Below are positions 1-64,000 of a DNA stretch of 64,000 nucleotides, piece after piece; position 1 is the first letter of the stretch, and each line of letters opens with the position of its first letter. The notes under the pieces were generated by a model, which saw nothing but the letters and a program-made list of their open reading frames with translations, was not told where the DNA came from and did not search any database. The translations under genes and the position numbers were made by a program. This DNA is from Cellulomonas hominis (GTDB taxonomy: Bacteria > Actinomycetota > Actinomycetes > Actinomycetales > Cellulomonadaceae): positions 62,001-126,000 of the forward strand of contig NZ_CABEGA010000018.1 in the NCBI RefSeq assembly GCF_901521055.1. Direction: 5' to 3'.

Positions 1-413
1 GCTCGAACCTCTCCGGCGGGCAGCGCCAGCGGCTGGCCATCGCCCGTGCGCTGGTGCGGCGGCCCCGGCTGCTCGTGCTGGACGACGCGACCTCGGCCGT
101 CGACCCGCGGGTCGAGCAGGGCATCCTCACCGGGCTGCGGGAGCACACCGGCGACGCCGCGGGCGGGCCGACCGTCCTGCTCGTCGCGTACCGGATGTCG
201 TCGGTGCTGCTCGCCGACGAGGTCGTGCACGTGGAGGGCGGCCGGGTGGTCGACCAGGGCACCCACGCGGAGCTGCTGGCCCGCGACCCGGGCTACCGGG
301 CGCTCGCCACGGCGTACGAGGACGAGTCGGAGCGCCGCGCGGCGCTGCGCGCGGAGGCGCTGGACGCGGAGGCCGCCGCCGAGGACGCGCTGGACGCGGA
401 GGGGGCACGATGA
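1..413 (+). CDS. ABC exporter subunit, C-terminal end only (degenerate ATPase site)
   Basis: This is the end of an ABC transporter cut by the window edge; the reading frame is open from base 3. It shows the ABC signature LSGGQ, then Walker B LLVLDDATSAVD and a switch region reading AYRMSS. In the Walker B the usual catalytic Glu is Asp (LDD), and the switch His is Tyr. In heterodimeric ABC exporters one subunit carries such a non-catalytic site. The next gene overlaps by ATGA and carries the normal LDE and AHR residues, so the two probably form one heterodimeric membrane exporter. The tail after the nucleotide-binding domain is Ala/Glu-rich. The substrate cannot be told from sequence. Confidence 0.9.
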   Translation, partial: SNLSGGQRQRLAIARALVRRPRLLVLDDATSAVDPRVEQGILTGLREHTGDAAGGPTVLLVAYRMSSVLLADEVVHVEGGRVVDQGTHAELLARDPGYRALATAYEDESERRAALRAEALDAEAAAEDALDAEGAR

Positions 414-2230
414 GCGCGCAGGACCGGCCGTCCGGGCTGGGCGGGACCGAGCAGCTCGGGGTGCTGGGCACCCTGCGGCGGGGCGTGCAGGTGTCCCCGC
501 AGCTCGTGCAGGGCCTGTGGGTGACGTTCCTGCTGGCGGTGCTCGCCGCGGCGGGCAAGGTCGTGGTCCCGGTCGCCGTCCAGCAGGTGATGGACACCGG
601 CGTGCTCGCCGAGGGCGGTCCCGACATCCGCCGCGTCGTGACGCTGGTGTGCGCCGCGGCCCTCGCGCTCGTCGCCGGCGGGGTCTGCTCGGCGCTGGTC
701 AACGTGCGGCTGTTCCGGGCCAGCGAGGCCGGGCTGGCCGAGCTCCGCGTCCGGGCGTTCCGGCACGTGCACGACCTGTCCGTGCTCACGCAGAACACCG
801 AGCGGCGCGGGTCGCTGGTGTCGCGGGTGACGTCGGACGTCGACACGATCTCGCTGTTCGTGCAGTGGGGCGGCATCATGCTGCTGGTCTCGACGCTGCA
901 GGTGGCGGTGGCGACCGCGCTGATGGCGGCGTACTCGTGGCAGCTGACGATCCTGGTGTGGCTCTGCTTCGGGCCGCTGGTGATCGCCCTGCGCCCGCTT
1001 CAGCGCCGCGTGAACGTCGCCTACACCCGGGTGCGCGAGCGCGTCGGCGCCATGCTCGGCGCCGTGTCCGAGGCCGTCGTCGGGGCGGAGACCATCCGGG
1101 CGTACGGCGTGCAGCGCCGCGTCCAGCGGAACGTCGACGCGCGGATCGGCGCCACCCGGGACGCGATGGTCCGGGCCCAGAACACCGTGGCCGTCGTGTT
1201 CTCGTCGGGCGTCCTCGTCGCGAACCTCGTGCTCGCCGTGGTCGTGGTCGCCGGCACCGCGCTCGGGGTCGCCGGGGACCTCAGCGTCGGCCGGCTGCTG
1301 GCGTTCCTGTTCCTGGTCCAGCTGTTCACCGGTCCGGTGCAGCAGGCCACCGAGGTGCTGAACGAGCTGCAGAACGCCGTCGCCGGGTGGCGGCGGGTGC
1401 TCGGCATCATCGACACGCCCGTGCAGGTGGCCGACCCCGGGCCTCGCGGCGTGCCGTCGCCGCGGGGGCCTGCGGCCGTCGAGCTGCGGGGCGTCGGCTT
1501 CGCCTACCCGGACGGGCCGCCCGTGCTGCACGGCGTCGACCTGCGGCTCCCGGCCGGCCGGTCCACCGCCGTGGTCGGGGCGACGGGCTCGGGCAAGACG
1601 ACGATCGCCAAGCTCGTGACCCGGCTGATGGACCCGACGCAGGGCGAGGTGCTGCTGGACGGCACGGACCTGCGGACCGTCCGGGCGGCCGACCTGCGCC
1701 GCCGCGTCGTCATGGTGCCGCAGGAGGGCTTCCTGTTCGACGCCACGCTCGCCGAGAACCTCGTGTACGGGCTGCGGACCCCGGACGGCCGCACCCCGAC
1801 CCCGCAGGCGGCGGAGCCGCAGCTGCGCGCCGCGCTGGCGGAGCTCGGCCTGTCCGACTGGGTCGACGAGCTCCCGAGCGGGCTGCACACGCCGGTCGGC
1901 CAGCGCGGCGAGGCGCTGTCGGCGGGGGAGCGGCAGCTGGTCGCGCTGACCCGGGCCTACCTGGCCGACGCGGACCTGCTGGTGCTCGACGAGGCGACGT
2001 CCGCCGTCGACCCCGCCACCGAGGTGCGGATCGCCCGGGCGCTGGACTCCCTCACCACAGGCCGCAGCACCGTCACCATCGCGCACCGCCTGTCCACGGC
2101 GGAGGCGGCGGACCTCGTCGTGGTCGTCGACGCCGGGCGGGTCGTCGAGCACGGGCAGCACGACCGGCTCGTCGCGCAGGACGGCGTGTACGCGGCGATG
2201 CACCGGGCCTGGGTCTCGCAGACGCGCTGA
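410..2230 (+). CDS. ABC exporter, fused membrane and ATPase domains
   Basis: This 606-residue half-transporter has an N-terminal six-helix exporter-type membrane domain (about residues 35-330) and a C-terminal ATP-binding domain. Visible motifs are Walker A GATGSGKTT, a Q-loop (VPQEGFLFD), the signature LSAGERQ, Walker B LLVLDEATSAVD and the switch AHRLST. The signature departs from LSGGQ. In a heterodimer it would pair with the degenerate Walker site of the preceding subunit, leaving one consensus ATPase site. The ATG overlaps the upstream stop (ATGA), which indicates translational coupling. The exported substrate is unknown; drugs, lipids or peptides are all possible for this family. Confidence 0.93.
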   Translation: MSAQDRPSGLGGTEQLGVLGTLRRGVQVSPQLVQGLWVTFLLAVLAAAGKVVVPVAVQQVMDTGVLAEGGPDIRRVVTLVCAAALALVAGGVCSALVNVRLFRASEAGLAELRVRAFRHVHDLSVLTQNTERRGSLVSRVTSDVDTISLFVQWGGIMLLVSTLQVAVATALMAAYSWQLTILVWLCFGPLVIALRPLQRRVNVAYTRVRERVGAMLGAVSEAVVGAETIRAYGVQRRVQRNVDARIGATRDAMVRAQNTVAVVFSSGVLVANLVLAVVVVAGTALGVAGDLSVGRLLAFLFLVQLFTGPVQQATEVLNELQNAVAGWRRVLGIIDTPVQVADPGPRGVPSPRGPAAVELRGVGFAYPDGPPVLHGVDLRLPAGRSTAVVGATGSGKTTIAKLVTRLMDPTQGEVLLDGTDLRTVRAADLRRRVVMVPQEGFLFDATLAENLVYGLRTPDGRTPTPQAAEPQLRAALAELGLSDWVDELPSGLHTPVGQRGEALSAGERQLVALTRAYLADADLLVLDEATSAVDPATEVRIARALDSLTTGRSTVTIAHRLSTAEAADLVVVVDAGRVVEHGQHDRLVAQDGVYAAMHRAWVSQTR

Positions 2231-2260
2231 GCTGGTCGCCGCCGCGGGCCGTCCGCGTGG

Positions 2261-2266
2261 CAGGAT
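2261..2266 (+). promoter_or_regulatory. -10 element of probable leaderless hisI-trpE transcript
   Basis: CAGGAT ends exactly 6 bases before the GTG of hisI and there is no ribosome binding site in the gap, so transcription probably starts at or next to the start codon. The same spacing recurs at several genes in this window. Confidence 0.5.
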
Positions 2267-2272
2267 CGGGGG

Positions 2273-2692
2273 GTGACGGACGAGCAGAACCCCGGACCCC
2301 TCGGCACCTCCGGACTCGACCCCGCGGTGGCCTCCCGGCTGACCCGCGACGCGGCCGGTCTGGTCGCGGCGGTCGTGCAGCAGCACGACACCGGCGAGGT
2401 GCTGATGGTCGGCTGGATGGACGACGAGGCCCTGCACCGCACCCTCACCACGGGGCGCGTGACGTTCTGGAGCCGGTCCCGGCAGGAGTACTGGCGCAAG
2501 GGCGACACCTCCGGCCACGCCCAGTACGTGAAGTCCGTGGAGCTCGACTGCGACGGCGACGCGCTCCTGGTGCGCGTCGACCAGGTGGGCGTCGCCTGCC
2601 ACACGGGCACGCGCACCTGCTTCGAGGCGGGCGGTCGGCTCGACGCGGTCGTCGGCGAGCGGCCCGCCGTGTCCGCGGGGGAGCGCTCGTGA
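2273..2692 (+). CDS. hisI: phosphoribosyl-AMP cyclohydrolase
   Basis: This cytosolic enzyme opens the adenine ring of phosphoribosyl-AMP, an early step of histidine biosynthesis. The protein is 139 residues, a normal length for a stand-alone HisI without the HisE pyrophosphohydrolase domain. It shows [22 protein letters not shown] and the metal-site segment [13 protein letters not shown] followed by [12 protein letters not shown], containing the conserved cysteines and acidic residues. The GTG start follows a -10-like CAGGAT by 6 bases. Its stop overlaps the GTG of trpE (GTGA), so histidine and tryptophan genes share a transcript. hisI next to trpE is a common actinobacterial arrangement. Confidence 0.95.
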
Positions 2693-4275
2693 CCGCCGAC
2701 GCGCCCGCGGCGGCCGCCGCCACCCCGCAGGCCCCGGCCGTGGACGTCCCCTGGGGGGCCACGTGGCCCGCGCTGGACGAGTTCCGCGAGCTCGCCGGCA
2801 CGCGCCGGGTCATCCCCGTCGTGCGGCGGCTGCTGGCCGACGACACCACGCCCGTCGGCCTGTACCGGACGCTCGCGGCGGGCCGTCCCGGGACGTTCAT
2901 CCTCGAGTCCGCGGAGTCCGACGGCACCTGGTCGCGCTGGTCGTTCGTCGGCGTGCGCTCCCGCGCCACGCTGACCGTCCGCGACGGCCGCGCGGTGTGG
3001 ACCGGTGACGTGCCCGCGGGCGTCCCGACGCAGGGCGACCCCCTGGCCGTGCTCGGGGAGACGCTCGAGGTGCTGCGCACCCCCGCCGTGCCCGGCCTGC
3101 CCCCGCTGACCGGCGGGCTCGTCGGCGCGCTCGGCTGGGACGTCGTGCGCCACTGGGAGCCCACGCTGCCCGCGACGGCGCCCGACGAGCTCGGCGTCCC
3201 CGAGATGACGCTGTGCCTCGCGAGCGACCTCGCGATCACCGACCACCACGACGGCTCCGTGTGGCTGGTGGCGAACGCCATCAACTTCGACGGCACCGAC
3301 GAGCGGGTCGACGACGCGCACGCCGACGCGGTCGCCCGGCTGGACGCCATGCAGGACGCGCTCCTGCGGCCCGCGGCGCCGGCGGCCGCCCGGCTGGTCG
3401 ACGCCCCGGTCCCCGAGCTCGAGTTCCGCTCCACGCCGGCCGAGTACGAGGAGGCCGTGGGGATCGGCAAGGAGGCGATCCGGGACGGCGAGGTGTTCCA
3501 GGTGGTGCTCTCGCAGCGCCTCGACCTGGACTGCCCGGCCGAGCCGCTCGACGTCTACCGCGTCCTGCGGACGATCAACCCGAGCCCGTACATGTACTAC
3601 CTGCAGCTGCAGGACGCCGACGGGCACGACTTCGCGGTGGTCGGTTCCAGCCCGGAGACGCTGGTCAAGGTCACCGAGGGCCACGTCACGACGTTCCCCA
3701 TCGCCGGGTCGCGGCCCCGCGGGGCCACACCGGAGGAGGACCGGGCGCTGCACGACGAGCTCCTGGCCGACCCCAAGGAGCGCGCCGAGCACCTCATGCT
3801 GGTCGACCTCGCGCGCAACGACCTGGTGAAGGTGTGCGAGCCAGCGACCGTCGAGGTCGTCGAGTTCATGGCCGTGCGCCGGTTCAGCCACATCATGCAC
3901 ATCTGCTCCACGGTCGTCGGCCGCCTCCGGGCGGGGGCCACCGCGCTCGGCGCGTTCACCGCGACGTTCCCGGCCGGCACGCTCTCGGGGGCCCCGAAGC
4001 CGCGGGCGATCGCGCTGATCGACGAGATCGAGCCTGCCCGCCGGGGCATCTACGGCGGCACGGTCGGCTACTTCGACCTCGCGGGCGACATGGACATGGC
4101 GATCGCGATCCGGACGGCGCTCATCCGGGACGGCCGCGCGAGCGTCCAGGCCGGTGCGGGCATCGTCGCGGACTCCGTGCCGGCGACCGAGCACCAGGAG
4201 TCGCGCGACAAGGCCGCCGCCGCGGTGCGGGCCGTGCAGATCGCCGCCCGGCTGCGGCCGGTCGGCCGGCCGTGA
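2689..4275 (+). CDS. trpE: anthranilate synthase component I
   Basis: TrpE makes anthranilate from chorismate, with ammonia from a TrpG glutamine amidotransferase that is not in this window. The 528-residue protein has an N-terminal regulatory part with an LES-type motif (ILESAE, about residues 69-75) matching the tryptophan feedback site, and a C-terminal chorismate-binding domain. PIAGS (about residue 338) carries the Ala typical of anthranilate synthase rather than the Lys of PabB. LARNDL and SGAPKPRA are also present. I start it at the GTG that overlaps the hisI stop, because the open frame upstream of it runs through hisI and the ABC gene in another frame. The downstream membrane gene overlaps its stop. 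Confidence 0.96.
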
Positions 4276-4961
4276 CGGCGGAGGAGGCGGGTCCCACGGG
4301 CACGACGGGCCGTAGTCCCGGCCGCGGGCGCTTGGTGCTCGTGCTGCTGCTGCTGTCCGGCCTGGTGGCGTTGACCGCGCTGCCGGTGTGGATCACGGCC
4401 ACGGCTGCCAGCCCCGTCGCCGAGGAGGTCGACGTCGTGGTCCGCGGCACGGCCGCCGCACCGGGTCTGGTGGCGGCCGCGCTCGTGCTGCTCGCGGCCG
4501 CGGCAGCGCTCGGCCTCGTCGGGCGCGTCGGGCGCTGGGTGGTCGTCGTGGTCGTGGCCGCGGGCGGCGCGCTGGTCGTCGCCTCCGCGCTGGCCGCGCG
4601 CTCCGGGGCCACCGCCACCGCCGAGCGGGCCGCCGCCGAGGCGACCGGGGTGCCGAGCCTCACGGCCGGCCCGGAGGTCGCCGCCTGGCCCCTGGTGTCC
4701 GCCGCGCTGGGCGTGCTCGTCCTCGTGGCCGCCGTCGGGCTCGCCCGGGCGTCCGGCCGCTGGGCGGCGCCGTCGGACCGCCACGAGCGCGCGTCCGGCC
4801 CCAGGGCGCGTCCCACGGCCGACGCGGCGGCGGGGCGGGCAGCCGGACCGGCGACGGCCCCCGACGCGCCGACGGGACGTCCCGCGCACCCCGTCACGCC
4901 CGACCCGTCCGACGAGCGCGGGACGTGGGACGCGCTGACGCGTGGGGACGACCCGACCTGA
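4272..4961 (+). CDS. Trp biosynthesis-associated membrane protein
   Basis: This 229-residue protein has about four hydrophobic helices (around residues 20-45, 65-85, 88-110 and 142-162) and a polar Pro/Ala-rich tail. Its size, topology and place directly after trpE (GTGA overlap) match the actinobacterial family annotated as Trp biosynthesis-associated membrane protein, whose biochemical function is not known. Placement in the cell membrane is predicted from the helices. Translational coupling to trpE suggests production in step with anthranilate synthase. I assign the family mainly from context. Confidence 0.8.
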   Translation: MTAEEAGPTGTTGRSPGRGRLVLVLLLLSGLVALTALPVWITATAASPVAEEVDVVVRGTAAAPGLVAAALVLLAAAAALGLVGRVGRWVVVVVVAAGGALVVASALAARSGATATAERAAAEATGVPSLTAGPEVAAWPLVSAALGVLVLVAAVGLARASGRWAAPSDRHERASGPRARPTADAAAGRAAGPATAPDAPTGRPAHPVTPDPSDERGTWDALTRGDDPT

Positions 4962-5007
4962 CAGGTCCGCTAGGGTGACGACACACAGTCATGAAAGGTG
5001 TTCCACG

Positions 5008-5328
5008 ATGGTCGAGCAGTCGCTCCGTTCCCACGGCGTCGTGTCGGGGGCGCAGAACACACCCCGCACCGAGACGCTGCGGCTGCCCCCGAAGGCCCCG
5101 CCGACGAACCACGGCCACACCGCTGCCGCCTGGACCACGACGATCGTCGTCCTGTTCGGCTCGGTGGCCGCGGCCCTGGGCCTGATCCTCGACCACACCT
5201 GGATGTTCTACGCCGGCATCGGCGTGGCGCTGCTCGGGGTCGTGGTCGGCAAGGTGCTGCAGGTCCTGGGCTACGGCCAGGGCGGCAAGCACACGCTGGA
5301 GAAGGCCAGGAAGAACGGCGGGCACTGA
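5008..5328 (+). CDS. HGxxPAAW-type small membrane protein
   Basis: This 106-residue protein has a polar N-terminus, the motif HGHTAAAW (residues around 34-41, a variant of HGxxPAAW) and two membrane helices immediately after it. I chose the ATG at 5008 because GAAAGG lies about 8 bases upstream; the frame is open further upstream but without coding character. This family is found next to trp genes in many actinobacteria and has no established function. A TAGGGT hexamer at 4971-4976 may be a -10 element giving the gene its own promoter within the trp cluster. Confidence 0.8.
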   Translation: MVEQSLRSHGVVSGAQNTPRTETLRLPPKAPPTNHGHTAAAWTTTIVVLFGSVAAALGLILDHTWMFYAGIGVALLGVVVGKVLQVLGYGQGGKHTLEKARKNGGH

Positions 5329-5447
5329 CCCGACGGCCCGTCACGGTGGACGTGAGGGCCGCGCTCCGGTAGACCTGGGGCCCCGGCAGCCGCCCGACCA
5401 GGGCTGATGCCGGCCGACCGCATCCACTCGAGAGCACGAGGAGCTCC

Positions 5448-5978
5448 ATGTCGACCCCGAACGAGCCGCAGGACCCGTACTCCGCCCCCGACGGCCAGGG
5501 CTCCGGCGACCAGTCCGGGTCCGTGCCGCCGTACCAGGGCGGCACGCCCTCGCAGGGCGCCGGGCAGAGCGGCATCCCGCAGTACGGCCAGTACACCGGT
5601 GGCGAGCCCGCCGGGGGCTACGGCCAGCCGGCCGGTGGCTACGGCCAGCCCGCCCCGTACCCGCAGGGCGGCCCCCAGGGCTACGGCGCCGGGTTCTACC
5701 CCAAGAACAACCTGGCCGTCTGGTCGCTGGTCCTGGCGATCGTCGGCTTCTTCGTCTGCTCGATCTTCACGAGCATCCCCGGCATCATCGTCGGGTCGAA
5801 GGCGAAGCAGGCCGTCGCGCGCGGCGAGGCGAACAACGGCTCGCTCGCCAACGCCGGCTACATCACGTCGTGGATCGTCACGGGCCTGCAGGCCATCTTC
5901 CTGATCTTCTTCGTCATCGCGATCGCGACCGGTGGCTTCGCCGCGTACCTCGACTCGATCGACTCCACCACGTACTGA
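5448..5978 (+). CDS. DUF4190 membrane protein with Gly/Gln/Tyr-rich N-terminus
   Basis: The protein has 176 residues. The first 85 or so are low-complexity, rich in Gly, Pro, Gln and Tyr, with GGYGQPA repeated twice. A two-helix membrane domain starting [15 protein letters not shown] follows and is characteristic of DUF4190. The loop between the helices carries the polar KAKQAVARGEANNGSLANAG stretch typical of the family. A GAGGAG ribosome binding site precedes the ATG. The function is unknown. A paralogue of the same layout lies at 6532, separated only by a DUF2752 gene, so this is a small membrane-protein cassette inside the trp cluster. Confidence 0.85.
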   Translation: MSTPNEPQDPYSAPDGQGSGDQSGSVPPYQGGTPSQGAGQSGIPQYGQYTGGEPAGGYGQPAGGYGQPAPYPQGGPQGYGAGFYPKNNLAVWSLVLAIVGFFVCSIFTSIPGIIVGSKAKQAVARGEANNGSLANAGYITSWIVTGLQAIFLIFFVIAIATGGFAAYLDSIDSTTY

Positions 5979-5979
5979 C

Positions 5980-6417
5980 GTGGCCACGGCCGCCCCGCCG
6001 GAGACCCTCGCGCCTCGAGCGCGGCTGCGTGCCGCGCGTGGGCCGCTGCTGGTCGCCGGCGGGGCGGCCGTCGTCGCGCTCGGGCTCGTGCTCGTCGACC
6101 CGCACGAGCCCGGGTCCTGGGGCGTGTGCCCCGTGTACGCCCTGACCGGCCGCTTCTGCGCCGGCTGCGGGGTCCTGCGGGCGACGCGCGACCTGCTGGC
6201 CGGGGACCTCCCCGGGGCGTGGGGCATGAACCCGCTGTGGGTGCTCGCGGTCCCGCTGCTCGCCGCGCTCTGGGGGCGCTGGCTGGTCCGGACGCTGCGC
6301 ACCGGGCGTCCCGCCGCGGCGCCGCCGGCCCGGGTCGCGGTCGTCACGGGTGCCGTGATCGTGCTGTACAGCGTCGCGCGGAACGTCCCCGCGTGGGCCG
6401 GGGTGCTGGCACCGTGA
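5980..6417 (+). CDS. DUF2752 membrane protein
   Basis: The 145-residue product contains the DUF2752 hallmark [15 protein letters not shown] followed by [16 protein letters not shown] and NPLWV, with hydrophobic helices on both sides. The paired cysteines (CxGCG) are conserved in the family, but their role is unknown. I use the GTG one base after the stop of the upstream DUF4190 gene; the longer open frame overlaps that gene heavily. A cell-membrane location is inferred from two or three hydrophobic segments. Its position with the trp genes is common in actinobacteria. Confidence 0.85.
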
Positions 6418-6477
6418 ACCCCGCGCCGGACGGGTGAACACCCTGCCCGGCCGGCTCGTGGCGGCGCGCCGGGTCCC

Positions 6478-6483
6478 TAGGAT
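6478..6483 (+). promoter_or_regulatory. possible -10 element before second DUF4190 gene
   Basis: TAGGAT lies about 49 bases upstream of the GTG at 6532, leaving a leader that carries an AGGAGG ribosome binding site at 6521-6526. I see no clear -35 box. Confidence 0.35.
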
Positions 6484-6531
6484 GCCCGGGACGGTGCGGA
6501 GCGCACCTGCACCGCAGCCCAGGAGGATCCC

Positions 6532-7056
6532 GTGTCGACCCCGTACCCGCCGACCGGGCCGTTCCCGGGGCAGGAGCCGCAGCACGACCCCGCCGCCCAG
6601 GGGAGCCCGTACGGCCCCGCGCCGCAGCCCTCCGCGGCCCGCGACCCGTACGCGGCCCAGCACCCGTACGCCGGGTACGCGGCTCAGCACCCGTACGCGG
6701 CCCAGCAGCAGGACCCGTACGCGGCGGCGCCCTCCGCGATCCACCCCGCGGTGGCCCCGGCGTGGGGCACCGCCGCGTACGCGCCCGGCTACGGCTACGG
6801 CTACCCGAGCAACGGCCTCGCCGTCTGGTCGCTCGTGCTCGGTGTCGTCGGCGTGGTCCTCGCCGGTCCCCTCGCGGGCGTCCCCGCCATCATCACCGGC
6901 GTGCTCGCGCGCCGGGCGGTCGCCGAGGGCCGGGCGGACAACGGCGGGCTGGCCACGGCGGGCATCGTCCTGGGAGCCGTCGGGACCGGGTTCGGGCTGC
7001 TGGGGCTCCTCTTCGTCCTGGCGCCGCTGCTGCTGGTGGGCGCCTCCTCGTTCTAG
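6532..7056 (+). CDS. DUF4190 membrane protein with PYA repeats
   Basis: This is a 174-residue paralogue of the gene at 5448. The N-terminal 80 residues contain repeated PYAAQ/HPYA units (residues about 38-65) and end in a Gly/Tyr stretch. The DUF4190 two-helix domain starts [19 protein letters not shown] and has a polar loop ([18 protein letters not shown]). It has a GTG start with AGGAGG six bases upstream. Function is unknown. The repeats are rich in Tyr, Pro and Gln, suggesting a flexible cytoplasmic tail. Confidence 0.85.
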
Positions 7057-7130
7057 ACGCGGCCGGTGGGCTCGGCGGGCCGGGTGTCCCATCCCGTGGC
7101 TCCGTGGTCGGGAGCTCCCGCGCGCGCCCG

Positions 7131-7136
7131 TACGAT
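7131..7136 (+). promoter_or_regulatory. possible -10 element of trpCBA transcript
   Basis: TACGAT lies about 120 bases before trpC. A transcript starting near 7143 would carry the nested hairpin at 7198-7240 as its leader. An ATG at 7135 opens a 38-codon frame ending at 7251 that contains no Trp codon, so it is not a classical trp leader peptide. Confidence 0.4.
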
Positions 7137-7197
7137 GGCCGAGGTGGTCGGTGGTCCGGCGCGTCGCCCGGTGCGGGGCGGTGGGGGCACCGCCGAG

Positions 7198-7240
7198 GAG
7201 CCCGGCTCCCGCACCCGCCAGGTGCGCCGCTGCCGGGCTC
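7198..7240 (+). promoter_or_regulatory. nested hairpin in trpC leader
   Basis: GAGCCCGGC (7198-7206) pairs perfectly with GCCGGGCTC (7232-7240). Inside the loop GCACC (7211-7215) pairs with GGTGC (7221-7225) around CGCCA. The outer stem ends directly against GGGGGAG (7241-7247), the trpC ribosome binding site, so folding or unfolding could control translation or transcription of trpCBA. There is no T-tract, so it need not be a terminator. Confidence 0.55.
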
Positions 7241-7258
7241 GGGGGAGATGAGGCGCCG

Positions 7259-8074
7259 ATGGGCACAGTGCTGGACGACATCGTCGCGGGTGTCCGTGAG
7301 GACCTCGCGGAGCGTGAGGCGGCGACGCCGCTCGCCGTGCTCAAGGAGCGCGCCGCCCGGGTGGCGGGCGCCAAGGACTGCGTGTCGCGGCTGCGGCTGG
7401 CCGACGCCGTCACCGTGATCGCCGAGGTCAAGCGGTCGAGCCCGAGCAAGGGCGCCCTGGCCACCATCACCGACCCCGCGGCCCTCGCGGCGGAGTACGA
7501 GAAGGGCGGCGCGACCGTCATCTCCGTGCTCACCGAGCAGCGGAAGTTCAACGGCAGCCTCGCGGACCTCGACAGCGTGCGCGCCGCGGTGGACATCCCG
7601 GTGCTGCGCAAGGACTTCGTCGTCACGCCGTACCAGGTGTGGGAGGCGCGGGCGCACGGGGCGGACCTCGTGCTGCTCATCGTCGCGGCGCTCGAGCAGA
7701 CCGTGCTGACGTCGCTGGTCGAGCGCGTGCACTCCCTGGGCATGACGGCCCTGGTCGAGGTGCACGACACCGAGGAGGTCATGCGCGCGGTGGACGCCGG
7801 CGCGCGGATCATCGGCGTGAACGCCCGCGACCTCAAGACCCTCGAGGTCGACCGCGGCACGTTCGCGCGCGTCGCCCCCGCGATCCCGGCGGACGTCGTG
7901 AAGGTCGCGGAGTCGGGCGTGCGCGGGCCGCACGACGTCATGGACTACGCCCGGGCCGGCGCGGACGCCGTGCTGGTGGGCGAGGCGCTGGTGACGGACG
8001 ACGCGCCGCGGCAGTCCGTCGCGGACCTCGTGGCGGCGGGCGCCCACCCGTCGCTGCGCGCGGTCCGGCAGTAG
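7259..8074 (+). CDS. trpC: indole-3-glycerol phosphate synthase
   Basis: TrpC closes the indole ring, forming indole-3-glycerol phosphate from carboxyphenylaminodeoxyribulose phosphate. The 271-residue single-domain TIM barrel shows [12 protein letters not shown] (catalytic Lys), VLRKDFVV (second catalytic Lys), ALVEVHD and IGVNARDL, and ends with the phosphate-binding AESGV and [11 protein letters not shown] segments. The ATG at 7259 follows GGGGGAG by about 11 bases; upstream sequence in this frame belongs to other genes. trpB and trpA follow closely, forming the second half of the split trp cluster. There is no PRA isomerase (TrpF) fusion. Confidence 0.97.
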
Positions 8075-8106
8075 CGGGTCAGACCCAGACGAGCGAGGAG
8101 CAGCAC

Positions 8107-9413
<1,307 letters not shown>

Positions 9414-9417
<4 letters not shown>

Positions 9418-10238
9418 GCGACGTGCAGCTCGGGAGCCGGACGGCGGCCACGCTGGACCGGCTGCGGTCCGAGGGCAACGGGCGCGCCGCGCTCGTCGGG
9501 TACCTGCCGCTGGGCTTCCCCGACCTGGCCGGCTCCGTCCGGGCCGCGCGGACGATGGTGGAGGCGGGCGTCGACGTGGTCGAGCTCGGCCTGCCGTACT
9601 CCGACCCCGTGATGGACGGCCCCGTCATCCAGCACGCAGTGGACCGCGCGCTCGCCGGCGGGACGCGGGTGCGGGACGTGTTCGGTGCCGTGGAGCAGAT
9701 CGCCGGGGCCGGTGCCCCCGTGCTGGTGATGACCTACTGGAACCCGGTGCTCCGGTACGGCGTGGATGCCTTCGCGCGGGACCTCGCGGGTGCGGGCGGC
9801 GCCGGGCTCATCACGCCCGACCTCATCCCCGACGAGGGCCAGGAGTGGATCGCGGCGTCCGAGGCGCACGACCTGGACCGGGTGTTCCTGGTGGCCCCGT
9901 CGTCCACGCCGGAGCGGCTCGCGATGACCGCCGCGGCGTCCCGCGGGTTCGTCTACGCCGCGTCGACCATGGGTGTGACGGGGGAGCGGACCACGGTGGG
10001 GGCGCGGGCCGAGCAGCTCGTCGCCGACACCCGGGCGGCGGGCGCGGAGCACGTGTGCGTCGGCCTGGGCGTGTCCCGGCCGGAGCAGGCGCAGGACATC
10101 GGCCGGTACGCGGACGGCGTCATCGTCGGCTCGGCGTTCGTGCGGGCGCTCTCGGGCGCCGAGACGGAGTCGGCCGGTCTCGAGGCCCTGGCCGCGGTGA
10201 CCGCGGGTCTGGCCGAGGGCGTCCGCCGCTCCCGCTGA
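9414..10238 (+). CDS. trpA: tryptophan synthase alpha chain
   Basis: TrpA cleaves indole-3-glycerol phosphate to indole, which channels to TrpB. The 274-residue TIM barrel carries [11 protein letters not shown] with the catalytic Glu (E56) and MDGPVIQ with the catalytic Asp (D67), matching E. coli E49 and D60. PSSTPERL and GLGVSRPEQ are also seen. The GTG overlaps the trpB stop (GTGA), so the two subunits are translationally coupled, as expected for a stoichiometric complex. Confidence 0.97.
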
Positions 10239-10283
10239 CCCCGGGGGTCCGGACGGCCGCACCGGGCGCTCGCCCGCCTGCCT

Positions 10284-10289
10284 TACGCT
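10284..10289 (+). promoter_or_regulatory. -10 element of probable leaderless lgt transcript
   Basis: TACGCT ends 6 bases before the GTG of lgt, and no Shine-Dalgarno sequence fits in the gap. This suggests lgt has its own leaderless promoter after trpA. Confidence 0.5.
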
Positions 10290-10295
10290 GCCGGT

Positions 10296-11180
10296 GTGAT
10301 GATCCCCGCCGCCATCCCGAGCCCGTCGCAGGCCGTCTGGCACCTCGGTCCGCTGCCGCTGCGCGCCTACGCCCTGGCGATCCTCGCCGGGATCGTCGTC
10401 GCGGTGCTGATGACCCAGCGCCGGTGGAAGGAGCGCGGCGGCGACCCGGACCAGGTCCTGGAGATCGCGTTCTGGGCGGTGCCGTTCGGCATCGTCGGCG
10501 GCCGGCTGTACCACGTGATCTCCTCGCCGGACGCGTACTTCGGCGCGGGCGGCGACCCGCTCAAGGCGTTCGCGATCTGGGAGGGCGGGCTCGGCATCTG
10601 GGGCGCGGTGGCGCTCGGGGCGGTCGGTGCGTACATCGGCTGCCGCCGCCAGCGGGTGCGGTTCGCCGTGTTCGCGGACGCCCTCGCACCCGGGCTGCTG
10701 GTCGCGCAGGCGATCGGCCGGCTCGGCAACTGGTTCAACCAGGAGCTGTTCGGCGGTCCGACCACCCTGCCGTGGGGCCTGCGGATCGACGACGCGCACC
10801 TGCCCGCCGGCTACGAGTCCGGCACCCTGTTCCACCCGACGTTCCTGTACGAGCTGCTGTGGAACCTGGCCGGCGCGGCGCTGCTCATCTGGCTGGACCG
10901 CCGGTTCCGCCTGGGCCACGGCCGGGTGTTCTGGCTGTACGTCGTCGTGTACACGACCGGCCGGCTGTGGATCGAGCTGCTGCGCATCGACCCCGCGGAG
11001 ATGATCGGCCCGTTCCGGCTCAACGTCTGGACGTCGATCATCGTGGGCCTCGGGGCGCTGGTAGCGTTCGTGGTCGTCGGACGTCGTCATCCTGGACGCG
11101 AGACCACGCCTCTCCTGGACACTGCGGACGAAGCTGCAGCCCAGGACGACGAGGTGGAGGAGCACGGCACCGCCCGCTGA
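10296..11180 (+). CDS. lgt: prolipoprotein diacylglyceryl transferase
   Basis: Lgt moves diacylglycerol from phosphatidylglycerol to the lipobox cysteine of prolipoproteins at the outer face of the cell membrane. The 294-residue protein has about seven membrane helices and the Lgt signature [13 protein letters not shown] (about residues 142-154). Other family segments include [19 protein letters not shown] and [12 protein letters not shown]. The C-terminal tail is acidic and polar. Position downstream of trpA is conserved in many actinobacteria. A second codon ATG follows the GTG immediately and could be used instead. Confidence 0.95.
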
Positions 11181-11244
11181 CCGCGGGGACGCACGTGTGA
11201 CCCACCTCACTTCCCGCGATGTGAGTGCCTGTGTTTCCGGCAGG

Positions 11245-11250
11245 TATCGT
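11245..11250 (+). promoter_or_regulatory. possible -10 element for gltBD
   Basis: TATCGT lies in the 160-base gap between lgt and gltB, about 90 bases before the chosen gltB start. It is the most AT-rich hexamer in that gap. The -35 region is not clear. Confidence 0.3.
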
Positions 11251-11340
11251 CGCCACACCTCCAAGCCCGGGCCGACGACGTCCCAGCCTCCCCCCATTGC
11301 TCTACCTGGCCCCGCTCGCGGGTCCGTGAGGACGGTGCTG

Positions 11341-14300
11341 ATGCCCGCGTCGCCCCTGCGTCTCGGTGCTCTTCCCGCCGTGCAGCAGCAGCCTGGTCTG
11401 TACGACCCGGCGGCTGAGCACGACGCGTGCGGTTTCGCGTTCGTCGCGACCCTGCGCGGCACGCCCGGCCGCGACATCGTGGACGCCGGCCTGACCGCCC
11501 TGCTCAACCTCGACCACCGCGGCGCGGTCGGCGCGGAGGAGAACAGCGGCGACGGCGCCGGCATCCTCACCCAGATCCCCGACGCGTTCCTGCGGGACGT
11601 CGTCGACGCCGAGCTGCCCCCGGTCGGCCACTACGCCATCGGCATGGCGTTCCTGCCTGCGGACGACGAGGAGCGCGCGGTCGCCGTGCGCGCCGTCGAG
11701 GCGGTCGCGGCGGAGGAGAAGCTCGACGTGCTCGCCTGGCGCGACGTGGCGGTCACGGCGGACCTGGTCGGCCCCACGGCCCGCTCGTCCATGCCGGTGT
11801 TCCGGCAGCTCGTGGTGGCGGACCCGTCCCGGGAGCTCGCCGGCATCGACCTGGACCGCCGCGCCTTCCGGCTGCGCAAGCGGGCCGAGCGGGAGCTGGG
11901 CGTCTACTTCGCGTCGCTGTCCGCCCGCACGCTCAGCTACAAGGGCATGCTCACCCCGGGGCAGCTGGAGCCGTTCTTCGCGGACCTCTCGGACCCGCGG
12001 TACGCGTCCGAGCTGGCGCTCGTCCACTCCCGGTTCTCGACCAACACGTTCCCGTCGTGGCCGCTGGCCCAGCCCTTCCGGCTGATCGCCCACAACGGCG
12101 AGATCAACACCGTCCGCGGCAACCGCAACTGGGTGGCCGCCCGCGAGGGCACGCTGCAGAGCGACCTGCTGGGCGACCTGGCCCCCCTGCTGCCGGTGTG
12201 CACGCCGGGCGGGTCGGACTCCGGCTCGTTCGACGAGGTGCTGGAGCTGCTGCACCTGGGCGGTCGCAGCCTGCCGCACGCGATCATGATGATGATCCCG
12301 GAGGCCTGGGAGAACCACGCGCAGATGGACCCCGCGCGGCGGGCGTTCTACGAGTACCACGCGAGCCTCATGGAGCCGTGGGACGGCCCGGCCGCGATGA
12401 CGTTCACCGACGGCACGCTCATCGGCTCGGTGCAGGACCGCAACGGCCTGCGCCCCGGCCGGTTCTGGGTGACCGAGGACGGCCTGGTCGTCATGGCGTC
12501 CGAGGCCGGCGTGCTCGACCTCGACCCCGCGACGGTCGTCCGCAAGGGCCGCCTGGAGCCCGGCAAGATGTTCCTCGTCGACACCGGCCAGGGCCGGATC
12601 ATCGAGGACGACGAGATCAAGTCCCAGCTCGCCGCCCAGCGCCCGTACGCGGACTGGGTGCGGGAGAACTCGGTCTACCTGGAGCAGCTGCCCGAGCGCG
12701 AGCACATCGCGCACTCCGCCGCCTCGGTGCGGCGCCGGCAGCGCACCTTCGGGTACACCGAGGAGGAGCTGAAGATCCTCCTGACCCCGATGGGCGCCTC
12801 GGGTGCGGAGCCGCTCGGCGCCATGGGGTCCGACACCCCCGTCGCCGTGCTCTCCCAGCGGCCGCGGATGCTGTTCGACTACTTCACGCAGATGTTCGCC
12901 CAGGTGACGAACCCGCCCCTGGACGCGATCCGCGAGGAGCTGGTCACGTCCATCGGCGGCGCGATCGGCCCGGAGCCGAACCTGCTCGAGGACACGCCGC
13001 TGCACGCGCGCAAGCTCGTGCTGCCGTTCCCCGTGCTCGACAACGACGGCCTGGCCAAGATCGTCAAGATCGACAAGGACCCCGCCATGGCGGGCGTGTT
13101 CCGTGCGGCGATCATCCGCGGCCTGTACAAGGTCGACGGCGGCGGCGAGGCGCTCGAGCAGCGGCTCGACGAGATCTTCGCCGAGGTCGACCAGGCCATC
13201 GCGGACGGCGTGAGCTTCCTCGTGCTGTCCGACCGCGACTCCGACGCCGACCGCGCGCCGATCCCGTCCCTGCTCCTGCTGTCCGCCGTGCACCACCACC
13301 TGCTGCGCCGGCACACCCGCACCCAGGTGTCGCTGGTCGTCGAGGCCGGTGACGTGCGCGAGGTGCACCACGTCGCGCTGCTCATCGGCTACGGCGCCGC
13401 CGCGGTGAACCCGTACCTGGCGATGGAGTCCGTCGAGGACCTCGCCGCCGCCGGCTACCTGCAGGGCGTCACGCCGGAGCAGGCCGTCAAGAACCTCATC
13501 AAGGCGCTCGGCAAGGGCGTCCTGAAGGTCATGTCGAAGATGGGCATCTCGACCATCGCGTCGTACCGCGGCGCTCAGGTGTTCGAGGCCATCGGCTTGT
13601 CGAACGCGCTCGTGGACCGGTACTTCACCGGCACCACCAGCCGGCTCGGCGGCATCGGCCTGGACGTCATCGCCGCGGAGGTCGCGGCCCGGCACGCCGA
13701 CGCGTACCCCCCGAACGGCAACCGGCTGGCGCACCGCCGCCTGGCCACCGGCGGCGAGTACCAGTGGCGCCGCGACGGCGAGGACCACCTGTTCGACCCG
13801 GAGACGGTGTTCCGGCTGCAGCACTCCACCCGCACGCGGCAGATGGACGTGTTCCGGTCGTACACGACGCGGGTCAACGAGCAGTCGCAGCGGCTGATGA
13901 CGCTGCGCGGCCTGCTGGACTTCAAGAAGGGCGAGCGCCCGCCGGTCCCGATCGACGAGGTCGAGCCGGTCAGCGAGATCGTCAAGCGGTTCAGCACCGG
14001 CGCCATGTCGTACGGCTCGATCTCCGCGGAGGCGCACGAGACCCTCGCGATCGCCATGAACCGGCTCGGCGCCAAGTCGAACACCGGCGAGGGCGGCGAG
14101 GACCCGGAGCGCCTGCACGACCCCGAGCGCCGCTCGGCGATCAAGCAGATCGCCTCCGGCCGGTTCGGCGTGACCTCCGAGTACCTGACGTTCGCGGACG
14201 ACATCCAGATCAAGCTCGCCCAGGGCGCCAAGCCCGGCGAGGGCGGTCAGCTGCCCGGCCCGAAGGTCTACCCGTGGGTCGCGAAGACCCGGCACTCCAC

Positions 14301-15915
14301 GCCGGGCGTGGGCCTCATCTCGCCGCCGCCGCACCACGACATCTACTCGATCGAGGACCTGGCGCAGCTCATCCACGACGCCAAGAACGCGAACCCGCGG
14401 GCGCGGATCCACACCAAGCTCGTCAGCGAGTTCGGGGTCGGCACCGTCGCGGCGGGCGTGGCGAAGGCCCACTCCGACGTCGTGCTCATCTCCGGGCACG
14501 ACGGCGGCACGGGCGCGTCGCCGCTCACCAGCCTCAAGCACGCGGGCACGCCGTGGGAGATCGGCCTGGCCGAGACCCAGCAGACGCTCGTGCTCAACGA
14601 CCTGCGCGACCGCGTGGTGGTCCAGGTCGACGGCCAGCTCAAGACCGGCCGCGACGTGCTGATCGGCGCGCTGCTCGGTGCCGAGGAGTTCGGCTTCGCG
14701 ACCGCCCCGCTCGTGGTGTCGGGCTGCATCATGATGCGCGTCTGCCACCTGGACACCTGCCCGGTCGGCGTCGCGACGCAGAACCCCGACCTGCGGTCCC
14801 GGTTCACCGGGAGGCCGGAGTTCGTCGTCACGTTCTTCGAGTTCATCGCGCAGGAGGTCCGCGAGCTGCTCGCCGAGCTCGGCTTCCGCAGCATCGTGGA
14901 GGCCGTGGGGCACGTCGAGCTGCTCGACACCCGCAAGGCGGTCGACCACTGGAAGGCGCAGGGTCTCGACCTCGCCCCCGTGCTGGCGGTCCCGGAGCCG
15001 GTGCCCGGCTCGGCGCTGCACCACGTGAAGAACCAGGACCACGGGCTCGACCGCGCCCTGGACAACCAGTTCATCGCGATGGCGGCCGACGCGCTCGAGG
15101 ACGCCCGCCCCGTGCGGATCGAGCTGCCGGTGCGCAACGTCAACCGCACCGTCGGCACGATGCTCGGCCACGAGGTCACCCGCCGGTACGGCGGCCAGGG
15201 CCTGCCCGACGACACGATCGAGGTCGTGCTCACGGGCTCGGCCGGGCAGTCGTTCGGTGCGTTCGTGCCCCGCGGCGTGACGCTGCGGCTCGAGGGCGAC
15301 GCGAACGACTACGTCGGCAAGGGCCTGTCGGGCGGCCGGATCGTCGTCCGCCCCGACCGCAACGCCGTGCTGAGCGGCGAGCACAACGTCATCGCCGGCA
15401 ACGTCCTGGGCTACGGGGCGACGTCGGGGGAGATGTTCCTGCGCGGCGTCGTCGGCGAGCGGTTCGGCGTCCGGAACTCCGGCGCGACGCTGGTCGTGGA
15501 GGGCGTGGGCGACCACGGCTGCGAGTACATGACCGGCGGCACCGTGCTCGTGCTCGGCCGCACCGGCCGGAACTTCGCGGCGGGCATGTCGGGCGGCACG
15601 GCGTACGTGCTCGACCTGAAGCCCGAGCGCGTGAACGTCCAGGCGGTCGCCGCCGGCGAGATCGGGCTCGACCCGCTCGACGACGAGGACGCGGCCCTCG
15701 TGCTGGACCTGCTGCGGCGGCACGCCGACGAGACGGGCTCGCGGGTCGCCGCCGAGCTGCTCGCCGACCCCGCCGCCACCCGCGCCCGGTTCACCCGGGT
15801 GCGGCCGACCGAGTACTCGCGCGTCCGCGCGGCGCTGGCGAAGGCCGAGGCGGACGGGCTCGACCCGAGCACGCCCGGCGTCTGGGAGGGCATCTTGGAG
15901 GTGGCTCGTGGCTGA
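11341..15915 (+). CDS. gltB: glutamate synthase large subunit
   Basis: GltB takes the amide of glutamine and transfers ammonia to 2-oxoglutarate, giving glutamate; electrons come from GltD. The 1524-residue protein begins with a class II glutamine amidotransferase domain whose nucleophile Cys30 (ACGF) is exposed after processing. It continues with the central domain and the FMN-binding synthase domain ([23 protein letters not shown]). The 3Fe-4S ligands C1129, C1135 and C1140 (CxxxxxCxxxxC) come next, and a C-terminal Gly-rich beta-helix closes the protein. I chose ATG 11341; the frame stays open to 11197 but the extra residues lack family similarity. The propeptide would be about 29 residues. 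Confidence 0.97.
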
Positions 15916-17389
15916 CCCCCGCGGCTTCATGAAGGTGCGGGAGCGCGAGCTGCCCGCGAACCGGCCGGTGCCCCTGCGGCTCATGGACTGGCGCGAGGTG
16001 CACGAGCACCGCTCCGCGCAGGAGGACCCGGAGGCCGGTGCGCTCCTGCACCGTCAGGCCGGGCGCTGCATGGACTGCGGCGTGCCGTTCTGCCACAACG
16101 GGTGCCCGCTGGGGAACCTCATCCCCGAGTGGAACGACCTGGTGTGGCGCGGGCAGTGGGGCGACGCCATCGAGCGCCTGCACGCCACGAACAACTTCCC
16201 GGAGTTCACGGGGCGGATCTGCCCCGCGCCGTGCGAGTCCGCGTGCGTGCTGGGGATCAACCAGCCGCCGGTGACGATCAAGCACGTCGAGGTCTCGATC
16301 ATCGACGAGGCGTTCGACCGCGGCCTGGTGCACCCGCAGGTGCCGCAGCGGCTGTCCGGCCACACGGTCGCCGTGGTCGGCTCGGGCCCCGCGGGGCTCG
16401 CGGCCGCCCAGCAGCTGACGCGCGCCGGGCACACCGTCGCCGTGTACGAGCGGGACGACGAGATCGGCGGCCTGCTGCGCTACGGCGTGCCGGACTTCAA
16501 GCTCGAGAAGCGGCACATCGACCGCCGCCTCGACCAGATGCGCGCCGAGGGCACCCGGTTCCGGCCGAACGTCGAGATCGGCAAGGACATCACCTGGGAC
16601 CAGCTGCGGTCCCGGTACGACGCCGTCGTGGTCGCAACCGGCTCCACCGTGCCGCGGGACCTGCCGCTGCCCGGGCGCGAGCTCGCGGGCATCCACCCGG
16701 CGATGGACTACCTGCACCAGTCGAACGCGCTGGTCGCGGGCAAGGTCGTCGCGGACCCGATCGACGCGGCCGGCAAGCACGTCGTGGTCATCGGCGGCGG
16801 CGACACCGGCTCGGACTGCGTGGGCACGGCCCTGCGGCAGGGCGCGGCGTCCATCACCACCCTCGCCATCGGCAAGCAGCCGCCGCTGGAGCGCCCCGAG
16901 CACCAGCCGTGGCCGACCGACCCGGTGCTGTTCGAGGTGTCGTCCTCGCACGAGGAGGGCGGCGAGCGCGCGTTCCTGGCGTCGACCGTGGCCTTCGTCG
17001 GCGACGAGAACGGCGACGTGCGGCACCTGCGCCTCGCGACCACCGAGTACCAGGCCGACGGCCGGCGCGTCCCGGCCCCGGGCACGGAGCGCGACATCCC
17101 GGCGGACCTCGTCCTGATCGCGATGGGCTTCACCGGACCGGAGACCGAGGACCTCGTCGCGCAGGCCGGCGTCGACCTGACCTCGCGCGGCACCGTGCGG
17201 CGCACGGACGACTTCGCGACCTCGGTGCCCGGCGTGTTCGTGGCCGGCGACGCCGGCCGCGGGCAGTCGCTCATCGTGTGGGCGATCGCCGAGGGCCGGG
17301 CCGCCGCCGCCGCGGTGGACACCTACCTGGGCGGCAGCACCGAGCTGCCGGCACCCGTCACCGCCGGTACCGTCGCGCTGCGCGCCTGA
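15908..17389 (+). CDS. gltD: glutamate synthase small subunit
   Basis: GltD supplies electrons from NADPH to GltB through FAD and 4Fe-4S clusters. The 493-residue protein has two N-terminal cysteine groups ([17 protein letters not shown] and [12 protein letters not shown]), the FAD motif [13 protein letters not shown], the nucleotide motif [13 protein letters not shown] and the late FAD segment [11 protein letters not shown]. Its start GTG lies within the last codons of gltB (8-base overlap), so the two subunits are coupled. No other amidotransferase gene is nearby. Confidence 0.97.
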
Positions 17390-17395
17390 CGCCGT

Positions 17396-17448
17396 CGTCC
17401 GCCCGTCGTCCGCCGGCCCGCACGGGTCGCCGGGGCGACGGGCGGACG
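17396..17448 (+). terminator. hairpin after gltD
   Basis: CGTCCGCCCGTCG (17396-17408) pairs perfectly with CGACGGGCGGACG (17436-17448) around a 27-base GC-rich loop. There is no T-run, as is usual in such genomes. The gltD-pyk gap (17390-17719, 330 bases) holds this hairpin near its start and two -10-like hexamers at 17565 and 17707 near its end. I see nothing else in it. Confidence 0.6.
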
Positions 17449-17706
17449 AACGTCACGCGAACTCTGGGACCTACGTCCGTCCCCGCGCGCCGGGGACGGC
17501 GCGGCACGGGCGCCGTCACCCCCGGTGCACGCCGTGGCGGCCGGGCGCGGGCCCGTGGCGGCCGTAGACTCCTGGGTGTCCGGCAGCACCTCGGTTCCCG
17601 CTCCACGAGCACGGTGGCGAGGCGGCCGTCGACCATCAACCGCGCACGTCCCGGCAGGCCACCGTCGACCAGGACGTTCGGTCCGAACCGTCTGTCACGA
17701 AAGGCC

Positions 17707-17712
17707 TAGGCT
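17707..17712 (+). promoter_or_regulatory. -10 element of probable leaderless pyk transcript
   Basis: TAGGCT ends 7 bases before the ATG of pyk; the gap is TTTCCCCC with no ribosome binding site. This supports a leaderless mRNA and the chosen start. Confidence 0.55.
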
Positions 17713-17719
17713 TTCCCCC

Positions 17720-19150
17720 ATGCGTAGAGCGAAGATCGTCTGCACCATCGGCCCCGCCACGGAGTCCGCCGAGCAGATCCAGGCCCTTGTCGACGCCGGG
17801 ATGGACGTCGCCCGTCTGAACCGCAGCCACGGCGAGACCGAGGTGCACAAGCGCGTGTACGACAACGTGCGCGCCGCCGCCAAGGCCTCCGGCCGCTCGG
17901 TCGCCGTGCTGGTGGACCTCCAGGGCCCGAAGATCCGCCTGGGCCGGTTCGTCGAGGGCAAGCACGTCCTCGCCGAGGGTGACACCTTCACGATCACCAC
18001 CGAGGACGTCCCGGGCACCAAGGAGCTCGTCTCCACCACGCACAAGGGCCTCGCGGACGACGCCCGCGTCGGGGACCCGCTGCTCATCGACGACGGCCGC
18101 GTGCTCGTGCGCGTCACCGCCGTCGAGGGCCCGCGCGTGGTCACCCGCGTCGAGGTCGGCGGCCCGGTCTCGAACAACAAGGGCATCAACCTGCCCGGCG
18201 TCGCCGTGTCCGTCCCCGCGATGAGCGACAAGGACGAGGAGGACCTGCGCTGGGCGCTGCGCACCGGCGCGGACATCATCGCGCTGTCCTTCGTCCGCAA
18301 CGCCGCCGACTACGACGACGTGCGCCGGATCATGGAGGAGGAGGGCCGGGTCGTCCCGGTCATCGCCAAGATCGAGAAGCCGCAGGCCGTCGAGAACCTG
18401 GCCGAGATCGTCGACGCGTTCGACGGCATCATGGTCGCCCGCGGCGACCTCGGCGTCGAGCTCCCGCTGGAGCAGGTGCCGCTCGTCCAGAAGCGCGCGG
18501 TCGAGCTGGCCCGCCGCAACGCGAAGCCCGTCATCGTCGCCACCCAGGTGCTCGAGTCGATGACGAACAACCCGCGCCCGACGCGCGCCGAGACGTCCGA
18601 CTGCGCCAACGCGGTGCTCGACGGCGCCGACGCGGTCATGCTGTCCGGCGAGACCAGCGTGGGCGAGTACCCGATCGAGACGGTCCGCACCATGGCCCGG
18701 ATCATCGAGGCGACCGAGGAGCTCGGCCGGGAGCGCATCGCCCCCCTCGGCTCCACGCCGCACACCCGCGGTGGCGCCATCACCCGCGCGGCCGCCGAGA
18801 TCGGCGAGACGCTCGGCGTGAAGTACCTCGTGACGTTCACGCAGTCCGGTGACTCCGCGCGCCGGATGTCCCGCCTGCGCTCGGCCATCCCGCTGCTGGC
18901 GTTCACGCCGACCGCGTCGGTCCGCAACACCCTGTCGCTGAGCTGGGGCACGCAGACGTACGAGGTGCCGCAGGTCGAGCACACCGACGCGATGGTCCAG
19001 CAGGTGGAGCACACGCTCCGCGCGCAGGGCCTCGCCGAGGTCGGCGACTACGTCGTCGTCGTGGCCGGTACGCCGGTCGGCGTCGTCGGCTCGACGAACT
19101 CGATCATCGTGCACAAGATCGGCGACGACGCGGCCGGCCGCGTCGCCTGA
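17720..19150 (+). CDS. pyk: pyruvate kinase
   Basis: Pyruvate kinase makes ATP and pyruvate from phosphoenolpyruvate, the last step of glycolysis. The 476-residue protein starts MRRAKIVCTIGPATES as expected for the family. It shows the substrate and metal segments NRSHG, DLQGPKIR, IAKIEKPQAVENL (catalytic Lys) and ARGDLGVE, then ATQVLESMTNNPRPTRAE. The C-terminal regulatory domain is present, but there is no extra PEP-utiliser domain. The conserved residue 35 position reads LNRSHG where most enzymes have LNFSHG. An upstream in-frame GTG with its own -10-like box is discussed in the findings. Confidence 0.96.
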   Translation: MRRAKIVCTIGPATESAEQIQALVDAGMDVARLNRSHGETEVHKRVYDNVRAAAKASGRSVAVLVDLQGPKIRLGRFVEGKHVLAEGDTFTITTEDVPGTKELVSTTHKGLADDARVGDPLLIDDGRVLVRVTAVEGPRVVTRVEVGGPVSNNKGINLPGVAVSVPAMSDKDEEDLRWALRTGADIIALSFVRNAADYDDVRRIMEEEGRVVPVIAKIEKPQAVENLAEIVDAFDGIMVARGDLGVELPLEQVPLVQKRAVELARRNAKPVIVATQVLESMTNNPRPTRAETSDCANAVLDGADAVMLSGETSVGEYPIETVRTMARIIEATEELGRERIAPLGSTPHTRGGAITRAAAEIGETLGVKYLVTFTQSGDSARRMSRLRSAIPLLAFTPTASVRNTLSLSWGTQTYEVPQVEHTDAMVQQVEHTLRAQGLAEVGDYVVVVAGTPVGVVGSTNSIIVHKIGDDAAGRVA

Positions 19151-19169
19151 CGCACCCGCGTCCCGTCGG

Positions 19170-19202
19170 AGGGGCCCCGCAGCCGAGCGCTGCGGGGCCC
19201 CT
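19170..19202 (+). terminator. terminator after pyk
   Basis: AGGGGCCCCGCAG (19170-19182) and CTGCGGGGCCCCT (19190-19202) form a perfect 13-bp stem with a 7-base loop, 19 bases after the pyk stop. No T-tract follows. Confidence 0.8.
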
Positions 19203-19219
19203 CTCGCGTCCGGGGGTGG

Positions 19220-19264
19220 TGGGCTCCGGGCGCGCTGGGCTCCGGGGGCGCGGTGGGCTCCGGG
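19220..19264. repeat. three direct copies of TGGGCTCCGGG
   Basis: The 11-mer occurs at 19220, 19236 and 19254 (spacings 16 and 18 bases) between the pyk terminator and the SRPBCC gene. It looks like a local duplication; no function is apparent. Confidence 0.6.
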
Positions 19265-19311
19265 ACGTTCGGTCCTGGTGCGGCGCCGCGGCGGCTGGTG
19301 GAGTGTCCGGC

Positions 19312-19980
19312 ATGACCCGCACCCGCGCCCTGCGCACCGTCCTCGTCGGGGCGGCCGTCGCCACCGGCTACGCCGTCGCCCGTCACCGCGGCCTGCGCTG
19401 GGGAGCCACCCAGGTCGAGCTGTCCGTCGGCCTCGCCGGTGACGAGCTGCTGCCCGACGCGGACCTGGTCGCCACCCGAGCGATCACCGTCCGCGCCCCC
19501 GCCGAGCGCGTGTGGCCGTGGCTGGTCCAGATCGGGCAGGGCCGCGGCGGCTTCTACAGCTACGACGCGCTGGAGAACCTCGCGGGGCTCGGCATCCGCA
19601 GCGCCGACAGCGTCGAGGACCGGTGGCAGGACCTCGCGGTGGGCGACGAGGTGCGGCTCGGCGGCCCCCTCACGCTCGCCGTCGCCCGGCTGGAGCCGGG
19701 GCGGGCGCTCGTGCTGCACGGGGCGGGGCCGGCGCTGCCGGACGAGGACGCGGCACCCTTCGACTTCGTCTGGTCGTTCGTGCTGCGCCCGGGCGTGCTG
19801 CCGGGGACGTCCCGGCTGGTCATCCGCGAGCGGTACGGGTACACCGAGCCGTGGGCGCGGTGGATGGTCGAGGGCGTGTCCTGGGTCAGCCTGCTGATGA
19901 CGGAGCGGATGCTCCGGGGGGTCCGCGACCGCGCGGAGCGCAGCGACACCGCCACCGGCCTCGCCGCCGGCCCCGCCTGA
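19312..19980 (+). CDS. SRPBCC-fold protein with N-terminal membrane anchor
   Basis: The product has 222 residues. The first 25 (RTVLVGAAVATGYAVARHRG) look like a short membrane anchor or uncleaved signal. The rest begins ITVRAPAERVWPWLVQIGQGRGGFYS, the start of an SRPBCC (START-like) lipid or ligand-binding domain, and ends with an amphipathic helix rich in Arg. Proteins of this kind are common in actinobacteria and mostly uncharacterised. I chose the ATG at 19312 because GGTGGAG lies 9 bases upstream and the longer frame starts in repeats. It appears to be transcribed alone after the pyk terminator. Confidence 0.75.
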   Translation: MTRTRALRTVLVGAAVATGYAVARHRGLRWGATQVELSVGLAGDELLPDADLVATRAITVRAPAERVWPWLVQIGQGRGGFYSYDALENLAGLGIRSADSVEDRWQDLAVGDEVRLGGPLTLAVARLEPGRALVLHGAGPALPDEDAAPFDFVWSFVLRPGVLPGTSRLVIRERYGYTEPWARWMVEGVSWVSLLMTERMLRGVRDRAERSDTATGLAAGPA

Positions 19981-20015
19981 CCGCGTTCACCGTGCGGGGG
20001 TCCGCCCGACGGGCA

Positions 20016-20021
20016 TAACGT
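20016..20021 (+). promoter_or_regulatory. possible -10 element
   Basis: TAACGT in the gap before the DinB-like gene, about 50 bases upstream of its GTG. It is the only AT-rich hexamer in this gap. Confidence 0.3.
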
Positions 20022-20071
20022 CGCTGGTGACGGAGTCGGGTGGCCGCGCGGGCGGCCGGTGAGGAGCGGGT

Positions 20072-20581
20072 GTGGACGGCGTCGCGGTGCTGCAGGACGG
20101 GTACGGCCGGCTCGGGGATCTGGTGCACGGGGTGCTCGACGGGCTGGGGGAGCGGGAGCTGACCGCCCGCCTCGGCCCGGAGGCCAACACGATCGCGTGG
20201 CTCGTGTGGCACCTGTCCCGGGTCGAGGACGCGCAGGTGGCGGAGGTCGCCGGCACGGAGCAGGTGTGGACCGCACAGGGCTTCGTGGACCGGTTCGACC
20301 TGCCGTTCGACGCGGACGCCACGGGCTACGGCCAGAGCGCCGACGAGGTCGCGCAGGTCCGCGCGACGGCGGAGCTGCTCGGCGCGTACGCCGACGCGAC
20401 GCGGGCGGCGACGGACGCGTACCTGGCGCGGCTCGGCGAGGACGACCTCGGCCGGGTCGTGGACGAGCGGTGGGACCCGCCGGTGACCGTCGGCGTGCGG
20501 CTGGTCAGCGTGCTCGGGGACGTGCTGGAGCACGCCGGGCAGGCGGCGTTCATCAAGGGCGTCGTCACGTCGCAGGGCTGA
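20072..20581 (+). CDS. DinB / mycothiol-transferase-like protein (DUF664 type)
   Basis: The 169-residue protein is predicted to form a four-helix DinB bundle. It has the His positions expected for metal binding: WLVWHLSRVED (about residue 48) and DVLEHAGQAAFIKG near the end. The sequence pattern matches the actinobacterial DUF664 / mycothiol-dependent maleylpyruvate isomerase-like group, in which a metal ion activates a thiol such as mycothiol. The substrate is unknown. The GTG start follows GAGGAGCGG. A second, more distant DinB-like gene is at 51372. Confidence 0.8.
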   Translation: MDGVAVLQDGYGRLGDLVHGVLDGLGERELTARLGPEANTIAWLVWHLSRVEDAQVAEVAGTEQVWTAQGFVDRFDLPFDADATGYGQSADEVAQVRATAELLGAYADATRAATDAYLARLGEDDLGRVVDERWDPPVTVGVRLVSVLGDVLEHAGQAAFIKGVVTSQG

Positions 20582-20653
20582 CCTCGCCGCGCTGACCCGA
20601 CCGCGCCGACCTGACCGCGCTGACCTCCCGGCGCCGACCCCCGCGCCACCGGG

Positions 20654-20659
20654 CAGACT
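20654..20659 (+). promoter_or_regulatory. -10 element of probable leaderless transcript
   Basis: CAGACT ends 6 bases before the GTG of the kinase-like gene. The upstream 60 bases (20582-20645) are an imperfect repeat of CTGACC/CCGCG-type units. Confidence 0.45.
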
Positions 20660-20665
20660 GGGCGG

Positions 20666-21316
20666 GTGCGTGTGCAGCCCGTGTCGCCGGAGGTGCTCGT
20701 CGAGCGGCTCGTGGACCGGGTGCTGGACGACCTCGCCGCGGAGCGCCCCGCGGACCCCGGCCGGCGGTGGCGTGTGCTGGTCGACGGCGCGCCGCCGACG
20801 CGGCCGGGCGCCGTCGCGGACGCGCTCGTCGAGCCGCTGCGCGCGCGGGGCCGTGCCGCCGTCCGCGTGTCCGCCGGGGACTTCCTGCGGCCCGCGGGGG
20901 TGCGGTTCGAGCACGGCCGCGAGGACCCGGACGCGCTGCTCGACGACGCCCTCGACACGGGGGCGCTGATCCGGGAGGTCCTCGACCCGCTGGGCCCGGG
21001 AGGCGACGGGAGCTACCTGCCGGCGCTGTGGGACGCAGCGCGCGACCGGTCGGCGCGGGCGGCCCGGACCCCGGCGCCGCCCGGGGCGGTGCTGCTGCTG
21101 GACGGCGGGCTGCTGCTCGGGCGGTGGCTCCCGGCCGACCTGACGGTGCACCTCGCGGTGCGCCCCGACACCCTGGCGCGGCTCACACCCCCGCACGAGG
21201 CGTGGCGCCTGCCCGCGGAGGAGCGGTACCGCGCCGAGACGGGCCCGGAGCGTTCGGCGGACGTGGTGGTCCGGGTCGACGACCCCCGTCGACCCGGGTG
21301 GGTCGTCGAGCGCTGA
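20666..21316 (+). CDS. uridine-kinase-like protein with degenerate P-loop
   Basis: The 216-residue protein resembles actinobacterial uridine kinase-like P-loop proteins in size and order of segments: strand WRVLVDG, a loop, VSAGDFLRPAG, then LLLDGGLLLGRWLPADLTVHLAV and a C-terminal region with RYRAE. However, the loop after VLVDG reads APPTRPGAV and lacks the Gly-Lys-Ser/Thr of Walker A. ATP binding in the standard way is therefore unlikely. It may be an inactive relative or use another nucleotide contact. The GTG start is supported by the -10-like CAGACT 6 bases upstream. Confidence 0.65.
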   Translation: MRVQPVSPEVLVERLVDRVLDDLAAERPADPGRRWRVLVDGAPPTRPGAVADALVEPLRARGRAAVRVSAGDFLRPAGVRFEHGREDPDALLDDALDTGALIREVLDPLGPGGDGSYLPALWDAARDRSARAARTPAPPGAVLLLDGGLLLGRWLPADLTVHLAVRPDTLARLTPPHEAWRLPAEERYRAETGPERSADVVVRVDDPRRPGWVVER

Positions 21317-21324
21317 CCACCACG

Positions 21325-21339
21325 CCCGCCGCCGGCGGG
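21325..21339. terminator. short hairpin between convergent genes
   Basis: CCCGCC-GCC-GGCGGG forms a 6-bp stem with a 3-base loop, followed by TT, in the 24-base gap between two convergent genes. It could stop transcription in both directions. Confidence 0.5.
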
Positions 21340-21340
21340 T

Positions 21341-22183
21341 TCAGCCGGCCTCGACCGCCGCCGTCCGCGCGTGCGCGACCGCCCAGTCGAGCGCGAGGTC
21401 CGCGACCGCCTCCCACCCCGGCTCGGCGCAGGTCCAGTGCGACCGGCCGGCGAGCTCCTGGTACTCGGTCACCGCGGGCGACTTCGCGTACTTCTTGGCG
21501 TTCCCCTTGTTCACGGACGGCGGCATGATGTGGTCCGACCCGCCTCCGACGAACAGCAGCGGCGCCCGGTCCTGGTCGTAGTCGACCCAGGTCTCCTGGT
21601 GCCCGGGCGTGAAGTTCGCGAGGAGCCCGTACGCCCACAGCCAGGCACCGGGCGCCCCGATCGCGTACCGCTCCCAGGCCGCGTCGGAGTCCTCGCGGCT
21701 GAGGGTGTTCGTGAACGCGTAGTGGAACTGCTCGGGGGTGAACTCGACGGCCTGGTGCCGGGACGCGAGGTGCGTGAACGCGGGCGACAGCGCCTTCAGC
21801 TGGGACGGCGGGGTCACGTAGACGTTCTCGGTCGGCGCGGAGTTGATGGCCACGCCGGCCGCGCCGAGCCCGCGGGCCAGGAGCAGCTGCGTCAGCGTGC
21901 CGCCGAAGGAGTGGCCCATGATGATCGGCGGCGCGGCCAGCGACTCGACCACCCCGGCGAGGTGCTCGACGGTCTGCGGCACCGTCAGGTCGGCGATGAT
22001 CGACGGGTCGGCCCGCAGGGCCTCCACCTCGACCTCGAAGCCGGGGTACCCGGGCGTGAGCACCCGGTAGCCCCTCGCCTCGTAGTACGGCACCCAGTGC
22101 TCCCAGGAGCGCGGGGTCATCCAGAGGCCGTGCACCAGGACGATGGTGTCCGGGGCTCCGGCGGGCAGGGCGGGATCGGTCAT
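21341..22183 (-). CDS. alpha/beta hydrolase
   Basis: The 280-residue enzyme shows a complete alpha/beta hydrolase triad: the oxyanion motif VLVHGLW, the nucleophile elbow GHSFGG, an Asp in GGGSDHIMP and a His in GRSHWTC. There is no signal peptide, so it is probably cytosolic. The substrate is unknown; esters or lactones are typical. I start at the ATG at 22183 (MTDPALPAG), since the longer frame is rich in Arg/Pro and lacks family character. It is divergent from the unknown gene at 22438, with a 254-base gap between them. Confidence 0.88.
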   Translation of the reverse strand: MTDPALPAGAPDTIVLVHGLWMTPRSWEHWVPYYEARGYRVLTPGYPGFEVEVEALRADPSIIADLTVPQTVEHLAGVVESLAAPPIIMGHSFGGTLTQLLLARGLGAAGVAINSAPTENVYVTPPSQLKALSPAFTHLASRHQAVEFTPEQFHYAFTNTLSREDSDAAWERYAIGAPGAWLWAYGLLANFTPGHQETWVDYDQDRAPLLFVGGGSDHIMPPSVNKGNAKKYAKSPAVTEYQELAGRSHWTCAEPGWEAVADLALDWAVAHARTAAVEAG

Positions 22184-22437
22184 GACGGCTCCCAAGAGGG
22201 GTGGGTCGGGCGGAGGACGGGTGAGCAGACGCAGGGGTCTGCCCGACGTGTGTCGTGGTCTCGCGCGGTGCACCCGGGGAGCGTCGGCAGCCACGTCGAA
22301 CGGCCCGCCGGCACTGCGTCCCCTGGCGCATCATGTCGCGCCCTGACCTGCGAGGGGAAGGGGGTGGGCGGGTCGCGCTGGTGCCGCACCGGGCCGGGGT
22401 GCATGCTGAGCGGGACGGCACGAACCGGAGGCGGATC

Positions 22438-23427
22438 ATGAACGCGGCAGCTGTCCGAGGACCCGAGCACCCGGGGGCACCGGAGCGGCGCACCGCCGAG
22501 TTCGACGCCTTCGGCCCGTGGGTCGACCCGGTGCGGACCCCGGAGGACGTACCCCCGCTGTTCCGCGACCACGCGGTCGACCTGGCCGGCAGCCGGCTGG
22601 TGCTGAAGGTGCCGCGGGACATCGCGCGGCGCGACGCGAACCCGGACATGGACCTGTACGACCACCTGCTGGTCCTCGGCCCCGACCGGTTCACCGTGCT
22701 CACGCGGGCCGCGGCGCCGGGCGCCGGCCGGCACGAGGGGCCGCGCGAGGGCCGGCGGTACGACGTCCGGGAGATCCCGTACGACCGGGTCGCGGCGGTG
22801 GGCACGAGCGTGGACCTGCTCGACGGGCGCCTGACCGTGCACGCCCTGACGGGGGCCCCGGTCGAGGTGCGGTACAGCGGCTCCTCCGGCGACGTGATCA
22901 CCGAGCTGGTCGAGCTCCTGCGCGAGCTCGCGTGGCCGGTGCCGAGCTACGGACCGCCGGCGCCGCTGGTCGACCTCGGTCCCGGGACCGGCCGACTCGA
23001 GCGGCGGGCGCTGGGCGAGCACGACATCGGCCTGGTGAGCGCGTACCGGGAGATCGCCGACCGGGAGCCGGGGCTGCGCGTCGTGGCGGCGCACCCGCGC
23101 CAGACGGTGGCGCCGGGCCGCGGCGGGCTGGCCCAGGTCGGCAACGTGCTGCGCCCCATGACGCTGCACGCCGCTGTCCTCGCCACGAACGGCCGCGAGC
23201 TGCAGGTGTTCGGCCGGCGCGCGTGGCTCGCCCGCGGGCGGACGCCGGTGCACTCCGAGTCGCGGCTCGTGCTGCCGCTCGACCGGCTCACCGGTGTGGA
23301 GACGCACCCGCACCCCGGGTACCCCGACGTCACGGTGGTCACGCTCCGGGCCGGGGACGCGTCGCTGGACCTGCCCGTGCCGGCCGGATCCGACGCCGAG
23401 CGGGTGCTCGGGCGCCTGCTGGGCTGA
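22438..23427 (+). CDS. uncharacterised protein with two beta-rich halves
   Basis: I do not recognise this 329-residue protein. It has no signal peptide or membrane helix. Two segments look alike in pattern: one around YDHLLVLGPDRFTVLTR ... IPYDRVAAVGTSVDLLDGRLTVH, and one around LHAAVLATNGRELQVFGR ... LPLDRLTGVETHPHPG. Each is beta-rich with a hydrophobic-D-R-hydrophobic strand, as in PH-like domains that read out membrane proteins or lipids. This is a guess from pattern only. The ATG follows GGAG by 7 bases. A short acidic protein gene follows. Confidence 0.6.
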   Translation: MNAAAVRGPEHPGAPERRTAEFDAFGPWVDPVRTPEDVPPLFRDHAVDLAGSRLVLKVPRDIARRDANPDMDLYDHLLVLGPDRFTVLTRAAAPGAGRHEGPREGRRYDVREIPYDRVAAVGTSVDLLDGRLTVHALTGAPVEVRYSGSSGDVITELVELLRELAWPVPSYGPPAPLVDLGPGTGRLERRALGEHDIGLVSAYREIADREPGLRVVAAHPRQTVAPGRGGLAQVGNVLRPMTLHAAVLATNGRELQVFGRRAWLARGRTPVHSESRLVLPLDRLTGVETHPHPGYPDVTVVTLRAGDASLDLPVPAGSDAERVLGRLLG

Positions 23428-23476
23428 GGGGCCCTGTCCGGGTGCGGACGCCGGGTCGTGGTGCCACGGTGGTGCC

Positions 23477-23632
23477 ATGAGCGAGGACCTGCCCGACAGC
23501 TTCGACCCCCAGCAGCCCGACCTCCCGTCGCTCGGCGTCGACCCCGACCCCCTGCCGGACGACCACGAGGGACAGGCGCCGACCCGCGACGAGCAGCGCG
23601 ACGACGACCCGGCGGGCGACGCGCGGGCCTGA
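23477..23632 (+). CDS. small acidic hypothetical protein
   Basis: This 51-residue protein is very rich in Asp, Pro and Gln (LPDSFDPQQPDLPSLG and a DDDPAGDARA tail) and probably disordered. It starts at ATG 23477; the upstream sequence has a duplicated GTGGTGCCA but no strong ribosome binding site. It sits between the unknown gene at 22438 and a convergent SHOCT gene. Coding status is moderately supported by amino-acid composition only. Confidence 0.5.
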   Translation: MSEDLPDSFDPQQPDLPSLGVDPDPLPDDHEGQAPTRDEQRDDDPAGDARA

Positions 23633-23677
23633 CCCGCCCGCGCGTCGACCGCCGCGCCCGGCCGCAGCCGTGCGTGA

Positions 23678-23725
23678 GCCGTCACGCCTGCGCGTGCCGT
23701 CACACCTGCCGAGCCGTCACACCTG
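23678..23725. repeat. three direct copies of GCCGTCAC(A/G)CCTG
   Basis: The 13-mer occurs at 23678, 23696 and 23713 (spacings 18 and 17). The last copy spans the stop codon of the SHOCT gene on the minus strand, so the gene end seems to have been tandemly duplicated. Confidence 0.6.
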
Positions 23726-24103
23726 CCCGGCGAGCGCGCGCTCCTTCAGGTGCCCGAACTCCTCCTGGCTAATGGCCCCCTGGTCGAGCAGCGACTTCGC
23801 GTCGGCGATCTCGCTGACCGGCGACCGGCCGGCCGTCTCCCGGATGTACTCGTCGGTCTGCCGCCGGGCCTTCACCATCGCCTCGGTGTGCCGCTCCGCC
23901 ATGCCGCGTCCGCGTGCGATCACGTACACGAGCACCGACAGGTAGGGCAGCACCACCAGCGCGACGATCCACAGCGCCTTGACCCAGCCGCTCGTCCGGC
24001 GGTCGCGGAACAGGTCACCGCAGATCTGCCACAGCAGCATCAGGTAGGTCAGGAACACGAACCACCAGACCATCAACCAGAACCAGTCCCAGAACGAGTC
24101 CAC
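23717..24103 (-). CDS. membrane protein with PLD-N-like helices and SHOCT domain
   Basis: The 128-residue protein has two membrane helices (about residues 5-25 and 38-62; the second reads ALWIVALVVLPYLSVLVYVIARG, resembling the N-terminal domain of cardiolipin synthases). A helical linker and a C-terminal SHOCT motif (LLDQGAISQEEFGHLKERAL) follow. SHOCT segments are short oligomerisation-type helices with no enzymatic role established. The GTG at 24103 has GGAGG about 7 bases upstream. It is divergent from the P-type ATPase at 24321, and the shared gap holds two copies of the island palindrome, suggesting co-regulation. Confidence 0.8.
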   Translation of the reverse strand: MDSFWDWFWLMVWWFVFLTYLMLLWQICGDLFRDRRTSGWVKALWIVALVVLPYLSVLVYVIARGRGMAERHTEAMVKARRQTDEYIRETAGRSPVSEIADAKSLLDQGAISQEEFGHLKERALAGQV

Positions 24104-24176
24104 GGCGCCACCTCCGTCAGCTGACGGCACCCGTGTGCCGACGGTTCCCACGGTCCTCGCCCACGAGCCGCGCACC

Positions 24177-24193
24177 TCACCCGGCAGGGGTGA
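24177..24193. promoter_or_regulatory. island palindrome, site a
   Basis: TCACCC-GGCAG-GGGTGA, perfect 6-base arms. Its centre is 82 bases upstream of the SHOCT gene start (minus strand) and 136 before the ATPase start. Centre-to-centre distance to site b is 39 bases. Confidence 0.7.
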
Positions 24194-24215
24194 GTCGCCG
24201 GTCGGAGCAGGGCGT

Positions 24216-24232
24216 TCACCCGGGACGGGTGA
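24216..24232. promoter_or_regulatory. island palindrome, site b
   Basis: TCACCC-GGGAC-GGGTGA, perfect 6-base arms. Its centre is 97 bases upstream of the P-type ATPase ATG. Confidence 0.7.
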
Positions 24233-24320
24233 GGTCGCCGCACCCGCGCGGACGGACGTTGGAGGCACAGGACGGGCGGACGGGGCGCCTGCAGGTGCCC
24301 GCGCGAGGACGGGTGAGGAC

Positions 24321-27032
24321 ATGACGACCACGCAGGCGCCCGCACGGGAGTGGTACGCGGCCACGGTCGGCCAGGTGTGCGAGGCGTTCGCGGTGGACCC
24401 CGCGCGCGGCCTCAGCGCCGCGGAGGCGGCCGCGCGCCTGCAGACCTACGGGCCGAACGCGCTCGCGGCGGAGCGGCCGGAGCCGGCGTGGCGGGCGTTC
24501 CTGCGCCAGTACGCCGACCTCATGCAGCTGGTGCTCGTCGGTGCGGCGGTGGTCAGCGTCGTCGCGCTCCAGGACCTCTCCACCGGACTGGTCGTCCTCG
24601 GGCTGACGGTGCTGAACGCGCTCATGGGGCTGCACCAGGAGGGCAAGGCCGCCGAGAGCGTGGCGTCGCTGCGCAAGATGCTGGTGATGACCGCGCGCGT
24701 GCGGCGGGACGGCGAGCTCCTGCAGATCCCGGCGGAGCAGCTGGTGCCGGGCGACGTCGTCGGCTTCGAGGCGGGGGACAAGGTCCCCGCCGACGGCCGG
24801 CTGGTCCTGGCCGCGTCGCTGGAGATCGAGGAGGCCGGCCTCACGGGGGAGAGCACGCCGGTCCCGAAGTCCGTGGACCCCGTGGCGGGGGTGGACGTCC
24901 CGCTGGGCGACCGGGTCTGCGTGGCGTACATGAACTCGCAGGTGACGCGCGGGCGCGGGGAGATGGTCGTCACCGGGACCGGGATGGGCACCGAGGTCGG
25001 GCACATCTCGGGGATGCTCAGCGCCGTCGAGCAGGACGAGACGCCGCTGACCCGGCAGCTCGACCGGCTGACCGTGGTGATCACGCTGATGGCGGCCGTC
25101 GCGCTGGTCGCGATCGTGCTGCTCGGCCTGGCCCGCGGCGAGGACTTCGACACCCTGTTCCTGGTCGGGATCAGCCTGGCGATCGCGGCGATCCCGACCG
25201 GCCTGCCCGCCGTGGTCACGATGCTGCTGTCCCTCGGCACCCGCGACCTCGCGGGCGCCGGAGCGATCGTCAAGCGGCTGCGGTCCGTCGAGACGCTGGG
25301 GGCGACGTCGGCGATCTGCTCGGACAAGACCGGCACCCTCACGCTGAACCAGATGACGGCGCGCCGGCTGGTGCTCGCCGGCCGCCGGTTCGGCGTCGAC
25401 GGCGAGGGGTACGCGACGACCGGGCGGATCCTCGCGACCGGCGGCGGGCCCGACGTGCGCCTGGAGCCGTTCCTGCTGCCGATGGCGCTCGCGAGCGACG
25501 CGGTGATCCGGGACGGCGCCTGCGTCGGCGACCCGACCGAGGGGGCCCTGGTGGTCCTGGCGGCGAAGGGCGGCATCGACGTCGAGGAGACCCGGCTCGC
25601 GTTCCCCCGGGTGGCGGAGGTGCCGTTCGACGCGACGTACAAGCTGATGGCCACGTTCCACCGGGTGGTGGTCGACGGACGCCCGGTGGTCCGGTGCTAC
25701 GTCAAGGGCGCCCCGGACGTGCTGCTCGCGCGGTCGGTCCGGTACCGGGACGCGGACGGCGTGAACCGGCCGCTCGACGACGGGCGGCAGCGGGTCGTGG
25801 CGGAGAACGACGCGCTCGCCGGGGAGGGCATGCGGGTGCTGGCGCTGGCCGAGCGGGACCTCGAGCCCGCCGCGCTGGAGGGCGCCGACCTGCTCGACCT
25901 GGTGACGGGGCTGGACCTGCTGGCGCTGGTGGGCATCGTCGACCCGGCGCGCCGCGAGGCCGCCGCTGCGATCGCGGAGTGCCGCGCGGCGGGCATCCGC
26001 GTGCGGATGATCACGGGCGACCACGCCACGACGGCCGCGGCGATCGCCGCGCAGCTCGGCATCGAGGGGCGCGCGCTCACCGGCGCGGAGTTCGCCGCGA
26101 TGCCCGACGACATGCTCGACCGGGAGGTCGACGGGATCGGCGTCGTCGCGCGGGTCGCCCCGGAGGACAAGGTGCGGCTGGTGGACGTGCTGAAGCGCCG
26201 CGGCGAGGTCGTGGCGATGACCGGCGACGGGGTGAACGACGCGCCGGCGCTCACCCGGGCCGACATCGGCGTCGCGATGGGGATCACGGGCACCGAGGTC
26301 ACCAAGGACGCCGCCGAGATGATCCTCACGGACGACAACTTCGCCACGATCGTCACCGCGGTCGAGCGCGGCCGCGGGCTCTACGACAACCTGATGAAGT
26401 ACGTCCGGTTCCAGATGGTCGTGCTGGTCGGGTTCATCCTCACGTTCGTCGGCGCCGGGATCTTCGCCGTCGCGGACGGCGTCCCGCTGTCACCCCTGCA
26501 GATCCTGTGGGTCAACTTCGCCATCGACGTCGTCCTCGCCGTGGGGCTCGGGTTCGACGCCCCGGCGGGCGACCTCATGCAGCGCCGGCCGCGTCCCCCC
26601 GACGCCCCGGTGCTCGGCCGCGCGCTCGGCGCCCGGCTGGCGCTCGACGGGCTGCTCATCGCCGTGGGGACCCTGCTCGTCGTCGCGTGGGCGGAGCCGC
26701 GGTACGGCCTGCTCACGGCGACCACGATGGGCCTGACGGCCGCCGCCCTCACGCACGTCGTCGCGGCGGCGGAGTGGCGCGATCTGCGCCGCAGCGTCAT
26801 CAGCCACGAGACCGTCGCGAACGGCCGGTTCGTGACCCTCGTCCTGGTCGTGCTCGGGCTGACGGTGCTCGTGACGTCGCTGCCGATCCTGCAGCGGCTG
26901 TTCGGGACCACGGACCTCGATCCCGGCCAGTGGGGGGCGTGCCTGCTGGTCGCCGCCGGCTACCTGGTCGTCGCGGAGCTCACGCGGGCCGTCGTCCGCG
27001 CCGTGGGCCGGTCGGCGGACCGCACGCGCTGA
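24321..27032 (+). CDS. P-type (PII-like) cation-transporting ATPase
   Basis: The 903-residue pump has an N-terminal cation-ATPase domain (GLSAAEAAARLQTYGPNAL), an actuator TGES, the phosphorylation site D335KTGTLT, MITGDHATT and the hinge TGDGVNDAPAL, and about ten membrane helices. This layout is that of PII ATPases such as bacterial Ca2+ pumps or the mycobacterial CtpF group. The helix-4 ion-binding motif reads IPTGLP (about residues 291-296), with Thr in place of the Glu of PEGLP, so ion specificity may differ. The ATG follows GGTGAGGAC. Two island palindromes lie upstream. It is monocistronic, with a terminator after it. Confidence 0.92.
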   Translation: MTTTQAPAREWYAATVGQVCEAFAVDPARGLSAAEAAARLQTYGPNALAAERPEPAWRAFLRQYADLMQLVLVGAAVVSVVALQDLSTGLVVLGLTVLNALMGLHQEGKAAESVASLRKMLVMTARVRRDGELLQIPAEQLVPGDVVGFEAGDKVPADGRLVLAASLEIEEAGLTGESTPVPKSVDPVAGVDVPLGDRVCVAYMNSQVTRGRGEMVVTGTGMGTEVGHISGMLSAVEQDETPLTRQLDRLTVVITLMAAVALVAIVLLGLARGEDFDTLFLVGISLAIAAIPTGLPAVVTMLLSLGTRDLAGAGAIVKRLRSVETLGATSAICSDKTGTLTLNQMTARRLVLAGRRFGVDGEGYATTGRILATGGGPDVRLEPFLLPMALASDAVIRDGACVGDPTEGALVVLAAKGGIDVEETRLAFPRVAEVPFDATYKLMATFHRVVVDGRPVVRCYVKGAPDVLLARSVRYRDADGVNRPLDDGRQRVVAENDALAGEGMRVLALAERDLEPAALEGADLLDLVTGLDLLALVGIVDPARREAAAAIAECRAAGIRVRMITGDHATTAAAIAAQLGIEGRALTGAEFAAMPDDMLDREVDGIGVVARVAPEDKVRLVDVLKRRGEVVAMTGDGVNDAPALTRADIGVAMGITGTEVTKDAAEMILTDDNFATIVTAVERGRGLYDNLMKYVRFQMVVLVGFILTFVGAGIFAVADGVPLSPLQILWVNFAIDVVLAVGLGFDAPAGDLMQRRPRPPDAPVLGRALGARLALDGLLIAVGTLLVVAWAEPRYGLLTATTMGLTAAALTHVVAAAEWRDLRRSVISHETVANGRFVTLVLVVLGLTVLVTSLPILQRLFGTTDLDPGQWGACLLVAAGYLVVAELTRAVVRAVGRSADRTR

Positions 27033-27125
27033 GAGGCGCCGACAGCCGGCCGGTGGCACCACGCGCCGGCGGGCGCGTCCACCCGGCGCGTCCATCCCGG
27101 CCCGTCCCCGCGCACGAGAGAGGCC

Positions 27126-27162
27126 GCGCCCGTCCGGTACGACCCGGCACGGACGCGGCCCC
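27126..27162 (+). terminator. hairpin after P-type ATPase
   Basis: GGCCGCGCCCGT pairs with ACGGACGCGGCC (one mismatch) in the gap between the ATPase and the convergent SHOCT gene at 27178. It could act in both directions. Confidence 0.6.
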
Positions 27163-27177
27163 TCGGGCACGCGGTCG

Positions 27178-27474
27178 TCAGGAGGCCAGCACGCGCGCCT
27201 TCTGCGCCTCGAACTCCGCCGGCGTCAGGACGCCCTGGTCGCGGAGCTCGGCGAGCTGCCGCAGCTGGTCCAGGCGCACGTCGACCGAGCCGCCCGGTGC
27301 GGCCGCGGGCGCGGGCGCGTAGCCGGCGGGTGCGTAGCCGGCCGGTGGCGCCTGCTGGGCGGCCTCCTGCTGCGCCCAGCGTCCCTGCTGGCGGCGCTGC
27401 ACCCGGCCGGACACGGCCGAGGCGGTCCCCGCGACGACCGCGGTCCTCGCGACTCCTCGGAGCAGTCCAGGCAT
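27178..27474 (-). CDS. SHOCT-domain protein
   Basis: This 98-residue protein has an N-terminal helix with weak hydrophobic character (LLRGVARTAVVAGTASAVSG), a Gln/Ala/Pro-rich linker with AGYAP repeats, and a C-terminal SHOCT segment (LAELRDQGVLTPAEFEAQKARVL). Function is unknown. The ATG has AGGAGG about 6 bases upstream. It follows the DUF6325-like gene by 53 bases on the same strand with no palindrome in the gap, so the two are probably one transcript driven from site c. Confidence 0.8.
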   Translation of the reverse strand: MPGLLRGVARTAVVAGTASAVSGRVQRRQQGRWAQQEAAQQAPPAGYAPAGYAPAPAAAPGGSVDVRLDQLRQLAELRDQGVLTPAEFEAQKARVLAS

Positions 27475-27527
27475 GTCGGTCCTCCTTCGTGTCGTACGTG
27501 CGTGGGTGGTGCCGACGGGCACCGGCG

Positions 27528-27983
27528 TCAGACGCTGTCCGCGGCGTCGAGCGCGGCGAGCAGCGCCTGCACCGGGATGCGCCCGCTCGCGACGAGCTGG
27601 CCCCCGCCGTGCCGCAGCGCGGTCGCGAAGGGCGCGGCCCAGGTGTTCTCGTAGATGAGGACACCCGCGGCGGAGCCGGGCGCCAGCGCGCCGGCCGCCT
27701 CGGCGAGGTCGTCGTCCCCGAGCAGGCCGGAGGAGGCGCCCTCGAGGATCGTCAGGTCGAAGTCGCCTGTCGCATCCAGGTCGCGCAGGTCCAGCCCCGC
27801 GACCGTCCCGTCCTCCGCCTTCGCCACGAACGCCAGGTCGAGCACGCGCACGATGCCGCGCTCCACCAGGTCCATCAGCAGCGGGAACGCGGTCCCGTCC
27901 AGGCGGTTCTCCGGGAACTCGATCACCACGTAGTCGACTGGCCCCATCTCCTGGATCTCGAGCTCTTCGCCCCTGGTTTCCAC
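27528..27983 (-). CDS. DUF6325-like protein
   Basis: The 151-residue protein begins around GPVDYVVIEFPENRLDGTAFPLLMDLVERGIVRVLDLAFVAKAEDG, the pattern I associate with DUF6325. The N-terminal half of DUF1269 proteins is similar: a strand, a helix with LVERGIV, then DLAFV. A Gly-rich middle (GALAPGSAAGVLIYENTW) and a C-terminal helix (PVQALLAALDAA) follow. There are no clear membrane helices. I use the GTG at 27983, with GGGAG upstream. Function is unknown; the resemblance to DUF1269 suggests the island repeatedly uses one fold. Confidence 0.7.
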   Translation of the reverse strand: METRGEELEIQEMGPVDYVVIEFPENRLDGTAFPLLMDLVERGIVRVLDLAFVAKAEDGTVAGLDLRDLDATGDFDLTILEGASSGLLGDDDLAEAAGALAPGSAAGVLIYENTWAAPFATALRHGGGQLVASGRIPVQALLAALDAADSV

Positions 27984-28076
27984 GGCTGCTCCCTCGCCGT
28001 CCTGGCGACCCGTGCGGGCCGGGGACGCGCACCGCGTCCCGAGATCCACGGTCCAGCCCGGCCAGCCCGCGGGGCA

Positions 28077-28093
28077 TCACCCCCGCCGGGTAC
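28077..28093. promoter_or_regulatory. island palindrome, site c (weaker)
   Basis: TCACCC-CCGCC-GGGTAC, right arm imperfect. Its centre is 54 bases before the ATG of the first LAL regulator and 102 before the DUF6325 start on the other strand. Confidence 0.5.
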
Positions 28094-28124
28094 CCGGGGG
28101 CCTCGATCCCGGGCGAGGGCTGGG

Positions 28125-28130
28125 TATACG
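28125..28130 (+). promoter_or_regulatory. -10 element of LAL regulator 1
   Basis: TATACG lies 8 bases before the ATG at 28139, with no ribosome binding site between them. It is the most AT-rich hexamer in the gap and suggests a leaderless or nearly leaderless transcript. Site c lies about 30-50 bases upstream, a position typical of an activator. Confidence 0.5.
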
Positions 28131-28138
28131 TTGCCCGC

Positions 28139-30805
28139 ATGGGCTCCCCGGTGCGGGGCTCCGTCCGGGAACTGCGCGAGCCGCCTTCGGGAGGGGGAGG
28201 CTCGCGGCGCCCGGCCGGGACCACGGAGCAACGCCTCCTGAGACCCCCACCTGCGCGCACCGTGCAGCGGCCGGGCGTCGACCGCCTGCTCGACGGCGAC
28301 CCCCAGGACCGGCTCACCGTCGTCGCGGCGGGTGCCGGCTGGGGCAAGTCCACCGCGGTCGCGTCCTGGGCGGCTGCGCAGCCCGGCCCGGTCGGCTGGA
28401 TCGCGCTCGACCCGCGGGACACGGTGCCCCAGGCGCTCGCGAGCCGGGTGCTCGAGGCCCTGCGCAGCAGCGGTGCGGTCCCGGCCGACCACGACCTGGC
28501 CCGGCTGCGGGTGCCGCCGACCAGCACCCCGGGCTTCGTCGCCCGCTGGGTGCGCGGCCTGGTGTCGCTGCCCGAGCCGGCGACCCTCGTCCTGGACGAC
28601 CTCGACGTGGTGCGCCACCGCAACGTCGTGCAGACGGTGCGGGACCTGCTCGCGGCGGACGTGCCGCTGCGCCTGGTGCTGCTGAGCCGCGCCGAGCCCT
28701 CGGTCGAGCGCCGGACCGCCACCCGGGTCGCCGCGGAGGACCTGGCGTTCACGGCGGCGGAGGTCCGCTCCCTGGCGGAGCTGGAGGGGATCGAGGTCTC
28801 GCCCCACGACGCCGGGCTGATACTCGAGCGCACCCGCGGCTGGCCGACCGGCGTCCGGATCGCCCTCAGCCGCCTGGCCCGCCTGCAGGCCGGCGACGTC
28901 GAGGCGGCGCTCGCGGACGCGCTCAACGACGACCGGGCGGTCGCCGACTACCTGGTCGACGAGGTCGTGGACCGCCAGGCGCCCGCGGTCCGGTCGTTCC
29001 TGCTGCGCTCCTCCGTCGTTCCGACGTTCACGCCCGAGCTCGCCCGCGCCCTGAGCCCGAGCGCCGCCCCCGCCCGGCTGCACGAGGCGCTGGCGGCCGC
29101 CCACGACTTCGTCGCCCCCGTGCAGGCCGACCGGGCCGCGCTGCGCTACCACCCGCTCCTGCGCGAGATCCTGCACACGACCCTGCGGGTCCGGGACCCC
29201 GCGGGGCACCAGGACGCGCACGCCTGCGCCGCCCGGTGGCTGCTGCGGCACGGGAGTCCCGTCGCCGCGCTGGACCACGCGACGGAGGCGGAGCACTGGG
29301 AGCTGCTCGGGCGGGTGCTGGCCGAGGCGGCGGCACCGCTCCTGGTCGGCCCCGGCCGCGAGGCGGTGCGCGAGGTGCTCGCGCAGCTGCCCTACGACGA
29401 GCTGCCGGCCGCCGAGTGGACCGAGCTGTGCGCGGCCGCGCTGGCGCTGGTGGACCGCGCCTACCCGGCGTGCCGGTCCCACGTGGCGCGCGCGCGGGCG
29501 GTGCGCGCCCGCGTCGACGACGTGCCCACGGCCGCCGACGTGCTGACGGACCTGTTCGACGCCGCGTCGGCGCGCGGGCTGGGGGACGTCACCGTGCAGG
29601 AGCGCGCGGCCACCTCGGCGCTCGACGCGTTGGCGCGGGTCGAGTGGCCCTTCCCGGCGTACGGCGGGTACCTGCGCAGCGCGCACGAGCTCCGTGGCTC
29701 CGCGCTGCTCTGGCACGGGGACGCGGCCGGCGCGCGCCGCGAGCTCGCCGCCTCCGTGGCGGAGGAGCCGGACGTCGTCGACTTCACGTCGCTCAGCGCG
29801 CGCGCCGCGCTCGCGCTCGCGCACGCGGCGCTCGGCGGTCTGGACGCGGCCGAGCGGGAGGCGCAGGCCGCGGTCGCGCTCGCCGCAGCCTCCGGCTGGA
29901 CGTCCTACACCTACGTCCGTCCCGCGTACGCCGCGCTCGCCTGGGTCGCGCTCCTGCGCGGTCGGTGGGGGGACGCCGACCGCGCCGTCGCCTACGGGTT
30001 CGCGGCGTGCGACGCCGGGGCGGACCCCACGTCCCTCGCGGCGCTGCAGGCGCTCCAGGTGCTGACCGCGGTCTCCCGCGGGCGGGTGCGTGCGGCGCGT
30101 GCGGCGTCCGACGGCGGCCGCGGCACCGGGCCGGCGGCGCCCCTGGTGGCCGACCTGCGGCTGCGGGGCGAGGTCGAGGTGGAGGGCGTGACGGGGGAGG
30201 GCCCGGCCCAGGGCGCCGGGGTGGTGCGGATCTCGTCGCCGCTGGAGGCGCTGACCGCCGGGCGGCGCTCGCTCGCGCGGGCCGACCTCGGTGGCGCGCG
30301 CCGGCACGCGCGGGTCGCGGCCGGGTGGGCCGCCGACCTCGGGGACCCCCTCACCGAGACGGAGGCGTGCCTCCTGCTGGCCGAGGTGGCCGAGCAGCGG
30401 CACGCGGCGGGCCTCGCCGAGGACCTGGTGCGGCGGGCGATGTCCGTGGCGTCGCCCGAGCGGCTGCTCCGGCCGTTCCTCTGCGGCGCCGGGCCGGGCG
30501 CCCGCGCGGCCCTCGGCCGGGTGCTGCCCGGCCGCACGGACCCCCTGGCGCGGGATGTGGCCGGGCGCCTGTCCACCCCGGCGCCCGTGACGGAGCCGGA
30601 GCCGCTGCCCGCCGTGCTCACCGACCGGGAGCTCACCGTGCTCGCCGCCCTGCCCAGCATGGCGAGCAACACGGAGATCGCCGAGGACCTGGTGGTCTCG
30701 GTCAACACGGTCAAGGCGCACCTGAAGTCGCTGTACCGCAAGCTCGACGTCCCGACGCGGCGCGCCGCCGTGGCCCGGGGGCGCGAGCTCGGCCTGCTGC
30801 CCTGA
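28139..30805 (+). CDS. MalT/LAL-type LuxR transcriptional regulator 1
   Basis: This 888-residue regulator has an N-terminal ATPase of the STAND/MalT type (Walker A GAGWGKST at about residues 65-72, Walker B-like TLVLDDLDVV, and RGWPTGVRIAL). A long helical TPR-like middle follows, then a C-terminal LuxR helix-turn-helix (LTDRELTVLAAL, TEIAEDLVVSVNTVKAHLKS, about residues 826-885). Proteins of this class multimerise on ATP and an inducer, then activate transcription. The inducer is unknown. A second paralogue is at 37878. The gene is convergent with the membrane gene at 30821. Confidence 0.9.
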   Translation: MGSPVRGSVRELREPPSGGGGSRRPAGTTEQRLLRPPPARTVQRPGVDRLLDGDPQDRLTVVAAGAGWGKSTAVASWAAAQPGPVGWIALDPRDTVPQALASRVLEALRSSGAVPADHDLARLRVPPTSTPGFVARWVRGLVSLPEPATLVLDDLDVVRHRNVVQTVRDLLAADVPLRLVLLSRAEPSVERRTATRVAAEDLAFTAAEVRSLAELEGIEVSPHDAGLILERTRGWPTGVRIALSRLARLQAGDVEAALADALNDDRAVADYLVDEVVDRQAPAVRSFLLRSSVVPTFTPELARALSPSAAPARLHEALAAAHDFVAPVQADRAALRYHPLLREILHTTLRVRDPAGHQDAHACAARWLLRHGSPVAALDHATEAEHWELLGRVLAEAAAPLLVGPGREAVREVLAQLPYDELPAAEWTELCAAALALVDRAYPACRSHVARARAVRARVDDVPTAADVLTDLFDAASARGLGDVTVQERAATSALDALARVEWPFPAYGGYLRSAHELRGSALLWHGDAAGARRELAASVAEEPDVVDFTSLSARAALALAHAALGGLDAAEREAQAAVALAAASGWTSYTYVRPAYAALAWVALLRGRWGDADRAVAYGFAACDAGADPTSLAALQALQVLTAVSRGRVRAARAASDGGRGTGPAAPLVADLRLRGEVEVEGVTGEGPAQGAGVVRISSPLEALTAGRRSLARADLGGARRHARVAAGWAADLGDPLTETEACLLLAEVAEQRHAAGLAEDLVRRAMSVASPERLLRPFLCGAGPGARAALGRVLPGRTDPLARDVAGRLSTPAPVTEPEPLPAVLTDRELTVLAALPSMASNTEIAEDLVVSVNTVKAHLKSLYRKLDVPTRRAAVARGRELGLLP

Positions 30806-30820
30806 GACCGGCGCGGGACG

Positions 30821-31318
30821 TCAGTGCAGCAGCGTGTACTTGAGCACCACCATGGCCACGCCCAGCAGCCCCGTCCCGGCGGCGGACAGCACCCGGGCGG
30901 CCCCGCTCATGCCCCCGGCCGTGCTCATCCGCCACCCGACGACGACCAGCAGCACCACGTTGGCGACCAGCGCGAGCCGCACGCCGAGGCCCGTCGAGAC
31001 GCCCAGCGCCGCCTCCACCACCAGGATCGCCACGGGCACGAGGCAGGCGGCCACCAGCGGCAGGCCGTCCTGCAGCACCTCGCGGCGCTCGTGGGGGTGC
31101 AGCGGCCTGCCCTCGTGCGTGCGCAGCGCGATCCAGTGCGCGTAGGACTCCGCCGCCCAGTACACGAGCAGCGTCCCCGCGAGCACGACGGCGAGCCGGG
31201 CCAGCCCGAGGGCCTCCGGGGCTGCGGCCAGGACGGAGCCGGCCACGACGAGCCCGTACAGGTGCGAGGCGCGGCGGCGCACCGCCCGGGGCTGCGCCTG
31301 CCGCGCGGTGCCCGCCAC
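30821..31318 (-). CDS. four-helix membrane protein
   Basis: The 165-residue protein has four hydrophobic segments (about residues 22-42, 44-58, 91-112 and 114-130, with a further one near the C-terminus) and a His/Arg-rich cytosolic loop (HWIALRTHEGRPLHPHERREV). I do not recognise a family with certainty. The GTG start lies 12 bases after the stop of the DUF1269 gene on the same strand, so both form an operon controlled from site d. A role linked to the DUF1269 protein is inferred from that arrangement only. Confidence 0.7.
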   Translation of the reverse strand: MAGTARQAQPRAVRRRASHLYGLVVAGSVLAAAPEALGLARLAVVLAGTLLVYWAAESYAHWIALRTHEGRPLHPHERREVLQDGLPLVAACLVPVAILVVEAALGVSTGLGVRLALVANVVLLVVVGWRMSTAGGMSGAARVLSAAGTGLLGVAMVVLKYTLLH

Positions 31319-31330
31319 GCGCCCCGCCGC

Positions 31331-31813
31331 TCAGCCGAACGTCTCGAGCAGCAGGTCGCGCTCCGCCTGGGTGAGGTTCGTCGACACGAGCCGGGAGCCG
31401 AGCCCGTGGAACCGCTCGCCGAGCCGGTCCATGTCGGCGTCCTGGGTCACCGTGAGCAGGAGGGACGTGCCCTCGGTGGTCTCGTCCTTGAGCCGGGTGA
31501 GGTCGTCCTCGTTGATCCCGACGCCCTCGACGGACTTCGCGAGCGCCCCGATCCCGGCACCCGCGGCCGCGCCGAGCAGCGGCGCGAAGAACAGCCCGCC
31601 GACGAGGAGGCCCCACAGGGCGCCCCAGCCCGCCTTGCGCTTGCCCTCGTCGTGCTGGTGGTGCAGCTCGGGACGCTTCTCGCCCACGGGCCAGGACACC
31701 ACCGCTGAGTCGACGACCTTCACCAGGCCGTCGTCCTGGGCGGCGTGCAGGGCGCCGAGAGCCTTGTCCGCTCCCTCGGGGGTGTCGAACTTCCACGCGG
31801 TGAACGTCGTCAT
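31331..31813 (-). CDS. DUF1269 protein 1
   Basis: The 160-residue protein follows the DUF1269 layout: an N-terminal strand-helix part (TTFTAWKFDTPEGADKALGAL), a basic linker, a central Gly/Ala-rich hydrophobic hairpin (GALWGLLVGGLFFAPLLGAAAGAGIGAL) that could insert in the membrane, and a C-terminal part with TSLLLTV and LVSTNLTQAERDLL. The family is of unknown function. I use the second ATG (31813), placed 6 bases after GAGGAG; the ATG at 31819 abuts the ribosome binding site. It is the most diverged of three DUF1269 genes here. Site d is 70 bases upstream. Confidence 0.88.
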   Translation of the reverse strand: MTTFTAWKFDTPEGADKALGALHAAQDDGLVKVVDSAVVSWPVGEKRPELHHQHDEGKRKAGWGALWGLLVGGLFFAPLLGAAAGAGIGALAKSVEGVGINEDDLTRLKDETTEGTSLLLTVTQDADMDRLGERFHGLGSRLVSTNLTQAERDLLLETFG

Positions 31814-31874
31814 GGCCATCTCCTCGTTCGGTGCCGGCGGATGTCACTGTCCCGCCGGAGGCCCGGCGTCCGGC

Positions 31875-31891
31875 TCACCCGCGACGGGTGA
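31875..31891. promoter_or_regulatory. island palindrome, site d
   Basis: TCACCC-GCGAC-GGGTGA, perfect arms; even the spacer ends pair (G...C). Its centre is 70 bases before the start of DUF1269 gene 1 on the minus strand. Confidence 0.7.
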
Positions 31892-31928
31892 CCACGGACG
31901 CCGGGTCCTGCGGGCGTGCACGTGCTGG

Positions 31929-32426
31929 TCAGGCGGTCTCGCTGAACGCGTCGCGCAGTCGGGCCTCGTCCTCGTCGGACAGGTTCGTCTGGATCAGCTC
32001 GCCGTGGACGCCCTGCTCGCTCAGCGTGCCGAAGACCCTGTCGCCCACGGCGCCGCTGGACAGGAGGAAGAGCGCGGACGTGCCGGGGGTGACCTTGCTG
32101 CGGACGGAGGCGATGAAGTCGTCGTCGATGCCGACGTCGGCCAGCGCCCCGCCGAGCGCGCCCGCGGCCGCGCCGATCGCCGCGCCGAGCAGCGGGATGA
32201 AGAAGAGCAGGCCGAACAGCATGCCCCAGAAGGTGCCCCCGAGGGCCCCCGCGGCGGTGAGGCTGTTCGACTGCCGGGTCTTCGGCTTCTTCTTGCCGAG
32301 CTCCCACGACACGGTGGCCGCGTCGTGCACCTGGATGAGCTGCTGCTTCTGCAGGTCGAGCAGGGCGGCCTCCGCCCGCTCCGCCCCGTCGGGGGTCTCG
32401 AACTTCCACACGCTGAGAGTGGCCAC
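31929..32426 (-). CDS. DUF1269 protein 2
   Basis: The 165-residue DUF1269 protein begins MATLSVWKFETPDGAERAE and has the central hairpin GTFWGMLFGLLFFIPLLGAAIGAAAGALGGAL interrupted by no charged residue (residues about 64-96). A C-terminal part with TSALFLLSS and LIQTNLSDEDEA follows. By eye it is about 80 percent identical, without gaps, to the gene at 41192, so the two are recent paralogues. The GTG start has AAGGAG 7 bases upstream. It is monocistronic, and site e is 73 bases upstream. Confidence 0.88.
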   Translation of the reverse strand: MATLSVWKFETPDGAERAEAALLDLQKQQLIQVHDAATVSWELGKKKPKTRQSNSLTAAGALGGTFWGMLFGLLFFIPLLGAAIGAAAGALGGALADVGIDDDFIASVRSKVTPGTSALFLLSSGAVGDRVFGTLSEQGVHGELIQTNLSDEDEARLRDAFSETA

Positions 32427-32490
32427 CGTGGTCTCCTTGTCCGGATCGCGACTGACGCCACCAGCGTCGTCGCCCTCCGGCGTCCCCGCC

Positions 32491-32507
32491 TCACCCGTAC
32501 CGGATGT
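32491..32507. promoter_or_regulatory. island palindrome, site e
   Basis: TCACCC-GTACC-GGATGT; one arm matches fully, the other 4 of 6. Its centre is 73 bases before the DUF1269 gene 2 start (minus strand). Confidence 0.55.
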
Positions 32508-32531
32508 CCCGGCACCCGCGTGGGCGCGCCC

Positions 32532-34223
32532 TCACCCGTCGGCGGCCAGCGCCCCCTGCAGCTGCGCCGTGCTCGCGTCGTCCCACCCGTCCGGGGCGGC
32601 CACGGACGCCCACGCCGCCGCGAGCTGCCCGTCGTAGTTGTGCCCGTGACCGTCGGGGACGGACTTCGCGTTGACGAGGTCGAACGTCAGCTGCCAGAAC
32701 GACACGAACGGGTACCAGGTCATCGTCGGGCCGCTCCGGTCCGGCGCGGGCTCGGTGGACCAGTCCGGGCGCTCGAGGAGGAGCGCCGGCCCCCACCAGA
32801 CGATCGGGTCGGACCGGTGCTGCAGGTACAGGACCCGCGGGTCCTCCCAGGGCGCGTCGGGCACGCCGACGTCGCCCGTCTCGTCCGCGAACCGCACCAC
32901 GAGCCCGCTGGCGTAGACCGGCGCCGTCTCGGGCGTGCCCGGGTCCCGGCGCTCCACCAGCGCCCGCCAGACCTCGTTGGCGTGCGGGGGACCGACCCAC
33001 AGCACGCCGTCGGTGCGCTCGCGGATGTCCGCCAGGGAGTCGTACACGCTCTCCGAGCCGAACGACCCGAGGCTCTCGCCGTACGCGAGCAGCCGTGGCC
33101 GGTCGCCGGCCGGGAGCGCGTCGAGCCGGGACTCGAGCGCCGTGAACAGCGCCTGCGCCTCGTCCTCGGCCCGCACGCGGTCGACCAGGAAGGAGAGCCA
33201 GCTCGGCAGGTAGGAGTACTGGGTGGCGACGGTCGCGGTGTCCCCGCCGTACATCAGCTCGAGCGGCTCGACGGCCGCCTCGTTCACCCAGCCGCTCCCG
33301 GTCGTCGTCACGACGAGCAGCACCTCGCGCTCGAAGGCACCGGTCCGCTCGAGCTCGGCGACGGCGACCTCGGCCCGGCCCGCGGGGTCCGCGGCGGTGT
33401 CCAGCCCGGCGTACACGCGGATCGGGTCCGCGACGGCGCCCGCGGGGGAGGCGGCGAGCGCCTCGGGCGACGGGCCCTGCGCCACGAACCGGCGGCCCTC
33501 GCGCCCGAGCGTGTCCCACGCGGCGAGGGAACCGGGCGACCCGGACCGGCCGGCGTCCTGCGGCTGCTCGACGCCGGGGTGGTCCTCCGTGTTCGCCGCG
33601 GCGAACACCTCGTCGACCACCGACAGCACCCGCGTCAGCACCACGTCGTTCAGCACGGTCAGCACGGCCAGCCCGACGAGGACCGCACCGACGACGCTCG
33701 CCACGACCCCGGGCAGCCGGAGCCGTCGCCGCAGGAACCCCGCGACGGCCCGGCTCACGAGGCGGATCCCGCGCGCCACGGCGATCAGGACCGCGGCGAC
33801 GAGGACCAGCACGGGGGCCGCCCGCAGCCAGCCGGACGTCGTGGTGGCCGGCATGCCCATGGCGTCGGTGAGCTCCCGCTGCCACCGGGCCGCGACGGCG
33901 AGCACGATCAGCAGCGCCGCAGCCCCGGCGAGGCACAGGGCCGGCACGACCCACCGGCGCGCCTGCGGCGGGACGCGCGCGTCGACGCGGGCGACCAGCG
34001 CACGCCACCGTGACGACCGCCGCAGCAGCCACGCCAGGAGGACGCCGACGCCGTAGCCGATGGCGCCCGAGATGCCGGAGACCAGGCCCTGGAAGAGCCA
34101 GTCGCGCGGCAGCAGGGACGGCGTCATGGCGAGGACCGCGAACACCACGCCGACCACGAGGCCGCCGCCGTGCAGGGGCCGGGGCCGGAGACGTCTGCGC
34201 CGTGGACCCTCGTCTGCCGTCAT
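32532..34223 (-). CDS. membrane-anchored alpha/beta hydrolase (Abhydrolase_9 type)
   Basis: The 563-residue protein has an N-terminal membrane part with about five helices (residues 20-210) and a C-terminal extracytoplasmic or cytosolic alpha/beta hydrolase part. The hydrolase shows VLLVVTTTGSGWV, the nucleophile elbow YGESLGSFGSE (about residues 388-398) and a late His in VPDGHGHNYDG. This two-part layout matches the Abhydrolase_9 family of actinobacterial membrane hydrolases of unknown substrate. The ATG at 34223 is followed by a basic stretch (RRRRLRPR) consistent with a cytosolic N-terminus. It is divergent from the small gene at 34358 with site f between them. Confidence 0.88.
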   Translation of the reverse strand: MTADEGPRRRRLRPRPLHGGGLVVGVVFAVLAMTPSLLPRDWLFQGLVSGISGAIGYGVGVLLAWLLRRSSRWRALVARVDARVPPQARRWVVPALCLAGAAALLIVLAVAARWQRELTDAMGMPATTTSGWLRAAPVLVLVAAVLIAVARGIRLVSRAVAGFLRRRLRLPGVVASVVGAVLVGLAVLTVLNDVVLTRVLSVVDEVFAAANTEDHPGVEQPQDAGRSGSPGSLAAWDTLGREGRRFVAQGPSPEALAASPAGAVADPIRVYAGLDTAADPAGRAEVAVAELERTGAFEREVLLVVTTTGSGWVNEAAVEPLELMYGGDTATVATQYSYLPSWLSFLVDRVRAEDEAQALFTALESRLDALPAGDRPRLLAYGESLGSFGSESVYDSLADIRERTDGVLWVGPPHANEVWRALVERRDPGTPETAPVYASGLVVRFADETGDVGVPDAPWEDPRVLYLQHRSDPIVWWGPALLLERPDWSTEPAPDRSGPTMTWYPFVSFWQLTFDLVNAKSVPDGHGHNYDGQLAAAWASVAAPDGWDDASTAQLQGALAADG

Positions 34224-34275
34224 CCCGCGGACGCTACCGGGTGTTCGACCGCCGCACGCCTGCGCGCCGGGGGAG

Positions 34276-34292
34276 TCACCCGCGGCGCATGA
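34276..34292. promoter_or_regulatory. island palindrome, site f
   Basis: TCACCC-GCGGC-GCATGA; the right arm has one change. It is centred 61 bases before the Abhydrolase_9 gene (minus) and 74 before the small gene (plus), so one site may serve both. Confidence 0.6.
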
Positions 34293-34357
34293 GGACTCCG
34301 GGAGCGCCGGGGCGGCACGCTGGCCGTAGGACGACGCGCACGCTCACGGGAGCAGCC

Positions 34358-34564
34358 ATGCTGTACCACATCCGGGTCGTCGGACCGGAGCACGAGCTCG
34401 ACGACCTGCGCGACTTCGCGGACATCGTCTCCGCCCCGACGCAGGACGGCGCGATCCTCTCGTGCCAGGTGCCGGACCACTCGGGGCTCACCGGTGTGGT
34501 GGCGCTGCTCGGGGACCTGGGCATCGACATCGCCGAGCTGCGCCGGGTGCCCGAGCTGCGCTGA
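34358..34564 (+). CDS. small uncharacterised protein, ACT-like pattern
   Basis: The 68-residue protein (starts MLYHIRVVGPEHELDDL, ends ELRRVPELR) alternates strands and helices in the order strand-helix-strand-strand-helix-strand, as in ferredoxin-like or ACT folds. I do not recognise a named family. The ATG has GGGAG 6-7 bases upstream. Its stop is 2 bases from the stop of the convergent SulP gene. Short length and good spacing support a real gene; site f upstream ties it to the island. Confidence 0.65.
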   Translation: MLYHIRVVGPEHELDDLRDFADIVSAPTQDGAILSCQVPDHSGLTGVVALLGDLGIDIAELRRVPELR

Positions 34565-34566
34565 CC

Positions 34567-36273
34567 TTAGTCCTCGGGCCGCTCCGCCGTGACGGCCTCG
34601 TCGACGGTCCGGTACCGCTCCGGCGGCGGGCCGTCTCCGTCGGCGGCGACGGCCCGCAGCATGTCCCGGACCTGCCCCACGTCCTCGGCGACGACGAGCC
34701 GGGCGCCCGCGCGCCGCAGGTCCCGCCCCAGCAGCGCGAGCATCTCCGCCGCCGCGCTGTCCACGAACGGGACGGTCCGCGCGTCCAGGACGACGAGCCG
34801 CGGCTGCTGCTCGCGCGCGAGCGACCGGACGGCGGAGCGCACCGTGTCGGCGTTCGCGAAGAACAGGCCCGCGTCGACCCGCACGACGAGCACGCCCGGC
34901 ACCGGTGCCCCCGGCGCGCGCCCGAGGGCGACCCGCCGCGCGACGTCCACCCAGGTGCCGTGCTCGTCCCGCACCAGCACGGCGACGTGCGGCCGCGACG
35001 CCCGCGCCAGCAGCAGGAACAGCGACAGCACCACGCCGACGACGAGGCCCGGCAGCGTGTCGAGGACCAGCACGCCGAGCAGCGCGGCCAGGGCGGCGTA
35101 CGCGTCGTACCGCGCGGCGTTGCCGTACAGGCCGCGCCCCGTCGCCCCCGCCAGCGCCCACAGCCGGCGCAGTGCGGCCACGTCGACCAGCTCCACGACC
35201 GCCGCGATGACGACCGCCGCCAACGCAGCCTCGGGCAGCGGCTCGAACAACGGCGTGAGCAGCAGCAGGGTCGCGAGCGTGAGCGCCGCCGCGGTCATCC
35301 CGGACAGCTGGCTGCGCGCGCCGGCGCCGCCGTTGACGGCCGTCTTGGACAGGCTGCCGTTGACGACCATCCCCGACACCAGCCCCGAGCCCACGTTCGC
35401 CAGGCCCATGCCCAGCAGCTCGCGGTCCGGGTCGATGTCGTACCCGGCCCGGTCGGCGTAGGCCCGGGCCGCGCCGAGCGCCTCCGCGAAGCCGACGAGC
35501 ACCACGCCCGCCGCCGGTCCGACGAGCTCGCCGTAGGTCGACAGGTCGAGGTCGGGCAGGCCCAGCGGCGGCAGCCCCGGCTCGATGGGTCCGACGACCT
35601 GCACGCCCGCGTCCTGCAGGCCGAGGGTCAGCACGGCGACGACCCCGAGGGCCACGACCACCAGGGCGCCCGGCACCCGGGGGGCGTAGCGGCGCAGCAG
35701 GAGCACGACCGCGAGGCACGCGGCGCCCAGCACCGTCGTGACGACGTCGAGGTCGGGCAGGCCGCGCACGACGGCGACGGACTTCTCCAGGAAGCTCCCC
35801 TCGCCCTTCTCGATCCCGAGCAGCGCGGGCACCTGGCCGACGATGATGGTCAGCGCCAGCCCGACGATGAAGCCCTTGAGCACCGGCGCGGAGATGAACG
35901 CGGCCAGGAACCCCGCCCGCAGCAGGGCCGCGAGCAGGCAGAGCAGGCCCGTGACGAGCGCGGTCGCGGAGGTCAGGGCGAGGTAGGCGGCGTCGTCCCC
36001 CGGACGGAAGGCCGCCACCACGCCGGCGGACAGCGCGGCCGTCGCGGACATGGGCCCGACCACCAGGTGCCGCGAGCTGCCGGCGGCCGCGTACAGCACG
36101 AGCGACGGCACGGCCGCGTACAGCCCCACCACGGGGTCCACCCCGGCGATCGTCGCGTAGGCCAGCGACTCGGGGACGAGCACCGCCCAGACCGTCAGCC
36201 CCGCGAGGAGGTCGCGGGAGAGCCACGCGCGGCGGTAGCCGGCGAGGGAGGGGAACACCCGGGGTCGCACCAT
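34567..36273 (-). CDS. SulP-family anion transporter with STAS domain
   Basis: The 568-residue transporter has ten or more membrane helices with SulP hallmarks (VPESLAYATIAGVDPVVGLYAA near the N-terminus; LVVGPMSATAALSAG; GLVSGMVVNGSLSKTAVN) and a C-terminal STAS domain from about residue 445 (VLVVRVDAGLFFANAD; PFVDSAAAEMLALL). SulP proteins move sulfate, bicarbonate or other anions; the substrate here cannot be told. The ATG follows AAGGGA and starts 10 bases after the stop of the DUF1254-type gene, so the two form one operon downstream of site g. Confidence 0.9.
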   Translation of the reverse strand: MVRPRVFPSLAGYRRAWLSRDLLAGLTVWAVLVPESLAYATIAGVDPVVGLYAAVPSLVLYAAAGSSRHLVVGPMSATAALSAGVVAAFRPGDDAAYLALTSATALVTGLLCLLAALLRAGFLAAFISAPVLKGFIVGLALTIIVGQVPALLGIEKGEGSFLEKSVAVVRGLPDLDVVTTVLGAACLAVVLLLRRYAPRVPGALVVVALGVVAVLTLGLQDAGVQVVGPIEPGLPPLGLPDLDLSTYGELVGPAAGVVLVGFAEALGAARAYADRAGYDIDPDRELLGMGLANVGSGLVSGMVVNGSLSKTAVNGGAGARSQLSGMTAAALTLATLLLLTPLFEPLPEAALAAVVIAAVVELVDVAALRRLWALAGATGRGLYGNAARYDAYAALAALLGVLVLDTLPGLVVGVVLSLFLLLARASRPHVAVLVRDEHGTWVDVARRVALGRAPGAPVPGVLVVRVDAGLFFANADTVRSAVRSLAREQQPRLVVLDARTVPFVDSAAAEMLALLGRDLRRAGARLVVAEDVGQVRDMLRAVAADGDGPPPERYRTVDEAVTAERPED

Positions 36274-36283
36274 GGAGGTCCCT

Positions 36284-37603
36284 TCAGGGCAGCGCGCGGA
36301 GCACGGGCGGGACCCACTCGCCGTGCACCGCGGCGGGCTCGGGGGCGTACAGGCGGGCGGTCACCCGGAACGCGCCCGGTGACGTGCGGACCCAGCGGGC
36401 GTGCCCGCCGGCGTCCGCGGGCGGGTGCGGCTGGAGGGCGAACGTCGTCGGCCCGGGCGGGTGCGCGCCCTGCTGGTCCGGCGGGTCCGATCCGCCGCCC
36501 ACCCACCCGTGCGGCCCCGGCCCGAGCGGCGCACCGGACGGTTCGGCGTGCACGGCCAGCGACCACCCGAGGCGCGCCGGTGGCGGTCGCCGGAAGGTCA
36601 GGGAGTACGGCCGGTCCCCGTGGAGCGGCTCGCCGTCGAGGTCGCGCCAGCGCACCGTCAGCGTCTCCTGCGGGCTCGGCGCGTGCAGCTCACGAGCGGC
36701 GGAGACCGCGCGGCCGAGGCGGGCGCCGTCCGTGCCGTCGGTGTCGTCGGCGACGCACGCCGTCGTGTGCGGGCTGGGCTGCCGGGCGAGCGCGTCCTGG
36801 AGGACCGCGGCGCCCAGTGCCACGCCCCGGGCCACGAGGGCGTGCTCGGCCCGGGAGCCGGGGACGGTGCTGCCGCGGGGCGCGCCCAGCCGTGCGGCGC
36901 GGGCGAGGAGCTCCCGGTCCGCGCGGCCCGGGTCGCCGCCCAGGCCGGTCGCGAACGCCAGGTAGTCCAGGAACCCCGTGCCGCGCGCGCGGTCCTCGTC
37001 CCACGGCAGCCAGGCGGGCGGGGGGACGGGGCGCGGCGGAGCGCCCCCGGTGAGCTCGTGCAGCGGGGCCAGCCGCAGGGCGCCCCGCAGCGCCTCCGCC
37101 CCCGTCGCCCCGCCGGGGCCGGGCACCGCGACCCGGCCGAGCAGCCGCACGATGTCGGATCGGGTGTGCAGCGCGCCCGTCAGCCCCGGCGGCAGGGTCC
37201 CGCTCCACCGCGGTCCGACCACGGCCCACGTGGCGGCGTGCTGCCCGGTGCGCACGACCCCGAGCCGCCCGACCTCGCGCGCGAACAGGTCCGTCAGCTC
37301 GACGCCTACGTACCGGCCCTCGGGGACCGCGGGGTGGCTCAGGACCACGGGCTCGGCGCGCAGGTCCAGCCACGCCTCGCAGAGGAGCACCCCGGGGTCG
37401 GCCCAGGGGGGCGCACCGCCGCGGGCCGACGGCGACGGCGTGTGCGTCAGCGCGCCGAGCGGGCGGGAGCCCGCCACCACCTGCTCGTGCAGCAGCGCGT
37501 ACGTCATCAGCACCGGCCACGCGAGCACGTAGGCGTCCGCGACCGTCCTGACCGTGTCCGCGTCCGCGTCGGCCCGGCCAGGGCCGGACGGGCGTGCGCC
37601 CAT
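36284..37603 (-). CDS. DUF1254/DUF1214 protein 1
   Basis: The 439-residue protein begins with a DUF1254-type part (VADAYVLAWPVLMTYALLHEQV; PWADPGVLLCEAWLDLRAEPVVL) and ends with a DUF1214-type beta-rich part (YSLTFRRPPPARLGWSLAV; FRVTARLYAPEPA). The family is widespread and without settled function. It lacks the signal peptide seen in many members. The start could be ATG 37603 or GTG 37612, both near purine-rich sequence; I chose the ATG. A second, better-preserved paralogue is at 41890. It heads an operon with the SulP gene. Confidence 0.8.
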   Translation of the reverse strand: MGARPSGPGRADADADTVRTVADAYVLAWPVLMTYALLHEQVVAGSRPLGALTHTPSPSARGGAPPWADPGVLLCEAWLDLRAEPVVLSHPAVPEGRYVGVELTDLFAREVGRLGVVRTGQHAATWAVVGPRWSGTLPPGLTGALHTRSDIVRLLGRVAVPGPGGATGAEALRGALRLAPLHELTGGAPPRPVPPPAWLPWDEDRARGTGFLDYLAFATGLGGDPGRADRELLARAARLGAPRGSTVPGSRAEHALVARGVALGAAVLQDALARQPSPHTTACVADDTDGTDGARLGRAVSAARELHAPSPQETLTVRWRDLDGEPLHGDRPYSLTFRRPPPARLGWSLAVHAEPSGAPLGPGPHGWVGGGSDPPDQQGAHPPGPTTFALQPHPPADAGGHARWVRTSPGAFRVTARLYAPEPAAVHGEWVPPVLRALP

Positions 37604-37676
37604 GCTCCCCACCCCTCCCGGTCACGGGACCCCGGCCCGCGTCACCCCAGCAGACCCGACGCGGGACGACGCCGCC

Positions 37677-37693
37677 TCACCCGGTGTGCATGA
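37677..37693. promoter_or_regulatory. island palindrome, site g
   Basis: TCACCC-GGTGT-GCATGA. Its centre is 82 bases before the DUF1254/DUF1214 gene 1 ATG (minus strand). Confidence 0.6.
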
Positions 37694-37765
37694 CCGGCGT
37701 GCGGACGGCGGGCAGGAGCGGCACCACGATCCAGAGGTCCGGTCGACCCCCGTCGTGGGCGCGCC

Positions 37766-37782
37766 TCACCCGCGACGGATGA
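37766..37782. promoter_or_regulatory. island palindrome, site h
   Basis: TCACCC-GCGAC-GGATGA. Its centre is 104 bases before the second LAL regulator ATG. A further half site, GGATGAGG, lies at 37797-37804. Confidence 0.65.
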
Positions 37783-37842
37783 GGGCGGGCGGCGCCGGAT
37801 GAGGCGACGATGCACGAGGGTGACGCCCGCCGGCAACGGCGT

Positions 37843-37848
37843 TACGGT
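37843..37848 (+). promoter_or_regulatory. possible -10 element of LAL regulator 2
   Basis: TACGGT within GTTACGGT, about 30 bases before the ATG, leaving room for a short leader with GGGGGAG at 37863-37869. Confidence 0.4.
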
Positions 37849-37877
37849 GGGCCCGACACGCAGGGGGAGCGTGACTC

Positions 37878-40487
37878 ATGGTCGCAGGCAGCCGTGCTCC
37901 GGGACGGGGCGACCCGATCGCGCCCCCGCGCACCCCCGCCGGCCGGATCCGGGTCCCGGTGCTCCCGCGCGGCGTCCTCCCCCGCACGCGGTGCGTCGAC
38001 GCGCTCGCCGCGGCCGTCGCCGGGCACCGGCTGGTGCTGGTCAGCGCGCCCGCCGGCTACGGCAAGACCACGCTCCTGGTGCAGTGGGCCGCGACGGCCG
38101 CCCGCCCGGTCGCCTGGGTCTCCCTCGACTCGCTGGACGACGACCCGGCGCGGCTGACGCGCGTGCTGCAGGACTCCGTCGCGCAGGCGACGGGCCGCGC
38201 CGGCGCCCCGTGGGACGGGACGACGGAGGGCCCGACGCCGCGCACGGTGGCGCAGGGCGTGGACGGCCTCGCCGCCCGCCTCGACGGGCTGGAGGGGCCG
38301 GACCCCGCGCCCGTGGTCGTGCTCGACGACATCCACCTGCTGTCGGTGCAGACGGCGCAGCAGGTCCTCGGCCCCCTCCTGCGCTACCCGGGGGCCAGCT
38401 TCGTGCTCGCGGGCCGCTACGACGCCGTCGTCCCGCTGAACCGGCTCCGGCTCAGCGGGGAGCTCGCCGAGCTGCGCGAGGACGCCCTGGCCTTCACCTC
38501 GACGGAGGTCGCCGACCTCGCGCGGACGCTCGGCGACGAGGCGGCGCGGGACCGGTCGCAGGCCCTGTGGGAGCTCACCGGCGGCTGGCCCGTCGCGGTC
38601 CGGCTGGCCATCGCGGCCGGTGTGCTGGGCGGCTCCGGCGCGCCCATGCGCGAGCTGCGCGACCGGGACGTGCCGATCACCGGGTACCTGGTGGAGGAGG
38701 TGATCGACGCGCTGCCGGCGGAGCTCGCGGACTTCGTCCTGCGGGCCAGCCTGGTCGACGCGATCGACCCGGCGCTCGCCGAGGCGATCGCCCCGCACGG
38801 GGCCCGGCTGCTGGACGAGTGCGTCGCGCGGGGGCTGTTCCTGGCGCAGGTCGCGGACGAGGACGGCGGCGACCCCGTCTACCGCTGGCACACGCTCGTC
38901 GCCGCCCACGCGGCCGCCGTGCTGGCGCGGCGCGACCCGGCCGCGGTGCGCGACACGCACCGGGTCGTCGCCGAGCACGTCGCCGCGCGCGACCCGGCCG
39001 CCGCCATCACCCACGCCCTGGAGGGCGCCGCCCCCGACCTCGCGGCGTCGATCCTGGGGGAGCGGTGGCCGGACCTGCTGGTCCGCGGCGACGTGACGCT
39101 GATCGACGGGCTCCGCTCGGCGCTGCCCGCACCGCAGCGGCACGAGCCGGACGTCCTGCTGGCGCTGTCCGCGGCCCGGGCCTTCGAGCCGGCGGACCCG
39201 GGCGTCGAGGACGCCGACCGGCAGCCCGCCGCGGTCACCGCCCTGGTGCACGCGCTCATGGCCCCCGGCCGGCCCGCGCTGGAGGAGGCGATCCGGCGAG
39301 GCCGCGCGGCGCTCGCGGACGTCGACCTCGACGACGGCACGCGGGCGCTGGGGCTGTACCTGCTCGGTCGCGCGGAGCTGCAGCGGTACTCGAGCGACGC
39401 CGCCGCCGGTCCCCGGCTCGCCCACGGCGCGGTGCTCGCCGCGCAGCGCGGCTGGGTCGCGCTCGAGCTGGGCTGCCGCGCGGAGGAGAGCCTCGCGACC
39501 GCGCACCGGGGCGAGCTGCTGGCCGCACGAGCCCGGGCACAGGACGTGCTCGCGGCGGCGGCGGCGCGGGGGTGGGACGGCACGGGGATCACCGCGTCCG
39601 CGCACCTGGCCTGCGGGCTGGTCGCCTACTGGCGCGACGAGCTGGACGTCGCGCACGAGCACCTCGGCGCGGCGGTCGTCGCCGCCGGGCGGGCGCGGCC
39701 CGAGGTCGCGGTGCACGCCGCCGGCGTGCTGGCGATCACCTGCATGGCCCGCGGTGACGCCGCCGGGCTCGCGCGCGCCCGGGCCGTCACGGACGCGCCC
39801 TGGACGGACGCCGACGCACCGGAGCACGTGCGCGCCTTCCGGCAGTTCCTGACCGCGATCCAGCTGGACCTCGAGCGCCGCCCGGACGCGGCGCTCGCCC
39901 TCGTCGACGAGCGCACCGCGGCGTTCGGCGACCCGCTCGCCCTGACCTGGCAGAGCGACCTGCGACGCCGCGTCGGCGACCGCGAGGGCTCGTGGCGGGC
40001 CCTGCGCGCCGCGATGAGCGCGACGGATGCGGTCGCGCACCCGCTGCCGCAGACGCTGGTCGCCGTCCGCTCGGCGGCGGCCCTGCTGCACGAGGACGAG
40101 CACGCCGCCCACGAGGCGCTCGAGGGCGCGCTGGAGGCCGCCGCGCCGCAGGGCGTCGTCCGGCCGCTGCGGGACCGCGCGGCGAGCCTGCACCCGCTGC
40201 TGTCGGACCATCTGGAGTGGGGGAGCGCGCACGAGGCCCTGGTCGCGCGGCTGCTGGTCGCGGAGGAGGACGCGCCCGCCGCGCGCGCCTCCGCCTGGGA
40301 GCTCACGCCCCGCGAGCACGACGTGCTCGCCTGCCTGCGGTCGTCGATGACCTCCGACGAGATCGCCGGCTCCCTGTTCCTGTCCGTCAACACGATCAAG
40401 ACCCACATGCGCTCGATCTACCGCAAGCTCGGTGCCGACGGCCGGCGGGCCGCGGTGCGGGAGGCGGTGCACCGCGGGCTGCTGTGA
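37878..40487 (+). CDS. MalT/LAL-type LuxR transcriptional regulator 2
   Basis: The 869-residue regulator has the same plan as the one at 28139. An N-terminal STAND ATPase carries Walker A APAGYGKTT (about residues 57-65) and Walker B-like PVVVLDDIHLL, with TGGWPVAVRLAI. A helical TPR-like middle follows, and a C-terminal LuxR helix-turn-helix (LTPREHDVLACL; EIAGSLFLSVNTIKTHMRSIYRKL). The recognition-helix region VNTIKTHMRSIYRKL is close to VNTVKAHLKSLYRKL of regulator 1, so both may bind related DNA. The site h palindrome lies upstream, allowing autoregulation. It is convergent with the GAP-family gene, with a 6-base gap. Confidence 0.9.
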   Translation: MVAGSRAPGRGDPIAPPRTPAGRIRVPVLPRGVLPRTRCVDALAAAVAGHRLVLVSAPAGYGKTTLLVQWAATAARPVAWVSLDSLDDDPARLTRVLQDSVAQATGRAGAPWDGTTEGPTPRTVAQGVDGLAARLDGLEGPDPAPVVVLDDIHLLSVQTAQQVLGPLLRYPGASFVLAGRYDAVVPLNRLRLSGELAELREDALAFTSTEVADLARTLGDEAARDRSQALWELTGGWPVAVRLAIAAGVLGGSGAPMRELRDRDVPITGYLVEEVIDALPAELADFVLRASLVDAIDPALAEAIAPHGARLLDECVARGLFLAQVADEDGGDPVYRWHTLVAAHAAAVLARRDPAAVRDTHRVVAEHVAARDPAAAITHALEGAAPDLAASILGERWPDLLVRGDVTLIDGLRSALPAPQRHEPDVLLALSAARAFEPADPGVEDADRQPAAVTALVHALMAPGRPALEEAIRRGRAALADVDLDDGTRALGLYLLGRAELQRYSSDAAAGPRLAHGAVLAAQRGWVALELGCRAEESLATAHRGELLAARARAQDVLAAAAARGWDGTGITASAHLACGLVAYWRDELDVAHEHLGAAVVAAGRARPEVAVHAAGVLAITCMARGDAAGLARARAVTDAPWTDADAPEHVRAFRQFLTAIQLDLERRPDAALALVDERTAAFGDPLALTWQSDLRRRVGDREGSWRALRAAMSATDAVAHPLPQTLVAVRSAAALLHEDEHAAHEALEGALEAAAPQGVVRPLRDRAASLHPLLSDHLEWGSAHEALVARLLVAEEDAPAARASAWELTPREHDVLACLRSSMTSDEIAGSLFLSVNTIKTHMRSIYRKLGADGRRAAVREAVHRGLL

Positions 40488-40493
40488 GCGGGC

Positions 40494-41162
40494 TCAGAGG
40501 GCGGCGATCCCGTCGCCGAGCATCTTCGCCCCGATCACCAGCAGCAGGACCGCCATGATCGCCGCGTTGTTCTGGACCATCCACGTCCTCAGCTCGTCGA
40601 GCAGCGCGGCTGCCCGCGGTCCGCTGGAGACGTACACCACGAGCGGCGCCGCGACCCCAAGCGAGGCGACGACCACGAACACGGCCAGGGCGCCGAGCTG
40701 CGCCGCCGTGTCGGACGTCGCCGTCGCGATGGCCGCACCGCCGGAGACGACCAGCAGCAGGTTCTTCGGGTTCACCGCGCCGAGCAGCACCGCGAGCCCG
40801 AACGCCTTCACCGGGGTGAACGTGTCGATCGCCCGCATCCAGCCCGGCGCGGGCGGGGTCGCGCCGCCGCGGGGCCGCCCGCGCCAGCTGCGGAGGGCGA
40901 GCAGCAGCAGCACGGCGCCGAGCACCAGCTTGACGACCGCCGCCCACGCGGGGGTGTCGCCGTCGTCAGCCGTCGCCGCGCCGGCCAGGAGCACGACGAC
41001 CGCCCCGAGGGCCGCGATCCCGAGCACCCAGCCCGCCAGGAACGCACCGGCGTTCGACCGCGCGCGTGGCGTCAGCAGCATCAGCACGACCGCCACGATC
41101 GGCATCGGGCTGATCATCACACCCACCGCGACGGGCAGTGACTGCCCGACGGCCTCGCCCAC
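40494..41162 (-). CDS. GAP-family membrane protein (Sap/LysE-like)
   Basis: The 222-residue protein has six membrane helices and the pattern of the GAP / sulfolipid-addressing family: an N-terminal VGVMISPMPIVAVVLML helix, the loop FTPVKAFGLAVLLGAVNPKN and a last helix VLLLVIGAKMLGDGI. Some mycobacterial members help export surface glycolipids; the substrate here is unknown. The GTG at 41162 follows GGGGGAGG by 6 bases. It lies 29 bases after the stop of DUF1269 gene 3 on the same strand, so the two are probably cotranscribed from sites i and j. Confidence 0.82.
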   Translation of the reverse strand: MGEAVGQSLPVAVGVMISPMPIVAVVLMLLTPRARSNAGAFLAGWVLGIAALGAVVVLLAGAATADDGDTPAWAAVVKLVLGAVLLLLALRSWRGRPRGGATPPAPGWMRAIDTFTPVKAFGLAVLLGAVNPKNLLLVVSGGAAIATATSDTAAQLGALAVFVVVASLGVAAPLVVYVSSGPRAAALLDELRTWMVQNNAAIMAVLLLVIGAKMLGDGIAAL

Positions 41163-41191
41163 GGCGACCTCCCCCGGTCCCGCCCGTCGCC

Positions 41192-41689
41192 TCAGACGTT
41201 CTCCTCGAACGCCTCCCGCAGCTGCGCCTCGTCGGCCTCGGACAGGTTGGTCTGCAGCAGCTCGCCGTGGATGCCCTGGTCCTTCAGGGCCCCCACGACC
41301 TTGTCCGGCACCGCGTCGGAGGACAGCAGGAACAGCGCCGACGTGCCGGGGGTGACCTTGCTGCGCACGGAGTCGATGAACTCGTCGTCGATGCCGACGT
41401 CCGTCAGGGCCCCGCCGAGCGCGCCCGCGGCCGCGCCGATCGCCGCGCCCAGCAGGGGCACGAAGAACAGCAGGCCGAACAGCATCCCCCAGAACGTGCC
41501 GCCCAGGGCGCCGGCCGCCGCGAGGTTGTTGGTCTGGTGCGTCCTCGGCTTCTTCTTCCCGGGCTCCCACGACACCGTCGCGGCGTCGTGCACCTGGATG
41601 AGCTCCTGCTTCTGCAGGGCGATGAGCGCCTGCTCCGCCCGGTCGGCCCCCTCCGGGGTCTCGAACTTCCACACGCTGAGAGTGGCCAC
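41192..41689 (-). CDS. DUF1269 protein 3
   Basis: The 165-residue DUF1269 protein is collinear with the gene at 31929 and about 80 percent identical by eye. It has the N-terminal VATLSVWKFETPEGADRAE, central Gly/Ala hydrophobic hairpin (residues about 64-96) and C-terminal LLQTNLSEADEAQLREAF. The GTG at 41689 is preceded by AAGGAG. The longer frame to 41734 would place the ribosome binding site inside the coding region. It is followed by the GAP-family gene. Site i is 72 bases upstream, close to the distance seen at the other two DUF1269 genes (70 and 73). Confidence 0.88.
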   Translation of the reverse strand: MATLSVWKFETPEGADRAEQALIALQKQELIQVHDAATVSWEPGKKKPRTHQTNNLAAAGALGGTFWGMLFGLLFFVPLLGAAIGAAAGALGGALTDVGIDDEFIDSVRSKVTPGTSALFLLSSDAVPDKVVGALKDQGIHGELLQTNLSEADEAQLREAFEENV

Positions 41690-41752
41690 GATCTGCTCCT
41701 TCGTCCGGCCGGATGACGGGCTCAGCGTGCCCACGGGCAGCGCCGGTGCACC

Positions 41753-41769
41753 TCATCCGGGTGGGATGA
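41753..41769. promoter_or_regulatory. island palindrome, site i
   Basis: TCATCC-GGGTG-GGATGA, perfect arms with the C/T variant on both sides. Its centre is 72 bases before DUF1269 gene 3 (minus). A related element with a 4-base spacer, TCGTCC-GGCC-GGATGA, lies at 41701-41716. Confidence 0.65.
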
Positions 41770-41792
41770 CCGGCCGCCGACGGGCCTCGGGC

Positions 41793-41809
41793 TCGTCCGC
41801 GCCGGATGA
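41793..41809. promoter_or_regulatory. island palindrome, site j
   Basis: TCGTCC-GCGCC-GGATGA. Its centre is 89 bases before the DUF1254/DUF1214 gene 2 ATG and 40 bases from the centre of site i. Confidence 0.55.
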
Positions 41810-41889
41810 GGCCGCGCCGGATCGTGTGCGGCAGCGTCGAGCCCGGGGCGTCGCACGGCGCGACGACGGCGAGGCCACGTGGGGGCGAC

Positions 41890-43221
41890 ATGACGGACGA
41901 GCTCGAGGACCTGGCGGCCGAGGGGTACCTGTACGCGTTCCCGCTCGTGTTCAACCTGGACCAGGTGCTCCGGTACGCGACCACGGGCGTGGGCTCGGTG
42001 CCGGGCGCGTCGTGGAACACCTTCGGGCACGCCCGCCGCCTCGCGGGCCCGGACGACACCTTCGTCACCATCAACAACGACACGGTGTACTCGATGGCGC
42101 AGATCGACGTCGGCGCCGGCCCGGTGCGCCTGGAGGTCCCGGACACCGCCGGCCGGTACTACGTGCTGCAGCTCGTGGACGCGTGGACGAACAACTTCGC
42201 CTACGTCGGCAAGCGGGCGACCGGCACGGGCGCAGGCGCCTTCCTGCTCGTCGCGCCCGACTGGGACGGCGTCACGCCCGACGACGCGACGGTGATCCGG
42301 TTCCCGACCCGGGTGGCCTCGGTCGTCGGGCGCTGGGCCGTCTCCGGGCCGGACGACCTCCCGGCCGTGCACGCCCTGCAGGACGCCACGACCCTGACGC
42401 CCGCCGACCCGTCCGCGCCGTCCCCCCGCGGTCTGCCGGAGGTCACCGCCACCGGAGACGAGGTGCTCGACTTCTGGGAGCGGTACCGGGTGTGGTCCCA
42501 GGAGCTCCCGCCCGCGGGCAGGGACCGGCCGCGGCAGGCCGCGCTCGCGCCGCTCGGCCTCACGGGGGACCGGCCCGTGCACACGCTCGACCCCGCGGTG
42601 CAGCAGGCGCTGCGCGAGGGGCACCGGCGCGGCCGGGCGGTGCTCGAGGCGACGCTGACCTCCGGCCACAGCCCGGTGGTCAACGGGTGGCACCTGACCC
42701 TGCACGCGTTCGACTACAACGCCGACTTCTTCGAGGTCGGAGCGCTGGACGACCCCGAGTTCGTCATCGGCGACCCGACGCTGCGGGTGGTGGAGCGCGC
42801 GGCGGCCGCCCTGGGGGGTCTGTGGGGGAACCACGCGTACGAGGCCGCGTACGTCATGACCTACGTCGACGACCACGGCGACCCCCTGACCGGCGACCGC
42901 ACGTACACCCTGACCCTCGCGCCGCCGCCGCCCGTCGACGGCTTCTGGTCCGTCACCATGTACGACGTCCCGGACTTCTTCCTCGTGGCCAACCCGGCCG
43001 ACCGGTACTCGGTCGGGGACCGCACACCGGGCCTGGTCCGCGACCGGGACGGCGGCCTCACGATCACGATGAGCCACTCCCGGCCGGCCGACCCCGACGC
43101 CGCGGCGAACTGGCTCCCCGCGCCCGAGGGCCCGTTCCGGCCGGTGCTGCGGATGTACGTGCCGCGCGCACCCGTGCTGGACGGCACCTACCGGCTGCCG
43201 CCGGTCGTGCGGGTCGGGTAG
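41890..43221 (+). CDS. DUF1254/DUF1214 protein 2
   Basis: The 443-residue protein has a full DUF1254 N-terminal part (AAEGYLYAFPLVFNLDQVLRYA; DTFVTINNDTVYSMAQIDV; GRYYVLQLVDAWTNNFAYVG) and a DUF1214 C-terminal part (YTLTLAPPPPVDGFWSVTMYD; ANWLPAPEGPFRPVLRMYVP). Family function is not settled. There is no signal peptide. The ATG at 41890 has a GGGGGCGA stretch upstream. It is divergent from DUF1269 gene 3 with sites i and j in between. Compared with gene 1 at 36284, the conserved segments are intact, so this is the more typical member. Confidence 0.87.
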   Translation: MTDELEDLAAEGYLYAFPLVFNLDQVLRYATTGVGSVPGASWNTFGHARRLAGPDDTFVTINNDTVYSMAQIDVGAGPVRLEVPDTAGRYYVLQLVDAWTNNFAYVGKRATGTGAGAFLLVAPDWDGVTPDDATVIRFPTRVASVVGRWAVSGPDDLPAVHALQDATTLTPADPSAPSPRGLPEVTATGDEVLDFWERYRVWSQELPPAGRDRPRQAALAPLGLTGDRPVHTLDPAVQQALREGHRRGRAVLEATLTSGHSPVVNGWHLTLHAFDYNADFFEVGALDDPEFVIGDPTLRVVERAAAALGGLWGNHAYEAAYVMTYVDDHGDPLTGDRTYTLTLAPPPPVDGFWSVTMYDVPDFFLVANPADRYSVGDRTPGLVRDRDGGLTITMSHSRPADPDAAANWLPAPEGPFRPVLRMYVPRAPVLDGTYRLPPVVRVG

Positions 43222-43479
43222 CGGGCGGGGGCTCGACAGCCGACCAGCACGCCGTGCACGTCAGGCGGTGACGAAGCACCGCCCTCGCGACCGGTGGGAG
43301 AGCACCGTGCACGATCCGGCGCCTCTCGCGTCGAGCCGGCGCGCCCGCCCCGGACGTCGCCGAGACCGGGCGCTGGTGTCGACGACAGCGCCGGGGTGCG
43401 GCCCCCGAACTGCTTCGCGCGTCACACGCGTGGTCGCTCAGCTCGTGGGCCGCCTGCCGATTGGCCTGGTGTCCGTTCC

Positions 43480-46400
43480 GTGACCGTCAGGGGTGTGTCC
43501 GCCGTGCCGTTCGTGCGCAGGAGGTCGGGTCGGCAACGCCTCCGCTCCCGGTCGTGGGTCTGCGACCTCCGGCAGCGTCGGGGGAGCAACGCCGTCGCCG
43601 TCGCCGTCGCCCTGGCGCTCCTGGTGGGCATCGGCAGCGGCCCTGCCGCTGCGGCCGCCGGGCTCGCGAGCGACGGGGGGTCCGTTCCGGTGCGGACGTC
43701 CCCTGCCGGGTCGCTGTCGGCGGCTCTGCCGAGCGCCGTGGCACCCCCACCGCTGGGAGATCCCTCGCGGATGATCGCGGCGGCCGGCTCCGTCCTGCGC
43801 GACCGCGCCGGCCGAGGGGACGTGGTGAACCTGCGCGGCACCAACGTGGGGGGCTGGCTGCTGCAGGAAGGCTGGATGTCACCGGCCGGCGAGGCTCCGT
43901 TGGACCGTACCGGGTGGTCGGCGCGTGCCGGCACGACCGAGTCCGGTGAGGCGCCCGACCGTGCCCTGGACGGTGACCCCGCCACGCGGTGGTCCACCGG
44001 GCGCGAGCAGGCGGTGGGCCAGACGTTCACCGTGGACATGGGCGCCCCGCGGACGTTCGACGAGATCTCCTTCGACGCCGGCACGAGCACCGGCGACACC
44101 CCTCCCGGTGTGCGCGTCCGGGCGTCCACCGACGGCAGCTCGTGGTGGGATGTCGGGTCGTCGTCGAGCGCCGGGCAGAAGGTCGTCGTCCACACGGACT
44201 ACCAGACCGCCCGCTACGTGCAGCTGGTCGTCACCGCGGCGGACCCGTCGAGGCACTGGTGGTCCCTCAGCGAGCTCAACGTCTACGTCTCCGACGAGTA
44301 CAACACCCGGCGTGTCCTGACCGAGCGGTTCGGGACGTCGGTGGCCGACTCCCTGATCGCGACGTACCAGGACGCGTGGCTGCAGGAGTCGGACCTCGAC
44401 GAGATCAGGCGTCTGGGGATGAACGTCGTCCGGGTGCCGATCGACTGGCAGGTGGTCATGCGCCCCGACGGCAGCATGCGACCGGATGCCGACGCCTTCG
44501 CCCGGCTCGACTGGCTCATCACCGAGAGTGCTGAACGGGGGCTGTACGTCATCCTGGACCTGCACGGTGCCCCGGGCGCCGCGTGTCCCTGGCACTCCTG
44601 CGGGCAGGCGGGCTCGAACCAGCTGTGGTCCAGCGTCACGAACCAGGACCGTGCGGTGCGGATCTGGCAGCGGATCGCCGCCCGCTACGCGGGCAACTCG
44701 ACCGTGGCGGGCTACGACCTCCTCAACGAGCCCCTCACCACGTCTGGTGCCGCGGAGTCACCCGAACAGGTCCGGCTCAAGTTCGACCTCTACGACCGGC
44801 TCTACGACGCCGTCCGGCAGGTCGACCCGGGCCACCTGGTGGTGATCGCGGCCTTCTACAGCTGGGAGAACGCCCTGCCGCCGTCTGCCTACGGGTGGAC
44901 GAACGTCATGTACGAGACGCACAACTACGCGTTCTGGGCGGCGGGTGACCACACCGCCATGAAGCGGTTCGTCGACGACGAGCTGGCACGGATCGCCTAC
45001 CACCGTGGCGAGTGGCAGGTCCCCGTCTACGCCGGCGAGTTCTGGATGGGCGGGTTCGACGACCTGTACTCCCGGTGGCTGAACGGACTGAACGCTCTGC
45101 ACACGTCCTGGACGGGCTGGACCTACAAGGTCCGTGGCGGCGGCAACTGGGGTCTGTTCCAGGACAGCACTCGTCCCGTGCCCGACCTGGCCGTGGACAG
45201 CGCGCAGGTGATCCGCGACAAGTGGTCAGGATTCGGCACGTCGGCGTTCAGGGCCAACACCGCCCTCCAGACCGTCTTCCGGGACGCGGCCGCGCAGCCG
45301 ATGATCCCGGTCGCCCCCGCCACCGTCGAGGCGGAGTCGTACGTCGCGGTACGCGGTCTGCCCTCCGAGGCGACGACCGACGTCGGCGGTGGTTCGAACC
45401 TCGGCTGGGCCGACCCCGGTGACTTCGCCGAGTACGACGTCTCCGTCCCGGCGTCCGGCAGGTACCGCGTGACGCTGCGCGTGGCGAGCCCCGACGGCGC
45501 GGCCGCGGCGTTGCGCATCGTCACGACACGGGCCTCGGTGCCGGTCTCGGTGCCGGCGACCTCGGGATGGCAGACGTGGACCGACACCGACGTCGGCGTC
45601 GACCTGGACGCGGGGGTGCAGCGGATCCGGCTCGAGGTGGATGCCGCGGGGTGGAACGTCGGCTCCTTCGCGCTCGCACCGGACACCGCCGATGCTGGCG
45701 CGCGTTTCGTCCCGGTGAGCCCGACGCGCCTGCACGACTCGCGCGGTGCTGCCGCACCGAGCCGGGTGGTCTGCCTGGACGTCGCCGGTCGGCAGGGGAT
45801 CCCGGGGGAGGCAGTCGGCGTGGCGATCAACGTGACGTCCGTGCGCGCGACCGGGCCGGGGCATCTCGTCGTCTACCCGGATCCGGGGAGCGCTGAGCCG
45901 GGCGCAGCCCCGCAGACCTCGACGGTGAACTTCGAGGCCGGCAAGGACGTCGCGAACGCTGCCATGGTGGCGCTGTCCGGTTCCGGGCGCCTGTGCTACA
46001 TGCTCCGCGGCGCGGCCGCCGGTGTGCTCATCGACGTGACCGGGTACACGATGCCCGCGTCGGGCATCACCTTGCTCACGCCCTCGCGTCTGGAGGACCG
46101 TCACGGCGTGGCCCCGCACACCCCGCAGACGGTGCAGGTGACGGGCCGTGCCGGCGTCCCGGCGGGCGCGACGGGTGTCCTCCTCAACGTCACCGCCGCC
46201 GGTTCCCGGTACCCCGGCAACGTGCAGGTGTACGCAGCCGGTGCTCGCCGACCCGGCACATCGGTTCTGAACCTCTCCAGCTCGGGCGACCGTGCCGGCG
46301 CCGCGATCGTCAAGCTCTCTGCCACCGGTGCCCTGACCTACGTCACGGACACCTCGGCAGGCCGCACGGTCCGCGTCGTGCTGGACGTCGTCGGTTACAC

Positions 46401-46779
46401 GACGGACGGTTCCGCCTACGTCCCGCTGGACCCCGTCCGCCTGGCGGACACGCGGGGTGCGGCGCCACTCGCTGCAGGCGGGCGTCTGACGTTGTCCGTG
46501 GGCAGTGACGCGGGGGTCCCGGCTGATGCGACGGCGGTCGTGCTCACCGCGGTCGCCGTACGACCCTCCTCGGTGGGAAACCTGCGAGCCTTCCCGTTCA
46601 CAGGGGCCGCCGCTGCGCCACCGGGCACCTCGATGCTGAACTACATGGCCGGGACGGATGTGTCGAACATGGCCGTGGTGGGTGTCGGCGACGACCGGAA
46701 GGTGTCCTTCTACACCGACCAGCCGTACGGCGCGAGCACGCACGTGGTGGTGGACGTGGTCGGCTACATGACGAGATAG
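43480..46779 (+). CDS. secreted GH5 glycoside hydrolase with F5/8C, CBM6-like and C-terminal repeat domains
   Basis: The 1099-residue exoenzyme has a long basic signal peptide (hydrophobic core VAVAVALALLVGIGSG). A GH5 domain begins NLRGTNVGGWLLQEGWMSP at about residue 117, with acid/base E417 (LLNEPL) and nucleophile E520 (VYAGEFWMGG). The NxGGWL opening resembles exo-beta-1,3-glucanase-type GH5. An F5/8C (discoidin) domain, about residues 144-270, is inserted just after that first motif. A CBM6-like domain (about 614-735) and three repeats of about 115-122 residues follow, each with RL.DSR/RLADTRG and ending VDVVGY. The start is uncertain; GTG 43480 or 43495 both fit. Codon use is less GC-biased than its neighbours, which may mean transfer. 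Confidence 0.85.
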   Translation: MTVRGVSAVPFVRRRSGRQRLRSRSWVCDLRQRRGSNAVAVAVALALLVGIGSGPAAAAAGLASDGGSVPVRTSPAGSLSAALPSAVAPPPLGDPSRMIAAAGSVLRDRAGRGDVVNLRGTNVGGWLLQEGWMSPAGEAPLDRTGWSARAGTTESGEAPDRALDGDPATRWSTGREQAVGQTFTVDMGAPRTFDEISFDAGTSTGDTPPGVRVRASTDGSSWWDVGSSSSAGQKVVVHTDYQTARYVQLVVTAADPSRHWWSLSELNVYVSDEYNTRRVLTERFGTSVADSLIATYQDAWLQESDLDEIRRLGMNVVRVPIDWQVVMRPDGSMRPDADAFARLDWLITESAERGLYVILDLHGAPGAACPWHSCGQAGSNQLWSSVTNQDRAVRIWQRIAARYAGNSTVAGYDLLNEPLTTSGAAESPEQVRLKFDLYDRLYDAVRQVDPGHLVVIAAFYSWENALPPSAYGWTNVMYETHNYAFWAAGDHTAMKRFVDDELARIAYHRGEWQVPVYAGEFWMGGFDDLYSRWLNGLNALHTSWTGWTYKVRGGGNWGLFQDSTRPVPDLAVDSAQVIRDKWSGFGTSAFRANTALQTVFRDAAAQPMIPVAPATVEAESYVAVRGLPSEATTDVGGGSNLGWADPGDFAEYDVSVPASGRYRVTLRVASPDGAAAALRIVTTRASVPVSVPATSGWQTWTDTDVGVDLDAGVQRIRLEVDAAGWNVGSFALAPDTADAGARFVPVSPTRLHDSRGAAAPSRVVCLDVAGRQGIPGEAVGVAINVTSVRATGPGHLVVYPDPGSAEPGAAPQTSTVNFEAGKDVANAAMVALSGSGRLCYMLRGAAAGVLIDVTGYTMPASGITLLTPSRLEDRHGVAPHTPQTVQVTGRAGVPAGATGVLLNVTAAGSRYPGNVQVYAAGARRPGTSVLNLSSSGDRAGAAIVKLSATGALTYVTDTSAGRTVRVVLDVVGYTTDGSAYVPLDPVRLADTRGAAPLAAGGRLTLSVGSDAGVPADATAVVLTAVAVRPSSVGNLRAFPFTGAAAAPPGTSMLNYMAGTDVSNMAVVGVGDDRKVSFYTDQPYGASTHVVVDVVGYMTR

Positions 46780-46870
46780 GGCCGCCGGCCGCGGCCTCGG
46801 TCACACCCCAGGTCCCGTGGTGATCACCGCTGCACCGCCCGAGCGCAGCGTCGCCTCCGCGGACAGGGCA

Positions 46871-46899
46871 AGAGCCCCAGGTCGGTGACCTGGGGCTCT
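46871..46899 (-). terminator. terminator of tRNA operon
   Basis: AGAGCCCCAGGTC (46871-46883) pairs perfectly with GACCTGGGGCTCT (46887-46899) around GGT, 2 bases past the 3' end of tRNA-Val on the minus strand. Confidence 0.8.
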
Positions 46900-46901
46900 G
46901 C

Positions 46902-46976
46902 TGGTGGGCGATACTGGGATCGAACCAGTGACCTCTTCCGTGTCAGGGAAGCGCGCTACCGCTGCGCCAATCGCCC
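46902..46976 (-). tRNA. tRNA-Val (anticodon GAC)
   Basis: The cloverleaf folds with acceptor GGGCGAT/ATCGCCC, anticodon arm CTTCC-CTGACAC-GGAAG (anticodon GAC, reading GUC/GUU) and T-arm GGTTCGATCCC. The discriminator is A and CCA is encoded (46902-46904 on the complement). It is the last gene of a Gly-Cys-Val operon. Confidence 0.95.
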
Positions 46977-46987
46977 GGGCAAATACG

Positions 46988-47058
46988 AGGTGGAGATGGG
47001 ATTCGAACCCACGTATACGGCTTTGCAGGCCGCTGCCTCGCCTCTCGGCCACTCCACC
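46988..47058 (-). tRNA. tRNA-Cys (anticodon GCA)
   Basis: The acceptor is GGTGGAG/CTCCACC, the anticodon loop CTGCAAA (GCA) and the T-arm GGTTCGAATCC. The discriminator is U, as required for tRNA-Cys. CCA is not encoded. Confidence 0.95.
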
Positions 47059-47110
47059 CTGAGACCTCAGTCCTCAGCGACCGATGCGGTCGGCCGGGAG
47101 TCTGCCTCCG

Positions 47111-47182
47111 AGCGGACGACGGGATTCGAACCCGCGACCCTCACCTTGGCAAGGTGATGCTCTACCACTGAGCCACGTCCGC
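47111..47182 (-). tRNA. tRNA-Gly (anticodon GCC)
   Basis: The acceptor is GCGGACG/CGTCCGC, the anticodon arm TCACC-TTGCCAA-GGTGA (GCC, reading GGC/GGU) and the T-arm GGGTTCGAATCCC. The discriminator is U; CCA is not encoded. It is the first gene of the operon. Confidence 0.95.
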
Positions 47183-47228
47183 GCGCCACGTTCCACCGGT
47201 TTTCACCGGCTTTCCGGGTGCGTCGAGA

Positions 47229-47258
47229 ACTCTAGCCGACTCCTGAGGCGAGAACCAA
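47229..47258 (-). promoter_or_regulatory. promoter of tRNA Gly-Cys-Val operon
   Basis: On the minus strand TTGGTT (47258-47253) and TAGAGT (47234-47229) are separated by 18 bases and lie about 47 bases before tRNA-Gly. The sequence TAGAGTTCTC is shared with the promoter of tRNA-Val(CAC) at 50004. Confidence 0.65.
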
Positions 47259-47355
47259 ACCGGGCTCTCACACCGGTGGAGTTCCGCGCGATCACGCGGG
47301 TCGGACGGCGTGGCGCGGCCTCCGGCGAGCCGTCACGGACGCCGGGCGGCCTCGC

Positions 47356-47361
47356 TACCGT
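47356..47361 (+). promoter_or_regulatory. -10 element of probable leaderless pabB transcript
   Basis: TACCGT ends 6 bases before the GTG of pabB, with no Shine-Dalgarno sequence in the gap. Confidence 0.5.
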
Positions 47362-47367
47362 GTCGCT

Positions 47368-48486
47368 GTGCCGACCGACACGACCCCTCCCGCGCGTGCG
47401 CCGAGCGCGTCCAGCACGTCGCCCGCCGCGGGCGTCGCGTGGTTCGGCGGACGGCTGCTCCGGGACCCCGTGGAGCACGTGCCCGACGTCGAGCAGGAGC
47501 CGGGGCGCCTGCGGGAGCCGGGTTCCTGGGTACTGGTGGGCGACTTCGAGGGTCCCGTGGCCGCGTGGCGGTTCCGGACGTCCGGCCCTGGCGCACCCCG
47601 GCCGGGCCGCTGGACCGGGCCCGGTCCCCGCACGTGGGAGTCGTCGCTGGACGAGCACGCGTACGTCGACGCGGTGCAGGACGTCCGGGCGACGATCCGC
47701 GCCGGCACGGTCTACCAGGCGAACCTCTGCCGGGTGCTGAGCGCGCCGCTGCCGGTGCGGGACGGCACCGAGCCCGACGCGGCGGCCCTGGGGGCGCGGC
47801 TCGCGGCGGGCAACCCGGCGCCGTTCGCCGGGGGCGTGCACGTGCCGGCCGGGGGAGCGGTGCCGCCCGTGTGGGTCGTGACCGCGTCCCCGGAGCTGTT
47901 CCTGCGGGTCGAGGACGGCTGGGTGACCTCCGCGCCGATCAAGGGCACCGCCGCGACCGCGGACGGGCTCACGGCGAAGGACCGCGCGGAGAACGTGATG
48001 ATCACGGACCTCGTGCGCAACGACCTGCAGCGGGTGTGCGAGCCCGGCACCGTGGAGGTGACGACGCTGCTCGGCGTGGAGGAGCACCCCGGCCTCGTGC
48101 ACCTGGTCTCCACGGTGCGGGGGCGGCTGACCGCGGACGTGCGTGACGGCGCGGACCTCTGGGCGCGCCTGCTCGGTGCGACGTTCCCGCCCGGGTCGGT
48201 GTCCGGTGCGCCGAAGGTCGCGGCGCTGGGCACGATCCGGCGGCTGGAGCCGGTGCCCCGCGGCCCGTACTGCGGGGCGGTCGGGTGGGTGGAGGTCGCC
48301 GACGACGGGTCGGTGCGCGCGGAGCTCGCCGTCGGGATCCGGACGTTCGTGTGGCGCGACGGCGTGCTGCGGTTCGGCACGGGGGCGGGGATCACGTGGG
48401 GGAGCGACCCCGCGGCGGAGTGGGCGGAGACCGAGCTGAAGGCCGCGCGGCTCGTGGGCCTGGCGTCCGGCCCGGTGGGAGACTGA
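47368..48486 (+). CDS. pabB: aminodeoxychorismate synthase component I
   Basis: PabB adds ammonia to chorismate to give 4-amino-4-deoxychorismate for folate. The 372-residue protein is a chorismate-binding domain with PIKGT (about residue 191), where the Lys marks PabB rather than anthranilate synthase (the trpE in this window has PIAGS). LVRNDL and SVSGAPK are also present. It is shorter at the N-terminus than E. coli PabB, as is common in actinobacteria. No pabA amidotransferase is in the window. pabC follows after 5 bases, which supports the assignment. Confidence 0.92.
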   Translation: MPTDTTPPARAPSASSTSPAAGVAWFGGRLLRDPVEHVPDVEQEPGRLREPGSWVLVGDFEGPVAAWRFRTSGPGAPRPGRWTGPGPRTWESSLDEHAYVDAVQDVRATIRAGTVYQANLCRVLSAPLPVRDGTEPDAAALGARLAAGNPAPFAGGVHVPAGGAVPPVWVVTASPELFLRVEDGWVTSAPIKGTAATADGLTAKDRAENVMITDLVRNDLQRVCEPGTVEVTTLLGVEEHPGLVHLVSTVRGRLTADVRDGADLWARLLGATFPPGSVSGAPKVAALGTIRRLEPVPRGPYCGAVGWVEVADDGSVRAELAVGIRTFVWRDGVLRFGTGAGITWGSDPAAEWAETELKAARLVGLASGPVGD

Positions 48487-48491
48487 CCGCC

Positions 48492-49328
48492 GTGGCGAGC
48501 GTGCTGTGGTCGGGGGGCCGGCTCCGTGACGCCTCCGAGCCGGTGCTGGCCGGCGCCGACGCGGGGTTCACCACCGGGCTCGGCGTCTTCGAGACCTGCG
48601 CCGTGGTCGACGGGCACGCGTTCGCCCTCACCCGGCACCTCGACCGGCTGGCGGCGTCGCTGCGCGCCCTCGACCTCCCGGCCGTCGACGAGGACGAGGT
48701 CCGCGGCGCCGTGGGGGCCGTGCTGGCGGCGGGCGGCGCGGAGGTCGGGCGGCTGCGCGTCACCGTGAGCCCTGGAGCGCCCGACGCGGCGCGCCCGACG
48801 CTGGTCGTGACGGCCGGACCAGCGCCGGTGCGCGGGCCCGCGCACGTCGTGCGGTCGGCGTGGGTGCGCAACGAGCGGTCGCCGCTCGCCGGGCACAAGT
48901 CGACGTCCTACGCCGCCGACGTCCTGGCCCTGGCGGCGGCGACCCGCGCGGGCGGCAACGAGGCGGTGCTCGCGAACACGCGCGGCGACCTCTGCGAGGG
49001 CACCGGCTCCAACGTCTTCGTGGACCGCGACGGCGAGCTGCTGACCCCGCCGGCGGGATCGGGCTGCCTGCCCGGAGTGACGCGGGCCCTCGTGCTGGAG
49101 TGGGCGGCGGACGCCGGGCTGCCGGTGCGCGAGGCGCGGGCCGGGGAGCTGCCATGGACGGTGCTGGACGACGTGTCCGCGGGCTCCGCGGGGCTCGCGC
49201 TCAGCGGCTCCCTGCGCGGGTTCGCGGGCGTGCGGGTGCTCGACGGGACCCCCGTGGAGGTCGGGGGTCTGACCACCGAGGTCGAGCGGCTGTTCCGCCG
49301 GCGCGCGGCCGACGACCTCGACCCGTGA
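48492..49328 (+). CDS. pabC: aminodeoxychorismate lyase (fold-type IV aminotransferase)
   Basis: PabC splits aminodeoxychorismate into 4-aminobenzoate and pyruvate using PLP. The 278-residue protein has the fold-type IV signature: a Lys in HKSTSYAADVLA, an Arg near RHLDRL, and the C-terminal LCEGTGSNVFV segment. It could in principle be a branched-chain or D-amino-acid aminotransferase of the same fold, but its place 5 bases after pabB argues for PabC. The GTG start is not preceded by a clear ribosome binding site, consistent with coupling to pabB. It is convergent with the SsgA-like gene. Confidence 0.9.
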   Translation: MASVLWSGGRLRDASEPVLAGADAGFTTGLGVFETCAVVDGHAFALTRHLDRLAASLRALDLPAVDEDEVRGAVGAVLAAGGAEVGRLRVTVSPGAPDAARPTLVVTAGPAPVRGPAHVVRSAWVRNERSPLAGHKSTSYAADVLALAAATRAGGNEAVLANTRGDLCEGTGSNVFVDRDGELLTPPAGSGCLPGVTRALVLEWAADAGLPVREARAGELPWTVLDDVSAGSAGLALSGSLRGFAGVRVLDGTPVEVGGLTTEVERLFRRRAADDLDP

Positions 49329-49343
49329 ACGGGTCGGAGAGGG

Positions 49344-49772
49344 TCAGGCGGTGAGGAGCGCCGCGATGAGGGCGGCGATCTCGCCCTCCATGCGGTCGCT
49401 CTCGGTCCCGAGCGCCACCAGCTGCTCGGTCGCGGTGAGGAACCGCTCGAGCGGCTCCGACGGGGAGGCGAGCAGCGCGCTGCCCTCGATGCCGGTCAGC
49501 GAGATCAGGGTGAACAGCGGGTCCTCGTCCCGCCACACCTGCACGTCCCCGCTGCCGGCCGGGTCCTCGGCGTCCGCGAGCATGCCCTGGAGCAGGAGCT
49601 CGCGGCCGAGCAGCCACACCGACGTGGACTGCGGGCTGGTGAACACGGCACGCACCGTGTACGGGTCGCTCACGCGGTACGACAGCTCGGCGGTGACAGG
49701 CAGGACGCTGGCATCGGAGCTGATGAGCTGCATGGCGACGGACTCGACGACGTCGTACGAGCGCTGGGCCAC
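49344..49772 (-). CDS. SsgA-family cell-division regulator-like protein
   Basis: The 142-residue protein matches the SsgA/SsgB family pattern: ELSYRVSDPYTVRAVF, then WLLGRELLLQGM, GDVQVWR, SLTGIEGSALLASPSEPLERFL and a C-terminal helix. In Streptomyces these proteins recruit FtsZ during sporulation septation; SsgB is the most widely kept member. Here the role is probably in division or wall growth, by inference from the family. The GTG at 49772 has GGAGG about 5 bases upstream, which decides the start over the longer frame. It is monocistronic. Confidence 0.85.
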   Translation of the reverse strand: MAQRSYDVVESVAMQLISSDASVLPVTAELSYRVSDPYTVRAVFTSPQSTSVWLLGRELLLQGMLADAEDPAGSGDVQVWRDEDPLFTLISLTGIEGSALLASPSEPLERFLTATEQLVALGTESDRMEGEIAALIAALLTA

Positions 49773-50003
49773 CGCATCCTCCTTCACACACATCCACACA
49801 CGTCACGCGAGACGTCCATCATGACAGCCGCCGGCCCGGGCGAGGGGGTGCGGCGTCGACTTTCACCCGGTGGGACGCCTCAGAAGAGCGGCGGTGCGGC
49901 CGTAGGGGTCGGGTTGCGCCGGGACGATCGTGCTGCTGACGCCGTGCCCACGCCCGGCGAGCGGCCGGTCCGGGCCGGTTTCGGAGTTGGGCCCCGGTTC
50001 GGG

Positions 50004-50009
50004 TAGAGT
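50004..50009 (+). promoter_or_regulatory. -10 element of tRNA-Val(CAC)
   Basis: TAGAGT, 11 bases before the tRNA, within TAGAGTTCTC also present at the tRNA operon on the other strand. A -35-like TTCGGA lies 18 bases upstream (49980-49985). Confidence 0.6.
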
Positions 50010-50020
50010 TCTCAACCGCC

Positions 50021-50092
50021 GGGCGATTGGCGCAGTGGTAGCGCGCTTCGTTCACACCGAAGAGGTCACTGGTTCGAACCCAGTATCGCCCA
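50021..50092 (+). tRNA. tRNA-Val (anticodon CAC)
   Basis: The acceptor is GGGCGAT/ATCGCCC and the anticodon arm CTTCG-TTCACAC-CGAAG (CAC, reading GUG). The T-arm is GGTTCGAACCC. CCA is not encoded. It is nearly identical to tRNA-Val(GAC) at 46902 outside the anticodon arm. Confidence 0.95.
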
Positions 50093-50100
50093 CCCGGTCC

Positions 50101-50140
50101 GAAGGGCCCCGCACCTGCCGTCGCAGGTGCGGGGCCCTTC
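50101..50140 (+). terminator. terminator after tRNA-Val(CAC)
   Basis: A perfect 17-bp stem (50101-50117 with 50124-50140; arms begin GAAGGGCCCCG and end CGGGGCCCTTC) with a 6-base loop. It may also stop readthrough from the aminotransferase on the other strand. Confidence 0.85.
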
Positions 50141-50143
50141 GTC

Positions 50144-50175
50144 GTCCCACGGGACGCCCGTCCCACGGGACGCCC
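50144..50175. repeat. 16-base tandem duplication
   Basis: GTCCCACGGGACGCCC occurs twice in direct tandem, 3 bases past the end of the aminotransferase gene. It contains the inner palindrome GTCCCACGGGAC. Confidence 0.7.
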
Positions 50176-50178
50176 GCG

Positions 50179-51375
50179 TCAGGACCGGCGGCCGGCGGCG
50201 GCGATCCCCGCCTCGACGCGCTCCAGCAGCTGCACGAGCTGCTCCGGGCTCGTCGCGAAGTTGAGCCGCGCGAACGACCGCGCGTCCACGTCCGTGTGCT
50301 GGGTGAACTCCGCGCCCTGGCTCAGCTGCACCCGGCCGAGCCGCAGCAGCTCCGCCGCGGGGTCGTGCTGCCCCAGGGGGGTGCCGGCCAGGTCCAGCCA
50401 CGCCAGGTACGTCGCCTGAGGGGCGTGCAGGCGCACGCCGGGCTGGTCCGCCGCCCACGCGACGACTGTGGCCCGGTTGGCGTGCAGGACGGCCCGGAGC
50501 TGCTCCAGCCACTGGTCCGCGTGCCGCCAGGCGGCGACCGTCGCGAGGTGCCCGAGCGTGCTGGGGGTGCCGAAGACGTCGAGCGGCTGCGCGTCGAGGC
50601 GGCGCCGGACGCGGGCGTCGCCGACGTGCGCGACCGCGCACCGCAGGCCGGCGATGTTGAACGCCTTCGTGGCCGACGTCGTTGTGACGGTCCGCGCGGC
50701 GGCGTCCGGCCCGAGCGACGCGAACGGGACGTGCTCGTGCCCGTCGTAGGTCAGGTCGGCGTGGATCGCGTCGGCGAGCACCACGAGGTCGAGCTCCTCG
50801 GCGACGTCGGCGAGCCGGCGGAGCTCGGAGCGGGTGAGCACGCGGCCGGTGGGGTTGTGCGGGTCCACGAGCACCAGGAGCCGGACCCCGGCGTCGGAGA
50901 GGCGCCCGGCGAGCCCGTCGGCGTCGAACGTCCACCCGGCGCCGTCGTCGACCATCGGCACGGGCACGACCCGCCGGCCGGCGCGCTCGATCGACGCGAG
51001 GAACGGCGGGTAGCTGGGCACGAGCACGGCCACGCCGTCCCCGGGGGCCGTGGCGTGCTCGACCACCACCTGGAGGACCTGCAGGACGTCGGTGAAGACG
51101 CGGGTCACCCCGGGCGCGGGGTCCCAGCCGTGCCGGGCGCGCATGCGCTCCTCGAACGCGAGCACGACGGGGTCGCCGCCCGGCCAGAACGGGTAGCCCA
51201 GGTCGCTGCGCGCCACCGCGTCGGCGACCTCGTCGCGGACCACGCGAGGCGCGGCGAAGTCCATGTCGGCGACCCAGGCCGGCAGGACGTCCGTGTCGAC
51301 GGCGCCCCACTTGACGCCGACGCCGGCCCGCAGCCGCGCGGGGTCCACCTCGAAGGCCGTGCGGTCGGCGGTCAT
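50179..51375 (-). CDS. MalY/PatB-type PLP aminotransferase
   Basis: The 398-residue fold-type I enzyme has VDPHNPTGR, DAIHADLTYDG and the PLP Lys in TTTSATKAFNIAGL. The N-terminal VKWGAVDTDVLPAWVADMDFAAP is the hallmark of MalY/PatB proteins, which act as cystathionine beta-lyases (C-S lyases). Its substrate is probably cystathionine or another cysteine conjugate. The ATG overlaps the stop of the DinB-like gene (ATGA), so the two are coupled. Pairing with a thiol-linked DinB protein suggests a role in sulfur or thiol-conjugate chemistry; that is inference. Confidence 0.9.
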   Translation of the reverse strand: MTADRTAFEVDPARLRAGVGVKWGAVDTDVLPAWVADMDFAAPRVVRDEVADAVARSDLGYPFWPGGDPVVLAFEERMRARHGWDPAPGVTRVFTDVLQVLQVVVEHATAPGDGVAVLVPSYPPFLASIERAGRRVVPVPMVDDGAGWTFDADGLAGRLSDAGVRLLVLVDPHNPTGRVLTRSELRRLADVAEELDLVVLADAIHADLTYDGHEHVPFASLGPDAAARTVTTTSATKAFNIAGLRCAVAHVGDARVRRRLDAQPLDVFGTPSTLGHLATVAAWRHADQWLEQLRAVLHANRATVVAWAADQPGVRLHAPQATYLAWLDLAGTPLGQHDPAAELLRLGRVQLSQGAEFTQHTDVDARSFARLNFATSPEQLVQLLERVEAGIAAAGRRS

Positions 51376-51845
51376 GCCCGCACCCCCGCCTCGGCGAGCA
51401 GGAGGTCCCGGATCTGCTGCATCTGCCCGTGGTGCTGGGCCAGCTCCTCGTAGACGTGCAGCAGCGCGGCGCCCTGGGTGAGCTCGCGGTCGGGGCCCTC
51501 GAACCAGGCCGGCGGCGTGGCGCGCAGCGGGTCGCCCGGTGTCGCGGCGGCCACGTCGAGCGCCAGCTGGGCCTGGACCTGCCCGACGCGGGCGAGCAGC
51601 GGGGCGACCGGCCCCGTGGCCCGGAACTCGCCGTCGCGGTCCCGCTCCACCGGCCGTCCGTGCACGAGGTGCCCGGCCCACGCCTCGACGACCCCGAGGC
51701 AGTGCGTGAGCAGCCCGTACGGGGTGTTGGCGCCCGGCAGGGCGGGGCGCCGGGTGCTGAGCTCGTCGCCGAGCCCGGCCACGATCGCCGCCATGCCGTC
51801 GAGCGCCCGGTCGGCGAAGTAGCAGTACTCCTCGGGAGTGATCAT
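51372..51845 (-). CDS. DinB / mycothiol-transferase-like protein
   Basis: The 157-residue helical protein has THCLGVVEAW (first His) and YEELAQHHGQMQQIRDLLL (last His pair), the metal-binding pattern of DinB-type proteins. These include mycothiol-dependent enzymes. The substrate is unknown. The ATG is preceded by GAGGAGG at about 11 bases. It is the first gene of an operon with the aminotransferase and is divergent from the CGNR regulator; two palindromes lie inside the first part of the longer CGNR frame, just upstream of this start. Confidence 0.82.
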   Translation of the reverse strand: MITPEEYCYFADRALDGMAAIVAGLGDELSTRRPALPGANTPYGLLTHCLGVVEAWAGHLVHGRPVERDRDGEFRATGPVAPLLARVGQVQAQLALDVAAATPGDPLRATPPAWFEGPDRELTQGAALLHVYEELAQHHGQMQQIRDLLLAEAGVRA

Positions 51846-51880
51846 CCGTGCCTCGGCCTCCTCGTCCGCGACCGGTGCGC

Positions 51881-51901
51881 GTCACCGGTCTGACAGGTGA
51901 C
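51881..51901. promoter_or_regulatory. CGNR-region palindrome 1
   Basis: GTCACC-N9-GGTGAC, perfect arms, spacer GGTCTGACA. It is centred 46 bases before the DinB-like gene start (minus strand) and 39 bases from palindrome 2. Confidence 0.7.
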
Positions 51902-51919
51902 ACCGTTGCGGACGAGGGC

Positions 51920-51940
51920 GTCACCGGTCAAGATGGTGAC
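51920..51940. promoter_or_regulatory. CGNR-region palindrome 2, overlapping -10
   Basis: GTCACC-N9-GGTGAC, perfect arms, spacer GGTCAAGAT. The spacer contains CAAGAT (51929-51934), a -10-like hexamer 6 bases before the GTG at 51941. Binding here would block CGNR gene transcription. Confidence 0.7.
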
Positions 51941-52489
51941 GTGCACGTGTTCGTCAGCGGGGACCCCGCCCTCGACTTCATCGGGACGCTCAAGTGGCGC
52001 CGCAGCGCCGAGCCGGAGGAGCTGCTCGTCGGCCCGGCCGCGCTCGACGCCTGGCTCGTGGAGTCCGGGACGCTCACGAGCGCGTCGGCCGCGACCCCGG
52101 ACGAGCTGCGTGCGGCCCTCCGGCTGCGGGAAACGGTCTACCGCGTCGTGGCCTCCGTGCTCGCGGGTGGACCGCCACCGGACGACGCGGTCGCGGACCT
52201 CAACCGGTCCGCCGCGGTCCCGCCCGTCACGCCGGCCCTGGTCGACGGGCGGCTCGAGGCGCGCGGCTCCGTGGCGCAGGCGCTGTCCTCGGTGGCCCGT
52301 TCCGCGATCGCGGTCGTGGCGGGTGCCGGTCCGGAGCAGCTGAAGGAGTGCGGCCGGCCGGCGTGCACCCGGGTGTACCTCGACCGCTCGCGCGGGCACC
52401 GCCGGGAGTGGTGCGGCATGGAGGAGTGCGGCAACCGGGTCAAGGCCGCGGCCTACCGGGAGCGGCGCCGGGCGCGCGCCGCGACCTGA
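51941..52489 (+). CDS. CGNR zinc-finger regulator
   Basis: The 182-residue protein has an N-terminal helical stress-sensing-type part ([21 protein letters not shown], typical start of the family) and a C-terminal CGNR zinc finger: [14 protein letters not shown], then [22 protein letters not shown]. Cys residues in two pairs bind Zn and the finger binds DNA. I start at GTG 51941 rather than 51848 because it matches the usual family start and stands 6 bases after a -10-like hexamer. The two palindromes just upstream make self-repression and control of the divergent operon likely. thrS follows on the same strand with its own promoter. Confidence 0.9.
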
Positions 52490-52518
52490 CGTCCGCACGG
52501 GAGCGGGTGACCGGTCGG

Positions 52519-52524
52519 TAGCAT
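52519..52524 (+). promoter_or_regulatory. -10 element before thrS
   Basis: TAGCAT, about 50 bases before the thrS GTG. The short leader leaves no room for a T-box. Confidence 0.45.
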
Positions 52525-52574
52525 CGACCCGGATCCCGCGCGCCAGGTGCGGGCCGACCCGAGGAGACCCCGCA

Positions 52575-54590
52575 GTGTCCGAGCTCATCACCCTCACCGT
52601 CGACGGCACCAGCACCACGGCCGAGGCGGGGACGACGGGCACGGACCTCTTCTCCGCCCGCCGCGAGGTCGTCGTGGCCCGGGTCGACGGGGAGCTGTGG
52701 GACCTGTCCCGCCCGCTGCCCGACGGCGCGGTCGTCGAGGCCGTGACCATCGACTCGCCCGACGGCCTGGCCGTCCTGCGCCACTCCGCCGCCCACGTGC
52801 TGGCGCAGGCCGTGCAGGAGGTCAACCCGAAGGCGCGGCTCGGCATCGGCCCGCCCGTGACCGACGGCTTCTACTACGACTTCGACGTCGAGACCCCGTT
52901 CACCCCCGAGGACCTCAAGGCGCTCGAGAAGGTGATGACCCGCATCGTCCGCGAGGGGCAGACCTTCCGGCGCGTCGAGGTCACGGACGACGAGGCGCGC
53001 GCGCTCGCCGCCGACGAGCCGTACAAGCTCGAGCTGATCGGCCTGAAGTCCACCGCGGAGACCGCGGGCGAGGGCGCGTCGGTCGAGGTCGGCTCCGGCG
53101 GCCTCACCTACTACCAGAACGTGCGCGGCGCGGGCCGGGAGTCCGAGGCGGTCGTCTGGCAGGACCTGTGCCGCGGCCCGCACCTGCCCAGCACCAAGCT
53201 GCTCGGCAACGGCTTCCAGCTGACCCGGTCGGCGGCGGCGTACTGGCGCGGGTCCGAGAAGAACCCGCAGCTGCAGCGCATCTACGGCACCGCCTGGCCG
53301 ACCAAGGACGAGCTGAAGGCGTACCTGGACCGCGTGGCCGAGGCCGAGCGGCGCGACCACCGCCGGCTCGGCGCCGAGCTCGACCTGTTCTCGTTCCCGG
53401 ACGAGATCGGCTCGGGCCTCGCGGTGTTCCACCCCAAGGGCGGCATCATCCGCATGGAGATGGAGGAGTACTCGCGGCGCAAGCACGTCGAGGCGGGCTA
53501 CTCGTTCGTCAACTCCCCGCACATCACCAAGCAGCAGCTGTTCGAGATCTCCGGCCACCTGGACTGGTACGCGGACGGCATGTACCCGCCCATGCAGCTG
53601 GACGAGGAGCGCGACGCCGAGGGCAACATCAAGCGCGCGGGGCAGAACTACTACCTCAAGCCGATGAACTGCCCGATGCACAACCTGATCTTCGACTCCC
53701 GCGGCCGGTCCTACCGCGAGCTGCCGCTGCGGCTGTTCGAGTTCGGCACGGTCTACCGCTACGAGAAGTCGGGCGTCGTGCACGGCCTGACCCGCGCCCG
53801 CGGCTTCACGCAGGACGACGCGCACATCTACTGCACCCGCGAGCAGATGAAGGGCGAGCTCACGAGCCTGCTCACCTTCGTCCTCGACCTGCTCAAGGAC
53901 TACGGCCTCGACGACTTCTACCTGGAGCTGTCGACCCGGAATCCCGAGAAGTCGGTCGGCGAGGACGCCGCGTGGGAGGAGGCGACCGAGACGCTGCGCC
54001 AGGTCGCCACCGAGTCCGGCCTCGAGCTGGTCCCCGACCCGGGCGGCGCCGCGTTCTACGGCCCGAAGATCTCCGTGCAGGCGAAGGACGCCATCGGCCG
54101 CACCTGGCAGATGTCCACCATCCAGCTGGACTTCAACCTGCCCGAGCGGTTCGAGCTCGAGTACACCGCCCCCGACGGCAGCCGTCAGCGCCCCGTGATG
54201 ATCCACCGCGCGCTGTTCGGGTCCATCGAGCGGTTCTTCGCGGTGCTGACGGAGCACTACGCGGGCGCGTTCCCGGCCTGGCTGGCGCCCGTCCAGGTGC
54301 TCGCCGTGCCCGTGGCGGAGCCGTTCGAGCCGTACCTCGAGGACGTCGTCGCCCAGCTGCGCGCGCAGGGCATCCGGGCCGAGCTCGACCGGTCCGACGA
54401 CCGGTTCGGCAAGAAGATCCGCAACGCGAGCACGCAGAAGATCCCGTTCGTGCTCATCGCGGGCGGCGAGGACGCGGAGGCCGGCGCGGTGTCGTTCCGG
54501 TACCGCGACGGGCGGCAGGAGAACGGCGTGCCCGTGGCGGAGGCCGTGGAGCGCGTCGTGGCCGCGGTCCGCGAGCACGCGCAGGTCTGA
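52575..54590 (+). CDS. thrS: threonyl-tRNA synthetase
   Basis: ThrS charges tRNA-Thr in the cytosol. The 671-residue protein has an N-terminal TGS domain (about 1-65), an editing domain ([11 protein letters not shown]), and a class II catalytic core. The core shows zinc-site residues (MNCPMHN; a Cys in AHIYC), motif 2 ([11 protein letters not shown]) and motif 3 ([12 protein letters not shown]). A C-terminal anticodon-binding domain follows. Length is typical. The GTG has GAGGAG about 8 bases upstream. It heads a long operon with the phosphoinositide mannoside genes, an order also seen in mycobacteria. Confidence 0.97.
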
Positions 54591-54594
54591 GCGC

Positions 54595-55224
54595 GTGACG
54601 TCCGACGCGGGGGAGGCCCGCGAGCCCGGGACCGGCGACGTGCCGGCGAGCGCGACGGTGGAGGACGCCGCCGCGCTCGCCGGCGTGCCCGACGGCTTCG
54701 GCCGGCTGTGGACCCCGCACCGGATGGCGTACATCGGCGGCGAGAACAAGCCGTCGGGCTCCGGCGCGGGGGACGGCTGCCCGTTCTGCCGCATCCCGTC
54801 GCTGCCCGACGAGGAGGGGCTGGTCGTCGCGCGCGGCGACGTCGCCTACGTGGTGCTCAACCTCTACCCGTACAACGGCGGTCACGTGCTGGTCGTCCCG
54901 TACCGGCACGTCGCCGACTACACCGACCTGACGGCGGCCGAGGTCGCCGAGGTCGCGGAGCTGACCCGGACCGCCATGCGGGTGCTGCGCGAGGTGAGCG
55001 GCCCGCACGGCTTCAACCTGGGCATGAACCAGGGCGAGGTGGCGGGGGCGGGCATCGCCGCGCACCTGCACCAGCACGTCGTCCCGCGCTGGTCGGGCGA
55101 CGCGAACTTCCTGCCCATCGTGGGCCGCAGCCGCGCGCTGCCGGAGCTGCTGCACGACACCCGGGCGCGTCTCGCGGCCGCCTGGCCGGCACGGCACGCC
55201 CGCGCCGACGACCCGAAGGAGTGA
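54595..55224 (+). CDS. HIT-family nucleotide hydrolase/transferase
   Basis: The 209-residue protein has a HIT domain with the catalytic HLHQHVV (HxHxHxx, His triad) at about residue 160 and an upstream CPFCRI segment that may bind zinc with other residues. Members next to thrS and pgsA in mycobacteria act as Ap4A phosphorylases. That activity is likely here but is inferred from context. The first 45 residues are Ala/Glu-rich and poorly conserved, so the start may lie later. It begins 4 bases after thrS. Confidence 0.88.
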   Translation: MTSDAGEAREPGTGDVPASATVEDAAALAGVPDGFGRLWTPHRMAYIGGENKPSGSGAGDGCPFCRIPSLPDEEGLVVARGDVAYVVLNLYPYNGGHVLVVPYRHVADYTDLTAAEVAEVAELTRTAMRVLREVSGPHGFNLGMNQGEVAGAGIAAHLHQHVVPRWSGDANFLPIVGRSRALPELLHDTRARLAAAWPARHARADDPKE

Positions 55225-55231
55225 CCGGCAC

Positions 55232-55840
55232 GTGCTGAACGGACTGCGGGGAGCCATGACCCGGCTCTTCACGCCGGTGGCCGACGCGCTGCTGAGGCGC
55301 GGCGTCTCGCCGGACGCCGTGACGATCACCGGGACGGTGGCCGTCGTGGCCGCCGCGCTGTGGCTCTTCCCCGCCGGGCACTTCCTGGCGGCGAGCCTGG
55401 TCATCGCGTTCTTCGCGCTGACGGACAGCCTGGACGGGGTGATGGCGCGGCGTTCCGGGCGCTCCGGCCCGTGGGGGGCGTTCCTGGACTCGACGCTGGA
55501 CCGGTTCGGGGACGCCGCGATCTTCTCCGGCCTGGTGCTCTGGTTCATCGGCGAGGGCGACTCGTCCTGGGGTGCCGGCCTCGCGCTCGCGTGCCTGGTG
55601 CTCGGCTCGATCGTCCCCTACGCCCGGGCGCGTGCCGAGGGCCTCGGGATGACCGCGGCCGTCGGGATCGCCGAGCGCGCCGACCGCCTGGCCGCCGTGC
55701 TGGTCGCGACCGCGCTGGTCGGCGTGGGCGTGCCGGAGGTCGTGCTGGTCGTGGTGCTCGGGCTGCTCGCCGCGGCGTCGTTCGTCACGGTCGTGCAGCG
55801 CATGCTCACGGTGCGGCGCCAGGCGATGGGGGCGGCGTGA
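55232..55840 (+). CDS. pgsA: phosphatidylinositol(phosphate) synthase, CDP-alcohol phosphotransferase
   Basis: The 202-residue membrane enzyme carries the CDP-alcohol phosphotransferase motif, with DSLDGVMARRSG followed by GAFLDSTLDRFGD (DxxDGxxAR-x8-GxxxDxxxD). About six membrane helices are present. In actinobacteria, enzymes in this genomic place make phosphatidylinositol phosphate from CDP-diacylglycerol and inositol phosphate. The name follows the mycobacterial gene pgsA1; a phosphatidylglycerol-phosphate synthase role is less likely given pimA next door. The GTG starts 7 bases after the HIT gene. Confidence 0.88.
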   Translation: MLNGLRGAMTRLFTPVADALLRRGVSPDAVTITGTVAVVAAALWLFPAGHFLAASLVIAFFALTDSLDGVMARRSGRSGPWGAFLDSTLDRFGDAAIFSGLVLWFIGEGDSSWGAGLALACLVLGSIVPYARARAEGLGMTAAVGIAERADRLAAVLVATALVGVGVPEVVLVVVLGLLAAASFVTVVQRMLTVRRQAMGAA

Positions 55841-56823
55841 GCGCACGGGCGCCGCGGGTGGACGTCGCGCGGCTGTACGCGTTCGCCTGGCGGGTGACGG
55901 GCCGGGTGCCCGACCCCGCGATGCGGGCGGTGTTCCGGCTGGTCGCCGACGTCACGTGGCTGCTCCGCGGCGGCGGGGTGCGGCGGCTCGAGGCGAACCT
56001 GCGGCGCGTGCGGCCCGGGGCGTCGCCCGCCGAGCTGCGCCGGCTGTCCCTCGCCGGCATGCGGTCGTACATGCGGTACTTCGGGGAGGCGTTCGCCCTC
56101 GTCGGCGCGACGCCCGAGCAGATCGACGCGCGCGTGCGGCTGGTGCACGGCGACGACGTGCGGCAGGCCGTCGCCGACGGGCAGACGGCCGTGGTCGCGC
56201 TGGGCCACATGGGGAACTGGGACCTCGCCGGTGCGTGGGCGGTCCGGAACCTGGGGCCGACCATCACGGTGGCCGAGCGGCTGAAGCCGGAGGCCCTGTT
56301 CGAGGAGTTCCTCGCGTTCCGCGAGCGGATCGGGCTGGAGATCATCCCGCTGTCGGGCGCCGGCGGCGGCGTGTTCCGGGAGCTGGTGCGGGCCGTGAGG
56401 CGACCGACCGGCGCGGTGCTGCCGCTGCTGGCCGACCGGGACCTGACCGCGCGGGGCGTGGAGGTCGACCTGTTCGGCGAGCGCGCCCGGGTGGCGGCGG
56501 GGCCGGCCGCCCTGGCGGTCGCGACGGGGGCACCGCTGACCACGGCCCGGATCACCTACGAGCGGATCACCGGCGCACGGCGCCGGGCCGCCGGCACGTC
56601 GTGGGGCATCGTCATCGAGTTCGGCCGGATCCTCACCACCCCGGACGACGTGCCGCGCCCGGAGCGCGTCGCGGCGCTGACGCAGGCGTGGGTCGACGAC
56701 CTGGCCGTGGCGATCGCGGCGGCGCCGCAGGACTGGCACATGCTGCAGAAGGTCTTCGTCTCGGACCTCGACCCGGAGCGCTACGCGCGGACGCTCGCCG
56801 CCGAGCAGCAGGGGGCGTCATGA
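55837..56823 (+). CDS. PIM acyltransferase (PatA-like)
   Basis: The 328-residue protein belongs to the LpxL/HtrB-like acyltransferases. The catalytic HxxxxD is HMGNWD (about residue 126). A hydrophobic N-terminal helix suggests association with the inner face of the membrane. In mycobacteria the equivalent enzyme acylates the mannose of phosphatidylinositol mannosides. The GTG overlaps the PI synthase stop (GTGA), and its own stop overlaps the pimA ATG (ATGA), so three steps of one lipid pathway are coupled. Confidence 0.9.
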   Translation: MSARAPRVDVARLYAFAWRVTGRVPDPAMRAVFRLVADVTWLLRGGGVRRLEANLRRVRPGASPAELRRLSLAGMRSYMRYFGEAFALVGATPEQIDARVRLVHGDDVRQAVADGQTAVVALGHMGNWDLAGAWAVRNLGPTITVAERLKPEALFEEFLAFRERIGLEIIPLSGAGGGVFRELVRAVRRPTGAVLPLLADRDLTARGVEVDLFGERARVAAGPAALAVATGAPLTTARITYERITGARRRAAGTSWGIVIEFGRILTTPDDVPRPERVAALTQAWVDDLAVAIAAAPQDWHMLQKVFVSDLDPERYARTLAAEQQGAS

Positions 56824-58067
56824 CCGCCGCACCCGCCGCGACCACCGTGCCGAGGACCACGCGCCCGCTGCGGATCGGCATCGTCTGCCCGTACTCGTTC
56901 GACGTGCCGGGCGGCGTGCAGTTCCACGTGCGGGACCTCGCGGAGGCCCTGATCGCGAGGGGGCACAGCGTCTCCGTGCTCGCGCCGGCCGACGACGACA
57001 CCCCGATCCCGCCGTACATGACCTCCGCGGGGCGCGCGGTGCCGGTCCGGTACAACGGCGCCGTCGCCCGCGTCACGTTCGGCCCGGTCACCGCCGCGCG
57101 GGTGCGGCGCTGGCTGGCCGCCGGCGAGTTCGACGTGCTGCACCTGCACGAGCCCGTGACGCCGTCGCTCAGCATGCTGGCGCTGTGGATCGCCGACGGG
57201 CCGGTGGTCGCGACGTTCCACACGTCGCTGGTCCGCTCCCGGCCGCTGCAGCTCGCGTACCCGCTGGTCCGGCAGTCGCTGGAGAAGATCAGCGCCCGGA
57301 TCGCGGTCTCGGAGGACGCCCGCCGGACCCTCGTCGAGCACCTCGGCGGCGACGCGGTGGTGATCCCGAACGGCGTGTACGTGGACGCGTTCGCGCGCGC
57401 CACCGCCGACCCGCGGTGGGTCGGCACCGAGGACGCCCCGACCGTGGTGTTCCTGGGCCGGCTGGACGAGAGCCGCAAGGGCCTGCCCGTGCTGCTCGAC
57501 GCCGTCCCCGAGGTGCGACGGGCGTTCCCGGGCGTGCGGTTCCTGGTCGCGGGGCGCGGGGAGACCGGCCCGGACGAGGCGCGCGAGCTGCTGGGCGACG
57601 ACGCGGACGCCGTCGAGTTCCTGGGCGGGATCAGCGACGAGGACAAGGCGCGGCTGCTCGCGTCGGCCGACGTGTACTGCGCCCCGCAGACCGGCGGCGA
57701 GTCGTTCGGCATCGTGCTGGTCGAGGCGATGAGCGCCGGCACCGCCGTCGTGGCGTCCGACCTCGGCGCGTTCACCCGGGTGCTCGACGAGGGGCGGGCC
57801 GGCGTGCTGTTCCGCACCGGCGACCCGGCCGACCTGGCTCGCACGCTGATCGACCTGCTCGGCGACGACGCGCGCCGGGCGGAGGTCGCGGCGGCGGGGG
57901 AGGCAGCGGTGTGGCGGTACGACTGGTCGTCGGTGACCCACGAGGTGCTGACGGTCTACGAGATGGCCGTGCAGGGCAGCGAGGCGCCCGTCGGGGAGGA
58001 CCCGACGTCGTGGCGCGGGGCGCGGCGCCTGGAGCGGCGGCGCACCCGCGGCGCGGAGTCGTCATGA
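56820..58067 (+). CDS. pimA: phosphatidylinositol alpha-mannosyltransferase
   Basis: PimA transfers the first mannose from GDP-mannose to phosphatidylinositol. The 415-residue GT4 enzyme has the N-terminal GIVCPYSFDVPGGVQFHV loop, FHTSLVRSR and the E-x7-E donor motif ESFGIVLVEAMS (about residues 300-311). GVLFRTGDP is also seen. It is a peripheral membrane protein in related species. A 19-codon reading frame at 58064 overlaps its stop. Confidence 0.94.
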   Translation: MTAAPAATTVPRTTRPLRIGIVCPYSFDVPGGVQFHVRDLAEALIARGHSVSVLAPADDDTPIPPYMTSAGRAVPVRYNGAVARVTFGPVTAARVRRWLAAGEFDVLHLHEPVTPSLSMLALWIADGPVVATFHTSLVRSRPLQLAYPLVRQSLEKISARIAVSEDARRTLVEHLGGDAVVIPNGVYVDAFARATADPRWVGTEDAPTVVFLGRLDESRKGLPVLLDAVPEVRRAFPGVRFLVAGRGETGPDEARELLGDDADAVEFLGGISDEDKARLLASADVYCAPQTGGESFGIVLVEAMSAGTAVVASDLGAFTRVLDEGRAGVLFRTGDPADLARTLIDLLGDDARRAEVAAAGEAAVWRYDWSSVTHEVLTVYEMAVQGSEAPVGEDPTSWRGARRLERRRTRGAESS

Positions 58068-58123
58068 CGACGTCCAGCGCCGACGTCCGTCCCGCACGTG
58101 AGCCCGAGGAGGCACCGGAGTGA
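58064..58123 (+). CDS. 19-codon mini-ORF bridging pimA and the LemA-like gene
   Basis: An ATG overlaps the pimA stop (ATGA) and opens a frame reading [19 protein letters not shown]. Its TGA overlaps the GTG of the next gene (GTGA). Both junctions have the 4-base overlap used for translational coupling in this genome, so ribosomes leaving pimA could reach the next gene. It also contains GAGGAGG, the ribosome binding site of that gene. It may be a coupling device rather than a functional peptide. Confidence 0.45.
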   Translation: MTTSSADVRPAREPEEAPE

Positions 58124-58749
58124 CCTGGTCCGAGACCGCGGTCGTCGTGGTCGCGGTGCTGCTGCTGGTGCTGTGGTGGTCGTGGGTGGCCGCGTCCCGC
58201 ATCGACCGGCTGCACCGCAAGGTCGTCGCGTCCCGCGCGGTCGTCGACACGCAGCTGCTGCGCCGGGCGTCGGCGGCCTCGACGCTCGCGGCGTCCGGCG
58301 TGCTGGACCCGGTGAGCTCCGTGCTGATCGGCGAGGCGTCGTGGGCGTCGATCGCCGCCGGCTCCCCGCAGACCCAGGGCATCGCGACGCTGCCGGCTGA
58401 GCTCGGCGGGCCGGAGCGCGCCGGCGCGCCGGCGGACCGCGGGCTGATCGAGAGCGAGCTGTCCTCGACCCTGCGGGAGGCGCTGGACGACCCCGCCGAG
58501 GTCGAGGCGCTCCGCGAGGAGCCGGGCGCCGGGGAGCTGCTCGACGCGCTCGGCGACGCCTGGTACCGCGTGCAGCTCGCCCGGCGGTTCCACAACGAGG
58601 CGGTCGCCCAGGCCCAGCGCATGCGGCGCGGCTGGGCCGTCCGGACGCTGCGGCTCGCGGGGCGGGCGCCGATGCCGGAGACGCTCGAGCTCGACGACGC
58701 CTGGCCCCCCGCGCTCGGCCGTCCCGGGCGCCCCCCGGCCGCCGCCTGA
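58120..58749 (+). CDS. LemA-like membrane-anchored protein
   Basis: The 209-residue protein has one N-terminal membrane helix ([19 protein letters not shown]) and a helical rest that recalls LemA. Near the start is [26 protein letters not shown], and near the end [18 protein letters not shown], where LemA proteins have ARxFYN-like sequence. This gene is regularly found behind pimA in actinobacteria; its function is unknown. The GTG has GAGGAGG about 7 bases upstream. The C-terminus is Pro-rich and poorly ordered. Confidence 0.7.
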
Positions 58750-58786
58750 CCTGTGGACGCCGCGTCGGCACCGTGCCGCGCGCGAC

Positions 58787-58792
58787 TACGAT
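58787..58792 (+). promoter_or_regulatory. possible -10 element of pdxS
   Basis: TACGAT, about 47 bases before the pdxS GTG, suggesting a separate promoter for the vitamin B6 genes. No clear -35 box. Confidence 0.4.
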
Positions 58793-58838
58793 GGACGGTG
58801 GAACCCGAACTCCCCTCCCTCGAGATGTGAGGCACGCA

Positions 58839-59762
58839 GTGAGCACCGACACCAGCCAGCCCAGCACCCCCGCCGACGCGCCCGCGGTCGGCACCGCCCG
58901 CGTCAAGCGCGGCATGGCGGAGATGCTCAAGGGCGGCGTGATCATGGACGTCGTCACGGCCGAGCAGGCCAAGATCGCCGAGGACGCCGGCGCGGTCGCC
59001 GTCATGGCGCTCGAGCGGGTGCCGGCGGACATCCGTGCCCAGGGCGGCGTGGCGCGGATGAGCGACCCCGACCTGATCGACGGGATCATCAGCACCGTCT
59101 CCATCCCGGTGATGGCGAAGGCCCGCATCGGCCACTTCGTCGAGGCGCAGGTGCTGCAGAGCCTCGGCGTGGACTACGTGGACGAGTCCGAGGTGCTGAC
59201 GCCCGCGGACTACGCGCACCACATCGACAAGTGGCAGTTCACCGTGCCGTTCGTGTGCGGCGCGACGAACCTGGGCGAGGCGCTGCGCCGGATCACCGAG
59301 GGCGCGGCGATGATCCGCTCCAAGGGCGAGGCCGGCACCGGCGACGTCTCGAACGCCACGACGCACATGCGCACCATCCGCGACGAGATCCGCCGCCTGT
59401 CCTCGCTGCCCGAGGACGAGCTGTTCCTCGCCGCCAAGGAGCTCCAGGCGCCGTACGACCTGGTGGTCGAGGTCGCGCGCGCCGGCAAGCTGCCAGTCGT
59501 GCTGTTCACCGCGGGCGGCATCGCCACCCCGGCGGACGCGGCGATGATGCGCCAGCTCGGCGCGGAGGGCGTGTTCGTCGGCTCCGGCATCTTCAAGTCG
59601 GGCAACCCGGCCGAGCGCGCCGCGGCGATCGTCAAGGCCACCACGTTCTACGACGACCCCGACGTGATCGCGAAGGTCTCGCGCGGCCTCGGCGAGGCGA
59701 TGGTCGGCATCAACGTCGACGACGTCCCCGTGCCGCACCGCCTGGCCGAGCGCGGCTGGTGA
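58839..59762 (+). CDS. pdxS: pyridoxal 5'-phosphate synthase, PdxS subunit
   Basis: PdxS builds PLP from ribose 5-phosphate, glyceraldehyde 3-phosphate and ammonia; PdxT supplies the ammonia. The 307-residue TIM barrel has [38 protein letters not shown] and the catalytic Lys in MAKARIGH, followed by [11 protein letters not shown] and [13 protein letters not shown]. Its length is normal after a 17-residue polar start. I chose GTG 58839, with GAGG upstream, over the earlier in-frame start, which lacks family similarity. pdxT is not adjacent: a NUDIX and an aminotransferase gene lie between. Confidence 0.97.
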
Positions 59763-60400
59763 CGAGCCCGCTGCCGTCCGACGGCCCGTCGACCCTCCCG
59801 GGGGCCGGCGGGCCGTCGCCGTCCGGGGGCACGGCCCAGGGCACCACGAGCACCGCGCCCTCCGCGCTCGGCGACGACTGGGTCGTGGGCGAGGACGGGC
59901 TGCGGTTCCGCCGCGCGGCGCGGGTGCTGCTGCTCGACGCCGACGACCGGCTGCTGCTGGTGCGCGGGCACGACGCGGACCAGCCCGAGCGGTCGTGGTG
60001 GTTCACGGTCGGCGGGGGCATCGACGCGGGGGAGCACCCCCGCGCGGCCGCCGTGCGCGAGGTGCGCGAGGAGACGGGGCTCGTGCTGGACCCGGGCGCG
60101 CTCGTCGGCCCGGTGCTGACCCGCACGGGCATCTTCGACTTCTTCGCGGAGCGCTGCCGGCAGGAGGAGGAGTTCTTCCTCGCCCGGGTGGAGTCCGCCC
60201 TGGACACCGACGCGGTGGCGCGGGACGGCTGGACCGCCGTCGAGCTGGACGTCCTGGACGAGCTGCGCTGGTGGCACCTGGACGACCTGGACCGGGAGAC
60301 CCGCGAGGTGTTCCCGGCGGGACTGCCCGACCTGGTCCGGCCGCTGCTGCGGGGCTGGGACGGCGTGACCCGGCACCTCGGGGAGCAGCTCGACGACTGA
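59759..60400 (+). CDS. NUDIX hydrolase
   Basis: The 213-residue protein has a NUDIX box [23 protein letters not shown] (GxxxxxExxxxxxxREUxEExG; 23 positions, residues about 82-104) in a domain starting [20 protein letters not shown]. The first 45 residues are low-complexity Ser/Gly/Pro. It hydrolyses a nucleoside diphosphate linked to some group; the substrate is unknown. The GTG overlaps the pdxS stop (GTGA), so it is coupled to PLP synthesis, which could mean clean-up of a side product (inference). Confidence 0.9.
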
Positions 60401-60440
60401 TTTCCGTACCGGGGGGTAACTTCGGGGCGCCGATCTCCGG

Positions 60441-60446
60441 TAGCGT
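60441..60446 (+). promoter_or_regulatory. -10 element of probable leaderless aminotransferase transcript
   Basis: TAGCGT ends 6 bases before the GTG at 60453; no ribosome binding site fits between them. Confidence 0.5.
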
Positions 60447-60452
60447 GCAGCG

Positions 60453-61667
60453 GTGCCCACCTCGACCTCTCCCGTCACCCACATGCACCGCAGCGGGATC
60501 CGCACGCTCATGGAGCTCGCGATGCGCGACCCGGAGGCGATCCGGCTCGAGATCGGCGAGCCCGACGTGCCCACCCCCGCGCACGTCGTCGCGGCGGCCG
60601 GCCGGGACGCCGCCGCCGGCCACACGGGCTACACGTCGAGCACCGGCACGCCGGAGCTGCGGGAGGCGCTGGCCGAGAAGGTGCGCCGGGTCAACCGCCT
60701 GGAGGTCACGGCGGCGGACGTCGTCGTCACCCACGGCGCCATGCACGGGCTCGCGATGGCGGTCAACGCCCTCGCCGGCCCCGGCGACGAGATCCTGCTG
60801 CCGGACCCGGAGTTCCCGAACTGGCGGATGGCCGCGGTCGCCGCGGGCGTCGGCGTCGGCACCTACCCCGCGCGCGTCGAGAACGGCTTCGTGCCGACGC
60901 TCGCCGACATCGAGGCGTCCCTGACCCCGGCCACGAAGATCGTGGTGGTCTGCTCGCCGAACAACCCGACCGGCGCGATGTACCCGCCGGAGCTGCTCGC
61001 CGGCGTGGTCGAGCTCGCCCGCGAGCGGGACCTGTGGGTGTTCTCCGACGAGTGCTACGAGGCGATCACCTACGGCGACCCGCACGTCAGCCCCGCCGCG
61101 TTCGACACCGACGGCCGCGTCGTCACGTTCTTCAGCTTCTCCAAGACGTACGCGATGACGGGGTGGCGGCTGGGCTACGTCGTCGCGCGGGACCCCGGCG
61201 TGGTGGACCTGCTCGGGCAGGTCGCCGAGGCCACGGTCGCGTGCCCGTCGTCGGTGAGCCAGCGCGCGGCCCTCGCGGCGCTGACCGGCCCGCAGGACGA
61301 CGTCGCCGCCGCCGTCGCGTCGTACCGGGAGCGGCGCGACGCCGCCGTGGCCCTGCTGGGGAGCAGGGGCATCGGCTCGGTGCTGCCGCAGGGCGCGTTC
61401 TACCTCATGGTCGACGTCTCCGCCGCGACGACCGACTCCGAGGCGTTCGCGCTGCGGCTGCTCGACGAGCGGCACGTGTCCGTGTCCCCGGGCAGCGCGT
61501 TCGGCGCGGGCGGCGAGGGCATGGTCCGGGTGTCGCTGGCCAGCGAGCGGTCCGCGCTGCTGGAGGGCCTCGGCCGCCTGGCGGACATGGTCGACGGCTG
61601 GGAGGCCGTGGAGGTCCCGGAGGTCGTCGAGCGCGCTGTGGAGCAGGCTGCCGCCCTCGATTCGTAG
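60453..61667 (+). CDS. class I/II PLP aminotransferase
   Basis: The 404-residue fold-type I enzyme has VVVCSPNNPTGA (substrate-binding Asn), FSDECYEAITYG (Asp and Tyr contacts) and the PLP Lys in FSFSKTYAMTGWRLGY. Its pattern is that of aspartate/aromatic-type aminotransferases of subfamily I-gamma, but the amino-acid substrate cannot be fixed by eye. The GTG has its own leaderless promoter. It lies between pdxS-NUDIX and pdxT, an insertion in the usual pdxST pair. Its TAG stop is part of the -10 hexamer of pdxT. Confidence 0.9.
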   Translation: MPTSTSPVTHMHRSGIRTLMELAMRDPEAIRLEIGEPDVPTPAHVVAAAGRDAAAGHTGYTSSTGTPELREALAEKVRRVNRLEVTAADVVVTHGAMHGLAMAVNALAGPGDEILLPDPEFPNWRMAAVAAGVGVGTYPARVENGFVPTLADIEASLTPATKIVVVCSPNNPTGAMYPPELLAGVVELARERDLWVFSDECYEAITYGDPHVSPAAFDTDGRVVTFFSFSKTYAMTGWRLGYVVARDPGVVDLLGQVAEATVACPSSVSQRAALAALTGPQDDVAAAVASYRERRDAAVALLGSRGIGSVLPQGAFYLMVDVSAATTDSEAFALRLLDERHVSVSPGSAFGAGGEGMVRVSLASERSALLEGLGRLADMVDGWEAVEVPEVVERAVEQAAALDS

Positions 61668-61670
61668 GAT
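61665..61670 (+). promoter_or_regulatory. -10 element of leaderless pdxT transcript
   Basis: TAGGAT, whose first three bases are the stop codon of the upstream aminotransferase, ends 6 bases before the GTG of pdxT. Confidence 0.55.
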
Positions 61671-61676
61671 GAGCGG

Positions 61677-62294
61677 GTGAGCTCCTCTCCCACCATCGGT
61701 GTCCTGGCCCTGCAGGGCGACGTCCGCGAGCACCTCGCCGCCCTGCGCGCGAGCGGCGCGGAGGCCGTCCCGGTCCGCCGGACGTCCGAGCTCGACGCCG
61801 TCGACGCCCTCGTGCTGCCCGGCGGCGAGTCGACGACCATCGACAAGCTGCTGCGTGCGTTCGAGCTGGACGCCCCGGTGCGCGAGCGCCTCGCGGCGGG
61901 CATGCCCGCGTACGGGTCCTGCGCCGGCATGATCCTGCTCGCCGACCGCATCGAGGGCGGCATCGACGGCCAGCGGACGCTCGGCGGGCTCGACGTCACG
62001 GTGCGCCGCAACGCGTTCGGCCGGCAGGTCGACTCGTTCGAGACGGACCTGCGGATCGAGGGCGTGCCGGACTCCGAGGCCGACCCCGTCCACGCCGTCT
62101 TCATCCGCGCGCCGTGGGTCGACGAGCTCGGGCCGGAGGCCACGGCGCTCGCCCGCGTGGAGTCCGGGCCGGCCGCCGGTAGGATCGTCGCGGTGCGCCA
62201 GGGCCCGCTGCTCGCCACGTCCTTCCACCCGGAGGTCACGGGCGACACGCGGGTGCACCGGCTGTTCGTCGAGATCGTCCGCGACGCCCTGTGA
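61677..62294 (+). CDS. pdxT: pyridoxal 5'-phosphate synthase glutaminase, PdxT subunit
   Basis: PdxT releases ammonia from glutamine for PdxS. The 205-residue class I amidotransferase has [20 protein letters not shown], the nucleophile Cys82 in GSCAGM and the His/Glu pair in SFHPEV. Length is slightly above typical (190-200). The GTG start is supported by the -10 element 6 bases upstream. yebC follows after about 90 bases. Confidence 0.97.
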
Positions 62295-62384
62295 GTGCGG
62301 GGCGCGACCCGAGGCAGGGGAGCGCCGCACCGCCGGTCCGGGGGACGCGCAGGTCGACTGCGGGAAACGAGAGGGTACGAAGCG

Positions 62385-63140
62385 ATGTCGGGTCACTCCA
62401 AGTGGGCCACCACGAAGCACAAGAAGGCCGTGATCGACGCGAAGCGCGGCAAGCTCTTCGCGAAGCTCATCAAGAACATCGAGGTGGCCGCCCGCACGGG
62501 CGGCGGTGACCCCGCGGGCAACCCGACGCTCTTCGACGCCATCCAGAAGGCCAAGAAGACCTCGGTCCCGAACGACAACATCGAGCGCGCGGTCAAGCGC
62601 GGCTCCGGTGCCGAGGCCGGCGGCGCGGACTACCAGACGATCCTGTACGAGGGCTACGGCCCCGGCGGCGTCGCGTTCCTGGTGGAGTGCCTCACCGACA
62701 ACCGGAACCGCGCCGCGGCCGACGTCCGCGTCGCGTTCACCCGCAGCGGCGGCCAGCTGGCCGACCCGGGCTCCGTGGCCTACCTGTTCTCCCGCAAGGG
62801 CGTCGTGATGGTCCCCAAGGAGGGCACCACCGAGGACGACGTCATGATGGCGGTGCTGGAGGCCGGCGCCGAGGAGGTCAACGACGCGGGCGACTCCTAC
62901 GAGGTGCTGTCCGAGGCGACCGACCTGGTCGCCGTGCGGACCGCCCTGCAGGACGCGGGCATCGAGTACGACTCCGCCGACGTCGTGTTCCACCCGGCGA
63001 CCCAGATCGAGGTCGACGCCGAGGGCGCGCGCAAGATCCTGCGGCTGATCGACACGCTCGAGGACTCGGACGACGTGCAGAACGTCTACGCGAACTTCGA
63101 CGCCTCCGACGAGGTCATGGCGGAGCTCGAGGACGACTGA
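62385..63140 (+). CDS. YebC/PmpR-family protein
   Basis: The 251-residue protein begins [22 protein letters not shown], the hallmark of the family, and contains [13 protein letters not shown] and [10 protein letters not shown]. YebC proteins were first described as DNA-binding regulators and more recently tied to translation of proline-rich stretches; the role in this species is not known. The ATG has GAGGGTACGAAG upstream. yebC next to ruvC is highly conserved among bacteria. A terminator hairpin follows. Confidence 0.95.
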
Positions 63141-63160
63141 GCTCCACGCTGGACCACCCC

Positions 63161-63198
63161 GCGACGCCCCGCCCGGCCCCGGCCGCGCGGGGCGTCGC
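63161..63198 (+). terminator. terminator after yebC
   Basis: GCGACGCCCCGC (63161-63172) pairs perfectly with GCGGGGCGTCGC (63187-63198) around a 14-base loop, 20 bases past the yebC stop; so ruvC needs its own promoter. Confidence 0.75.
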
Positions 63199-63270
63199 GC
63201 TGCTTGGGGCGGGCCACGCCAGCGCGCGTCCCGCCCGCGCGTCCCGGCCGGTTCCGCGGTGCGCGGCTGG

Positions 63271-63276
63271 GAGGAT
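63271..63276 (+). promoter_or_regulatory. possible -10 element of leaderless ruvC
   Basis: GAGGAT ends 6 bases before the ruvC GTG. It is weak by sequence but keeps the spacing seen at other leaderless genes here. Confidence 0.35.
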
Positions 63277-63282
63277 GCGGGG

Positions 63283-63852
63283 GTGCGCGTACTCGGAGTG
63301 GACCCCGGACTGACCCGCTGCGGGCTCGGCGTCGTCGACGGCCTGCCCGGCCGCCGGGTGCGGATGGTCGCCGTGGGTGTGGCGCAGACCCGGCCCGACG
63401 AGGACATCGACCAGCGGCTGCTGGGCATCGCGGGCCAGATCGACCTGTGGCTCGAGGAGCACGCCCCCGACGCCCTGGCGGTCGAGCGCGTGTTCGCCCA
63501 GCACAACGTCCGCACGGTCATGGGCACGGCGCAGGTGGCGGGGATCGCGATGCTGGCGGCCGCCCGGCGGCGCATCCCGATCGCGATGCACACGCCGTCC
63601 GAGGTGAAGGCGGCGGTCACGGGCAACGGCCGCGCGGACAAGCCGCAGGTGCAGACGATGGTGGCCCGCCTGCTGCAGCTCGACGAGCTGCCGAGGCCCG
63701 CGGACGCCGCCGACGCGCTCGCGCTGGCGATCTGCCACCTCTGGCGGCCGGCCGGTGCGGTGGGCGCGCCGCAGCGGGCGCCGGGCTCGATGACCGCGGC
63801 GCAGCGCGCCTGGGCGGCCGCGGAGCAGGCCTCGCGGCGCGTGCGGGCCTGA
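63283..63852 (+). CDS. ruvC: Holliday junction endonuclease RuvC
   Basis: RuvC cleaves Holliday junctions in the RuvABC complex. The 189-residue nuclease has D7 in [12 protein letters not shown]68 in AVERVF, and a pair of Asp near residues 140-143 in [10 protein letters not shown], giving the four-acid catalytic site. [21 protein letters not shown] is the DNA-binding part (21 positions, about residues 106-126). I start at GTG 63283, where VRVLGVDPG matches the family. ruvA begins at 63990. A 14-base tandem duplication spans its stop. Confidence 0.96.
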
Positions 63853-63868
63853 CCGTGCGGGCCTGACC
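63841..63868. repeat. 14-base tandem duplication over ruvC stop
   Basis: GTGCGGGCCTGACC occurs at 63841 and 63855. The first copy contains the TGA stop of ruvC. Confidence 0.7.
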
Positions 63869-63929
63869 GCTCGCGCTGCGGGGACCGCACCGGCGCGCCG
63901 CCCGCCGTCCCCAGGGGCGCGCGTGTCGT

Positions 63930-63945
63930 TCGTACAGGTGTTCGC
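63930..63945. promoter_or_regulatory. LexA-like SOS box before ruvA
   Basis: TCGTAC-AGGT-GTTCGC fits the actinobacterial SOS box TCGAAC-N4-GTTCGA with one mismatch in each arm. It overlaps where the -35 region would be for the -10-like CAGACT at 63954-63959, so LexA binding would block ruvA(B) transcription. Confidence 0.65.
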
Positions 63946-63953
63946 ACGCGTGG

Positions 63954-63959
63954 CAGACT
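63954..63959 (+). promoter_or_regulatory. -10 element for ruvA transcript
   Basis: CAGACT, 7 bases before an ATG at 63967 that opens an 8-codon leader frame ending on the ruvA start. See the SOS box upstream. Confidence 0.45.
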
Positions 63960-63966
63960 GCTCGCG

Positions 63967-63993
63967 ATGTCCGACGGGAAGGAGCCGGTGTGA
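63967..63993 (+). CDS. 8-codon leader ORF before ruvA
   Basis: ATG opens a frame reading MSDGKEPV; its TGA overlaps the GTG of ruvA (GTGA). The start is 7 bases after the -10-like CAGACT. It may be a leaderless start that loads ribosomes for ruvA. Coding status is uncertain. Confidence 0.35.
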   Translation: MSDGKEPV

Positions 63994-64000
63994 TCGCCTC
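63990..64000 (+). CDS. ruvA: start of Holliday junction helicase subunit RuvA (cut by window end)
   Basis: Only GTG-ATC-GCC and two more bases are present. They translate to MIAS-like, the usual N-terminus of RuvA (MIASLRG), and follow GGAAGGAG by 5 bases. Position after ruvC supports the call. Confidence 0.7.

Follow-up and report, generated by a model that had tools for sequence, protein, structure and literature searches.

A conserved TCAYCC-N5-GGRTGA inverted repeat in a Cellulomonas hominis gene island is a probable binding site for a MalT-type LAL regulator

The gene island described here lies in a 64-kb window of the Cellulomonas hominis genome (the window being the whole stretch of DNA that was analysed, 64,000 nucleotides, to which all positions refer). 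It holds genes for a SHOCT-like protein (23717..24103, minus strand; 25.5 bits, under the curated cut-off of 27), a cation P-type ATPase (24321..27032, plus strand) and a DUF6325 protein (27528..27983, minus strand), the last followed by a SHOCT gene at 27178. Three DUF1269 proteins are encoded on the minus strand at 31331..31813, 31929..32426 and 41192..41689, the third of which served as the query of our orthologue scan. Two DUF1254/DUF1214 genes lie at 36284..37603 (minus strand) and 41890..43221 (plus strand), and the island further includes a SulP gene (34567-36273), an SfLAP gene (40494-41162), an Abhydrolase_9 gene and a small gene (34358-34564) whose 68-aa product has no Pfam match.

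Two regulators of the LAL class are encoded among these genes. LAL2 (37878..40487, plus strand; 869 aa from this start), the proposed activator, is a MalT-like protein with a C-terminal GerE helix-turn-helix (51.3 bits; cut-off 23.5) and sub-threshold matches to AAA_16 (30.5 bits; cut-off 32.6) and TPR_MalT (23.1 bits; cut-off 45). As judged from its sequence, it fits the MalT-type architecture of an N-terminal NTPase, a TPR region and a C-terminal GerE domain. Aligned with E. coli MalT, it agrees at 26% over approximately 350-390 N-terminal residues and at 42% over the C-terminal 78 residues, and the recognition-helix pattern TIKTHxRxxYxKLG is common to both. LAL1 (28139..30805, plus strand; 888 aa from this start) likewise ends in a GerE domain, sharing identical positions with LAL2 at 52% of 61 HTH residues, and has no convincing box of its own. 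A third LAL2-like protein is encoded on contig C9, with no box at up to one mismatch in the surrounding 20 kb (L223).

The ten 17-base palindromes reported in the earlier note were all recovered, and all ten are intergenic by independent gene calls made with a simple codon-usage caller. Five match TCAYCC-N5-GGRTGA exactly (24177, 24216, 31875, 37766, 41753), four carry one mismatch (32491, 34276, 37677, 41793), and 28077 is a weak, degenerate copy (TCACCC..GGGTAC) with two mismatches. Box 1 (24177..24193, minus strand; TCACCCGGCAGGGGTGA) faces the SHOCT gene at 23717-24103 across a -10-like GACCGT (24150-24155, offset +30), and box 2 (24216..24232, plus strand; TCACCCGGGACGGGTGA) faces the P-type ATPase gene across GACGTT (24255-24260). 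The degenerate box 3 (28077..28093, minus strand), whose promoter-proximal half is perfect on the minus strand, is followed by GACCGT (28048-28053) and faces the DUF6325 gene and then the SHOCT gene at 27178. Box 4 (31875..31891, minus strand; TCACCCGCGACGGGTGA; GACAGT at 31846-31851) and box 5 (32491..32507, minus strand; mismatch in the distal arm; GACGCT at 32463-32468) lie 70 and 73 bases before the DUF1269 genes at 31331-31813 and 31929-32426. Box 6 (34276..34292, plus strand; mismatch in the proximal arm; CACGCT at 34316-34321) lies 74 bases before the small gene. Box 7 (37677..37693, minus strand), at which xAnnnT is absent from the expected position, precedes the DUF1254/DUF1214 gene at 36284-37603, and then SulP, by 82 bases, and box 8 (37766..37782, plus strand; TCACCCGCGACGGATGA; GACGAT at 37806-37811) faces LAL2. 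Box 9 (41753..41769, minus strand; TCATCCGGGTGGGATGA; CACGCT at 41724-41729) stands 72 bases before the DUF1269 gene at 41192-41689, which is followed by SfLAP, and box 10 (41793..41809, plus strand; mismatch in the distal arm; CAGCGT at 41832-41837) 89 bases before the DUF1254/DUF1214 gene at 41890-43221. The spacing of 70, 73 and 72 bases given earlier for the three DUF1269 starts is thus correct, and in the divergent gaps of the window that hold two boxes there is one box per promoter.

At up to one mismatch, the degenerate word occurs nine times in the window against 0.40 expected, a count reached in none of 100 shuffles. Among 120 distinct arm letter orders, the true order comes out on top in the island, with 9 sites against a mean of 0.39, and yields no site in the window outside it. 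When up to three mismatches are allowed, the strict word TCACCC-N5-GGGTGA shows no enrichment in the window (39 found, 49.18 expected), and for this reason our box counts use the degenerate word at up to one mismatch. The arms of the consensus first proposed, TCACCC-N5-GGGTGA, hold as one variant of a fuller consensus, TCAYCC-GNNNC-GGRTGA, in which the GGGTGA arm is commoner than GGATGA. The GAGG said to follow the right arm is borne out in the window, where TGAGG continues 8 of the 10 boxes read towards the gene, and is weaker in the wider set, where GG follows the box in 32 of 102 gene-facing rows. A perfect palindrome at 47141 (TCACCTTGGCAAGGTGA) was rejected as a box, as it lies inside a tRNA-Gly gene.

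The box keeps a near-fixed distance from a -10-like hexamer. Across 102 gene-facing rows (78 sites), xAnnnT stands at +31 or +32 from the box centre in 57 (50 of 87 when the window is left out), and other adjacent offset pairs in the same rows average 3.0, with a maximum of 6. In the window, xAnnnT faces the gene at +30 to +32 at 9 of the 10 boxes and at none in the opposite orientation. A second set of sites gave the hexamer in 18/33 gene-facing orientations against 2/49 others; when the gene-facing ones are split, order-level relatives account for 16/23 and the class-wide set for 2/10, and the 17-mer by itself is therefore not a sure sign of this promoter type. Within L199-L210, the loci of one family-level group, most of which have no gene-facing hexamer, are probably something else. 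The box lies upstream of the hexamer and does not overlap it, and the spacing, as read from the sequence, corresponds to that of an activator box placed at -35.

This -10 rule also refines the target list. Site 28077 is assigned to the DUF6325-SHOCT operon rather than to LAL1, towards which the half-site is broken, and its hexamer faces DUF6325. Site 34276 is kept for the small gene at 34358 and no longer counted for Abhydrolase_9, in whose direction no hexamer is found; the Abhydrolase_9 side has a perfect arm, and a weak second promoter may lie there. Among the targets originally listed, the P-type ATPase, the SHOCT gene, the DUF6325-SHOCT operon, the three DUF1269 genes, the small gene, the DUF1254 genes and LAL2 are therefore retained, and LAL1 and probably Abhydrolase_9 are dropped. 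As LAL1 lacks a box by this rule, only LAL2 looks autoregulated.

A scan of the genome (4.07 Mb, 105 contigs), as the earlier note had suggested, found exact TCAYCC-N5-GGRTGA sites concentrated in the island (5 of 6); at up to one mismatch there are 35 sites, 9 of them in the island, against 2 for the reversed control word. Of the 26 outside sites, 23 were viewed in context: 7 lie in intergenic DNA and have a gene-facing xAnnnT, 8 are intergenic and lack it, and 8 are coding. The predicted regulon thus extends beyond the island, with seven boxes elsewhere that have a gene-facing hexamer; some of these stand upstream of genes for MFS proteins, an amino-acid permease, a sulfatase and DUF7144. 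A second boxed locus, on contig C29, carries genes for ThrE (threonine/serine exporter), an M24 aminopeptidase (aminopeptidase P) and an amino-acid permease.

The box is present in several other actinobacteria. It was found upstream of DUF1269 orthologues in 23 of 80 loci, compared with 16 of 800 random stretches, which bears out conservation at orthologous promoters. Within these 80 loci, 93 of 101 sites (at up to one mismatch) fall in intergenic DNA, which makes up 21% of the sequence, and the reversed control gave none. The spacer is constrained as well, with 38 exact sites at spacer 5 in the intergenic DNA of box-bearing loci and 1 at all other spacers together. The Streptomyces and Oerskovia DUF1269 loci in the orthologue scan showed no box, and a S. 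griseus DUF1269 gene appears in PMC8914203 under another, T-rich motif.

Box and LAL genes are also linked. Of the 24 box-bearing loci, 12 encode a LAL of at least 600 aa, compared with 1 of the 56 remaining loci; the other 12 box-bearing loci have no such LAL in the examined stretch, some of these stretches being short. LAL2 orthologues adjoin boxed DUF1269 genes in four loci (L057, L058, L059, L063). In a comparison of 394 genomes from the class, 43 of the 52 with at least two strict boxes encode a LAL2-like protein (E<1e-15), as do 73 of the 342 others, as raw counts uncorrected for genome size or descent. In a set of 58 genomes, 14 of 31 with a LAL2-like protein lack a strict box and 2 of 19 with a box lack a LAL2-like protein; the presence of a LAL is thus no guarantee of the box.

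In our view a MalT-type LAL, most plausibly LAL2, is likely to use the palindrome as its DNA box. The shared operator proposed earlier, as that of a LAL-linked regulon, is supported by its conservation, the near-fixed -10 spacing, the LAL linkage and the experimental precedent published for Actinoplanes (PMC7567727), by analogy with which LALs would bind and activate at these boxes. The activated LAL, a STAND-type ATPase carrying a LuxR-type helix-turn-helix at its C terminus, would bind the two inverted GGRTGA half-sites, whose centres are 11 bases apart. The box would replace the -35 element, its centre lying about 31-32 bases before the xAnnnT hexamer and therefore about 43 bases before the inferred transcription start, and the bound LAL would recruit RNA polymerase in class II activation. 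LAL2, having its own box, probably activates itself. The predicted regulon comprises the island (P-type ATPase, SHOCT, DUF6325, the three DUF1269 genes, the small gene, the DUF1254 genes with SulP, and SfLAP) and a few loci elsewhere in the genome.

With two LALs in the island and a third on C9, a regulator other than LAL2 could read the box. LAL1 sits among the boxes with a similar helix-turn-helix, and three box-bearing loci (L067, L079, L091) hold three LALs each; yet LAL2 is preceded by a box whose -10 hexamer fits and LAL1 is not, LAL2 orthologues adjoin boxed DUF1269 genes, the C9 protein has no box nearby, and the second LAL of Actinoplanes has slight effects only, quoted as unpublished data in PMC7567727. 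On this evidence it is unlikely that the reader of the box is LAL1, the C9 protein or a mixture of LALs instead of LAL2 by itself. BldM is a response regulator with a LuxR-type helix-turn-helix, and a NarL-type regulator of this kind might own the box, with the LALs as bystanders. The Group I box of the BldM homodimer in Streptomyces venezuelae (TCACcCgnncGgGTGA), as given in PMC4125116, has the same half-sites, TCACCC/GGGTGA; small GerE proteins occur in 7/24 box-bearing loci against 7/56 others; and across the C. hominis genome, exact TCACCC..GGGTGA pairs are equally frequent at spacers 4 and 5 (4 each of 15). The BldM box, however, is 16 bp long with spacer 4 and serves a response regulator rather than a LAL (PMC4125116), and spacer 4 gives 0 exact sites both in the island and in the intergenic DNA of box-bearing loci, against 5 and 38 for spacer 5, so a BldM-type operator was rejected. 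Moreover, linkage is stronger for large LALs than for small GerE proteins, and the Actinoplanes LAL box, whose LAL was genetically tested, has spacer 5 (PMC7567727), all of which makes a response regulator quite improbable as owner of the box.

Many palindromic operators are repressor sites. Its near-constant position 31-32 bases upstream of the -10-like hexamer, in the -35 place and without overlap, speaks against repression, which we regard as very improbable, and the Actinoplanes regulator is an activator (PMC7567727). Chance palindromes in GC-rich intergenic DNA would agree with the lack of enrichment of the strict word at up to three mismatches; against the strong excess at up to one mismatch, the conservation in other genera, the spacer exclusivity and the -10 phasing, this explanation has practically no standing.

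Beyond the LAL box reading itself, we tentatively raise the possibility that Actinomycetes widely share a LAL regulon, so far without a name, of which the box is the mark. In it, one STAND signal receptor would be coupled to recurring genes whose role is not known and probably concerns the envelope, plus a sulfatase/SulP set. As proposed, the envelope part of the recurring set takes in DUF1269, SHOCT, DUF6325, DUF7144, DUF1254, SfLAP and AI-2E transporters, and the sulfate part takes in sulfatases, alkylsulfatases, a formylglycine-generating-enzyme-like protein and SulP transporters. If such a regulon exists, its signal would be tied to sulfate esters or envelope stress rather than maltose. 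For DUF1269, SHOCT, DUF6325, DUF7144 and DUF1254, families whose roles are not known, there is now one promoter rule in this genome and some relatives. From that rule (box, 22-23 bases, xAnnnT), regulon members can be proposed by sequence alone, and what MalT-like LALs respond to in these bacteria can be put directly to the test.

A literature search, with most subscription journals outside its coverage, returned no account of the present regulon in Cellulomonas. The MalT box of E. coli and Klebsiella, GGGGA(T/G)GAGG as quoted in PMC7567727, resembles the present one in its GGATGA core followed by GG (in 8/10 window boxes), in a -35 location, as predicted for the present box, and in an activator with a similar recognition helix; unlike it, the present box is an inverted pair with a fixed spacer and mostly GGGTGA, and no maltose gene was noticed among its targets. 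A MalT-type LAL box is already established in Actinoplanes, and what is added here is the C/T variant, the breadth, the target families and the geometry. According to PMC7567727, the LAL regulator MalT of Actinoplanes SE50/110 activates a gene island through TCATCC-5nt-GGATGA, found at the -35 region of 17 transcription starts, the distance from its 3' end to the start being 34.4 +/- 1.0 bases, and expression of the island falls on malT deletion and rises on overexpression. Both boxes are 17-bp inverted repeats with a 5-base spacer; since TCATCC/GGATGA is exact only at 41753 among the window boxes, the Actinoplanes motif is met here as a C/T variant, and, unlike in Actinoplanes, the C form of the arms prevails. 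A -35 position is predicted here from -10-like hexamers at the fitting distance (9/10 window boxes, 57/102 rows). The Cellulomonas host lies outside the Micromonosporaceae, unlike Actinoplanes, and its island contains DUF1269, SHOCT, DUF6325, DUF1254, SulP, SfLAP and P-type ATPase genes; as far as annotation goes, ThrE, the M24 aminopeptidase and the amino-acid permease at C29 agree with entries in Table 1 of PMC7567727. The regulator's own operon is among the affected genes in Actinoplanes, as LAL2 is boxed here, and in both organisms the boxes mark a clustered island, mostly of genes of no known role, with two MalT-like LALs inside.

All ten 17-base sites claimed by the earlier note are present in the window, with the consensus TCAYCC-GNNNC-GGRTGA (hereafter, the box). 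We scanned the complete 4.07 Mb assembly of the same genome (105 contigs, with the window at C18:62001-126000). At no more than one mismatch, the window holds nine sites, against 0.40 in shuffled sequence, and all nine fall within the island at 24177-41809; the tenth, at 28077, carries two mismatches. The genome-wide scan proposed in the earlier note bears out this concentration: five of the six exact sites lie in the window, as do nine of the 35 sites with up to one mismatch, and a reversed control word yields only two hits. Within the island, the true arm outscores all 119 alternative orders of its letters. The GAGG reported after the right arm also holds, since TGAGG, read toward the gene, continues eight of the ten window boxes.

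To define promoter geometry, we aligned box sites toward the downstream gene, giving 112 rows, or 103 after removal of near-identical ones; one further row lay too close to a gene start, and the 102 used represent 78 sites, part of them read in both directions. An A and a T four bases apart (xAnnnT), the mark of a -10 hexamer, occur at offset +31 from the box centre in 30 rows and at +32 in 27, never at both, while any other single offset has a mean of 1.6 and a maximum of 6. Without the window's own 15 rows, the mark is retained at +31/+32 in 50 of 87. This spacing places the box in the -35 position, about 43 bases upstream of the inferred start. A second set of 41 loci, detected by the 17-mer alone with one site each, carried the hexamer in 18/33 gene-facing versus 2/49 other orientations; at least one of its sites (in L039) seems to duplicate a first-set site (in L059). 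Among near relatives in this set, the hexamer appeared in 16 of 23 gene-facing orientations; in the class-wide sample, for which a single family-level group supplies many of the listed sites, it appeared in just 2 of 10. Overall, the box is a real signal that behaved as expected of a promoter element throughout our tests, with this class-wide result as the main exception. Loci L199-L210, from genomes of family-level group f36, carry TCACCC-N5-GGGTGA sites at about position 1501 (1339 in L204), several of them similar across genomes and mostly lacking a gene-facing -10-like hexamer; these may represent a distinct element that happens to share the arms.

Assigning window boxes to genes by a hexamer at offsets +30 to +32 upheld most of the proposed targets. 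Box 24177 points toward the SHOCT gene at 23717-24103, 24216 toward the P-type ATPase, 28077 toward the DUF6325-SHOCT operon, 31875, 32491 and 41753 toward one DUF1269 gene each, 34276 toward the small gene at 34358, and 37766 toward the MalT-type regulator LAL2 (37878..40487, plus strand). Both DUF1254 genes had been claimed; the one at 41890 is served by box 41793 with a hexamer, and the other is faced by box 37677, which has none. The second regulator, LAL1 (28139..30805, plus strand), and Abhydrolase_9, also listed as targets, lack a convincing promoter box by this rule. None of the ten boxes has a hexamer in the opposite direction. A further palindrome, TCACCTTGGCAAGGTGA, was ruled out as a regulon member, as it sits inside a tRNA-Gly gene (47110-47182, minus strand) with tRNA-Val and tRNA-Cys alongside. 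A large cellulase-type protein with GH5, CBM6 and F5/8 type C domains (43771-46779) adjoins the island.

Box conservation was examined through DUF1269 orthologues retrieved from named genomes, with 80 loci kept out of 92 confirmed. The box recurs upstream of part of these orthologues and favors intergenic DNA: it lies within 250 bases upstream, at up to one mismatch, in 23 of 80 loci, compared with 16 of 800 stretches of 250 bases drawn at random from the same loci, and the 80 loci contain 93 intergenic and 8 coding sites (reversed control, 0). Positive loci come from Cellulomonas (one labelled Cellulosimicrobium), Actinomycetospora, Nakamurella, Kribbella, Gordonia, Nocardioides, Ornithinimicrobium, Myceligenerans, Dactylosporangium, Actinokineospora and two Propionibacteriaceae bins; no Streptomyces or Oerskovia locus among the 80 was positive. 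Twenty-four loci hold one or more intergenic sites; their intergenic DNA contains 38 exact-arm pairs with spacer 5, a single pair with spacer 8, and none with any other spacer from 0 to 12. As these loci were picked for spacer-5 sites, the fair part of this comparison is the lack of other spacers. In relatives, a gene of comparable size (L058 2985-4088, L059 5141-6244 and L063 3-1061) adjoins the same boxed gap as the DUF1269 gene; the only one tested, in L058, is of the histidine-kinase type.

Both LALs are large, carry a GerE domain at the C-terminus and can be aligned with MalT of E. coli in their N- and C-terminal portions; the helix-turn-helix reads NTIKTHMRSIYRKLG in LAL2 and TTIKTHIRNLYQKLG in MalT. 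LAL homologs recovered by BLAST with own-genome proteins (E<=1e-8) were present in 13/24 box-bearing versus 0/56 other loci, and LALs of at least 600 aa in 12/24 versus 1/56; at a looser cut, a LAL2-like match was also found in three other loci (L064, L066, L102). Across 394 evenly drawn genomes of the class, a LAL2-like protein occurs in 43 of 52 with at least two strict boxes versus 73 of 342 others (Fisher p 9e-18, uncorrected for genome size and descent), and in 26 of 29 with at least three. Among 58 near relatives, the corresponding figures are 17/19 with a box and 14/39 without (p 0.00017). The box is best interpreted as the activator site of a MalT-type LAL, and the LAL acting at it is probably LAL2.

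Beyond the island, we examined 23 of the 26 own-genome sites with up to one mismatch. Seven are intergenic with a gene-facing hexamer, preceding genes for an MFS transporter, an amino-acid permease, two sulfatases, DUF7144, an alpha/beta hydrolase and a choloylglycine-hydrolase-type protein. At C29:159337 and 162042 (L016 6338 and 9043), a pair of boxes, each with a -10-like hexamer at a suitable distance, marks a locus of MFS, M24 aminopeptidase and amino-acid permease genes, in which the M24 gene lies behind the MFS gene and the MFS box has a second hexamer toward a divergent ThrE exporter gene. The sulfatase boxes are at C1:126716 (L017 5717) and C40:5126 (L029 4127). We also scanned 54 boxed genes of other loci, chosen from 84 with most DUF1269 copies and near-duplicates excluded; the best 25 of 42 families include AI-2E transporters (6), SulP (5), sulfatase (5) and DUF7144 (4), with one match each for alkylsulfatase and FGE-sulfatase. 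By the same BLAST counts, sulfatase is present in 5/24 box-bearing versus 0/56 other loci, the small 68-aa protein in 5/24 versus 0/56, DUF7144 in 9/24 versus 4/56 and DUF1254 in 4/24 versus 2/56, but SulP in 8/24 and 8/56, SfLAP in 4/24 and 4/56 and DUF6325 in 2/24 and 2/56. Four genomic regions picked for clustered boxes or LALs share parts of the gene mix: LAL, DUF6325 and SfLAP in G216, G047, G063 and G064; SulP and sulfatase in G216, G047 and G063; DUF7144 and SHOCT in G216, G047 and G064; and DUF1269 in G216 and G047. Boxed sulfatase genes occur in other genera too, and we regard the sulfatase link as a lead, short of a result.

A study of Actinoplanes sp. SE50/110 (PMC7567727) describes the same box and spacing, in a 51-gene island containing two MalT-like LALs, with related regions in four further Micromonosporaceae. 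There, malT deletion lowered expression of 42 genes and overexpression raised 39; we saw no direct binding assay in the parts consulted. The measured distance from the box 3' end to the start of transcription, 34.4 +/- 1.0, agrees with the geometry inferred here. Island annotations (Table 1, PMC7567727) include a threonine/serine exporter, an amino-acid permease and aminopeptidase P, and by these annotations the C29 locus resembles that island. The 16 bp BldM box, as given in PMC4125116, has a half-site in common with the window box but differs in its spacer. This kind of system is already known from Actinoplanes (PMC7567727), and on this reading the window set is a member of it; our analysis adds a sequence variant, a wider host range and the promoter geometry.
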